Shown one piece after another: positions 1 to 34,786 of a DNA stretch of 34,786 nt. Both the position numbers and the translations under genes were made by a program. Each line of letters begins with the position of its first letter. The stretch's first letter is position 1. The stretch comes from a virus. Under the pieces are notes generated by a model. It was not told the origin of the DNA and did no database searches. It was given only the letters and a program-made list of their open reading frames with translations. The DNA lies in the IMG/VR virus record IMGVR_UViG_3300045136_000300, positions 1-34,786 of that record; one strand, 5' to 3'.

Positions 1-52
1 GTCTGTATTATCCCATTGAAAAATCACGCGCGTGTTGACGATGGTCGGCGGC

Positions 53-94
53 AAAAAGAGCCCCGCCGTTGACATCCCATGTGAACGGCGGGGC
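53..94 (-). terminator. Rho-independent terminator ending the late block
   Basis: An 11-bp perfect inverted repeat (60-70 paired with 84-94, arms GCCCCGCCGTT and AACGGCGGGGC) encloses a 13-nt loop. Read on the minus strand the stem is followed within two bases by five U residues (53-57). It lies just after the last minus-strand gene, so it should stop the long late transcript. On the plus strand no U-run follows the stem, so it is directional. Confidence 0.88.
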
Positions 95-129
95 AGTGTG
101 GCACGCCACGCGGGAGGGACTTCGGAAAA

Positions 130-552
130 TCAACGGCCCAGCTTGATCTCCAATTCGCGCATCTTCGAATAGAGGCGATCGCGCAACGCCTCAAGATCTT
201 CGAGCTCAATCTCCACCTGCCGACGCTGCGGATCGCGCGGCGACATGGCGCTGAGCTTGGCCTTGGTCGCCGCAATCCGATCGCGCGTCATGCGCCACTG
301 TCCGTTCAACTGATCGATCTGCAGATCCCAGATGCTCTTTTGCGTCGCTGCCGAGGCCGAATCCACCTTCTCGTTGACGTAATCGATGCTCGCAGGAATC
401 CAGCCGATCGATTGCTTGTACCAGGTGAGCCCGCTTGCCAGCACCAATAGCGATCCGACCATGATTCCGGCCGTGCGCACGCCGTTGCCGGTGCCGCGCA
501 GCCATTGCACGAAAGTGATGTGTTCCACTCGCGGCTGTGATTTGCGACGCAT
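130..552 (-). CDS. Small membrane protein with C-terminal coiled coil
   Basis: This is a 140-residue protein of unknown family. A basic N-terminus is followed by one hydrophobic segment at about residues 26-47. The rest is charged and helical, with heptad-like Leu/Ile spacing at about residues 75-137, so a coiled coil is likely. One N-terminal membrane anchor plus a long helical soluble part resembles an inner-membrane spanin, but a better Rz-like candidate lies at 1018-1260. The start codon directly abuts the stop of the preceding gene (TAAATG), so translation is probably coupled. It is the last gene before the terminator at 53-94. Its place at the end of the lysis cassette suggests a role in lysis or superinfection control; this is inference only. 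Confidence 0.75.
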   Translation of the reverse strand: MRRKSQPRVEHITFVQWLRGTGNGVRTAGIMVGSLLVLASGLTWYKQSIGWIPASIDYVNEKVDSASAATQKSIWDLQIDQLNGQWRMTRDRIAATKAKLSAMSPRDPQRRQVEIELEDLEALRDRLYSKMRELEIKLGR

Positions 553-885
553 TTACGGCATTCCAGGTGGCTTGCGGTTGATCTCGCTATAGAATGCGAG
601 TTCTTGGTCGCCCACCAGCGCGACGAACAGGTGGCCTTGTCCAGGCAGGCAGAGGAATGCTGCCAGTTCGTCGGCCCGGTTGCGCTTGCGCTTATAGACC
701 TCGTGCACGATGAACGTATCGATGCCCTGGCTCACGAGCGGGCAGAGCAACAGGCCGATTAGCCAATTCTTGCTGGACGCCGTTGGCGGCAGCGGTTTTG
801 CCTTGAAGATCGGCGGCTGGTAACCGCCGCCGAAAGCAGGCGCCGTCATCAGCATGAGAGTAAGCAGAGCAATGAGTTTTTTCAT
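553..885 (-). CDS. Secreted or membrane hypothetical protein in lysis cassette
   Basis: This is a 110-residue protein of unknown family. It starts with a typical signal peptide: MKK, a hydrophobic core to about residue 16 and a cleavable APAFG site. A second hydrophobic stretch lies at about residues 41-60, followed by a basic patch (KRKRNR). I chose the start at 885 because AAGGAA sits nine bases upstream and the encoded N-terminus is a clean signal sequence. Its ATG overlaps the stop of the Rz1-like gene (ATGA), and its own stop abuts the next start, so it is embedded in the lysis operon. Exported, with one possible membrane span, is as far as the sequence goes. Confidence 0.75.
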   Translation of the reverse strand: MKKLIALLTLMLMTAPAFGGGYQPPIFKAKPLPPTASSKNWLIGLLLCPLVSQGIDTFIVHEVYKRKRNRADELAAFLCLPGQGHLFVALVGDQELAFYSEINRKPPGMP

Positions 886-1124
886 TTGCTGGATTCCTTC
901 TCGCGGCAGAGACGAACCCACGCCGCGTTGTGTTCCTTCACCTGCGCAACCGTCCCCGGCGTGTCATTTGCATGCCAATAGATCGGCGCGAACGCCTGGC
1001 ACGCCACGCGCACGGGATCACTCCTTCCGCCGGAATTCGTCGTCGTGCATGACGGCAGCAGGATCGCGAGCGTGCCGAGCACGCACAGCGTCGCGGGCTG
1101 CACGGGCTTGTGCGATTGCATCAT
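882..1124 (-). CDS. Rz1-like lipoprotein (outer-membrane spanin candidate)
   Basis: This is an 80-residue protein with a short signal sequence and a lipobox-type site (LLPSC, Cys26), so it is probably a lipoprotein. The mature part has the pattern C-x2-F-x-PI, then DT, then HNA-x-W-x2-LC, which I recognise from a common family of short phage lipoproteins found beside holins and endolysins. Its first 107 bases overlap the end of the Rz-like gene (1018-1260) in another frame, the classic nested Rz/Rz1 arrangement. Together they would form a spanin pair fusing inner and outer membranes in the last step of lysis. Two ATG codons (1124 and 1121) are possible starts, and neither has a strong ribosome site, as expected for a translationally coupled nested gene. 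Confidence 0.72.
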   Translation of the reverse strand: MMQSHKPVQPATLCVLGTLAILLPSCTTTNSGGRSDPVRVACQAFAPIYWHANDTPGTVAQVKEHNAAWVRLCREKESSK

Positions 1125-1260
1125 CGGCCGCTCGCATGCCATCGAGGATCGCCTGCGTCCGTTCCGCCTCGATCCAGCGCCGTCGCTGCATGTACCCCAG
1201 CCACCAGCGGACAATGGCGAGCAGTGCGGACAGGATCGACAGCGCGGTCGAGGCGGTCAT
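1018..1260 (-). CDS. Rz-like inner-membrane spanin candidate
   Basis: This is an 80-residue protein with one N-terminal hydrophobic segment (about residues 4-24), then an Arg/Glu/Ala-rich helical tail that could form a coiled coil. This matches the plan of an i-spanin: membrane anchor plus periplasmic rod. The ATG at 1260 overlaps the stop of the holin-like gene (ATGA), so the two are coupled. The gene's 3' end overlaps the start of the Rz1-like lipoprotein gene in a different frame. The open frame runs further upstream to 1707, but that part lies across the holin and endolysin genes and is a shadow. No sequence family was recognised; the call rests on topology and gene order. Confidence 0.65.
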   Translation of the reverse strand: MTASTALSILSALLAIVRWWLGYMQRRRWIEAERTQAILDGMRAADDAIAQARAARDAVRARHARDPAAVMHDDEFRRKE

Positions 1261-1451
1261 CTGACTTTTGCGATCGCGCTGCGGCCGGTCGCCAGCAGCA
1301 CCAGCGCCCACAGGTCTTGCAGCCAGTTGCTCTTGTCGAGCGTGACGCCGGGAATCGACACGCCGAGAAAGGCGTTGGCGAGCACGACGACGGCGCCGAG
1401 CGCAATCGCGATATAGGTCTTGTAGCCGTCGAGCTGTTGCAGGAATTGCAT
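1257..1451 (-). CDS. Holin-like small membrane protein
   Basis: This is a 64-residue protein with two hydrophobic stretches (about residues 12-30 and 44-58) around a conserved-looking GVSIPGVTLD loop and a NWLQDLW motif. Small proteins with this YKTYI...PGV...NWL pattern sit next to endolysins in many phages of Gram-negative hosts and are usually annotated as holin or hypothetical. A holin would form the timed inner-membrane lesion that lets the endolysin out. A strong ribosome site (AAAGGAG, seven bases before ATG) supports the start. The endolysin gene ends 24 bases upstream and the Rz-like gene overlaps downstream, which fits a lysis cassette. Confidence 0.65.
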   Translation of the reverse strand: MQFLQQLDGYKTYIAIALGAVVVLANAFLGVSIPGVTLDKSNWLQDLWALVLLATGRSAIAKVR

Positions 1452-1475
1452 TGGCTTCTCCTTTGTTGAGAGGTT

Positions 1476-1949
1476 TCACGGGCGTGCGAACTGGAAGTGC
1501 ATCCAGTCGAAGTTGCGGGTGCGGCCGAGCGATACGGCGCCCTCGGCCTCGACGATCTGCCAGAAAGCGTCGTATTCGGGCCTCGCGAGCGCAGCGCGAT
1601 CGCGGCCCCAGTGCAACTGATTGCGCGCCGGGTCGACATCCCAGGCGGCGCCGAAGGCGTGCATCGACCATTCGCTGCCGCCGCGCTTGCGGCGCACGTT
1701 CAGACACCCGCCGAATACATCAAGCCGCAGTTCGACGATGCGCTTGTGGCCATAATGGTCCAAAGTGCGATCCCAGATGCGGGCGAGTGCGTCCTTGACG
1801 CGAGTATTGCAGCTCACGTGATGCAGCTCGACCACCCCGTGGTCGCCTTCGTAGCGGAGCGGAAACGGCAGTTCGAGCCGGGTCTGGTTCTCGCCCGGTT
1901 GGCCGAAGAACCTGATTGCATCTTTCTCGTATGGCCAGATGACACTCAT
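1476..1949 (-). CDS. Endolysin, peptidase M15 (VanY/D-Ala-D-Ala carboxypeptidase fold)
   Basis: This is a 157-residue zinc peptidase that should cleave peptide stems of peptidoglycan. It has the family signature SxHxxGxAxD at residues 95-104 (SMHAFGAAWD), giving zinc ligands His97 and Asp104, and the third ligand His151 in the C-terminal WMH motif. Length is typical for single-domain M15 endolysins. No signal peptide is seen, so release depends on the holin-like protein encoded next. The ATG at 1949 overlaps the upstream stop as TGATG. The longer open frame to 2093 lies over the preceding gene and its extra residues look non-coding. Family assignment is strong; the exact bond cut is not determined. 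Confidence 0.88.
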   Translation of the reverse strand: MSVIWPYEKDAIRFFGQPGENQTRLELPFPLRYEGDHGVVELHHVSCNTRVKDALARIWDRTLDHYGHKRIVELRLDVFGGCLNVRRKRGGSEWSMHAFGAAWDVDPARNQLHWGRDRAALARPEYDAFWQIVEAEGAVSLGRTRNFDWMHFQFARP

Positions 1950-2317
1950 CAGAATTGCGTCGCAGGTTGGAAGCAGATGAATTGCTGGCATGGCCGGTCG
2001 GCGCCGTAGTGTGCCGAGATGCAGGCATGCGCGGTGGACGGATCGGGCGCATTGCCGGATCGCAGATAGTGCCGAGGTTCGACCTGGCACCATTCGCTCG
2101 TGCCGGCCGCCGGCCCAACACCCTCTACGAACAGATACAGTTGGCCGCCGATCGTGCGCAGATGTTCAGCCGCGACCGGTCGGCAATCGCGATCGTTGCA
2201 GCAGCCAATGCCCATGCGATTGATCCAGTTCTGATAGCCGTCATGTGCCGCACCCGGTGCGGGCTGCAGTACCGCCGCGACCGCGAGCAAGAGCAGCAAT
2301 GGAAATCGGCCCATCAT
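1949..2317 (-). CDS. Exported Cys-rich protein (GCCNDRDC family), unknown function
   Basis: This is a 122-residue protein with a strong signal peptide (GRFPLLLLLAVAAVLQPAPG, cleaved near AAH). The mature part begins HDGY-x-NW and contains GCCNDRDCRP, then further Cys residues, seven in total, so disulfides in the periplasm are likely. I recognise this HDxYxNW...CCNDxDC pattern from short alphaproteobacterial and phage proteins of unknown function. Two adjacent ATG codons (2317 and 2314) are possible starts, with no strong ribosome site. The first gene downstream of motif copy 2374-2383, it leads the lysis segment. A role in lysis or in protecting the infected cell is possible but unproven. 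Confidence 0.72.
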   Translation of the reverse strand: MMGRFPLLLLLAVAAVLQPAPGAAHDGYQNWINRMGIGCCNDRDCRPVAAEHLRTIGGQLYLFVEGVGPAAGTSEWCQVEPRHYLRSGNAPDPSTAHACISAHYGADRPCQQFICFQPATQF

Positions 2318-2373
2318 GTTTTGCCACAGCGCAACCAGATCGATGAGCAGATGCCATATCGAAGGGACTGGGG

Positions 2374-2383
2374 CCAACGCACG
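2374..2383 (-). promoter_or_regulatory. Late-module motif, copy A (one mismatch)
   Basis: The minus strand reads CGTGCGTTGG, one base different from the consensus CGTGCGTTGC. It is in the 66-base gap between the tail gene ending at 2384 and the exported Cys-rich protein, 56 nt before the start at 2317, and points in the direction of late transcription. It would serve the lysis module. Confidence 0.5.
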
Positions 2384-3241
2384 TCAGACATTGCGGTCGC
2401 GCTGATCCCACCAACCTAATGTGTAGATTGCAAACTGGGTGTCTGTGCCGCCATACAACAGGCGCGTTCGGACCTGTGCCGAAGCATTGGTCCTCACCTG
2501 CACCGGGCCCATGGAGCGATTAGTCCCCGTGCTGGCATTCTGCACGGGCGACGTCTGTGTAAAAAAACTGTCAGGAGCGTCATCGGTGGCATCTAGATCG
2601 GTCACTAAAACCGAAGAGAAAACACTCGCGTTGTTGTTTATGATTCCTATAAGTAGGTCAGCTATTACTCTGATGCCGACCGGCACGCTCAGCGTCCGCG
2701 TGACTGCAGAGCTGCCTGGATTGGTCACATTCAAGTCATTGATGATCGTCTTCCAACGGAAATAGTCTGCGTGCTGGATGAACGGTCTGATTGATGTTGC
2801 GCGGACAATCGAACCGATCCGTCTGAAGGCGGTATAGCCGGATGGTAGAACTGCCGATGGATCGGTGGCATTATGGGCAAAAATATCATCGGGAACACCT
2901 CGTCCTCCAATGACAAAAATATGCCACGTCCCGTCCGCCAAGGCCGATGCCGATCGCATACCGCCATTTCCGGGCGCCCAGGAGACATCCAGTTGCTTGG
3001 TGATAGGTTGGGTGATCTCAAGATCGCGCTGATCGGCGGGGCGCGTCGAGCGTCCGTTGAAACCGATGTTGGAGGTTGATCGCGCGACGCCGGCGGTGAT
3101 GTCGATGTCGTTTACCGCATCAATCGCGTTGTTAGACAGGATCAGCCCGTCAATCCATCCGCGCGGCAAGAAGCCGTTGGCAATGCGCTCCTTCAATGCG
3201 CGCTCAGGGGCGGAATTGGAAAGTCGATACGCGCGGTTCAT
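2384..3241 (-). CDS. Virion protein of the fibre region, function unknown
   Basis: This is a 285-residue protein. Residues 28-45 (RGWIDGLILSNNAIDAVN) begin a stretch that I recognise in many phage tail-region proteins: a WIDGL-x-LSNN segment, DIDI-x-AG, then a beta-rich part with RRIGSIVR and DYF-x-W. Composition is Thr/Ser/Asn rich and beta-like, fitting a distal tail or fibre-associated domain. It starts two bases after the previous stop and follows two other fibre-region genes. Since the fibre protein at 3653-4273 is short, this product could carry receptor-binding surface; that is inference. No catalytic motif is visible. Confidence 0.78.
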   Translation of the reverse strand: MNRAYRLSNSAPERALKERIANGFLPRGWIDGLILSNNAIDAVNDIDITAGVARSTSNIGFNGRSTRPADQRDLEITQPITKQLDVSWAPGNGGMRSASALADGTWHIFVIGGRGVPDDIFAHNATDPSAVLPSGYTAFRRIGSIVRATSIRPFIQHADYFRWKTIINDLNVTNPGSSAVTRTLSVPVGIRVIADLLIGIINNNASVFSSVLVTDLDATDDAPDSFFTQTSPVQNASTGTNRSMGPVQVRTNASAQVRTRLLYGGTDTQFAIYTLGWWDQRDRNV

Positions 3242-3243
3242 GG

Positions 3244-3642
3244 TCAGAGATCGCCGCCGCTGACGTGCACGACGAAGGATTCGGCATTGTGGGTCGAGGC
3301 GCGCAGCGAGTAGAGGTTCGGCAGATAAAGCGCATTAGCCGGCTGCGAACAGTCGATCGAATACGAGAACACCGCGGTGGTCGTGCTCGGGGTGATGGCC
3401 TGCACCAGGATTTCCTTCCACAGGCGCGCGTTGGTGCCGTCGTGCACGAACAGTCGCACTACACCCGCCGTGGTGGTGCCGGTCGCCACAATGTCGATAT
3501 GATCGATGATCGATCCGTTCGCACCGGCGGTGAAGATGGTTACCAGTGTGCCGGTGCCGTCTCGGTTGGTGTTGGCCGTCGAGATCAGGTCGCGGGCATG
3601 GCGGACGGCCTGGATGAAGATGGGAGTCGATGTGACGGCCAT
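3244..3642 (-). CDS. Conserved small beta-rich tail-associated protein
   Basis: This is a 132-residue protein resembling a family frequent in tailed phages: N-terminal MAVTSTPIF, then TANTNRDGTGTL, FTAGANGS, VRLFVHDG and the ending SLRASTHNAESFVV. It has no signal peptide or membrane segment and is predicted to be all beta. Its function is not known to me; a structural role on the tail or fibre is likely from context. The start at 3642 is fixed by AGGAG six bases upstream. It sits between the fibre gene and another fibre-region gene, each a few bases away. Confidence 0.8.
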   Translation of the reverse strand: MAVTSTPIFIQAVRHARDLISTANTNRDGTGTLVTIFTAGANGSIIDHIDIVATGTTTAGVVRLFVHDGTNARLWKEILVQAITPSTTTAVFSYSIDCSQPANALYLPNLYSLRASTHNAESFVVHVSGGDL

Positions 3643-3652
3643 GTTCTGCTCC

Positions 3653-4273
3653 TCAGCGGCAGTTGTGCCAGTTGGAAAGCCCGACGTAGGCGGCCTGGTC
3701 GACGATGCCGAGGGTCGCGCGGGCATCGGCGGCGCTGGTATCGTCGAGCATGGTCGCCATGAAGGCGGAAACAGGGGTTCCGGTCACCGCCGTGGCGGCA
3801 AACGGGTTGCCGGACGCATCGAAAGCCAGGAACCTGTTTGCGCGATCGGCCGCCGCTGGCAAAAGCCCAATCACATCCGCATCGGAATCCGGTTGCAGCA
3901 TCGCGCGCGCGGCCGCCGTCACGATCTCCTGCAGCATCGCCACCAGCTTGGAAAACTGCAAGTTGATTGCCGGCACATTGAGCGGGCCGGAAGTGGGGAT
4001 ATGGGTTGTCAATTCGACGGCGAGATCGCGGCGGATGATAACGATCTCACCTCCAACCATGGGCACATTGAAGGTGACAGCCCCGCCGGTTTCCTCCAGC
4101 GCCCCGCTGGTGACATAATCCGTCGACAGGGCCTTGACGACCCCGTCAACAGTCACCACCAGATCGTTTTCGTCAAAGAAAACGAATGGGAATGTGAAGA
4201 CGGTTTGCCCCGGCGCCGCAATATACGACCGGCGCGGTGTTTCATCGGATACATCGAGCCATTGCACAGCCAT
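3653..4273 (-). CDS. Short tail fibre protein (T7 gp17 N-terminal-like anchor)
   Basis: This is a 206-residue protein. Residues 16-90 match the T7-type fibre anchor: YIAAPGQTVFTFPF-x2-F, DLVVTVDG, then T-x-DYVTSGA and a VTFNVP-x2-GG-x-IVIIRR strand pair. This part attaches fibres to the tail nozzle/adaptor. A short helical segment and linker follow, ending with ADARATLGI, a motif usually found just before a fibre's C-terminal domain. The protein stops about 15 residues later, so it lacks a receptor-binding domain of its own. Start ATG at 4273 has only a weak GGTGA site. Copy B of the late motif lies 32 nt upstream. Two further fibre-region genes follow and may supply the distal part. Confidence 0.85.
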   Translation of the reverse strand: MAVQWLDVSDETPRRSYIAAPGQTVFTFPFVFFDENDLVVTVDGVVKALSTDYVTSGALEETGGAVTFNVPMVGGEIVIIRRDLAVELTTHIPTSGPLNVPAINLQFSKLVAMLQEIVTAAARAMLQPDSDADVIGLLPAAADRANRFLAFDASGNPFAATAVTGTPVSAFMATMLDDTSAADARATLGIVDQAAYVGLSNWHNCR

Positions 4274-4305
4274 GGCATCACCATGGCTTACCGGTGCCGA
4301 TGATG

Positions 4306-4315
4306 GCAACGCACG
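4306..4315 (-). promoter_or_regulatory. Late-module motif, copy B
   Basis: An exact CGTGCGTTGC (minus strand) lies in the 45-base gap before the tail fibre gene, ending 32 nt upstream of its start codon. It is one of eight similarly placed copies. Confidence 0.6.
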
Positions 4316-4318
4316 GCG

Positions 4319-7300
4319 TCAGCGCGGCTGTGCCGGCTCCCTTTTCTCCGGGATCTGGAAATGGGCATTGGCCGCCTCCTCGACCTTGTTCAACACCCCA
4401 CGCAGCCAGAACAGGTTCTGCAGCGGAATCAGGCGGCGCAGGGCACTGGTGTCGGCGGCGCTCCATTCGCCCGCCGCCAGCGAACCGGTCAACCGCGGAA
4501 TGGTTTCGATCTTGCCCCAGGTCGGCCCCAGCAGCATGTCGGCGGCCGACCGCGAGACAAAGCGCGACAACGGCTTGTCGGCCCCGATCAGCCGGTAAAT
4601 ATCGACACCGCCGCGTGTGGCCTTGGACGCCAATGCATTCCCGTCCTCCAGCCAACCCAGGAGGCCCGCCCGCGATATGCCTTCCTTGATCCAATCTTGT
4701 GGGCGGTCCGAGGTCGGCTGGCCGCCGAAGAATGCATTGATCTTGTATGACAACATGCCAAGAGCCAATGACATGAACACCCCGGCCAATGCCGCCGCAT
4801 CCCGCCGCTGCAAATTGGCGACCAGGATGCGTTCGGTGGCCGCGGCGGTGAAGCTCTTGAACTGCCCCAACATGGCGCCAACGGGCCGCGACAGAAACAG
4901 TAGCTTTTCCTGGCCGGGCGTGACCACGGCAATGTCGACTTCGCGCGCCACGGCCCCGTTCAGAGCCTCAGCCGCGGCGCGGTCGGTCCAGTCCCCGGTG
5001 TTTGGCAGATAGACACCGGCGCGATGCGCCCCGCTGGTGGTGAATTGCTGCCAGATGCGGCCCGCCATTTGCTGGTCGATGCCCGCCTCGGCCAAGTTGG
5101 CGATCTGCTTCCGCGTCGCCTTGCCCTCGGCCACTGCCCGGCTGGCCCGGATGATCTCCGAAGTGGCCGCGTGTGCGGCGATGGTCTTGGCCGTGTCCGT
5201 GAACGGCGCCATCAAATTGATAATGAAGAATTTGTCGCTCGCCCCCTGCAGTGTCCGCTCAAGCCGTGACTGCGGCCGGTAGACATCGACGATGTCGTCC
5301 AGCGCATGCTGCCGGGCATTGATCGCGGTTTCCACACCGATCCCGAAGGCGCGAATCTGGGCCTTGAATTGCTTCCATTCCTCGTTCCTGGTGATCAGAC
5401 CGCGGAAGAATGGCACCCAGGCATCGCGGAATGCGGTGCCCAGATTGTATCTGAACACCACACCTGCAAGATCGGCCAAGGAGGTGATTGTCGCCATTCC
5501 CATGCTGAGGATATTATTGATCGCCAACGCCCCGCGGGCGACCCGCGCCATGTTCTGCGTGGCGGCGTCGGGCGACCAGCCGTAGACATGGCGGATGCGG
5601 TCGCGCACCGCCGCCAGGTCGGCGATCACCATGTCGCGCTCCTTGCCAAGACGGATGCGGTCCTTTTCCTCCTTGGTGGCGTCGATCAATTTGGCATAGG
5701 CTTCATTGACCTGCCGGAAGGCGGTGGTCATTTCCGCATCGCCGAATCGCTCGGAGAGGATGGTGTCGGGGATCACGGTGCGCAGGTAGGTGGCAACGAC
5801 CTCCTCGATGTCATCCTCGATCCATTCCGCCGCCCAGGCATTGCTGACATCCAGGCGCCGCTCCGCCAACGATCCGCGCACTGGCGGGGCCTCGTGGTAA
5901 CCAATCCGTGGGCCGCCCTGGTGCAAATCATAGGGTAACCTGCCGTCCGGCGAGCCGAGAATCCGGTCGACCGTTTCATTGGCGCGCGCGCGCAATTCAT
6001 CGATCGACAATTCGCGATCCGATTCCAGAATGCGTTTTACTGCACGGTCGACCGCCGCGTCGGCCTGCGTCAGTCGCGGTGCATCCGGCGCCCTGCCGGT
6101 CTTGGCAGCATATTCCTGCCGCGCCTTGAGCGCAGCCTTGGCTTCATTCGCGGAGGTGCCGGGCCAGGACGCAATTTCGGCCTCGATCTTGGCCCGCACC
6201 TCGTCGTGCATCGTTCGCGCGAACACGAGGTAATCCTCGATCAGCGCCTTGCGGTCGCGGACATTGGCCAACTGTTCGGTCAATTCTGCCAGGCGCCGTT
6301 CACTGCGCTTGGCGGCGCTGCCGGCTTCCTGGTGACGCGCCGCCTCGATCTTGAGCCGGATATTGCGACGCTCGAACGCAGCCAGCGCCCGGTCGAGCGG
6401 GGCCTGCAATTGCGGGTTGGTTTTGACCAGCTCTTCCATCAAATCGATGGATTCGGCGAGCGCGCGGGCATCAAGTGCGATCTCCGCCTGCCGCCGCTGC
6501 AATTCCGCAACACGACCTTTCGGCTCCTGATCTTCAAATCCGGCAACGCGCGGCAGATCATCCCGCCCACGCTCTTCGGCGCGGGCGGCAGTCAGTTCCT
6601 CGCGCCGCTCAGCCCGCGTCAGCCGCGCCTCAAGCTTGCTGATCTGATCCTGCCATGATTTCAGTTGGGCCGAATACCAGGACAGTCGCTGCTGGATGGC
6701 GCGCTCCACATCCTGGTCGGCCTTGTACTTTTCCACCAGCCGGTTCACGAACTCGGGACGCCGTGCACGGATCAGCGGTTTGTTCCAGAGATGCGGGAAA
6801 TAGCTTTCGTCATCCTTCTGCAACCGCTGGAATCCCTCGATGGCCGCTTCGGCGCGTTCGCCATAGCGGTCGAACACACGGCTGCGGATCAGCTTTGCCA
6901 CTCGCTCGACCTGCGGAATGGCGTGCCGATCGCCATTCAGCATAGCGCGCGACACCTCTCGCTTGAATTCGGCATAGCTCATCTTGTCCGTGGCGGCGCC
7001 GAAGAAATCCTGCACATAGCCGCGCAGCCGCGGCGCCAGAATGTCCGGATCGCCGAACCGGTATTCGGCAAAGGCGCGGTCCAGCTCATCGGCAATCGCG
7101 ACCCGCGTCCCCAGCAATTCCATCATCACCAGCCGGTTGACCGGCGGGCCGGAACTGACCGCCACCCCCTGTTCGGCCTCGCTGAACCGATAAGGCATTT
7201 CGGCGAGGTCGGCCATGATGCGCCGCGCCTCGACCGGCGCGGTCAACATGAAGCGCCGGGTCACCGATAGTTTGCGCAACGGCCCCAGATCGAGCGGCGT

Positions 7301-8041
7301 GCGCACCAGCTCCAATTGCCGCACGTCGGTCGGTGCGGCGCCAGCCGCGGCCGGCTGGCCGGTAGCGTGCAGGTCGATGTCGCGCCGCAGCGCATCGAGC
7401 GACTGTTCCAGCGCCTGGCGCTCAGCGCGGGTCAGTAGCGCCGCAGCACCGGCGCCAATGAGCCCGCTCAGGATCGCCCCGGATGCAACCGCCACCAACG
7501 ACTCGCCCGCGGTGCGGGTTTCCTGCGTCGCCTGCAGGATTGCCTCTTGCGCGCCGATCTGCGCGGCACCGGAAGCCGCGGCCGCAAGCGCCGAGCGACT
7601 GATCGAATAGCCAAGCCGCGCGCCGCGCACCAGCACGGCGCCAGGCAATGCCAACGTGGGATCGACCATTCCGGCCGCGATCTGCGCCACAAACCCGGGC
7701 GCACCCGCCGCAGCCAGTGTTTTGCGGTCCTCCTCCTCCTGCCGGATTTGCCAGGCAATGGCTTCGGTCTCGGCCGTCGAACGCGAGTCGACGAAACGAT
7801 GCAAATGATAATGCTCGTAATCGGTGCCGCGAATGACATCGAGCGGATTGTGCCCCGGTTCTGGCGGGAATTGGTCCTCGCGCAGTTTCCGGTACACATT
7901 GACCAACGGATTGTCCTGCCGGAATGCCGCTGCGATGGTCTCGGCCAACGAAGGCGCTTGGGGCGTGGGTGGCGGCGCCGTTCCCTCAGGCAACCGCGGC
8001 GGCGGCAATGCCTCCGGCGCCACATGGTCGAGAAACGGCAT
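4319..8041 (-). CDS. Large internal virion / DNA-ejection protein
   Basis: This is a 1240-residue protein in the position of T7 gp16-type or BPP-1-type internal core proteins. The N-terminus is Pro-rich (residues 10-32). Small-residue-rich hydrophobic segments lie at about residues 105-140 and 180-205, and further hydrophobic stretches occur near the C-terminus. A long charged region at about 440-700, very rich in Arg, Glu and Ala, should form coiled coil. I see no lysozyme motif. Proteins of this plan are stored in the capsid and form the channel that carries DNA across the envelope at infection. ATG at 8041 has GGAG five bases upstream; a GTG at 8047 overlaps the previous stop and is an alternative. 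Confidence 0.75.
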   Translation of the reverse strand: MPFLDHVAPEALPPPRLPEGTAPPPTPQAPSLAETIAAAFRQDNPLVNVYRKLREDQFPPEPGHNPLDVIRGTDYEHYHLHRFVDSRSTAETEAIAWQIRQEEEDRKTLAAAGAPGFVAQIAAGMVDPTLALPGAVLVRGARLGYSISRSALAAAASGAAQIGAQEAILQATQETRTAGESLVAVASGAILSGLIGAGAAALLTRAERQALEQSLDALRRDIDLHATGQPAAAGAAPTDVRQLELVRTPLDLGPLRKLSVTRRFMLTAPVEARRIMADLAEMPYRFSEAEQGVAVSSGPPVNRLVMMELLGTRVAIADELDRAFAEYRFGDPDILAPRLRGYVQDFFGAATDKMSYAEFKREVSRAMLNGDRHAIPQVERVAKLIRSRVFDRYGERAEAAIEGFQRLQKDDESYFPHLWNKPLIRARRPEFVNRLVEKYKADQDVERAIQQRLSWYSAQLKSWQDQISKLEARLTRAERREELTAARAEERGRDDLPRVAGFEDQEPKGRVAELQRRQAEIALDARALAESIDLMEELVKTNPQLQAPLDRALAAFERRNIRLKIEAARHQEAGSAAKRSERRLAELTEQLANVRDRKALIEDYLVFARTMHDEVRAKIEAEIASWPGTSANEAKAALKARQEYAAKTGRAPDAPRLTQADAAVDRAVKRILESDRELSIDELRARANETVDRILGSPDGRLPYDLHQGGPRIGYHEAPPVRGSLAERRLDVSNAWAAEWIEDDIEEVVATYLRTVIPDTILSERFGDAEMTTAFRQVNEAYAKLIDATKEEKDRIRLGKERDMVIADLAAVRDRIRHVYGWSPDAATQNMARVARGALAINNILSMGMATITSLADLAGVVFRYNLGTAFRDAWVPFFRGLITRNEEWKQFKAQIRAFGIGVETAINARQHALDDIVDVYRPQSRLERTLQGASDKFFIINLMAPFTDTAKTIAAHAATSEIIRASRAVAEGKATRKQIANLAEAGIDQQMAGRIWQQFTTSGAHRAGVYLPNTGDWTDRAAAEALNGAVAREVDIAVVTPGQEKLLFLSRPVGAMLGQFKSFTAAATERILVANLQRRDAAALAGVFMSLALGMLSYKINAFFGGQPTSDRPQDWIKEGISRAGLLGWLEDGNALASKATRGGVDIYRLIGADKPLSRFVSRSAADMLLGPTWGKIETIPRLTGSLAAGEWSAADTSALRRLIPLQNLFWLRGVLNKVEEAANAHFQIPEKREPAQPR

Positions 8042-8043
8042 CG

Positions 8044-11000
8044 TCACTCCATGTGATAATAGGAAGGCCCAAGACTAGGTCGGGTCCGTTGCTCCAAGCG
8101 GGCGCGCTGCCATTCAAAATCCTGCCGCGCCTTCGCTTGCGCCGGATAGGGATCGAAGGCAAACCTCCGCGGCAGGATCGTTGATTTGCCGGTCTCCGCA
8201 TCGGTGACCTGCACCAGATAGGAAGGTCGCTGGCCAGCCTGCGCCTCCGCCTGCGTCTGCCGGTCGGAAATCAGTGCATAGGACCAATTGCTGGCCCCCA
8301 ACGCCGCCCCAATATTGTGGGCCAAGCTAGGAATTTGTTCCGTCAGCATCAATGCTGCCGCAATGGGGGAAGACGGGGTCGGTCCGATCAATGTCTGTGT
8401 GGCCGCGCCCGGCACTGCGGCCTGCGGTTGGCGGCGGCGCGGCTTGCCGATCTCCTGCTCGATTGCCGCTTCGAGCTGATCACGCATCCAATCCCATGTG
8501 CCATTGACAGGCGGGTTGATCAGATTGCCATTGGCATCACGAATCGTTTCCGGCGCATTCAGCATCAACCGGCCCCCATTGGTGGGGGAGGCGTGCCATT
8601 TCAGTTTCATCAGGTTGATGGTGTCCTTGAGCGCCTGGTCCTTGTCGCCGCCGTTCTCGGCATAGCGCCGGCCGTACAAATTGATGAAATCTCCCATCAT
8701 GGCATCGCGCGTCAGCGGATCGATCGGCGGTAACGGCTGGCTGCCGAGCGCGCGGGCGATGGGGCCGGGGGTGATGAACCAGCTCTGGTCGAATTGCTTG
8801 ACCACATCGTCGAATTTGTATTTGCGCGCCTGTTCGCGGCCGTCCTGTTCCAGCCGTTTGCGCACCTCGCGAATCTGCGGATCGAGCGCCGCCCGCTCGC
8901 GTTCCTTGGCCAGCTGCTCGGGCGTGAGGTAGCGCAGATTGGTCTGCCACGTCATCAGCGCGTGGATCGAATCCTCGCCGAATATCTGCCTGGCCGTCTC
9001 TGGCGCCCGTTGCCAGACCCGGTCCATGAACTGCATGGCCGCATTGAATTTGACCGGATCGGCCGAACGCGCCGCGCCGGCGATCGCAGCCTTGATCTCG
9101 GCGGTGTTGAGCGACGGCACCAGGAGATCGTCGGGCAGAATCGCGATGGCATTGAAGGCCACGGCGGCCTGCGCCGGATTGCCGGAGGAAATGGCGCCGG
9201 CCAATGCCGAGCTTTCTGCCGGCCGGAATGGGCTGGCCGGTGCGGTTCCCTGCTGTTCCGCAATGCCGCGGGCGATGGCAATACGCGGCGCGATGGAATT
9301 GCGCGCCGCCTCGACGGAAGACAGATCAAGCGGTGGCGGCGGCGCCCCTCCCTGTTCAATGTGCAGCTCAACCGGGTTCTCAGTGGCAAGTTGCCGCAGC
9401 CGCGCCTCGCGTTTCTGCAGCAAATCCGCCACCTGTCCGCCGATCTGTTGCCGTGCCTGGTCCACAATCGATTGGCCGGCGGCCAATGGCAGCCGGGCCG
9501 CAACAGAACCGATTCTTTCGGCTGCGCCATAGCGCTCGACTTCTTGTTGCCATACCTGGTCGCCGCTCAATGCCGCGGCGTAGAGAATGGCCTCGTAGTC
9601 ATCCTGGTCGATGGGCTTGCCGGCCTCGATGCGGCTCTTGAATTCGGGCCAGGCCTTGCGCTGTTGGGCGACATAGATGTCCTGCACCCGGCGCGCAATC
9701 TCACCCGCAAATTCGCCGGGGATGCCGGTGGCTGCCTCCCCAGCCAGGGCGCGCGCGTTGCGCACCCGGTTGGCGAAGCCGTGGCCGGCTTGCGGATTTG
9801 CTGCCGTCCATCCGGCCGGCCGCTCGTAATCGATGAAGGCCGCCGCCGCCTCCGCTGCACTGCTCGACCGGCGCAGCTTTTCGGCCACGCCGGCCTCGGT
9901 GGTGCGCAATTCGTGTTCGATGAATTCGAGCTGGGTCTGGAAATCTGTCTCCGGCTTGCCACGAGCAGCCGCGAACTGCCGCAGGGCCTCGCGCCGTTCC
10001 AGGCGCCAACCGGCAATGCCGATACCGGTTCCCTGATCGTGGATCTGGGCCGGGTTGAGAGTTGCACTTTCCTGCAGCAGATTGCCGACGATGCCGGCCG
10101 CCTGTGCCCGCGTCCAGCCGCGGGAGACGAAGAATTCCATGGCGGATCGGGCCTGCGGCGGGATTGCCGCGGCACGGATGTCAGCCACCGTTTCGGCCCG
10201 TTGCAGATTGCTCATGCCGGGCCAGGTTGAAGTCTGCTCCGCAACCGCGGCGGCAATCGCCAATTGCCGGTATTCGGCTGCCGCCCCACTGCGGGCCAGA
10301 GCGGCCAGCGTATCCTGAATTTCACCCCGGTCGACGATCTGATTGGAATCGATCCTGGCCCGCAGATCGCGCGACAATTGCACGATCGCAGCGCGATCTT
10401 CCTTGTCCTGCGCCTGCTGCAATCGCACCGCTTCGACTCCGCGCTTGAAGGCGCTCCAGCGGTTGTCCGGCTTCAGGCTGATTTCCTGGTTCTCCAGAAT
10501 GCTTTCGCGCAAGAATTTCACTGCGGCGTCGAAGCCTTGTCTTTTGTAGACGTCGAGGGCCTTCAGCGCCGCCGTCTCGCCATGGGCGCGCGCCAGGGTC
10601 TCATCGAGCATGAATTCCGCCTTTTCCGGCGAAATCAGCCTGGAATTCACCGCCTCGTCGAGCTTGGAGCGGTATTCCTGCAGCCGCAGCCTGCCTTCCG
10701 GCGTGTCGACGATGCCGGACATGCCGGCCGCCACCACGTCGCTTGCAGTTTGCTGCAGCAATGTGGTCATGCGCTCGCGGGCCAGCGCCTCATCGCGGTG
10801 GCGCCGCTCATTCAGCACGGCACTGAAGGCATCGTTGCCCTCGCGGCCCAACACAGCCTTCAGGTGCGGCACGGCCCAGGGTTCGGCGTTGGCAATCGTC
10901 GCCTCGCTGAATGCGCCCCAGGCATTCTCGAAATTCTGCGGGTCTTGTGCATATTGATCGCGCAGCAGAATCTTCTGCCGCCTGATCGATGTTTCCCGGT

Positions 11001-11196
11001 CTGCCAGATAGCCGAGCTGCCTTTGTCTTGTCTCAAGCAGCAATGTCTGGACGCCGGTCTTTGCGATTTGTTCGCCTGCATGGGCGATCTGTGCCCATTC
11101 GTGCGCGGCCACCAGGGCATCCGCATTGATGACCTGTGGCGGCTGCGCCGTGACCGGTTCTTCTTTGGGTATGGGAAGGCCAGTGCCGCGCGCCAT
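8044..11196 (-). CDS. Internal virion protein with tail-lysozyme domain
   Basis: This is a 1050-residue virion protein. Residues 1-345 are mostly helical. Residues about 349-485 form a phage tail-lysozyme-type domain: EFFVSRGWTRAQAAGIVGN, then LLQES, giving probable catalytic Glu376, followed by GIGIAGW and a region ending in GHGFANRVR-like text. The remainder is helical and Ala-rich. The enzyme should cut peptidoglycan locally during DNA entry while the protein forms part of the ejection apparatus, as T7 gp16 does. Placement next to the 1240-residue core protein (its stop overlaps that gene's GTG) supports this. Start ATG at 11196 lacks a strong ribosome site. No membrane segment is clear. 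Confidence 0.83.
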   Translation of the reverse strand: MARGTGLPIPKEEPVTAQPPQVINADALVAAHEWAQIAHAGEQIAKTGVQTLLLETRQRQLGYLADRETSIRRQKILLRDQYAQDPQNFENAWGAFSEATIANAEPWAVPHLKAVLGREGNDAFSAVLNERRHRDEALARERMTTLLQQTASDVVAAGMSGIVDTPEGRLRLQEYRSKLDEAVNSRLISPEKAEFMLDETLARAHGETAALKALDVYKRQGFDAAVKFLRESILENQEISLKPDNRWSAFKRGVEAVRLQQAQDKEDRAAIVQLSRDLRARIDSNQIVDRGEIQDTLAALARSGAAAEYRQLAIAAAVAEQTSTWPGMSNLQRAETVADIRAAAIPPQARSAMEFFVSRGWTRAQAAGIVGNLLQESATLNPAQIHDQGTGIGIAGWRLERREALRQFAAARGKPETDFQTQLEFIEHELRTTEAGVAEKLRRSSSAAEAAAAFIDYERPAGWTAANPQAGHGFANRVRNARALAGEAATGIPGEFAGEIARRVQDIYVAQQRKAWPEFKSRIEAGKPIDQDDYEAILYAAALSGDQVWQQEVERYGAAERIGSVAARLPLAAGQSIVDQARQQIGGQVADLLQKREARLRQLATENPVELHIEQGGAPPPPLDLSSVEAARNSIAPRIAIARGIAEQQGTAPASPFRPAESSALAGAISSGNPAQAAVAFNAIAILPDDLLVPSLNTAEIKAAIAGAARSADPVKFNAAMQFMDRVWQRAPETARQIFGEDSIHALMTWQTNLRYLTPEQLAKERERAALDPQIREVRKRLEQDGREQARKYKFDDVVKQFDQSWFITPGPIARALGSQPLPPIDPLTRDAMMGDFINLYGRRYAENGGDKDQALKDTINLMKLKWHASPTNGGRLMLNAPETIRDANGNLINPPVNGTWDWMRDQLEAAIEQEIGKPRRRQPQAAVPGAATQTLIGPTPSSPIAAALMLTEQIPSLAHNIGAALGASNWSYALISDRQTQAEAQAGQRPSYLVQVTDAETGKSTILPRRFAFDPYPAQAKARQDFEWQRARLEQRTRPSLGPSYYHME

Positions 11197-11202
11197 GGTC
11201 GA

Positions 11203-11769
11203 TCACAATTGCAGGGGTAGCCCGGGCGCGCCGCCAGAACCGGCACCGCCCAAAAGATAGGGCCTGGCCAACGATGAAACCCCGGAAAGGATGGACGATG
11301 CAGCACCCAGTCTCCCGGCCAGGAGGGCGGTGCCGGCTCGACCGCCGGCAAGTTCGGCGGCCATTCGCGCCGTGTCCGCGCGCGTCAACAGATTGGCCCT
11401 CCCGATCAAAATGTCACGATCACCGCGCTCGAGCAATTCGTCGAAGATCGCCATGGCGGTGGGGCTCTGCGAACCGACACCGCGACCGGCGCGAATCGCC
11501 TCGATGGTCTGCATCGCTGACGTCAGTTCGCGCCGCCGACGTGCTTCGGCTTCGGCCGCTGCAGTCCGCATCCGCTCGGCCTGGATTTCCATCTGCCGTT
11601 GCTCAAATGCCGCGGCGCGTGCCGTCTCTTGTGCGCGCATTTGCGCGGCCTGCGCCTGAAGCGCGGTGCCGAAAATCGTCGCCCCGACGCCGGCAACCGG
11701 AGCCACGGTGCTGGCGATGGTTGCCCCTGTTCCGGCAACGGCGCCGGCCAAAGCAGCAAATTCAGCCAT
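11203..11769 (-). CDS. Small internal virion protein (T7 gp14-like)
   Basis: This is a 188-residue protein. Residues 4-40 are Ala/Gly-rich and hydrophobic, likely membrane-active; residues 40-90 are a charged Ala/Arg/Glu helix; then GRGVGSQSPTA, a short motif common in phage internal virion proteins of this size, and a Gly/Ala-rich end. Size, helix content and order (nozzle, this gene, two giant core proteins) match T7 gp14, the first core protein ejected into the outer membrane. Its start overlaps the nozzle gene's end by eight bases. The GT-rich N-terminus could also be read as a signal anchor. Confidence 0.72.
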   Translation of the reverse strand: MAEFAALAGAVAGTGATIASTVAPVAGVGATIFGTALQAQAAQMRAQETARAAAFEQRQMEIQAERMRTAAAEAEARRRRELTSAMQTIEAIRAGRGVGSQSPTAMAIFDELLERGDRDILIGRANLLTRADTARMAAELAGGRAGTALLAGRLGAASSILSGVSSLARPYLLGGAGSGGAPGLPLQL

Positions 11770-13867
11770 AGGCCACCTTCGTCTTGATGCCCAGCACGTC
11801 GAGCGGCAACGGATCGGTCTGGGTGATCTTCAGCGTGGGGTTTCGCCGCCAGCCCAGGAATTGGAAACGCTGCCAGCCATCGAGCAGAGGCGGCGGCTGC
11901 GACAGATCATCGCCGACCTGGTAGGCATGCAAGACATGCCCATTGGCAGCAAAGCGTGCCGAGGTCTTCACGTTCACCAATGCCTCGTAGATGCGCATCA
12001 TCTCGCCCGATATCGGCCCATCCTGGGTTTCGATTATCGGCGGCAGCAGCTCGATCTCGCTGTCATAATTGAGGCCGACAATATATGGCCCGTCCGGCGG
12101 GTTGTCGATTGCGAGCGGCCACGCGCCGAGATGCATCGTGCCCGCAACCACGTTCACAGGTGTGCCACCATAGCGCTCCGGTACGGTATCAAGGGCGGCA
12201 AGATCGGCATATTGCGTGGCCGCATCAACAGTCAATGCCTGGTCGAGTTTTTCCAGCACATAGACCGTGTTGCCGGCAATTGGGCGCGTCACGGCAAGAA
12301 ACACGGCATCCTCGATGGCAGCGATGCTTTCGACTTTGCCGGCCGTGTCCCATGGTGTGAAGTTCCTGATGCGCTGCACCTCCACCAGCTGCATGGCGGT
12401 GAACGTGCCGTCGGAGTTTACGAAGATGGCATAGCGTTCCGGACCGCCGGCAAAGTTGCTGGTGACTGCCATGCCGATGGGTGACTTCAATGTGTGGGGT
12501 GCCAGCAGTGACACCTCGTCTGCCGACCAGGCGCGATTGAGATCGCCAGTGGGCCGCGCCTTGATCGCGAGCGAACCCGACACCATCAGCACACCGTCGT
12601 CAAAAGGAACGGCATCGACATCGCGCGAAATCGGCCATGGGGAGCCGAACGGGAAGAAGGCGATCGAGGATGGCCGGAAGGGGTTGTTCTGGCCCTCTGG
12701 CACATAGTAGGGACCGCGGTCGGTCAGCACGATCAGTTGTTCGGCGGAATGCAGATCGACAATGCGCGAGGCCCCGGCGTCACCGATCGATTCCAGGAAT
12801 CCTTCCGCATCGGCGCCGGTGCCAACGTTGAAGTTGTACAGATCGTTGATGCGAGAACCGGCGATGTAGTCGGGCGCCGACTTGTGCGCCGACAGCAATA
12901 GCCGGTTGCGGTGCAGTCGCGCGGTGCCAAACCGCCCCCGCACCGCACCCGACATCTGCTCATCCCAATCGCGCACGGCCGCGTTGGTGGTGGTGGCCAC
13001 TGCGCTGATCGTGGTTTTGTCATTGGGACCGACCAGTGTCTCGGACGAGAATCGCGTCAATCCCTGGGTGATAACGACATTGATTGTGGTGCCGCTAGGG
13101 ATGGCGGTGATCTGGCCCTTGGCGCCTGAGGTTGCGCCCTGCACGACCTCGTCGACGGCAAAATTGGCCGATGAAGCTACTGTCAACTGCAGCGTTTCCG
13201 GCAGCTTTTCGATCACCGTGGCTGTGACCTGCGTGGGACTGATATAGCCGGTGACCAGACAGGCCTTCTTGAGATAGCGGATGTAGTGCCCGACATGGCC
13301 CGGCTCGAACACATTGGCGCTGGCGGTCAGGGTAATGCTCCCGGTCAGGCCAGACGGCTGCAAGGTCACATTATCGGCGGCGAATTTGAGATAGGGCTGC
13401 TCCGGACGTCCTGCCGGCCCGGTCGCGAAGGCAAAATCGGCGCGCGACCATGACGATGCGCCGGTGCGGGTGATGATCTGCTCGCGCATGTTGGGATGGG
13501 TCACGAAGGCGGTGTTGCCGCTCTGCTCGAATTTCATTTCACGCCAGATGTGACCGGTCCATGGGCAGCCACTGAGGCCGCCTGCCGGCGTACCGTCGAG
13601 CTGATAGGCATCCATGCGACCGTCGCCGAAGGCAATCACATAGGCCGTGGTCTGGTCGACGACCCAACGCCGCAACCGCGCCGGCCCCGGCAAGTTGGCG
13701 AGCCACCATGAGCCGGGCCGACGGACGTTGCCGCCGCCGATCAGACAACGGCGGTTGCGCAGCGATTTGGCCCCGTTGCGGTATTGTTCCGTATCCTGGC
13801 GCATGGCGAGCTCGGGGGCCAGTTCTCCTGCCCCGGTGCTCGTCTGCAGCACGGCGTGCTTGGGCAT
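11762..13867 (-). CDS. Tail nozzle protein (tail tubular protein B, gp12-like)
   Basis: This is a 701-residue protein. The N-terminus has the hallmark of this family: QTS-x-GAGELAPEL, R-x-D, Y-x-NGAKSLRN and a GGG-x-RRPGS turn at about residues 10-55. The rest is beta-rich. It forms the tail tube or nozzle below the adaptor. The start at 13867 is chosen from the GTGAGG site six bases upstream and from family agreement; the open frame extends to 14038 but that part is a shadow of the preceding gene. A segment at about residues 195-275 with TVTASS-like repeats may be an inserted decoration domain. The neighbours, adaptor upstream and core proteins downstream, fit. Confidence 0.83.
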   Translation of the reverse strand: MPKHAVLQTSTGAGELAPELAMRQDTEQYRNGAKSLRNRRCLIGGGNVRRPGSWWLANLPGPARLRRWVVDQTTAYVIAFGDGRMDAYQLDGTPAGGLSGCPWTGHIWREMKFEQSGNTAFVTHPNMREQIITRTGASSWSRADFAFATGPAGRPEQPYLKFAADNVTLQPSGLTGSITLTASANVFEPGHVGHYIRYLKKACLVTGYISPTQVTATVIEKLPETLQLTVASSANFAVDEVVQGATSGAKGQITAIPSGTTINVVITQGLTRFSSETLVGPNDKTTISAVATTTNAAVRDWDEQMSGAVRGRFGTARLHRNRLLLSAHKSAPDYIAGSRINDLYNFNVGTGADAEGFLESIGDAGASRIVDLHSAEQLIVLTDRGPYYVPEGQNNPFRPSSIAFFPFGSPWPISRDVDAVPFDDGVLMVSGSLAIKARPTGDLNRAWSADEVSLLAPHTLKSPIGMAVTSNFAGGPERYAIFVNSDGTFTAMQLVEVQRIRNFTPWDTAGKVESIAAIEDAVFLAVTRPIAGNTVYVLEKLDQALTVDAATQYADLAALDTVPERYGGTPVNVVAGTMHLGAWPLAIDNPPDGPYIVGLNYDSEIELLPPIIETQDGPISGEMMRIYEALVNVKTSARFAANGHVLHAYQVGDDLSQPPPLLDGWQRFQFLGWRRNPTLKITQTDPLPLDVLGIKTKVAYG

Positions 13868-13874
13868 GGTGGCC

Positions 13875-14489
13875 TCACCGGAAGCGCAGATCGACCGGCA
13901 CTGAGCCGCGCGCCCGCAATGTCGGTGAATGCACCGGGTTCCGCGGCGGCTGCGAGACCGTGTCACGATGCCGCGCCTCGGCAAACTGCTTGTCGGCCGC
14001 CGCATCACGCTCGCGCGCATCGTCGTAGCGTTCGCCAATGCCGCGCAGGAACATGGCCTCGCAACGGTAGATCATGGCCAGCCGGAACCAGGGTGGCCAT
14101 TCCGATTCCGGCGGCCGGTAGACATAATGCAGTATGACGTGGTCGGTCTCATCCGCATCACAGAGCACGGTATTGCCATGCACCGCATAGTCGATGGGCT
14201 TGCCGGCCACTTTGACCACGCTGATGTCGATCAGATCGGATGGCAGCATATAGGCGGCAAGCCATGGTTCAGGCGGGTCCCCATGCAAAGCAGGGTCGAG
14301 CCGGTTGAGCTCCTGTATCTTCATGGCCCGCTTCCACGGATGCAGCGACAATTCGCCCCGGACCAGGTTTTCGTAGTTCTCGGCGGCAACGGCGGCGCCG
14401 ATGGATGTGTCTTCGGGCGGCAACCCGGAAATGGGCTCGTTGCCAGTGCGTGTCAGCGCGGCATTGATGATCGACAGATCGAGACTCAT
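13875..14489 (-). CDS. Tail adaptor protein (tail tubular protein A, gp11-like)
   Basis: This is a 204-residue protein with the N-terminal pattern of podovirus adaptors: INAALTRTGNEPISGL, ENYENLVRGELSLHPWKRA (residues 8-56), then a PWLAAYMLPSDLI-type strand and a helical C-terminal part. The family forms a ring joining the portal to the nozzle. A seven-base gap separates it from the nozzle gene. It has no clear ribosome site at the ATG (14489). Copy C of the late motif ends 31 nt upstream, so this gene appears to lead the tail module. The Arg-rich tail (residues 170-204) is less conserved in my memory of the family. Confidence 0.8.
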   Translation of the reverse strand: MSLDLSIINAALTRTGNEPISGLPPEDTSIGAAVAAENYENLVRGELSLHPWKRAMKIQELNRLDPALHGDPPEPWLAAYMLPSDLIDISVVKVAGKPIDYAVHGNTVLCDADETDHVILHYVYRPPESEWPPWFRLAMIYRCEAMFLRGIGERYDDARERDAAADKQFAEARHRDTVSQPPRNPVHSPTLRARGSVPVDLRFR

Positions 14490-14520
14490 GCGCGGATTAG
14501 GCCCGCGGGGGCGGCATCAT

Positions 14521-14530
14521 GCAACGCACG
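14521..14530 (-). promoter_or_regulatory. Late-module motif, copy C
   Basis: An exact CGTGCGTTGC (minus strand) lies in the 43-base gap between the Pro/Ala-rich protein and the tail adaptor gene, ending 31 nt before the adaptor start. Confidence 0.6.
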
Positions 14531-14532
14531 GA

Positions 14533-15333
14533 TTAGCGGCGGCCCCGCCGCCGGGCGCGCATGATCCATTCCGAGACAGCCGGCGTTTCCGGTACTTCGC
14601 CGAAGCCAAGCATGCCGCCGCTGTCAAATACGGCCGGCCGGGCAGCGCCGGCCCTGGCACCAGCAACTTCGGCGGCCATGATGGCAATCGGCAGGGCCGG
14701 CGGCGGCGCGAACGGGACAGCATCGCATAGGAGTGGCGTCTCGGCCGGACGCGCGCGGCGGGGCGTGGTTTCGGCTGCCGACAGGGCAGGGACAATCTGC
14801 GGCTGCTGCAGCGGCGGGATTGCATTCGCATCGAATGGTGGAAGTCGGCGCTGCAGTGCAATATCGAATGCCGCGGACATGACCGCTGGTGCGGCCGCCG
14901 GTGGCGGCACCAGCAGGATGGCATCCACGGCTGCGGTTCGACGCCGTAACAACGCATCGTCGAGCCGCGGCACTATCGGTGGGAGGGACGGTGGCGGCGG
15001 CTGAAACGCTGCCGGGATAATGATTTCCGATGCCGGACGGGGGCGACGGCCGAGCGCATCGTCGGCCCGCAATGCGGGAGGCTGCGGGGCGGGGAACGGC
15101 GATGCCGCAGTATCGGCACTGCCCCGCCGCCGGGGCCGGCCTATTTCCATTGCCGCAGGGGCAAGCGGCGGCAATGCCGGCGGCGGGGCAAGCGGCGGCA
15201 GGGCAACCTGTTCCGGCGCGAGCTGTCGGCGGTTGCGAGGCGCGGTGGCGGCGTCCGGCGTCGACAGCGCCGGCGGCGGCGCAGCGGGCGGTGCCGCCGC
15301 GCGATTGCCGAAGAACAGCCGGAACGTGGCCAT
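14533..15333 (-). CDS. Pro/Ala-rich six-repeat protein, function unknown
   Basis: This is a 266-residue protein of very low complexity, rich in Pro, Ala and Arg. Beneath the bias is a degenerate repeat of about 31 residues. Arg pairs or triplets recur at 35-36, 68-70, 96-97, 130-132, 162-163 and 192-193. Each is followed by a short hydrophobic-Pro stretch (for example IIIPAAF, ILLVPPP, AIPPLQQP) and usually ends in a small acidic helix such as RADDALG, RLDDALL or AFDIALQ. The C-terminus (236-257) is different and ends in Arg-rich RARRRGRR. There is no signal peptide. It sits among structural genes between head and tail, so a virion or assembly role is likely, but no known family was recognised. 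Confidence 0.7.
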   Translation of the reverse strand: MATFRLFFGNRAAAPPAAPPPALSTPDAATAPRNRRQLAPEQVALPPLAPPPALPPLAPAAMEIGRPRRRGSADTAASPFPAPQPPALRADDALGRRPRPASEIIIPAAFQPPPPSLPPIVPRLDDALLRRRTAAVDAILLVPPPAAAPAVMSAAFDIALQRRLPPFDANAIPPLQQPQIVPALSAAETTPRRARPAETPLLCDAVPFAPPPALPIAIMAAEVAGARAGAARPAVFDSGGMLGFGEVPETPAVSEWIMRARRRGRR

Positions 15334-15336
15334 GTC

Positions 15337-15651
15337 TTACTGCGTGGTCGGGATGCAGATGACCAGGTCGGACCATTCCGGCGGGTCGGTCTGGTCGGAA
15401 CAAACGATAGTCACTACATCGGCATTCATTTCGGTGGCCGACAGGGTGATCTTGACCAGCTTCGAGGAGGCCGGATCGACGCTCGGCAGCGTGGCGAGGT
15501 TGTTCAGCCCGCCGCCGTCCTTGTCCACCTTGAAATCGCCGGCGGCGATGGTCGGGTTGGTGCGGAAGCGGCCGGGCGTGGCGTAGTCTTCCAGCGCCAC
15601 GCGGATCACGAAATCCTCGCCCTTGACCGGCGGATTGTAGGGCGCTGCCAT
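15337..15651 (-). CDS. Conserved small structural protein (beta-rich)
   Basis: This is a 104-residue protein of a type common in phages: YNPPVKGEDF near the N-terminus, FRTNPTIAAGDFKVDKDGG (residues 29-47), LATLPSVDPASSKLVKI and a SATEMNADVVTIVCSD core. The pattern suggests a compact beta domain that decorates virions; its exact role is not known to me. GGAGG seven bases before the ATG supports the start at 15651. The next gene begins four bases after its stop. Confidence 0.8.
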   Translation of the reverse strand: MAAPYNPPVKGEDFVIRVALEDYATPGRFRTNPTIAAGDFKVDKDGGGLNNLATLPSVDPASSKLVKITLSATEMNADVVTIVCSDQTDPPEWSDLVICIPTTQ

Positions 15652-15663
15652 GGCTGGCCTCCG

Positions 15664-16788
15664 TCAGATGCCGAGTTGATAGCGCGCGCGCGCCGGGTGC
15701 TCGAAGGCTTCGATCAGAAGGCCGATGAAATAGTGATCGAGGCCGGAATTCTGCTGCGCGAAGGCGCCGCTTGAGCGGTTGACGCCGTAGCCGGAGGTTC
15801 CCCAGATGTCGGTGATGCGATGCGCGGCGTTGGCGAGGGTCTTGAACGGGAGTGTGACGTTGTTTGTCGTCGTCGGTTTGACCGCCAGCACGACCGGCGT
15901 GTTGGCGGGAACGTCGTAGCCGCTGGAGAAATATTCGACGATGCGTTGGCTGGAACCTGCAGTTGCGATCGTGTTCTGGTCGACCGAAACGGTCCGTTGT
16001 GCGACCGGCGTTCCGAGCGGGTCACTATAGAGAATCAAGTCCAGATCAGCATTGGTGGTGCCCAGCTGGGCAAAGACATAGCAACCGCGCACACGGCACG
16101 GGAACGGAAGCTGGAACAACTGCCCGCGCTCGTTGGGAGTGGAGCCGCTGTTGAAAGTTGTGGTCGAAATGGTGCTGAACACGAAGCCGCCGTAGAAAAA
16201 CCCGAGCGCGCCATCGGAGAAGGAAATGACCGCATTGGGGGCGCTGGCTATGGCGCTATAGACTGTCGTGAATTGGGTCACGAGCGGCCGGTTCATCGGG
16301 TTGTTGAGCAGCAACGCATTGACCGTAACTGAATCGCTGCCGCCGCGCGCCGTCATCTGCACCGCGAACGCCACCAGATCCCCGTTGGCGATGGTCTTGG
16401 AACCCGCGTCTGGAACGTGGGTCTGCCAGGCAAAGGCGGTGATGCCGCCGCCGCCTCCGGTCATCGTGCGCGAGACATCGAAGGTAATGACATTCGATAC
16501 GTTGACGGCACGGCCGGGCGGGCCGTTGGCGGTGTCCACGGCGGCAAGGCCGACCTTGACCGTGGTGCTGGTGCTGGAGAAGGTGACAGAGCCGGTTTGC
16601 CATTGCAGGCTCGACGAACCGGTGGTGTCGATGGTGTGCGAGCCGCCGTCGGAGGTCTGGATGCGGCCGATTAAGATCACCGCCTCATTGGCCGCATCGA
16701 TCACCGATGAATTTACTGAGACGTTGGTGGCATAAGGAAGCAGCCCCACGGCACACAGCGGCGATCCGGGAAATGGAAGCAGGCTCAT
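15664..16788 (-). CDS. Virion surface protein, beta-rich, function unknown
   Basis: This is a 374-residue protein rich in Thr, Ser, Gly and Val with alternating hydrophobic strands throughout. It begins MSLLPFPG and has a Gly run (residues 111-115) that may be a hinge between an N-terminal half and a C-terminal half. The latter contains a LPFPCRVRGCYVFA strand pair and LDLILYSDPLGTPV, which recall jelly-roll carbohydrate-binding domains. No catalytic motif is seen. It may decorate the capsid or tail and bind cell surfaces; this is inference from composition and location. The start at 16788 has a GAGGGCGG-type site upstream. Confidence 0.72.
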   Translation of the reverse strand: MSLLPFPGSPLCAVGLLPYATNVSVNSSVIDAANEAVILIGRIQTSDGGSHTIDTTGSSSLQWQTGSVTFSSTSTTVKVGLAAVDTANGPPGRAVNVSNVITFDVSRTMTGGGGGITAFAWQTHVPDAGSKTIANGDLVAFAVQMTARGGSDSVTVNALLLNNPMNRPLVTQFTTVYSAIASAPNAVISFSDGALGFFYGGFVFSTISTTTFNSGSTPNERGQLFQLPFPCRVRGCYVFAQLGTTNADLDLILYSDPLGTPVAQRTVSVDQNTIATAGSSQRIVEYFSSGYDVPANTPVVLAVKPTTTNNVTLPFKTLANAAHRITDIWGTSGYGVNRSSGAFAQQNSGLDHYFIGLLIEAFEHPARARYQLGI

Positions 16789-16801
16789 GCCGGCACCGCC
16801 C

Positions 16802-16999
16802 TCAACCTTCCGCCGTCGGCCTCCGCTGCAGCAGCATGCGCGCCGTGCGGAACAGCTCTGCGCTCTCCTCCGGCGTGAAGGCGAAGGTCAGGCTGCGCTC
16901 GCTCTGCGCCGCGTCGGTGGCCAGGATCGCGGTCACAAAAGCCCCCGTCTCCTCGGCCCGCTCCAGAAGATGGATCGCGTCCTCGACCTTCATCGGCAT
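16802..16999 (-). CDS. Small acidic-helical protein, unknown
   Basis: This is a 65-residue protein, mostly helical: VEDAIHLLERAEETGAFV, then a strand, then TPEESAELFRTARMLLQRR. No family was recognised. Two starts are possible, 16999 and 16993; the latter gives an ATGA overlap with the zinc-finger-like gene's stop. It lies between that gene and the 374-residue surface protein, so it is translated from the same message. It may be a small regulator or chaperone of its neighbours; there is nothing in the sequence to decide. Confidence 0.65.
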   Translation of the reverse strand: MPMKVEDAIHLLERAEETGAFVTAILATDAAQSERSLTFAFTPEESAELFRTARMLLQRRPTAEG

Positions 17000-17271
17000 T
17001 GCTCGTAGGACCGGCGCGCGGCGGCGCGCGCCTCCATGCGCTTGAGCTTTTCCTCGAACGGCAGGCAGCGCGGAATCTTCAGACAGTCGATGCAGAGCAG
17101 CTTGTCGCAGGAGAAACAGCGGCCCGGCGTCTCGTCGGCGCGCGCCAACGGCTTGATGTAACGCACATTGCCGCAGTGCGCGCAGGTGAAGGTGTCGCGC
17201 TCCCAAAGCGGACCGTTCGGCCCGCCCATCATCGCATATCCGGAGGCGCCGCGCACGGTCATGGCCGTCAT
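16990..17271 (-). CDS. Small zinc-binding (Cys4-type) protein
   Basis: This is a 93-residue protein with three CxxC knuckles and an extra Cys: C30-x2-C33, C52-x2-C55, C60-x2-C63 and C69. The first two pairs can hold one zinc and the third pair with C69 may hold another. The N-terminus has GGPNGPLWERDTFTC; the C-terminus is a basic helix. I have seen similar CAHCGN...RCFSC...ICIDC-type proteins inside phage head-tail regions without known role. The start ATG overlaps the preceding stop (ATGA at 17271-17268) and its own stop overlaps the next gene. An RNA- or protein-binding role is possible. Confidence 0.75.
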   Translation of the reverse strand: MTAMTVRGASGYAMMGGPNGPLWERDTFTCAHCGNVRYIKPLARADETPGRCFSCDKLLCIDCLKIPRCLPFEEKLKRMEARAAARRSYEQCR

Positions 17272-17753
17272 TCGACGCAGAAGCCGCCACCGATCACGGT
17301 GGAGGTGTAGGTCGGGGAGCGGGCGCGCAGCACCAGGCCATTGGCGTTCACTGCCGGCACCACGATCGCCTGCGACAGGTCGAACACCTTCCAGCGGAAC
17401 GGGATGCGTTGGTTCAACGGCGGGATCGCCAGCACCGTGGAGTTGGCCGTCACCGTCGGTTCGACGGTGTAATTGACCTTGTAGGTCAACAACGCCGCGG
17501 CATCGTTAAGTTCGGTGGGCGGTGGCACGATCGCGGTGCCGGTCCCGTCCGCGGTCATGCGCGACACGTCCCAGATCACCTGGCAGTCGGTCGAGTTCAA
17601 CGTGCCGTCCTGGCCGACATTGATTTCGTCGATCCAGCCGCGCCGCAGCGTAGTGGCGCCGGTGGTGGCGAAGATGGCGCAGATGGTCTTGAACGAGGTG
17701 GACAGATTCTGCTGCGTGCCGCCGAGGGTGTTGGCAAAGGAATAGCGGGCCAT
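17268..17753 (-). CDS. Structural protein of the decoration cluster, unknown
   Basis: This is a 161-residue protein with no signal peptide or membrane segment and a beta-rich composition. It begins MARYSFANTLGGTQQNLSTS, contains RRGWIDEINVGQDGT and TDCQVIWDVSRM-x-ADGTGT, and ends in TYTSTVIGGGFCVE. The DGTGT and strand pattern resembles other small phage structural proteins such as the one at 3244-3642. The start is set by AGGAGACG about six bases before the ATG. It is part of the run of small structural genes between head and tail; attachment to the capsid or tail surface is inferred. Confidence 0.75.
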   Translation of the reverse strand: MARYSFANTLGGTQQNLSTSFKTICAIFATTGATTLRRGWIDEINVGQDGTLNSTDCQVIWDVSRMTADGTGTAIVPPPTELNDAAALLTYKVNYTVEPTVTANSTVLAIPPLNQRIPFRWKVFDLSQAIVVPAVNANGLVLRARSPTYTSTVIGGGFCVE

Positions 17754-17762
17754 GAACGTCTC

Positions 17763-18257
17763 CTAGAGCCGGGCGCGGAGCGCTTCGCGCTGGCGGTTGA
17801 TGTCGTCGAGCTGGGCGGTCTTGGCGGCGATTTCGGCTTCCAGCGCCTTCAGCTTCTCGCGCGCCTCGATGGTGGCGCTGGCGACCGCGTCGGCATCGTT
17901 CTTTGCCCGCGCCAGTAGCGCCTCGGCGCGGGCTTCGATTTCGGTCAGGCGCCGCTGTGCCTGTTCCTTGGCAGCAGCGATGATCTGCGCTGCCTCCGCC
18001 TCGGCCTGCTCGCGCCGCTTGTTGCATTCGGCCTCGGCCGCTGCCCGGCCTGCCTCGATCCGTTCCAGCTCGCGCGCGGCCGTGGCAATCCGCCCCATCA
18101 GCGCATCGAGCCGCGCCTTGGCCTCCGCCTCCGCGTTCTCGATCTGGCCGAGGCGCTCCAGGTCGTCGGCGACCGCCAACAGGTTGCGGAAGCCGTTGGC
18201 GAATCGCCGCAGCTCGTTCACCGCGTTGATTTTCTCCGTCCCGGTGCTCATCGCCAT
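17763..18257 (-). CDS. Long coiled-coil protein, unknown
   Basis: This is a 164-residue protein that is almost entirely predicted coiled coil, very rich in Ala, Glu, Arg and Lys (about residues 30-160), with repeats of the EAEAKARLDAL type. It has no Cys-rich, membrane or enzymatic motifs. Starts at 18257 and 18251 are both possible; the second overlaps the preceding stop as ATGA. It could be an assembly chaperone, a tail-length or core factor, or a fibre stem. Coiled-coil proteins are hard to assign by sequence, so no function is given. Confidence 0.72.
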   Translation of the reverse strand: MAMSTGTEKINAVNELRRFANGFRNLLAVADDLERLGQIENAEAEAKARLDALMGRIATAARELERIEAGRAAAEAECNKRREQAEAEAAQIIAAAKEQAQRRLTEIEARAEALLARAKNDADAVASATIEAREKLKALEAEIAAKTAQLDDINRQREALRARL

Positions 18258-18634
18258 GGCTTCGACAATAATAGCGTCGCCGTCAAGCTGGTGGAGGCAT
18301 CGCCCGCAGTCACCTTCGGCCGCAGCCAGCGGGTTAATTCGGTGATCGCCTCACCCTTGAGCGCGTTCAGCACGATGTTGTTGCCCTGCGGGTCGGTCAG
18401 GACAAACCAATCGTCATCATTGGCCAGGTTTGGCTGCGCGCGGTTGGAGCCGTAAATCGTGACTGCACCACCGGTGCCCAATGTGCCGGTCAGCTGGATC
18501 GAACGGTCCGGCCACCCCGGCAATTCTACGGGACTGCCGTAGTTGTCGGTGGTGGTGAGCGGCGACCATTCGAAGATGTGCACCTCGTCGCCGAAGGTCT
18601 TGAGCGGTGTGTGAACGGCAACAACGGTCGCCAT
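18248..18634 (-). CDS. Conserved small structural protein (beta-rich)
   Basis: This is a 128-residue protein of a widespread phage type: HIFEWSPLTTTDNYGSPVELP, then RSIQLTGTLGTGGAVTIYGSN, W-FVLTDPQGN, EAITELTRWLRP and the ending LTATLLLSK. The layout matches single-domain beta proteins found next to capsid and tail genes, often just annotated as hypothetical. The family is recognised; the function is not known to me. The start at 18634 lacks a strong ribosome site. Confidence 0.78.
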   Translation of the reverse strand: MATVVAVHTPLKTFGDEVHIFEWSPLTTTDNYGSPVELPGWPDRSIQLTGTLGTGGAVTIYGSNRAQPNLANDDDWFVLTDPQGNNIVLNALKGEAITELTRWLRPKVTAGDASTSLTATLLLSKPWR

Positions 18635-18652
18635 GCCATCATCAGACGACCA

Positions 18653-19195
18653 TCAGGTGACGGTCGCTCCCACACTGATCGCCCGCCACAGGGCATAGAT
18701 GGTCATGCCGCCGGCGGTCATGTTGTTGGTGGCGACGGTCAGCTGCACCGTCGTGTCGTTGACCAGCGCCCAGTTGCCGGTGTTCTGCAGCACGTTGCCG
18801 CGGGTGGTGGTGGTTGTGGTCCACACGTGGCCGGCGGCGAAGTTGGTGCCGTTCGCCGTGGTGGCGGCGGTGAACAGGGTGGTGTTGGTGGACACCCCGA
18901 GCGCCAAGGTGCCGGTGCCGCCGGTCGAGGTGATCGACGAGGTGACCACACCGAAGCACCACATCAGCACTGTGCCGGTCACGGTGAAGATGGTCACCGG
19001 CGAGTTGGCCGTGGTCCAGGCGACAGGCTGGGTCACGTCCGGCTTGGAAAAGCGCGTGAGCGTGCCAAAGCCCCATTCGACGCGCTCCAGCACAGAACCA
19101 TCATAGTTCTGTGTGATCTGGGACGTGTCGGCCCGGTTGTCGGACGAATTGCTGCCGATGATCCAATCGACCGGCAGCCGCTGGTAGGAAGGCAT
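18653..19195 (-). CDS. Structural protein, Thr-rich, unknown
   Basis: This is a 180-residue protein whose second half is extremely Thr/Val/Asn rich (for example TTTTTTRGN near residue 130), as in beta-solenoid or jelly-roll virion proteins. The N-terminus reads MPSYQRLPVDWIIGSNSSDN, then Y-x-GSVLERVEWGFG. No family was named. A GGGGGTGATCC site stands just before the ATG at 19195. It starts four bases after the preceding stop and belongs to the decoration cluster. Confidence 0.73.
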   Translation of the reverse strand: MPSYQRLPVDWIIGSNSSDNRADTSQITQNYDGSVLERVEWGFGTLTRFSKPDVTQPVAWTTANSPVTIFTVTGTVLMWCFGVVTSSITSTGGTGTLALGVSTNTTLFTAATTANGTNFAAGHVWTTTTTTRGNVLQNTGNWALVNDTTVQLTVATNNMTAGGMTIYALWRAISVGATVT

Positions 19196-19198
19196 GGA

Positions 19199-19540
19199 TC
19201 ACCCCCGTTCGGATGCGGCTGCCGCCGGCGTGGCGCGACGGCCCCTGTCCGCAGATGCCGCCACATTTGTTTCCGCCTCCGCCGGCGGCGGCTGAATGAT
19301 TCTGGAATAATTGCGCTCGAACGCCGCTGTCCAGCCGCCGAACGATCGTCCGCTGCCGGGCTTCGGCCGTTTGGCATCGTATTCGGCCTTGATCTCCTTG
19401 GCCTCCTTGTCCAGCGGCTGCATCGCCGCACTGGGCGGCCCCGCCCATTCGATCACGCTGCCCTCCTCGTGCAACCGCGGGTCGATCTTGCGCGATCGAT
19501 CTTGCAGATAGTGGGGCTTGTTGAGGCGGTACTTCGGCAT
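19199..19540 (-). CDS. Small hydrophilic virion-region protein
   Basis: This is a 113-residue hydrophilic protein. The N-terminal half has a recognisable pattern, YRLNKPHYLQDR, a GSVIEWAGPPS turn and MQPLDKEAKE, which I associate with small proteins encoded next to capsid genes of related phages. The C-terminal half is Ala/Glu/Arg-rich and probably disordered. Its role is unknown. The start at 19540 is chosen because GAGG stands six bases upstream; an in-frame TTG four codons earlier is less likely. Confidence 0.72.
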   Translation of the reverse strand: MPKYRLNKPHYLQDRSRKIDPRLHEEGSVIEWAGPPSAAMQPLDKEAKEIKAEYDAKRPKPGSGRSFGGWTAAFERNYSRIIQPPPAEAETNVAASADRGRRATPAAAASERG

Positions 19541-19552
19541 GATCGGCCTCAA

Positions 19553-20014
19553 TTAGACGCCGGTGGTGGCGCCGGCAGCGGTCGACACATAGGCATCGAC
19601 ATTCATGACGATGCCGGCCGAGAACGTGCCGGTTGAGAGGTTGCCGTTGTTCGGCGTATACAGCAACCGGATGTAGCGCTCATAGGGCACCGCATCGGAT
19701 GCAATCGGCATGGGGAAGAAGAACTTGGTGCCCGCCGGCGTCAGCGCCGGCAAGGTGCCGAGCGTCGCCACTGTGGTTGGCGAGGAAAAGCCGGAGTTGT
19801 CATCTGTCTGCAGCGTGATGGTGAGCGTGGAATCGTTGCCGGCATCGCTCATCCCCACCTCGCAGAACACAAAGATGAACAGGTCCTGCCCATAACCGAG
19901 ATTGCGCCCGGTGTTGCCGATGGCCAGCGGCCCGGTGTCGATGACATTGGTGGACGCCGCCGCCGCGGTGATGGCCTGCGAGTCCGAGAACAGGTTTTGA
20001 GCGTCGGTGATCAT
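19553..20014 (-). CDS. Capsid cement protein, Bbp16-like
   Basis: This is a 153-residue protein resembling the Bbp16 capsid-stabilising family of BPP-1: MITDAQNLFSDSQAIT at the N-terminus, then IDTGPLAIGNTGRNLGYGQ, LTITLQTDDNSGFSSP and IRLLYTPNNGN. Cement proteins bind the outside of the expanded capsid and lock it. The gene directly follows the major capsid gene, as in BPP-1-like phages. The start at 20014 has an AAGGGACAG site upstream; the open frame continues to 20497 only as a shadow of the capsid gene. Confidence 0.82.
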   Translation of the reverse strand: MITDAQNLFSDSQAITAAAASTNVIDTGPLAIGNTGRNLGYGQDLFIFVFCEVGMSDAGNDSTLTITLQTDDNSGFSSPTTVATLGTLPALTPAGTKFFFPMPIASDAVPYERYIRLLYTPNNGNLSTGTFSAGIVMNVDAYVSTAAGATTGV

Positions 20015-20037
20015 GGCGTCTGTCCCTTGCTCTGATG

Positions 20038-21024
20038 CTACAGCACCGCCGATTCGGTGTTGAGCAGCTGATCGACAAGGCGGATCGGAATGCCGTCGAA
20101 GGACAACTTCGGCTTCCCTTCCTCGTTGCCGGCGGTCAGATACACGTTCGGGCGGTTCATGCACTGGATGCGCAGCATGGTGCGCACTGTGCGGTTGCAA
20201 TAGAAGGCAGTGTTGCCGCTGGAGCCGGTCGGCAGCTTTTCCACCGCCACGGCCATCAGCTCCAGCAGGTCCGCGGCCGATGCCTGCGCGATCAGGTTCG
20301 ACACGTCGATGTTGGCGATGCGCACCGCATATTTCCAGTTCTTGACCACGAGGCCGCAGTCCCACTGGTACAAATCCATGAAGGCGCGGAAGCGGTTGCC
20401 GTTGGCGTCGAAGGCGTCCTGCTCGCCGAGGTCCTGGTGGTTGATCCCCGCCTTGGACCCTTTGGGATAGATGCCGAACACGCCCTCCTCCGACCATCTG
20501 ATCAGCCAGATCGAAGTGTTGTCGGTGCCGCGGCCGAGGCCGTCGACGATATTCTCGGCATTGGCCGGACCGGAGTCGTCGGAATAGCGCGTTGCGAGCC
20601 CGGTGAACTGTTCGGGATCGAGCGCCGTGTTGCCGTAGAACAGTTTCGAGGCGAAGGTCTGCGCCATCGATTCCAGCATCGGCCGGCTCTCGGACAGCCG
20701 GAATTCGGCCGTGTTGCCGTTGAGGCTGGCTTCCTTGACGTCGATCTGGGTGCGCGCCTCCATATAGGCGAGGCCCTCGTCGACCTGCGTGGTCGTCGAT
20801 TTCGACGATGGAACGCCCTGGTTCAGCATGCGGAAATAGACCGTCGGCAATCCGGTCCGGATGCTGACCCGGTGGCCGGTCGGCAGGTTGCCTTCGCGGA
20901 AGATCACGTCCTGCACGACTTCATTTGCCTGGTTGAGGATCTCCGCAATTGCCGCGATCGACCCGTCGGGGTCCATGCGTTTGGCATGATCGAGGAGCGT
21001 AAGAGATGTTCCGATGACAGCCAT
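20038..21024 (-). CDS. Major capsid protein (BPP-1-like, HK97 fold)
   Basis: This is a 328-residue protein, the expected length for capsid proteins of BPP-1-like podoviruses. Features seen: MAVIGTSLTLLDHAKRMDPDG and a helix at the N-terminus, EVVQDVIFREGNLPTGHRV, the SSKSTTTQVDE loop, FYGNTALDPEQFTGLATRY, and a conserved-looking YCNRTVRTMLRIQ helix near the C-terminus. No delta-domain or protease is attached; a separate scaffold gene precedes it by two bases and a cement gene follows. AAGG upstream of the ATG is spaced rather far (about ten bases). The identification rests on family pattern and position. Confidence 0.88.
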   Translation of the reverse strand: MAVIGTSLTLLDHAKRMDPDGSIAAIAEILNQANEVVQDVIFREGNLPTGHRVSIRTGLPTVYFRMLNQGVPSSKSTTTQVDEGLAYMEARTQIDVKEASLNGNTAEFRLSESRPMLESMAQTFASKLFYGNTALDPEQFTGLATRYSDDSGPANAENIVDGLGRGTDNTSIWLIRWSEEGVFGIYPKGSKAGINHQDLGEQDAFDANGNRFRAFMDLYQWDCGLVVKNWKYAVRIANIDVSNLIAQASAADLLELMAVAVEKLPTGSSGNTAFYCNRTVRTMLRIQCMNRPNVYLTAGNEEGKPKLSFDGIPIRLVDQLLNTESAVL

Positions 21025-21026
21025 GG

Positions 21027-21794
21027 TCAGCTAGCCTTCTTCTCTGCGAGTGCCGGCCAGATGCGTTCGGCCAGCGACTTCTGTTGCGGCGTTGTGGTCT
21101 GCTGCAGCGGCGCCGGCTGGTTCCCCGGCACCGAACCGTTCACCATCTGCATGAGCTTTTCCAGCAAGCTCACCACTGGCGCCGGATGCATCGCCTTCAG
21201 GTCGGCGAGCAACGGATCGACTTCCTCGGCAGAAAGCGTCCCCCTCGTTTTCAACCCCGTCAGCCATTGTGACACCGCCTCGATGCGCGCCTGCGCATTG
21301 TCGCCGAGGGCCTTCAATTGTGCGGCGCGAAATTGCACGGCCGCATTGTAGCTGTCGATCTTCTGCTGCGCGTCGATGGCAAAGAGCTCATTGACCGCTT
21401 CCTGGCTAAGGCCATGCTTCTTGGCAAAGGCGCGCACCAGAGGAATGCGCGGGTCCTTTTCGTCGAGGCGAAAATCCTCGCGCCGGAACGGCTCAGGCAA
21501 CTTGAAGTCAGCCGGCAACTCGAACTTGTAATCCTCCGGCTTCTGCGGCAATGCCGCGCGCCGCTCGTTCTCGCGCCGGTGGAACTCGGCCAATTCTGTG
21601 TAGTGCTTGCCGAAATCGTCGAGCTTGATCGCCCCCGCCTCGGCATTCCAGAAGGCATCGGGCAGGAACCCGGGCTTCTGTGCCGAGGCGGGCGGCCCCG
21701 CCGGCGCGGCCTGCGAGGGAGGTGCGGCCGTGGCCGCAGCCGGCGCCGTCGATGTGGAAGCAGGATTTGGTTCGTTTGCCATCGCGGTCGTCAC
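21027..21794 (-). CDS. Scaffolding protein
   Basis: This is a 255-residue protein. The first 45 residues are Ala/Pro-rich and likely disordered, then comes FLPDAFW, then KPEDYKFELP-x-DFKLPEPFRREDF (about residues 84-107), a pattern typical of podovirus scaffold proteins, then PLVRAFAKKHGLSQEAVNEL, and a helical, Gln/Pro-rich C-terminus. Scaffolds direct capsid assembly and then leave. Its stop is two bases before the capsid gene. The start is uncertain: GTG at 21794 overlaps the stop of a 28-codon frame (GTGA), while ATG at 21782 is four codons further in. Two copies of the late motif lie just upstream. Confidence 0.82.
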   Translation of the reverse strand: MTTAMANEPNPASTSTAPAAATAAPPSQAAPAGPPASAQKPGFLPDAFWNAEAGAIKLDDFGKHYTELAEFHRRENERRAALPQKPEDYKFELPADFKLPEPFRREDFRLDEKDPRIPLVRAFAKKHGLSQEAVNELFAIDAQQKIDSYNAAVQFRAAQLKALGDNAQARIEAVSQWLTGLKTRGTLSAEEVDPLLADLKAMHPAPVVSLLEKLMQMVNGSVPGNQPAPLQQTTTPQQKSLAERIWPALAEKKAS

Positions 21795-21877
21795 TTATCG
21801 CAGCCCACCACCGGGCAGCAACGCACGCCGGCAATATGGCGCAGTTCCGGACATGGTTGGCAACGCACGTTCGGCAT
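21791..21877 (-). CDS. Possible 28-residue Cys-rich micro-protein
   Basis: An ATG at 21877 overlaps the Bbp19-like gene's stop (TGATG). It opens a 28-codon frame whose TGA overlaps the scaffold gene's GTG (GTGA). The product, beginning MPNVRCQPCPELRH, has five Cys (residues 6, 9, 20, 21 and 26), enough for a zinc knuckle. Both copies of the late motif here fall inside it and each encodes VRC. The two coupling junctions favour a real gene; the motif copies, which have a better explanation as DNA elements, argue that the repeated VRC is incidental. Confidence 0.4.
   Translation of the reverse strand: MPNVRCQPCPELRHIAGVRCCPVVGCDK
21818..21827 (-). promoter_or_regulatory. Late-module motif, copy D
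   Basis: An exact CGTGCGTTGC (minus strand) ends 35 nt before the scaffold ATG (23 nt before the alternative GTG). It forms a tandem pair with copy E, 42 bases further upstream. Confidence 0.58.
21860..21869 (-). promoter_or_regulatory. Late-module motif, copy E
   Basis: An exact CGTGCGTTGC (minus strand) lies just after the Bbp19-like gene and upstream of scaffold and capsid, in tandem with copy D. The doubled element stands ahead of the gene whose downstream neighbour, the major capsid protein, is needed in the largest amount. Confidence 0.58.
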
Positions 21878-22152
21878 CAGGACGGGGCGCGCTCGGTCAA
21901 TAGCCGCCGCCCCTGCTCGATCATGTTTTCCAGCATGGACACGATCCGGCGGCCACCCTCCAGATCGCGCAATTCGGCATCGGTCGCCGCCGGCGGCAGC
22001 ACGCGCTCCTTGGTCTTGGCGCGCAAAAAGGCCAGCAATATTTCGCCGTCGGGGGTCAGGAACAGGCGCGCACAGGCCTCCTCGACGCGCCGGTCGGGCG
22101 GCGACTCCAGCCGCCGCGGCCCCAGATGTTCCCATGCCGCGGGCTGCTTCAT
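21877..22152 (-). CDS. Bbp19-like small protein
   Basis: This is a 91-residue helical protein. The pattern ARLFLTPDGEILLAFLR (about residues 28-44) followed by ATDAELRDLEGGRRIVSMLENMIEQG matches the Bbp19 family of BPP-1-like podoviruses, found between portal and scaffold genes. Its function is unknown, probably head assembly. The ATG overlaps the portal stop (ATGA) so it is translationally coupled to the portal. Confidence 0.78.
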   Translation of the reverse strand: MKQPAAWEHLGPRRLESPPDRRVEEACARLFLTPDGEILLAFLRAKTKERVLPPAATDAELRDLEGGRRIVSMLENMIEQGRRLLTERAPS

Positions 22153-23750
22153 GGCACCGCTTCCCCGCCGACAATGCCGACCGGCGGCGGCGCGATCTCG
22201 CCCGGGCGCCCGGCCACGAAATTCCTCAGGATCGGCATCAGCTGCTCGATGGCATCGGCAATCTTGGCCTCATCGCGCAACAGGTTCTTGTCCACTCCCA
22301 ACAGGCGCGCCAGGCGGTCGGCATAACGCACCACGTCGATGACGATCATCGTGATCTGCGGCCCGAACCGCGCTGCCAGCATTTCCGAGAAACGGTCGAG
22401 GCGGATCACCTCCTCCTGTTCCTGCGCCCGCAGCAATGGCGACACCGGGCCGACGGTGACTTCGCTGCCGTTCAATTCGATCCGCGGCAGTACGCCGCGG
22501 CGCGCGAGAAGATAGGCAAACCGCCGGGCAATGCCGTATTGCAATTCCTCGACCAGATTGGTGGCGGGGCTGCCCATGCGGCGCGCCCGCTCTGCCGCCT
22601 CGTCGGCCCACTGGGTTGCGGTCGGCGGCGTCTTGCCGAGCTGCTCGGGGCGGTCCTGGTAATGGGCGCGCCGGATCGCCGACCGCACCTCATCGATCTC
22701 GAACACCTGGATGTCGAACCTGGCGCGCGATTCGATCACCACCGGCTCACGCGAGCCGGGTGCGCGCGCGATCCATTCGCCGGGATTGATGCCCTGGCTG
22801 ACATTGGTGACATGGTCGTCTTCGTAGCTGACGTTCGGGTCGACATGCTTGTCGTAGTTCTTCAGACTCAAATAGCGGATGTGGTTGATGGTCTTGACCG
22901 CCGGGATCGAGCGGTAGGTGGGACCAACACCCCAGGCGGTGGTGGAATCGCGTGACCAGCGGGCCACCACAAATGGGCAACACCCCTCGCCGGTCCAGGT
23001 CTTCTCGTAGATCAGCCTGCCATTTGCGCGCACTACGTAATGCCAGGTCTCGGTGCCGCGCTCGCTCCAATCGCGCCAACAGCCGTCGGCAATCTCCACT
23101 TCGGTCGTCGCTTCCTCGGGTGCCGGGCCGATCGCGCGCAGATCGGCCTCCGGCCACACCGAAGGAATTTCCTCATACAGATAATTCATGCGCGGCCGGA
23201 AGATGCCGTCGATGTAACCGAATGGACCGCGCGTCAGTCGCACATCGGTGGCCGCGATCGCCTCGCAATGGATCGGCTTCGCCGCATCGATGTCATTGAT
23301 CAACAACACCATCGTGCCGGGGCCGAGGTCGTAATAACCTTCCTGCAGCGCCTGATACAGGTTCGAGCGCCGCATCTCCTCGAACATTACCTGCTGATAA
23401 CGCGCCAATTGCTCCGCCAGCTGCCGGTGCTCGGCCCGGTCAAGGGTGCGGCGCGGTGCCCACTCGAGCCAGTCGTTCTTGCGCGGCGTGAAGGTGTTGA
23501 GCATGTCGGCGGAGAAGTCCTCCAGCACCGTCATCAGCGTCTCGTCGAACACCTCGTCGAGCTGATCCGCCGGCTGCAATGTGCCGATCCGGTGCCGCCA
23601 TGGCATGCCGTACTTGTAGCAATCGGCGAGCCGCGCCCGATGGCGGGAAAAATCCGTCTCCGCCCGCGCCAACCGACGGTTGAATGCCTTGAGTCGCTCC
23701 GGTTCCGGCTCTGCCGCCGCACGGGGAGGCAACCGCGTGATGGAGGCCAT
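22149..23750 (-). CDS. Portal protein (podovirus head-tail connector)
   Basis: This is a 533-residue protein, the usual size for T7/BPP-1-type connectors. Family features: an N-terminal helical region with TDFSRHRARLADCYKYGMPWR, DEVFDETLMTVLEDFSADML, FTPRKNDWLEW, VLLINDIDA, then GVGPTYRSIPAVKTINHIRY and a C-terminal helical crown region with AADEAAERARRMGSP-like text. It forms the dodecameric ring through which DNA is packaged and exits. The gene follows terminase by two small genes; its ATG overlaps the preceding stop as TGATG and has a GGGGAG site. No truncation is seen. Confidence 0.9.
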   Translation of the reverse strand: MASITRLPPRAAAEPEPERLKAFNRRLARAETDFSRHRARLADCYKYGMPWRHRIGTLQPADQLDEVFDETLMTVLEDFSADMLNTFTPRKNDWLEWAPRRTLDRAEHRQLAEQLARYQQVMFEEMRRSNLYQALQEGYYDLGPGTMVLLINDIDAAKPIHCEAIAATDVRLTRGPFGYIDGIFRPRMNYLYEEIPSVWPEADLRAIGPAPEEATTEVEIADGCWRDWSERGTETWHYVVRANGRLIYEKTWTGEGCCPFVVARWSRDSTTAWGVGPTYRSIPAVKTINHIRYLSLKNYDKHVDPNVSYEDDHVTNVSQGINPGEWIARAPGSREPVVIESRARFDIQVFEIDEVRSAIRRAHYQDRPEQLGKTPPTATQWADEAAERARRMGSPATNLVEELQYGIARRFAYLLARRGVLPRIELNGSEVTVGPVSPLLRAQEQEEVIRLDRFSEMLAARFGPQITMIVIDVVRYADRLARLLGVDKNLLRDEAKIADAIEQLMPILRNFVAGRPGEIAPPPVGIVGGEAVP

Positions 23751-23983
23751 CAGCCGCTCCCCAATACGGATTTGAGGAATCCGCTACTGTCGAACGCCCC
23801 AACCAGGGAACGGACGCCGCGGCTCGGGCCGCGCAGCAGCGTCTCAAGCCGCAATTGCTCCTGGATTGCCCTGATCCGATCCTCCTCCGCCCGCCGCGCC
23901 TCCTCCTGCCGGAGCCGCACGATTTCCGGGTCCTCAGCCGGAATTGGCGTGGGCGGCATCGATGGTTTCTTGAACATCGACAT
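23750..23983 (-). CDS. Small charged protein between terminase and portal
   Basis: This is a 77-residue protein: a Pro-rich start (FKKPSMPPTPIPAEDPE), a central strongly charged helix (REEARRAEEDRIRAIQ-like, about 24-50), then a Gly/Ser-rich tail ending SGFLKSVLGSG. Short proteins of this plan, Pro-rich start and a GFLxxxLG ending, recur at this locus in related podoviruses; the function is unknown. The start at 23983 has GAAGG seven bases upstream and lies inside the previous gene's end (50-base overlap). Confidence 0.75.
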   Translation of the reverse strand: MSMFKKPSMPPTPIPAEDPEIVRLRQEEARRAEEDRIRAIQEQLRLETLLRGPSRGVRSLVGAFDSSGFLKSVLGSG

Positions 23984-24368
23984 CTGGCACCTTCAATTGC
24001 TCCGCTCCCTGCGCCACAAGATCGCGATACAATGCCCCCGGCAGCAACGCACGGCTGCGGATGCCGCACAGGGCCTTGATCGCCCCCACGCAGGAAAAGC
24101 AGGGCGGGAACAGCCGCCGCGCCTGTTGCGGCACGATCCGCAGGATGTGCGGGCGGCAGGCGGCAACCCATTCCCCATAGATGGCGGCACATTCCGGCCC
24201 CTCCGGCAAGGCCCGGATCATCAGGGAACGCGCCGACGGATTGAAGAAAATCCACAATTTGTGCTCGGCATCATAACCGGCGGCGGCCACATGGCCGAAA
24301 GCCCCCCGCAGGATGTGCGACCACGGCGCCGCGGCCGGGCCGAAGAACAGATGCCAGGCCCTCACCAT
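23934..24368 (-). CDS. Conserved terminase-adjacent protein, unknown
   Basis: This is a 144-residue protein. It begins VRAWHLFFGPAAAPWSHILR, then GHVAAAGYDAEHKLWIFFNPS; the RAWHLFFG and YDAExxxWxFxNP patterns recur in small phage proteins beside terminase genes. A central Cys pair occurs in FPPCFSCVGAIKALCG. The function is not known. The ATG at 24368 and a GTG one codon later both precede the terminase stop overlap (GTGA). The gene overlaps the next by 50 bases and contains copy F of the late motif within its coding sequence. Confidence 0.75.
   Translation of the reverse strand: MVRAWHLFFGPAAAPWSHILRGAFGHVAAAGYDAEHKLWIFFNPSARSLMIRALPEGPECAAIYGEWVAACRPHILRIVPQQARRLFPPCFSCVGAIKALCGIRSRALLPGALYRDLVAQGAEQLKVPDVDVQETIDAAHANSG
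24044..24053 (-). promoter_or_regulatory. Late-module motif, copy F (inside a coding region)
   Basis: An exact CGTGCGTTGC (minus strand) lies within the terminase-adjacent gene, 60 nt upstream of the start at 23983 and therefore ahead of the portal segment. Here it is read as Arg-Ala-Leu, a different frame from copies D and E, so a shared protein motif cannot explain it. Confidence 0.52.
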
Positions 24369-25882
24369 CCCCTGATCCCGGCGCTGCGCTGGAACGGATT
24401 GTAGGGCCGCCGCGTCGGCACTACCGGCTTGCGCTCGCTGCTGGCCACCAGGACCGATCGCCCCTCCCCGCCGCCCACCAACAGATATTCACCCGCCTCG
24501 CAGATGTGGCTGTATTGGTTCTTCTCCGCCTCCTCGGAATATACCTCCCCCGAAACACGGCGCCGCCGCAAATGGTAGCCGCCGGCCATCCCGGTGATGT
24601 AGGTCGTGCATCTCGGATCGACCAGCAACGCCACCGGCCCGCCCGAGGCCGACCGCCGCGTCAGCACGGCATTCACCGCCTCGCGCCGCAACGATGCCCG
24701 GTTCTGGGCATCCCAGATCGGCATCACCGGCATGCCATGAGCCCGGAACACATCGAACGGCGTGGTGTCGGTCGCCTGTCCGCGCACCGCCCCGGACGGG
24801 TCGCCCCAGAACTGGAACACGAACCCCGGATAATGTTCCTTCAGATAGGTCCGCAATGCCGGCGCAAATTCCACCGCCGAGACATTGCGGCCGATGAATT
24901 CGCGCTGGATGTACCAGTCGCCGCGCAGGCACTGCCCGATCAGCGCCGCCGGGTTTCTCCCAAAATCCAACCCCACCTGCACCTTCACCCCGGCGATCGG
25001 TTCCAACGGCTTCTTGGCCACATGGGCATCGCGCCGGAACGCCGGATACACCGGCCGCCCGTCGGTCACCACCGACGACCGGTTCATGATGTTGGCGTCG
25101 ATCCAGGCCCGCGTCTGCCCGCCGATCTTCTCCATGTAGAAGTTCGGCGGCAGATGCTTCAGATTCTCCGCCTTCGGATTCGGCTCGTACCCGATCAGCT
25201 CGCCCTTGTCGTCGAACTTCTCGATCAGCCCCGGCGGCTGCATGAAGAACCGCCAATTCGGCGGCCGCACCAGCGCCCTCCGCTGCTCCTCGCTCATCCA
25301 CTCCGGCGGCGGCACATCGCCGCGCATGATCGGGATCCAATGATCAGCCGGCGGCGCATTGGTGTCGATGATCATGCCACCATACTTGCAGCCACCATCC
25401 TTCACCGCCGGATATCGCGGCGGACACACCCGCTCCGCCAGCGCCATCACAAACCCAAGCTCGAAATACTGCCCCTCGTTGATCCAGATCATCGAGGTGT
25501 CGAGCGACTTGGCATACGAATCGGCGTCCCGGATGTCCTCCAGCGCCATGAACGTCACATCGAGCTCCAGCGGCCCCACCCGGATCTCGTGCTTGAACGG
25601 CTTCGACCAATAGAACCGACCGAACTCCTCGGGCGGAAACCAGTCCAGCCACGTCTTGACCGTCGTCTCCTCCAATTTCGGAAACGTGTCACGGAAGATA
25701 TGCGCGCGAAACCGCTGCCGACCGTCCCGCTGCCGCGGCTGCGCCACCGCATGCTGGTAGATGTTCATGCAGCAACACGACGAGGTGCCAGATCCCACCG
25801 GACCCTGTATCACCCGCACCCGCGAGGTCGTGTCCGCCATGAACGCATCAAGCACATCACCGTCAGGCACAAACTGACGCAT
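24362..25882 (-). CDS. Terminase large subunit
   Basis: This is a 506-residue DNA-packaging motor. The ATPase domain shows a Walker A-like GPVGSGTSS at residues 27-35 and a Walker B-like MIWINEG at 131-137. The RNase H-type nuclease domain shows GLDFGRNP (Asp306), FWGDPSG (Asp361) and LLVDPRC (Asp422), followed by the usual EKNQYSHICEAGEYLL ending. It cuts and pumps phage DNA through the portal. One oddity: the invariant Walker A lysine position is Thr33 (GSGT, codon ACC). A good ribosome site (GGTGAGG) precedes the ATG. Neighbours are small genes and the small terminase upstream. Confidence 0.93.
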   Translation of the reverse strand: MRQFVPDGDVLDAFMADTTSRVRVIQGPVGSGTSSCCCMNIYQHAVAQPRQRDGRQRFRAHIFRDTFPKLEETTVKTWLDWFPPEEFGRFYWSKPFKHEIRVGPLELDVTFMALEDIRDADSYAKSLDTSMIWINEGQYFELGFVMALAERVCPPRYPAVKDGGCKYGGMIIDTNAPPADHWIPIMRGDVPPPEWMSEEQRRALVRPPNWRFFMQPPGLIEKFDDKGELIGYEPNPKAENLKHLPPNFYMEKIGGQTRAWIDANIMNRSSVVTDGRPVYPAFRRDAHVAKKPLEPIAGVKVQVGLDFGRNPAALIGQCLRGDWYIQREFIGRNVSAVEFAPALRTYLKEHYPGFVFQFWGDPSGAVRGQATDTTPFDVFRAHGMPVMPIWDAQNRASLRREAVNAVLTRRSASGGPVALLVDPRCTTYITGMAGGYHLRRRRVSGEVYSEEAEKNQYSHICEAGEYLLVGGGEGRSVLVASSERKPVVPTRRPYNPFQRSAGIRGW

Positions 25883-25888
25883 GACACC

Positions 25889-26176
25889 TCACCGCGCCGG
25901 CGGTTCAGTCACCTGCCGCGCCGCCGCACGCATCATCGCAAGAATGTCGTGCTGCAGATAAGATGCCGCCGCCGCCAGATGATGGTCGACCATCTCCCCT
26001 TCCGGTCGCTCAAGCCCCGTCACCACGTCCCCCGCACCATCCACATAGGCAAACACCATCGCCCTGATCCGCCCAGCCCGCGCATGCTCAAGCATCTGCG
26101 TCAAGAGCTCAATCACCCCAGCCACCGGAGCGCCAGGCAAACGCCGCACCACCTGCAATTCCCTCACCTCACTCAT
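25889..26176 (-). CDS. Small helical-beta protein, paralogue 1
   Basis: This is a 95-residue protein of unknown function. It shares a layout with the product of 26307-26594: VIELLTQMLEHARAGRIRAMVFAYVDGAGDVV here against VARVLEAVLREARAGRVLSVGVVAVMGTGQVS there, then a helix (HLAAAASYLQHDI here, FGAGLLMDLVMEQV there). They look like an old tandem duplication split by a 43-codon gene. The pattern leucine helix, ARAGR turn and beta hairpin is common in small phage proteins near terminase. The start at 26176 is set by GGGGGAGG and overlaps the preceding stop (ATGA). Confidence 0.78.
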   Translation of the reverse strand: MSEVRELQVVRRLPGAPVAGVIELLTQMLEHARAGRIRAMVFAYVDGAGDVVTGLERPEGEMVDHHLAAAASYLQHDILAMMRAAARQVTEPPAR

Positions 26177-26304
26177 CGCCGCCTCCCCCGCCGCGGCGCA
26201 CGCCTGAAACCGCGCGTCGCATAATACGCCCGCACCTGCCGCCCACTGTACGTCCGCCCACTCGGCGACCGGTACCGATCCCGACCAACCTTCCGAAATG
26301 GCAT
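26173..26304 (-). CDS. Tiny basic conserved protein (43 residues)
   Basis: This is a 43-residue, strongly basic protein: MPFRKVGRDRYRSPSGRTY, SGRQVRAYYATRGF, then an Arg-rich end. The opening resembles a short phage family of the type MP-[FY]-KKVGKN-x-Y-x-SPSGRKF-x-KKQV-x-YYA that is usually missed in annotation. GGAGGTGAGG directly before the ATG is a very strong ribosome site, and its stop overlaps the next start (ATGA). It probably binds nucleic acid; the function is unknown. Confidence 0.78.
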   Translation of the reverse strand: MPFRKVGRDRYRSPSGRTYSGRQVRAYYATRGFRRAPRRGRRR

Positions 26305-26306
26305 CC

Positions 26307-26594
26307 TCACCTCCCCACCAAAATCGACGACCGCCGCCCACGATGCTGCGCCACCTGCTCCATAACCAAATCCATCAGCAGCCCAGCCCCAAAATACAAA
26401 TCAGACGGCGAATGCTGCCGCGTCGCAGATACCGACACCTGACCAGTACCCATCACCGCCACAACCCCAACCGACAACACACGCCCAGCCCGCGCCTCCC
26501 TCAACACCGCCTCCAACACCCGCGCCACCTCCGGATTGCCAACCGTCGCACCCTCACCCAAAATCTCCTTCACAGCCCCGTTCACATCGCCCAT
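26307..26594 (-). CDS. Small helical-beta protein, paralogue 2
   Basis: This is a 95-residue protein similar in layout to that at 25889-26176 (leucine-rich helix, ARAGR turn, beta hairpin, second helix). The N-terminus MGDVNGAVKEILGEGATVGNPE differs. No family name is known to me. The start at 26594 has GGAGG seven bases upstream and overlaps the previous frame's stop (TGATG). It ends just before the ribosome site of the 43-codon gene. Confidence 0.76.
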   Translation of the reverse strand: MGDVNGAVKEILGEGATVGNPEVARVLEAVLREARAGRVLSVGVVAVMGTGQVSVSATRQHSPSDLYFGAGLLMDLVMEQVAQHRGRRSSILVGR

Positions 26595-26818
26595 CAAGCG
26601 CCTCCATCGCTCCAGTTAACCCACGGAAATTCCACCACCAACGGTTTGCGCCAGAAATCAATCGGGGAACATCCGCACCGGCGCGAGCGCGGGTTTTGCC
26701 CCCCCGGGGGCGCGCCGGCACCGCCCGCCGGATCGCGCGGGCTTCGCGCGACCATCACGCGCGTGAGCGTCGCTGGGCTGGCGCGGGTGGACTGCGGCCG
26801 GAGCGCGTTGCCGATCAC
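26594..26818 (-). CDS. Possible small protein after small terminase
   Basis: A 74-codon frame starts with GTG overlapping the small terminase stop (GTGA) and ends overlapping the next ATG (TGATG). These junctions and the lack of another gene in the gap favour translation. The N-terminal two thirds is low-complexity Arg/Pro/Gly and could be frame noise in GC-rich DNA; the ending DFWRKPLVVEFPWVNWSDGG looks more protein-like. No family was recognised. A shorter start within the frame is possible. Confidence 0.4.
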   Translation of the reverse strand: MIGNALRPQSTRASPATLTRVMVARSPRDPAGGAGAPPGGQNPRSRRCGCSPIDFWRKPLVVEFPWVNWSDGGA

Positions 26819-27360
26819 GGCTTCTCAACCGGATCGTGCTCGATCAGTGGCTTAGCGGCGGAGCCCGCCTGATCGCCGATCACGTCGGCATCGCCGCTGC
26901 CCTCGCGCTGAGCCCGCCGGGCGCCGAGGACGATCGTGTAACCGACCTGCACGTCGTTGCGGATGTTGATGCTGTGGCCGGTCTGCGGCGCTTGGATGCC
27001 GTTCAGCGCCAGGATCGTGCGCGCTGCGTCTAGGCTCACGTGCTCGCTCGTCGCATGCAGGAGCGCGACCATGCGCGCAGCGGCCGGCATTGACGCGCTG
27101 CCGATCCTGCGGCGGACTTCGCGCGCGATGAACACCTGTACGTGATCGCGTGATAGCTGTCGGGAGAGATGCTCGCGGGAGATGCCGACGCGTTCGGCGG
27201 CGGCGGTTTGCGTCGAGCAGGCGCCGGAGAGCAGCAGCTCGATGGCGCGGCGGACTTGCTTGGAGATGCGCGGTGCCTGTGCTGGCGCCTGGGGCGCCTG
27301 GGCTGTTGAGTCTGCGGGTGGCAGTTGTGCGAGGACTCGTTTGATGCCGTGCTTGGGCAT
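26815..27360 (-). CDS. Small terminase-like DNA-binding protein
   Basis: This is a 181-residue protein. Residues about 31-75 form a helix-turn-helix: ISKQVRRAIELLLSG, then TQTAAAERVGISREHLSRQL. This is followed by an Ala-rich helical region (MPAAARMVALLHATSEHVSL) and a beta/charged tail. Small terminase subunits recognise the packaging site through such an N-terminal HTH and oligomerise by the following helices. Its place as the first gene of the packaging block supports the call; a transcription regulator is the alternative. The frame stays open to 28098 but that extension is a shadow of non-coding and plus-strand DNA. Copy G of the late motif ends 31 nt upstream of the ATG. Confidence 0.72.
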   Translation of the reverse strand: MPKHGIKRVLAQLPPADSTAQAPQAPAQAPRISKQVRRAIELLLSGACSTQTAAAERVGISREHLSRQLSRDHVQVFIAREVRRRIGSASMPAAARMVALLHATSEHVSLDAARTILALNGIQAPQTGHSINIRNDVQVGYTIVLGARRAQREGSGDADVIGDQAGSAAKPLIEHDPVEKP

Positions 27361-27391
27361 GCGGGCAGGATCGTGTGGGGTGGCGTGAGGC

Positions 27392-27401
27392 GCAACGCAC
27401 G
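27392..27401 (-). promoter_or_regulatory. Late-module motif, copy G
   Basis: An exact CGTGCGTTGC (minus strand) ends 31 nt before the small terminase start, the same spacing as copies B and C. Confidence 0.6.
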
Positions 27402-27460
27402 TGAGGCGGAGTGCGAGGCGGGCTCGGCAGCGGGCGGAGCCGAGCGGCTGCCGGGCGGTG

Positions 27461-27497
27461 TGATGTGTGGGAGGGACGTGGGTGATGTGTGGGAGGG
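27461..27497. repeat. 15-bp direct repeat upstream of small terminase
   Basis: TGATGTGTGGGAGGG occurs at 27461-27475 and again at 27483-27497, 22 bases apart, about two helical turns. The surrounding 80 bases are G-rich on the plus strand, so the leader transcript toward terminase is C-rich and G-poor. It could be a binding site for the small terminase (pac/cos-type) or a rho-loading leader. Confidence 0.55.
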
Positions 27498-27532
27498 GTG
27501 TGGGGAGGGATCGGCGATTTTTGCGGCGCGCG

Positions 27533-27542
27533 GCAACGCACG
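27533..27542 (-). promoter_or_regulatory. Late-module motif, copy H
   Basis: An exact CGTGCGTTGC (minus strand) lies 141 bases upstream of copy G and 172 nt before the small terminase start. The terminase block, like scaffold/capsid, thus has two copies. Confidence 0.55.
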
Positions 27543-27587
27543 GGTGGGGGCGGGTGCGAGAAATGCCTGATTTATGGGCTTTCGTCC

Positions 27588-27596
27588 TGTGGATAA
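27588..27596 (-). promoter_or_regulatory. DnaA-box match
   Basis: The minus strand reads TTATCCACA, a perfect match to the consensus DnaA box. It is a single copy within the control region. Host DnaA could bind here to affect replication or transcription; one isolated 9-mer could also be chance. Confidence 0.35.
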
Positions 27597-27693
27597 CTCG
27601 CAGATTGGCACTTGACACGATCGTGGCGAGCTCGTGGCGATGCGGGTTGATTCGCTGCCGGCAGGGCGCCCGCGACCCCTGCGACGTCCTGCC

Positions 27694-27731
27694 GCATATG
27701 CAGCCCATATATGGCGCTTGACCATATATGG
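27694..27731. promoter_or_regulatory. AT-rich palindrome cluster (putative operators)
   Basis: CCATATATGG occurs twice, at 27705-27714 and 27722-27731, with centres 17 bases apart. A related palindrome, GCATATGC, lies at 27694-27701. In a GC-rich genome these stand out. The second copy overlaps the -35 and spacer of the promoter at 27718-27747, as an operator would. The binding protein is unknown; HTH proteins encoded at 29353-29568 or 29590-30093 are candidates. Confidence 0.55.
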
Positions 27732-27747
27732 CAATGCGCCGTATATA
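27718..27747 (+). promoter_or_regulatory. Sigma70-type promoter for plus-strand genes
   Basis: TTGACC (27718-27723) and TATATA (27742-27747) are separated by 18 bases, close to the bacterial housekeeping consensus. It reads toward the gene at 27811, leaving a leader of about 55 nt. The palindrome at 27722-27731 overlaps it, so repression is likely. Confidence 0.6.
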
Positions 27748-27810
27748 TCGCATCACGCAGGTTGATCCTGCAGCCCGCGCCTCGGGGATCCTCAGGGGCG
27801 GAAAACGAAA

Positions 27811-28089
27811 ATGATCACCCACCCGAACCGCTCGAAATCCGCCGCCCTCCGATACGTCGTGTATTCGGTCGCATCTCACAACGCCTTGACCTCGGCGGAG
27901 GAGGCGGAAGCCGCCCTTGATCGCGCGCGCCGCAGTCCATCGCTGTGCTACAGCGATGAATTCTTCGTCGTCTTTGCGACCCGCTCGCGCGACGAGTTGC
28001 ATCGATTCGACGGCGGGCGCTGGCCGCGTGACGCCGAGATCGTGTGGCGCGGCAGCAACGAACTCGCACAGCGATATCGGCGCGCCTGA
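27811..28089 (+). CDS. Hypothetical early protein 1
   Basis: This is a 92-residue protein of unknown family. It is polar and mixed helix/strand: YVVYSVASHNALTSAEEAEAALDRARRS, then a strand FFVVFATRSRDELHRFDGGRW. No membrane or signal segment is seen. It is the first gene after the promoter at 27718-27747, with a modest purine-rich site before the ATG. First-expressed small phage proteins often act on host proteins; that is speculation here. Confidence 0.6.
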   Translation: MITHPNRSKSAALRYVVYSVASHNALTSAEEAEAALDRARRSPSLCYSDEFFVVFATRSRDELHRFDGGRWPRDAEIVWRGSNELAQRYRRA

Positions 28090-28097
28090 CACTGACA

Positions 28098-28120
28098 TGG
28101 CGGGGCACTAGGCCCCGCCA
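28098..28120 (+). other. Strong intergenic hairpin
   Basis: A perfect 9-bp stem (TGGCGGGGC / GCCCCGCCA) with loop ACTAG starts nine bases after the stop of the 27811 gene. There is no U-run on either strand, so it is not a simple terminator. It may stabilise or process the early message. Confidence 0.5.
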
Positions 28121-28159
28121 GACTGATGGCCCCGAGGTGGAGCGCAACAGGAGGAAACG

Positions 28160-28522
28160 ATGTACACCATCCGCACACGCAACCCTGACGGCTCGGTCAG
28201 GGAGAAATACGAGCCGGACTACGCGTCGGCGCGGTCCGCTTACATCAAGGAGCTGCTGGCCGCCCCGCTAGGGGCGATCATCGAGGTCCCGGAGATGCTG
28301 CGCCTCTGGTCCTGGGTCGATGACAAGGAACCCCAGAGACCCCAGAGCCGCCCGTATGCAGCCTATCTTGGCCGGGCTCTGCTCGGCCAATACGAGACGT
28401 ATCGGGCGGCATGCCGCGCGGCGCGCGACGCCGTAGGAGGGTCGGCACGTGAGTACGACGCGCCGAGCCACCGCGCCATCGTCGCATACACAGACGGCTC
28501 GACCATCGCATGGGTCGAGTGA
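28160..28522 (+). CDS. Hypothetical early protein 2
   Basis: This is a 120-residue protein of unknown family. The N-terminal third reads YTIRTRNPDGSVREKYEPDY, a strand-turn-strand, then an Ala-rich helix; the C-terminus is again beta-like (RAIVAYTDGSTIAWVE). GGAGGAAACG before the ATG is an excellent ribosome site, so it should be well expressed. It has no transmembrane or catalytic motif. It lies in the plus-strand early operon. Confidence 0.75.
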   Translation: MYTIRTRNPDGSVREKYEPDYASARSAYIKELLAAPLGAIIEVPEMLRLWSWVDDKEPQRPQSRPYAAYLGRALLGQYETYRAACRAARDAVGGSAREYDAPSHRAIVAYTDGSTIAWVE

Positions 28523-28676
28523 GAGAGGCAAAATTAGCGGGACCTAGCGCCCCGCAGCCCGGCACGCGATCCGCCTCCACGGTGGCGCCGGGCGGGCAAC
28601 GGCAGGGTGAGCCTGCTGGCAGAGAGATCGCGAGGCGATCCGGCCTTGGCGGGCCGGCAACAGCGAGGGAAAGGTA

Positions 28677-28793
28677 ATGACTATCGATGAAATCGTTACG
28701 GGCATCGGCTTTTGCGTTCTGGTCAGGCTGGTGGTGTTTCTCGCCGCCATCGCTTGGACGGATGCCATCAAAACGGTGGCGAGGCTGCCATGA
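28677..28793 (+). CDS. 38-residue single-span membrane protein
   Basis: This is a short gene for a 38-residue product with one hydrophobic helix (about residues 8-27, IVTGIGFCVLVRLVVFLAAI-like) flanked by acidic N- and basic C-terminal ends. It has a good ribosome site (GAGGGAAAGG) and its stop overlaps the next start (ATGA). Small membrane peptides in phage early regions often act on host membrane proteins; its target is unknown. Confidence 0.68.
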   Translation: MTIDEIVTGIGFCVLVRLVVFLAAIAWTDAIKTVARLP

Positions 28794-29035
28794 GGCCGGA
28801 TTTTTATGCTCGCATGCAGCAAGCAAAGGACAGGGCGGCGGCGCGGCGCCATCGCGGGCTGCCGACTGGCAAGGCCGCAAAAGGCTGGTTTGCGAAGCCC
28901 AGGCCGGCCGACGCCGACCCGCCGTGGCTGCGGTCAATCGACGATACGTTGATCCGCTTGCGGCTCGCGCTGGCGGACATTCGCGACATGGCCGACAGGC
29001 TGGCAGGGAGGCATCCCGATGACATTCCATTCTAA
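28790..29035 (+). CDS. Hypothetical early protein 3
   Basis: This is an 81-residue basic protein: RPDFYARMQQAKDRAAARRHRG, a KGWFAKPRPADADPPW segment, then a helical IDDTLIRLRLALADIRDMADRL and the ending DDIPF. No family was recognised. It starts inside the membrane peptide's stop (ATGA), so the two are coupled. Its 3' end overlaps the next gene by 17 bases. It may bind nucleic acid from charge alone. Confidence 0.68.
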   Translation: MRPDFYARMQQAKDRAAARRHRGLPTGKAAKGWFAKPRPADADPPWLRSIDDTLIRLRLALADIRDMADRLAGRHPDDIPF

Positions 29036-29240
29036 ACGCGCGAAGCGCCTTGCGGATCGCCTCCGCGGCGGGCGCACGCTCATGGTCACCTATACCGGCG
29101 AAGGCGCGGCCTACGGCCTCGATGACGGGCAGGCCGTCAACGAGGCGGCTGCGCTCGAGCTGCAAGCCGATCTGTTCGTGCGGCCGAACGAGGACGGGCT
29201 GTTTCCGGGCTGCTCGCAGACCTGGAAGCGATGGGACTAG
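29019..29240 (+). CDS. Hypothetical early protein 4
   Basis: This is a 73-residue protein. A basic N-terminus (HSKRAKRLADRLRGGRT) precedes MVTYTGEGAAYGLDDGQAVNEAAALELQ and FVRPNEDGLFPG. The YTGEGAAYGL...DG...E pattern resembles short phage proteins of unknown function. GGAGG seven bases before the ATG supports the start despite the overlap with the previous gene. Confidence 0.7.
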   Translation: MTFHSKRAKRLADRLRGGRTLMVTYTGEGAAYGLDDGQAVNEAAALELQADLFVRPNEDGLFPGCSQTWKRWD

Positions 29241-29249
29241 AACAGCGCA

Positions 29250-29275
29250 GCCGGCGGGATTGGCGTCCCGCCGGC
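29250..29275 (+). other. Strong intergenic hairpin
   Basis: A perfect 10-bp stem (GCCGGCGGGA / TCCCGCCGGC) with a 6-base loop begins ten bases after the stop at 29240. There is no U-run on either strand. It resembles the hairpin at 28098-28120 in place and composition. Confidence 0.5.
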
Positions 29276-29352
29276 CACTTATCGCCCTGCGCTGCTGCCG
29301 CGCCAGCGAGGGCACGCGCGCAACACAACGACGATCAGAAGGGCACTCTAGC

Positions 29353-29568
29353 ATGAGAGGGAAACGAAAAACATCCGCCATCATGACCGCCCGCGACTAC
29401 CGGGCCGCACGCGAGAAACTGGGCCTGTCCAACTATGCGCTCGCGCCCAAGCTCGGCATCCACCTGCGGACCGCCCAGCACTACGAGGCCGGCACGCGGC
29501 CGATCCCGCTCGCCATCGCGCGGCTGCTCGAGGCCTGGGTGCGGCACGGGATGCCGAAGGACATCTGA
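29353..29568 (+). CDS. Small helix-turn-helix (XRE-like) regulator
   Basis: This is a 71-residue protein. Residues about 13-58 form a compact HTH: DYRAAREKLGLSNYALAPKL, GIHLRTAQHYEAGTRPI, then LAIARLLEAW. This is the plan of single-domain Cro-like proteins that bind operators as dimers. It may bind the palindromes at 27694-27731; that is inference. The start at 29353 has GAAGGG nine bases upstream; a second ATG at 29383 lies in frame. It is the last plus-strand gene before the convergent block. Confidence 0.72.
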   Translation: MRGKRKTSAIMTARDYRAAREKLGLSNYALAPKLGIHLRTAQHYEAGTRPIPLAIARLLEAWVRHGMPKDI

Positions 29569-29589
29569 GCCACGCCAGCCCCGGCATGC

Positions 29590-30093
29590 TTACCGCGGTG
29601 AGCATGGCCGCGGCGTGGCCGATGGATTCTGCATTTGCTCAGGATTCCCGGATCCTCGGCGTCGCCAGCGCGCCCGGGCCGCACGCCGCGCGATCCGCCG
29701 ACGCACCGCGCGCGGTATTCGCCGCCGCGCAGCCACGGCGCGCCGCGACAATTCCCGCATCAGAGCGCGCTGCTCGCGCCGCTCATACGCCGCCTTCAGA
29801 TGTGCGAGCTTTTCGGCAAATTGCCGGACGGTTACCGCAGCCCCGCCCGGTTTCGGCTTCAGCTCAAGATCAAACCCGCCCGGATAGAGCGCATCGATGA
29901 TCGCCTGCAATGTCTGCCATTCCGCTTGGCGGCCGCTGCGCGCGTCGGCATGCAACGCCTTGGCATAGTAGCGCTCGGGAAGTCCGGCCAGCTCGGAGAA
30001 TACTTCCATGCCGATGCCGAGCGCGCGTCGGCGGCGCTCGCATTCGAGCAGGATGGCCCGGTAGATCGGCACGACATGCGCACGTTGCGACAT
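29590..30093 (-). CDS. HTH-like protein with Arg-rich tail
   Basis: This is a 167-residue protein. The N-terminal 75 residues read RAILLECERRRRALGIGMEVFSELAG, LPERYYAKALHAD, then LQAIIDALYPGGFDLELKP, a pattern I know from short phage and alphaproteobacterial HTH proteins (LAGL-x-x-x-Y-x-x-K-x-L...AL). The second half is a long Arg-rich helix (RREQRALMRELSRRAV and onward), which may bind nucleic acid. The open frame extends to 30159 but that overlaps the upstream gene; ATG at 30093 leaves an 11-base gap, so it is preferred. It is a candidate regulator. Confidence 0.65.
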   Translation of the reverse strand: MSQRAHVVPIYRAILLECERRRRALGIGMEVFSELAGLPERYYAKALHADARSGRQAEWQTLQAIIDALYPGGFDLELKPKPGGAAVTVRQFAEKLAHLKAAYERREQRALMRELSRRAVAARRRIPRAVRRRIARRAARARWRRRGSGNPEQMQNPSATPRPCSPR

Positions 30094-30104
30094 GGCCTGC
30101 GTTG

Positions 30105-30380
30105 TCACCGCCCGGCTCGATCCCGCCGATACTTGATCCACGTGATCGGGTAGAGCCATCTGGGCGGATTGGTACGCTTGATGTGCCGCCGCGTCTCGAA
30201 GTTCGGCCGCCCCACCGTCAGATGGAATTCATGGCTCAAGGCGCGCTTTCTGTGGCGCCCCCGCCTGGTCAACCGCACGGCGCCGTCTGCCGCGTAGATG
30301 ACCGTCACGGTGTGGGCATGTTCCTCGCGCAGCAGCGTGGCGAGCATCGATCTGATATCAACCTTGGGCGGAACTTTCAT
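30105..30380 (-). CDS. Small basic hypothetical protein
   Basis: This is a 91-residue basic protein: VDIRSMLATLLREEHAHTVTV, a strand-turn region with ADGAVRLTRRGRHRKR, and a C-terminal RRHIKRTNPPRWLYPITWIKYR. No family was recognised. AGAGGAGG six bases before the ATG is a strong ribosome site, and the start overlaps the methyltransferase stop (ATGA), so it is co-translated with that enzyme. Confidence 0.7.
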   Translation of the reverse strand: MKVPPKVDIRSMLATLLREEHAHTVTVIYAADGAVRLTRRGRHRKRALSHEFHLTVGRPNFETRRHIKRTNPPRWLYPITWIKYRRDRAGR

Positions 30381-31039
30381 GGTGCCTCCTCTTGTGCGAA
30401 CAGCGTTCCAGCGGCGCGGTCGCGCTCGAGAGCGGCGGCGCAGGCATGACGCTCTCCGCGTCGCGCCCAGCCGAACTCCGGCCGGCCCTGATAATCGCGA
30501 TCAAACACAAACCACGAATAATCCGTCGTGCCACCACCAACACGCCCGCCGGAGACCACCACTGCGCCAGGCGGCATCGACGGCCGGGGCGAAAGTGCCA
30601 GCACATAACGGAGAGGAAGGCTTTCTAGCCAGCATGAGCGCGCAAAGGCATTGGCCCATTGTGCACGGAGCAGGACGGCGGCTTTGCGCGCCACCCGCTC
30701 ATTGCAATGCGCGACGAACCGCTCAGCGTATCGATAAGGTGGATTGCAGACGATATTCGGTAGCGTGTCAGTGACAGTGAAAAAATCACGCTGCTCGAAC
30801 GGATGACGGAGGCCTGCACCGCGATCGCAGATGTCGATGCCGAACGTATCATAGCCGGCGTATCTGGCTGCATCGAGAATGCGGCCAATCCCGCAACACG
30901 GATCGACGATCAGCCCATCGAATTTCACCTGTCCAAACAATGCATCGCTACACCATCTCGGCTCGACATACCAATCATGAGGATCTCGTTCCCACAAATG
31001 GCTCTTTCGCTCGCGCGGCTGGTTCGTCGGAAGGATCAT
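30377..31039 (-). CDS. DNA N6-adenine (or N4-cytosine) methyltransferase
   Basis: This is a 220-residue class I SAM-dependent enzyme. Motif I is IVDPCCGIGRI (about residues 44-54), motif II GIDI (67-70), motif III RDFF (84-87) and catalytic motif IV NPPY (99-102). NPPY marks amino-methylation of adenine or cytosine; adenine is more usual. Motif I precedes motif IV, unlike the CcrM-type order, and the protein is much shorter than CcrM. It may modify phage DNA against host restriction or alter methylation-dependent control. No restriction partner is seen. The ribosome site before the ATG is weak. It co-occurs with a GcrA-like gene at 33742. Confidence 0.85.
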   Translation of the reverse strand: MILPTNQPRERKSHLWERDPHDWYVEPRWCSDALFGQVKFDGLIVDPCCGIGRILDAARYAGYDTFGIDICDRGAGLRHPFEQRDFFTVTDTLPNIVCNPPYRYAERFVAHCNERVARKAAVLLRAQWANAFARSCWLESLPLRYVLALSPRPSMPPGAVVVSGGRVGGGTTDYSWFVFDRDYQGRPEFGWARRGERHACAAALERDRAAGTLFAQEEAP

Positions 31040-31063
31040 GCGGGACTCGCGGCGATAATGCAG

Positions 31064-31417
31064 CTAGCAATTGTCATCTGTTGTCCTCATGGCCGCTTGC
31101 GCAGGCGCGCAGGATAGCCAATCGCGTTGCGTTGACTTGGCCGCGCGTATGGCTTGTGCGGCGCGGTCCGCCGCCTCGATTTCCTCCGCGGAGGGCTGGC
31201 CGCCATCCGGCGGTACGAGACAGGAATTGGAAGCAATTATTGCGGCCTCTTCTAGGATTTGGTCGCGTTGTTCCGCGATCTCCTTTTGCAGGCGCTCAAT
31301 CTCTCTCCACAGGTCGTTGACCAGGTACAGAGTTCCCATGTGCATCATGGGCATTTGCCCCGGCAGGCGGAGCGCGTTGAAATCTTCAACACGGGATTTA
31401 AGAGATTTTTGTTCCAT
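31064..31417 (-). CDS. Coiled-coil hypothetical protein
   Basis: This is a 117-residue protein. After SLKSRVEDFNALRLPGQMPMMHMG it has a helical coiled coil (LVNDLWREIERLQKEIAEQRDQ, about 33-55), then SAEEIEAADRAAQAIRAA and a polar end. The combination LPG-x-MPMMHMGTLYLVNDLW is distinctive but I cannot name it. AAGGG before the ATG fixes the start. It lies between the methyltransferase and a Cys-rich protein gene. Confidence 0.68.
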   Translation of the reverse strand: MEQKSLKSRVEDFNALRLPGQMPMMHMGTLYLVNDLWREIERLQKEIAEQRDQILEEAAIIASNSCLVPPDGGQPSAEEIEAADRAAQAIRAAKSTQRDWLSCAPAQAAMRTTDDNC

Positions 31418-31428
31418 TCGACCCTTCA

Positions 31429-31686
31429 CTACACCGTTGCTGGTGGAGGCGGATTGCGCGGGCAGGCGGGGTTGCCGCAGGTGCGCTCCGCCGTCGGCGG
31501 GCAGATGCAGCCCTGGATTGGGGAGATCGGCAGCGGCCACAGAGGCAGCGGCGGCCAGTAGCATGGCTCGCCGCGCGGACCGCGGTGGGCGCAGCCGCCG
31601 GCGGTCTGGCATTCGGGGCGGGTGCATGCCCACCCGGAAACAGCGCCAGCCGCCAGCGATGCCCCCAGGAAGCTGAGCGGTATCAT
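31429..31686 (-). CDS. Cys-rich small protein (CICPP motif)
   Basis: This is an 85-residue protein. The N-terminal 20 residues are hydrophobic, possibly a signal or anchor. Eight Cys follow (21, 26, 32, 42, 60, 62, 70 and 75). The part GCICPPTAERTCGNPACPRN matches a short motif I know from many phage early-region proteins of unknown function. Metal or disulfide binding is likely. A ribosome site (AGAGAGGA) supports the start, which overlaps the preceding stop (ATGA). Confidence 0.7.
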   Translation of the reverse strand: MIPLSFLGASLAAGAVSGWACTRPECQTAGGCAHRGPRGEPCYWPPLPLWPLPISPIQGCICPPTAERTCGNPACPRNPPPPATV

Positions 31687-31916
31687 GAAAAATCCTCTCT
31701 GGGCGGCTCTACGCGCAGCCAGTGCGTGGCGATAACAGACTGCTCGTCGGTCCGATAAAGACCGTCGCTGCCCATCCAACCATGCCAACCACCGCCGTCA
31801 CTGTACCACCTGCAGTTCGCATGCCGGCGGCCATCGCCGGTCTTCCGATCGACAATCCAGATATCGACGACGGTTATTCCGTCGCGAGGCGCAGTCTCGA
31901 TCGGTTGCCATTTCAT
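31683..31916 (-). CDS. DUF551-like small protein
   Basis: This is a 77-residue protein beginning MKWQPIETAPRDGITVVD, the hallmark of a small, widespread phage family (W-x-PIETAP-x-DG) of unknown function, then a W-rich beta region (CRWYSDGGGWHGW) and ATHWLRVEPP. It is compact and probably beta. The start at 31916 agrees with the family and has AGGAG upstream; the frame is open to 32051 but the extra 45 residues look spurious. Confidence 0.82.
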   Translation of the reverse strand: MKWQPIETAPRDGITVVDIWIVDRKTGDGRRHANCRWYSDGGGWHGWMGSDGLYRTDEQSVIATHWLRVEPPREDFS

Positions 31917-31996
31917 GGGGATGTCTCCTCGCTGGGTGGCCCAATGGGCAGCAGATGCTCCAGGAATGGCCCGCAATCGCCTTAGGAGCGATACTG

Positions 31997-32011
31997 GTGA
32001 GAAATTTTCAC
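31997..32011. promoter_or_regulatory. AT-rich near-palindrome (possible operator)
   Basis: GTGAGAAATTTTCAC is an inverted repeat with one mismatch per arm, in the 146-base gap upstream of the DUF551-like gene. It differs from the palindromes near 27710. The gap may hold a promoter for the leftward genes from 31916, though no clear -10/-35 pair was found. Confidence 0.35.
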
Positions 32012-32062
32012 TCTGACCTACTGGCGTAATGGATAGACAAGAAAAACTCATCAGCGGGCTTC

Positions 32063-32860
32063 CTATTGCATTTTCGGTTCGCTGAGCGCGTTCGGCAGCC
32101 GTCCGAGCTGGCGCGCCAGTGATAGCGACAACAGCTCACCATGCCGCCCGCGCACGGGCTCGAGGCCGGCGGCGCGATATTCGCGCTCGATCAGATGGTG
32201 ACCATGTTCCACCACCGCCGCCGCAATTCGCGAACGCGCCTCGGTATCCGCAGCGACGGTCTGTGCCGCATGCTCACGTAGTTCCGATGCAAGAGTCTTG
32301 AGCTTGGTGCTGACCCGCAGCCGTTCCTCATCGCTGATCTGCGTCGGCCCACGACGCGCATGCAGCACCTCGAAGATATCGCGCACCTCCCTGTGCACGG
32401 TGGCGCAATAGCTGCTTGCCAGATGTCGCAGTTCGATCGTGGACGGCGGGAATGCGAGCGAAATGCCCGGGGCCTGCCCGAGCCGGATCGCCGCACAGGC
32501 CCGCAGGCAGGCCCAGGTCGGCACGCCGGCAAGCTCCTGGACGTACTTGGCCACCACTGTTTTGACGTCCTCGTTCGGCCGCAGGGCATTGCGGTAGCAC
32601 GCCAACAGGTCGGCGACCGCCGCCCCGACCGCACGGCGGTCGTGATCCGATAAGTGCTCGATCAGCAGCCGGTACCGCGCCGCAAGCCTCGCCCGCTGTT
32701 CAGGCGTCGGCCACCGATCCGGCATCAGCACGCGTTGGCCCTGATCGCGGTGGGAACCGGACAGAAAATACTCCACCAGCCGCGCCACCTCGTCATCGCG
32801 CGCCGGAATCGGAAACGAACTTGAGCCCGAACTGCTCGTCGTCATCGCAAGCTTCGTCAT
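32063..32860 (-). CDS. Replication-region protein, possible helicase loader
   Basis: This is a 265-residue protein, mostly helical. A Ser-rich N-terminus (residues 6-18) precedes WPTPEQRARLAARYRLLIEHL, then a region AVADLLACYRNALRPN...YVQELAGVPTWACLRACAAIRLG and FPPSTIELRHLA. The latter resembles a region in phage proteins encoded right after DUF1376-type initiators. Lambda P-like helicase loading is a guess from position only. The ATG at 32860 is inside the end of the initiator gene (68-base overlap), with no strong ribosome site; a second ATG at 32845 is possible. Confidence 0.68.
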   Translation of the reverse strand: MTKLAMTTSSSGSSSFPIPARDDEVARLVEYFLSGSHRDQGQRVLMPDRWPTPEQRARLAARYRLLIEHLSDHDRRAVGAAVADLLACYRNALRPNEDVKTVVAKYVQELAGVPTWACLRACAAIRLGQAPGISLAFPPSTIELRHLASSYCATVHREVRDIFEVLHARRGPTQISDEERLRVSTKLKTLASELREHAAQTVAADTEARSRIAAAVVEHGHHLIEREYRAAGLEPVRGRHGELLSLSLARQLGRLPNALSEPKMQ

Positions 32861-33725
32861 GTTTTGCCCGTCTGAGTTCTTCCGCGAGTTCGATGAAACT
32901 GTTGTGGCGCCGGGAGGCGGCCGGACTGTCGCGCGGGTTGCCGCTGGCGGCGTAATCCTCGAACCGCCGCTGGTTCAGCCATGTCACGGCTTGCGCGATG
33001 TAGCGCGAGTTGACCTCGCCGCGCCTGGCGTGGTCCTCCGCACAGCGGCGGGCGCTGGCGATGATCGCTGCCGGATCAACGCCCGATTTGACCAGGGCCT
33101 CGAATTTTCGACGTGCAGGCGCCTTCGGGTTCGGTCCGTCGCGTTTCGGATAGCAGCGCCAGAATTCCTCGAACTCATCCTGCGCGCACGGTCGCGTCGC
33201 GTCAGCGACCGACCATACGTGCAACAAACTCTGACTATCATATTCTGAATGTGATTGTGGTTGTGGTTGTGGGGCTTCGCGTTCTGTTGGCTGTTTGCTT
33301 CGCGTTTGCTTCGCGGTTTGCTTCGCGTTTGCTTCGCCACAATTTGCTAAGTGTTTGTTGGAATTTATGTTTTCGGTTGCGTCTTTGCTTCGCGTTTGCT
33401 TCGTTAGAATGCGTCGTCGCGCACCTGAAACGAGGCCTCCGCGCCGACCGTTGCGCGATTTCTGCGCAGCCTTTGCCAGCTCGGCATCGATGCGTTTGTG
33501 CGTCCAGCCCGGCTCGAACAATTCCGCCAAGGTCTTCTTCACACCGGCCCATTCTTCCGCGTTAAGGCCGGCAATGCGGGCAAGCCTCGCGTCATCATCC
33601 GGCAGGCCGGAATGCTGCCAGTAGTGCATCATCAGCAGGACATACGCACCGTGTTCAACAGTGGTGAGGTGCTTGGTGTCGGCGAGGTAGTCCCCGACAT
33701 AGAGCGGCATCCAGGGGCGCTTCAT
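32793..33725 (-). CDS. DUF1376 replication protein (initiator-like)
   Basis: This is a 310-residue protein. Residues 4-95 are a DUF1376 domain: PWMPLYVGDYLADTKHLT, EHGAYVLLMMHYW, DDDARLARIAGL. A low-complexity linker (105-160) includes TKQTRSK, EANAKQTAKQTRSK and PQPQPQ. The C-terminal part (about 183-260) has FEEFWRCYPKR and a helical module common to phage replication initiators. Position beside recombination and loader-like genes fits an O-like initiator. The linker is encoded by a set of 11-bp repeats (33273-33405) that may be the origin itself. The start is at 33725, in agreement with the family; upstream open frame is a shadow of the GcrA-like gene. Confidence 0.82.
   Translation of the reverse strand: MKRPWMPLYVGDYLADTKHLTTVEHGAYVLLMMHYWQHSGLPDDDARLARIAGLNAEEWAGVKKTLAELFEPGWTHKRIDAELAKAAQKSRNGRRGGLVSGARRRILTKQTRSKDATENINSNKHLANCGEANAKQTAKQTRSKQPTEREAPQPQPQSHSEYDSQSLLHVWSVADATRPCAQDEFEEFWRCYPKRDGPNPKAPARRKFEALVKSGVDPAAIIASARRCAEDHARRGEVNSRYIAQAVTWLNQRRFEDYAASGNPRDSPAASRRHNSFIELAEELRRAKHDEACDDDEQFGLKFVSDSGAR
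33273..33405. repeat. 11-bp iteron array, candidate origin of replication
   Basis: Plus-strand copies of TTTGCTTCGCG occur at 33294-33304, 33305-33315, 33317-33327 and 33384-33394, with variants at 33328-33338 (last base C) and 33395-33405 (ends TT) and a partial at 33273-33281. Between the two clusters is an AT-rich stretch (about 33340-33375). TTGTGG repeats three times just to the left (33255-33272). The array lies inside the DUF1376 gene, like the lambda origin inside gene O. Confidence 0.62.
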
Positions 33726-33741
33726 GTGGCCTGTCCCTGTG

Positions 33742-34155
33742 TCATGGTGCATGTGCCTCCTGGTGATGCGCGGCGCAGTAGGGACCGTCGCGCAGCCGTT
33801 CGCGGCCGCAGAACCTGAATGGCGGCTCATCGCCGAACGGCCAGCGGCAATGGCACGGCTCAAGCTCCAGGAATTCGACCAACAGCGGCGGCACATCGGC
33901 AGCGCCCGGTGTTGGTACGCGGACCGGACGCGCGATCGCGATCCGGGCGTCCATTTCTCGGGTGAGCCGCTGGGGAAGGCCGCGCCGGCCGCCCCGCGGC
34001 CGATGACCACGATAGATGCCGCCACGCGCCAACCTGGCCTGCACGGCAGAGCGGCTGACGGCGCCCTGGAAGCTGCGGGAAATGTCGGCTGCGGTCATGC
34101 CTTGCCGCCACATGGCGACCGCCTCCTCGAACCGCTCCGGGGTCCAGAAGCTCAT
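33742..34155 (-). CDS. GcrA-like cell-cycle regulator
   Basis: This is a 137-residue protein. The N-terminal HTH (residues 3-50) reads FWTPERFEEAVAMWRQGMTA, ADISRSF, then VSRSAVQARLARGG, matching GcrA. The C-terminal domain (98-131) has PCHCRWPFGDEPPFRFCG and YC-x2-HH, again as in GcrA, with Cys101, Cys103, Cys116 and Cys127 as possible metal ligands. Host GcrA binds sigma70-RNA polymerase and methylated GANTC sites to activate cell-cycle promoters; a phage copy could redirect this. The linker is Arg/Pro-rich and shorter than in host GcrA (which has about 170 residues). The ATG overlaps the previous stop (ATGA). Confidence 0.87.
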   Translation of the reverse strand: MSFWTPERFEEAVAMWRQGMTAADISRSFQGAVSRSAVQARLARGGIYRGHRPRGGRRGLPQRLTREMDARIAIARPVRVPTPGAADVPPLLVEFLELEPCHCRWPFGDEPPFRFCGRERLRDGPYCAAHHQEAHAP

Positions 34156-34550
34156 CGCACCCACCGATAGGCAATCACCTGCGCGCGACGGTAAGTGCCG
34201 ACGCCAACAGCGTTGTTGTGGTTGCCGGACAAGAGCACCGGATCGTCGCCGTCATAGCTCTGCACGATGCCGACATGGCCGCCGGTCCTGCCGCGCTTAA
34301 GCACCGCCACACAGCCGATGCAGCCGTGCCGTGCAGGACGCCCGATATTGACCCATTGCCGCGCCCGCCACAGCGAGCGATCGTGTGAGAGGCCGAACTG
34401 GGATGCGAGCCAGCAGCCGCACCAGCGCCGCGGCGGACAATGCGACGGCCGCCCGTCCGCATGCGAGATGCCGATCGCGAGCAGGTTCACGACGAGCGCC
34501 AGCATCAGCGCCGCGAGCACCAGCATGATGGCTTCGATGCGCCGGATCAT
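34152..34550 (-). CDS. Membrane-anchored CHAP/NlpC-like peptidoglycan hydrolase (TIGR02594 type)
   Basis: This is a 132-residue protein. Residues 6-28 form a signal anchor. The catalytic part shows RRWCGCWLA (Cys44), WRARQWVNIG, GCIGCVAVLKRG, GGHVGIV (His92) and LLSGNHNNAV (Asn110/Asn112), the Cys-His-Asn layout of CHAP/NlpC-type amidases. It should cut peptidoglycan from the periplasmic face. It is coded among replication genes, far from the lysis cassette, so it is a second cell-wall enzyme. GGGAGG before the ATG is strong, and the start overlaps the resolvase stop (ATGA). Confidence 0.8.
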   Translation of the reverse strand: MIRRIEAIMLVLAALMLALVVNLLAIGISHADGRPSHCPPRRWCGCWLASQFGLSHDRSLWRARQWVNIGRPARHGCIGCVAVLKRGRTGGHVGIVQSYDGDDPVLLSGNHNNAVGVGTYRRAQVIAYRWVR

Positions 34551-34786
34551 GCTGCCTCCCGCCGCCGCGCGTCGAGCACGGTCCATCCATACAGCGCGAT
34601 CAGGAGCGCATCGGCGCGCTGGTGGTCGAGCTTGCGCTTAAGCAGCGCGTGCGCATTCGGGATGAGGCGGATCGCCGCCTGGCGGTGCCCCTCCTTGTCG
34701 TTGCCCTTGAGCCCCCACATCGCCTGCCATTTGCGCGGCACCACCAACGTGCAGGGCACGCCGCACAGCGCCACGGTGGCCCGGAT
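34547..34786 (-). CDS. RuvC-like Holliday junction resolvase (C-terminal part)
   Basis: The 5' end lies beyond the right edge; 79 residues are seen. The visible part ATVALCGVPCTLVVPRKWQA, GNDKEGHRQAAIRLIP, then HQRADALLIALYGW matches the C-terminal half of RuvC-like resolvases, where the last Asp (in RADALLIALYG) is a metal-binding catalytic residue. Such enzymes resolve recombination intermediates and branched DNA before packaging. It ends in an ATGA overlap with the hydrolase gene, so it heads the visible replication operon. Confidence 0.8.
   Translation of the reverse strand: MRATVALCGVPCTLVVPRKWQAMWGLKGNDKEGHRQAAIRLIPNAHALLKRKLDHQRADALLIALYGWTVLDARRREAA

What the first reader, a model, noticed from the sequence alone, without database searches (positions are those of the whole stretch)
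2374..27542. An eight-copy 10-mer marks the late modules: probable phage promoter or regulator site
Seen: CGTGCGTTGC (minus strand) occurs exactly at 4306-4315, 14521-14530, 21818-21827, 21860-21869, 24044-24053, 27392-27401 and 27533-27542, and with one mismatch at 2374-2383. All point in the direction of late transcription; by eye no copy was found in the opposite orientation or in the right-hand replication block. They precede terminase (two), portal, scaffold/capsid (two), tail adaptor, fibre and lysis genes. Four end 31-35 nt before the start codon. Seven of eight lie outside recognised genes although non-coding DNA is rare here (copies D and E fall within a doubtful 28-codon frame). In the coding copies the reading frames differ, so no protein motif explains it. 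By chance one expects well under one copy. Inference: recognition site of a phage-specific RNA polymerase, sigma factor or late activator, or the -35-like part of late promoters.
Basis: partly seen in the sequence, partly recalled or inferred. Interest (0 to 1): 0.88.

Follow-up and report, generated by a model that had tools for sequence, protein, structure and literature searches.

The report
Phage late promoters with shared box
The repeated 10-letter sequence is the upstream half of a family of virus "late" promoters that probably replace the host polymerase's usual -35 signal with a box read by a phage-made activator, start messenger RNA right at the gene's AUG, and recur across many uncultured phages, giving a directly testable control system for that group.

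Summary
There are seven exact copies of CGTGCGTTGC and one 1-mismatch copy, all minus strand, none in the replication block, against about 0.07-0.18 expected.

The sequence is the upstream half of a bipartite late promoter. In 29 related phage genomes or contigs the core GTGCGTTG occurs 132 times. Of these, 95 carry a -10-like element (A and T five bases apart, usual form CAnnTT) exactly 21 bp downstream, where 279 anagram controls average 0.7. An ATG sits 40-43 nt from the box in 80. Promoter-proximal ATGs lack Shine-Dalgarno sequences (1/104 versus 92/246 of other genes), so late mRNAs are probably leaderless. Where a fibre module is inverted, the motif is inverted with it. Inside one gene the box is read in all three frames, so selection is on DNA.

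Only bases next to the box (-2, -1, +8, +9) are uniform within each genome; the -10 is not. I infer that a phage factor reads the box and host sigma reads the -10. The best candidate factor is the Xre-like HTH protein at 29590-30093. No T7-type RNAP or sigma region-2 gene was found. The system extends to distant phages, including the named record Mwe-JY08. The promoter reading is near certain; the activator's identity is inferred.

The parts
4307..4314 (-). Box GTGCGTTG upstream of fibre gene 3653-4273; -10-like CATGGT at 4280-4285 (spacer 21), ATG at 4273
14522..14529 (-). Box upstream of the T7-gp11-like gene 13875-14489; weak -10 (TAATCC), ATG 40 nt from the box start
21819..21826 (-). Box upstream of scaffold gene 21027-21794; -10 weak (TAAGTG, A only); ATG 44 nt from the box start
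21861..21868 (-). Second, distal box upstream of the scaffold gene; -10-like CATATT at spacer 22
24045..24052 (-). Box inside the pre-portal gene 23934-24368, upstream of portal 22149-23750; -10-like GATCTT at spacer 21; read in all three frames among relatives
27393..27400 (-). Proximal box of the small-terminase gene 26815-27360; -10-like GATCCT at spacer 20, ATG 40 nt from the box start
27534..27541 (-). Distal box of the small-terminase gene, 141 bp upstream; a tandem pair 110-175 bp apart recurs in relatives
2375..2382 (-). Box (CGTGCGTTGG) upstream of the lysis region; partial -10 (CATCTG)
29590..30093 (-). Candidate late activator: 167 aa, predicted N-terminal Xre/lambda-repressor-like HTH and basic C-terminal tail; last minus-strand gene before the late region
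26815..27360 (-). Small-terminase-like gene, first gene behind the tandem boxes
22149..23750 (-). Portal (T7-type head-tail connector, phrog_332), used to find relatives

Best explanation
Each copy is the -35-position element of a late promoter. The architecture is GTGCGTTG - N21 (range 19-22) - CAnnTT - 6-7 nt - ATG. Host RNA polymerase with its housekeeping sigma reads the -10-like element through the A at -11 and the T at -7. A phage-encoded DNA-binding activator reads a box of about 12 bp at roughly -43 to -32, in place of or together with sigma region 4, and recruits polymerase to the late modules once it has been made from the early operon. The most likely activator is the Xre-like HTH protein at 29590-30093, in the position lambda gives to gene Q. 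Transcripts are predicted to begin at or within about 2 nt of the AUG, so late mRNAs are leaderless. SHOWN by sequence: two elements at fixed spacing; strand and junction conservation across diverged phages; reversal with inverted genes; DNA-level selection inside a coding region; absence of Shine-Dalgarno sequences; genome-specific flanks confined to the box. INFERRED: that they are promoters, the start site, sigma reading the -10, the activator's identity, and late timing.
For:: 95 of 132 GTGCGTTG sites have A at +30 and T at +34; 279 anagram controls average 0.68, maximum 6. ATG lies at +40 to +43 in 80 sites against an anagram mean of 1.1; over 228 distinct sites the ATG tends to shift with the spacer, the A-to-ATG distance staying mostly 10-13 nt; in G001, G002 and G005 the fibre module is inverted and carries an inverted box with ATG at 41-42; in the pre-portal gene the box is read in all three frames (RAL, PCV, GVRC). 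SD-like sequence at 1/104 promoter-proximal ATGs versus 92/246 others, Fisher P = 6e-16; bases are uniform within genomes only at -2, -1, +8 and +9 (P 0.0005-0.0025), not in the -10. Activator: a family member in 14 of 17 portal-relative records, the 3 without being fragments; the only conserved small non-structural family with a predicted DNA-binding fold; homologs in distant motif-bearing phages G037 (5e-28), G020 (5e-13), Mwe-JY08 (4e-7), G040 (6e-6). No PF04542 sigma region-2 match; no ORF of RNAP size outside structural genes in the called genes of G005.
Against: No transcription or binding data exist. In the window itself only four of eight copies have both the A and the T of the -10 (27392 at spacer 20, 24044 and 4306 at 21, 21860 at 22). 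Xre proteins usually bind palindromes as dimers and this box is not palindromic. The activator family is detected only weakly in G019, G017 and G023, and the AF2 model rests on 14 sequences (mean pLDDT 77.5, pTM 0.46). Marine-like motif-bearing contigs lack a detected homolog but are fragments. L025 has a related portal and no motif. The link between factor and box is co-occurrence only.
Confidence: 0.77

Rival explanations
1. The promoter is as described, but the box is read by a different factor, either a host regulator or alternative sigma factor or another phage protein (for example the GcrA-like protein at 33742-34155), not by the Xre-like protein.
For: GcrA is a known sigma-70 cofactor in Alphaproteobacteria and a PF07750 protein is present in G000, G001 and G002. 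The TTG inside the box sits where a -35 TTG would, 18 bp from the -10.
Against: GcrA is missing from G003, G004, G005, G008 and G009, which have the motif. The box flanks vary by phage genome while the -10 does not, which points to a phage factor. The Xre-like family tracks the motif into distant phages.
Confidence: 0.25
2. A phage-encoded alternative sigma factor or RNA polymerase recognises both elements by itself.
For: The elements lie near -35 and -10, as for a sigma factor, and the spacing is nearly fixed.
Against: No PF04542 match in eight records, with good controls. PF08281 matches only one relative above cut-off. The PF00940 search is uninformative, since nothing rang in the controls, but G005 has no unassigned ORF of RNAP size. 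A single-subunit polymerase uses one compact promoter. The -10 is not genome-specific although the box is.
Confidence: 0.08
3. The box is an operator or antitermination site rather than part of the promoter, for example a Q-like loading site.
For: The candidate gene lies where lambda has Q, and GTA regulators use antitermination (PMC11150451).
Against: Each late module has its own copy with its own -10-like element and ATG at fixed distance, and the absence of SD fits initiation at each site. Lambda Q needs one promoter, not eight.
Confidence: 0.06
4. A chance repeat, codon-driven motif or mobile repeat.
For: Short repeats are common in GC-rich DNA (one search lists many).
Against: Counts far above anagram and Markov controls, conservation in 27 of 28 diverged loci, all three reading frames, fixed second element.
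Confidence: 0.01

Closest known systems
T4 middle promoters (MotA box + AsiA, sigma appropriation)
   Same: A phage activator's box stands in place of the -35 element while host sigma still reads the -10 (PMC7403470).
   Different: Different box sequence and position, no MotA or AsiA homolog identified, late instead of middle genes, leaderless starts predicted.
Lambda cII / Xre-type activators at -35
   Same: A lambda-repressor-like HTH protein acting at the -35 region (from general knowledge); the structural neighbours of the candidate are Xre proteins.
   Different: cII binds a direct repeat TTGC-N6-TTGC flanking the -35; here there is one non-repeated box, used at about eight late promoters per phage.
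GafA / GafYZ activators of alphaproteobacterial gene transfer agents
   Same: Phage-derived activators in Alphaproteobacteria that bind around the -10/-35 region and act through host RNA polymerase (PMC9638019, PMC11150451).
   Different: GafA has DUF6456, not found above cut-off in 13 of these phages; the GTA promoter -35 AATCAT and ZBE palindrome differ; the mapped start codon of gtaT lies at +251, not leaderless.
Lambda Q and other late antiterminators
   Same: Position of the candidate gene at the end of the early operon.
   Different: Multiple dispersed promoters each with a -10, not one promoter plus read-through.
T7-like phages (capsid, portal, internal virion proteins)
   Same: Same morphogenesis genes.
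   Different: No T7-type RNA polymerase ORF; replication genes include a DnaD-like/DUF1376 protein with iterons.

Membership tests
Bacterial sigma-70-type promoter with activator box | A -10-like element with A(-11) and T(-7) at fixed distance from the upstream element | tested here: met
   95/132 at spacer 21, 11 at 20, 3 at 22; anagram mean 0.68
Bacterial sigma-70-type promoter with activator box | Transcription starts about 7 nt downstream of the -10 | not testable with these tools
   Inferred from ATG position and SD absence
T4 MotA/AsiA sigma appropriation | MotA and AsiA homologs | tested here: inconclusive
   Pfam scans of window regulatory candidates show no such family, but not every gene was scanned
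T4 MotA/AsiA sigma appropriation | Activator box replacing the -35 with host sigma reading the -10 | tested here: inconclusive
   Architecture fits; binding not tested
GafA (DUF6456) | PF20057 domain | tested here: not met
   No match over cut-off in 13 records; one weak hit in G002; Caulobacter control positive
GcrA-dependent promoters | GcrA encoded wherever the motif occurs | tested here: not met
   PF07750 over cut-off in 3 of 17 records; host GcrA not excluded
T7-type single-subunit RNA polymerase system | RNA polymerase gene | tested here: inconclusive
   PF00940 zero hits but no positive control; no ORF of suitable size outside structural genes in G005
Xre / lambda-repressor-like HTH | Characteristic multi-helix HTH fold | tested here: met
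   AF2 helices 9-25, 29-36, 42-47, 59-69 at high pLDDT; Z about 9 with C.Esp1396I over 70-72 residues; no Pfam HTH match
Phage-encoded sigma factor | Sigma70 region 2 domain | tested here: not met
   PF04542 zero in 8 records, controls positive; highly diverged factors not excluded

The most novel reading that the evidence does not exclude
A previously undescribed class of activator-dependent late promoter in T7-like podoviruses that lack their own RNA polymerase. One Xre-like activator replaces -35 recognition at all late modules, its flanking specificity drifts per phage lineage so that related phages may have mutually orthogonal late switches, and nearly all late operons are leaderless.
Probability: 0.5. 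Interest if true: 0.72.

Novelty: new variant of a known kind. Interest (0 to 1): 0.62.

Why it matters
It gives a sequence-level definition of late promoters, and a named candidate activator, for a large and almost entirely uncultured group of phages whose gene control was unknown. It explains how T7-like structural modules can be expressed without a T7-like polymerase. It also offers dozens of natural activator-box pairs, in which the changing flank bases can be tested directly as specificity determinants, and a regulon in which leaderless late mRNA appears to be the rule. In practice the 43-bp signature can be used to find, orient and delimit such phages and to correct start codons.

Tried and rejected
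Rfam and tRNA scans of the window: nothing. Near-identity DNA search in phage records: only a 149-bp match in Mwe-JY08. Full-text search for GTGCGTTG: 420 papers, the 10 listed being unrelated primers or sequences. EcfG-type promoter (GGAAC-N16/17-CGTT) considered by eye for the copy at 21818: GGAAC is present but 20 bp away; rejected. Sigma-54 and RpoH consensus considered from memory; no fit. DUF6456/GafA: not met. Host identification by genome contigs: only two MAG contigs of unlikely phyla, probably binning artefacts; searching Alphaproteobacteria from a plasmid locus was not accepted. Xanthobacter plasmid hit to the Mwe-JY08 regulator: not followed beyond its annotation. The second enriched motif CGAAGCAAAC proved to be an iteron array, not a promoter element. 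L025's CTCGGAATTTT repeats are a local tandem array, not a variant promoter. PHROG hits of the regulator (phrog_2384) touch mainly the C-terminal KARARW-like motif and say nothing on function. One script exceeded its time limit because the anagram set was smaller than asked for, and was rerun.
Full report
CHECK OF THE OBSERVATION. All coordinates are right: seven exact CGTGCGTTGC on the minus strand and one CGTGCGTTGG at 2374, no exact copy on the plus strand. The expected number per strand is 0.06-0.18, and the 10-mer is the most over-represented on its strand (log10 P -11.8). The window is a 34.8-kb IMG/VR virus contig with T7-type morphogenesis genes: portal, capsid PF20911, capsid-assembly protein, tail proteins, internal virion proteins, T7-type fibre N-terminus.

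CONSERVATION. The portal brought 28 related loci at 49-66% amino-acid identity, one of them a near-identical contig. GTGCGTTG is present in 27 of 28 and strongly strand-biased; in many it is among the most over-represented 8-mers. Later scans added more distant groups.

THE SECOND ELEMENT. Aligning 90 sites on the 8-mer alone showed information at +29 to +34 (CAnnTT; A at +30 in 80 of 90, T at +34 in 72) and ATG at about +41. Over 29 genomes and contigs (533 kb, both strands) there are 132 sites: 95 with A30/T34, 11 with the spacer one shorter, 3 one longer. The 279 anagrams of the 8-mer average 20.6 sites, 0.68 with A30/T34 and 1.1 with ATG at 40-43 (motif: 80). A and T five bases apart are the two most conserved positions of a bacterial -10 hexamer, so the start site should lie at about +41, that is at the ATG. 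Where the spacer is 19 or 20 the ATG tends to move with it.

DNA, NOT PROTEIN, IS CONSERVED. One site lies inside the gene before the portal (window 23934-24368). Across its homologs the 8-mer occurs in all three reading frames, giving RAL/CAL, PCV or GVRC at about the same place. A protein motif cannot do that.

ORIENTATION FOLLOWS THE GENES. In G001, G002 and G005 the fibre module is inverted, and an inverted box precedes it with ATG at 41-42. In two phages the back-to-back boxes form a palindrome (L002 16358, L017 11392).

LEADERLESS LATE mRNA. Of 104 promoter-proximal ATGs with an ORF of at least 50 codons, one has an SD-like sequence; of 246 other ATG genes, 92 do; random DNA has 7.6% (Fisher P = 6e-16).

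WHO READS THE BOX. Within-genome sameness of bases, tested against shuffles, is significant only at -1, +8, +9 (P 0.0005) and -2 (P 0.0025), not at -6 to -3, +10 to +12 or around the -10. For example all eight core G005 sites have T at -1, all four in L020 have G, four of five in G009 have A. Non-homologous sites of one phage therefore share a lineage-specific extended box, as expected if a phage factor reads it and a common host sigma reads the -10. The shuffle ignores relatedness among genomes, but the contrast between box and -10 does not depend on that. No sigma region-2 gene was found. The T7 RNAP search had no positive control, but in G005, which has a 127-bp terminal repeat, all called genes above 560 codons are structural.

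CANDIDATE ACTIVATOR. The 167-aa protein at 29590-30093 is the last gene of the minus-strand early block before the late region. Its family is in 14 of 17 records; the three without are fragments. It has no match in phage records by tblastn and no Pfam match above cut-off. AF2 on 14 sequences gives an N-terminal helical domain (pLDDT about 90) that matches Xre proteins, Z about 9 over 70-72 residues; Foldseek alone had no match below E 0.05. Z near 9 for a small helical domain is moderate, but nearly all top rows are Xre-type. Remote homologs occur in distant motif-bearing phages: G037 5e-28, G020 5e-13, G040 6e-6, G019 1e-4, G017 0.003; Mwe-JY08 3.6e-7. G023 shows one only with an enlarged profile (3.5e-5). 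In Mwe-JY08 (portal about 31% identical) GTGCGTTG is the top strand-biased 8-mer, 7 against 1, mostly with spacer 20, and the homolog is the last plus-strand gene of the early block. Other conserved non-structural families (326, 314 and 426 aa) are larger and were not identified here; they are not excluded.

MECHANISM AND ITS LIMITS. The best reading is a late promoter in which an activator box occupies about -43 to -32. The TTG of the box falls where a -35 TTG would, so sigma region 4 may share the site. Whether the activator displaces region 4 (as MotA/AsiA do, PMC7403470) or contacts it is not decided by these data. In the window itself the -10 elements are weaker than in relatives: both A and T are found in four of eight copies (27392, 24044, 4306, 21860).

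KNOWN SYSTEMS. GafA and GafYZ are the nearest studied alphaproteobacterial analogues (PMC9638019, PMC11150451), but DUF6456 is absent and the GTA promoter differs. AR9 work notes that phage transcripts are often leaderless (PMC5312081), so leaderless messages as such are not new. I found no description of this box or regulon in the searches made; most subscription papers are not in that library.

Noticed in passing
window 33293-33403 (-): Array of GCGAAGCAAAC iterons at about 11-bp spacing inside the DUF1376/DnaD-like replication gene 32793-33725: probable replication origin within the initiator gene, as in lambda O.
   Followed up: partly
window 33742-34155 (-): GcrA-like protein (PF07750, E 1e-18), a hint that the host is an alphaproteobacterium; also in G001 and G002 only.
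   Followed up: partly
L002 16358 and L017 11392: Back-to-back boxes forming a near-perfect palindrome (e.g. CCACAACGCACGTGCGTTGTGG) drive divergent late modules.
   Followed up: partly
L025 3790-4036: The one portal relative without the motif carries six copies of GCTCGGAATTTT in a tandem array; its late promoter, if any, is unknown.
   Followed up: partly
L163 (PP395640, Microcystis phage Mwe-JY08): Recorded host is a cyanobacterium, yet the phage carries DUF2312, DUF1376 and this late-promoter system, which suggest an alphaproteobacterial host.
   Followed up: no
L056 and L057: Contigs of MAGs named Thermomicrobiales and Actinomycetota carry these phages; probably binning artefacts or free phage.
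   Followed up: no
L064, L070, L074, L086, L095, L104, L108 and similar: A separate group of contigs at 44-49% GC uses TTGTGCGTTGA boxes with one conserved promoter (CATATT, ATG at 41) but other copies lacking the -10; the -10 rule may differ there.
   Followed up: partly
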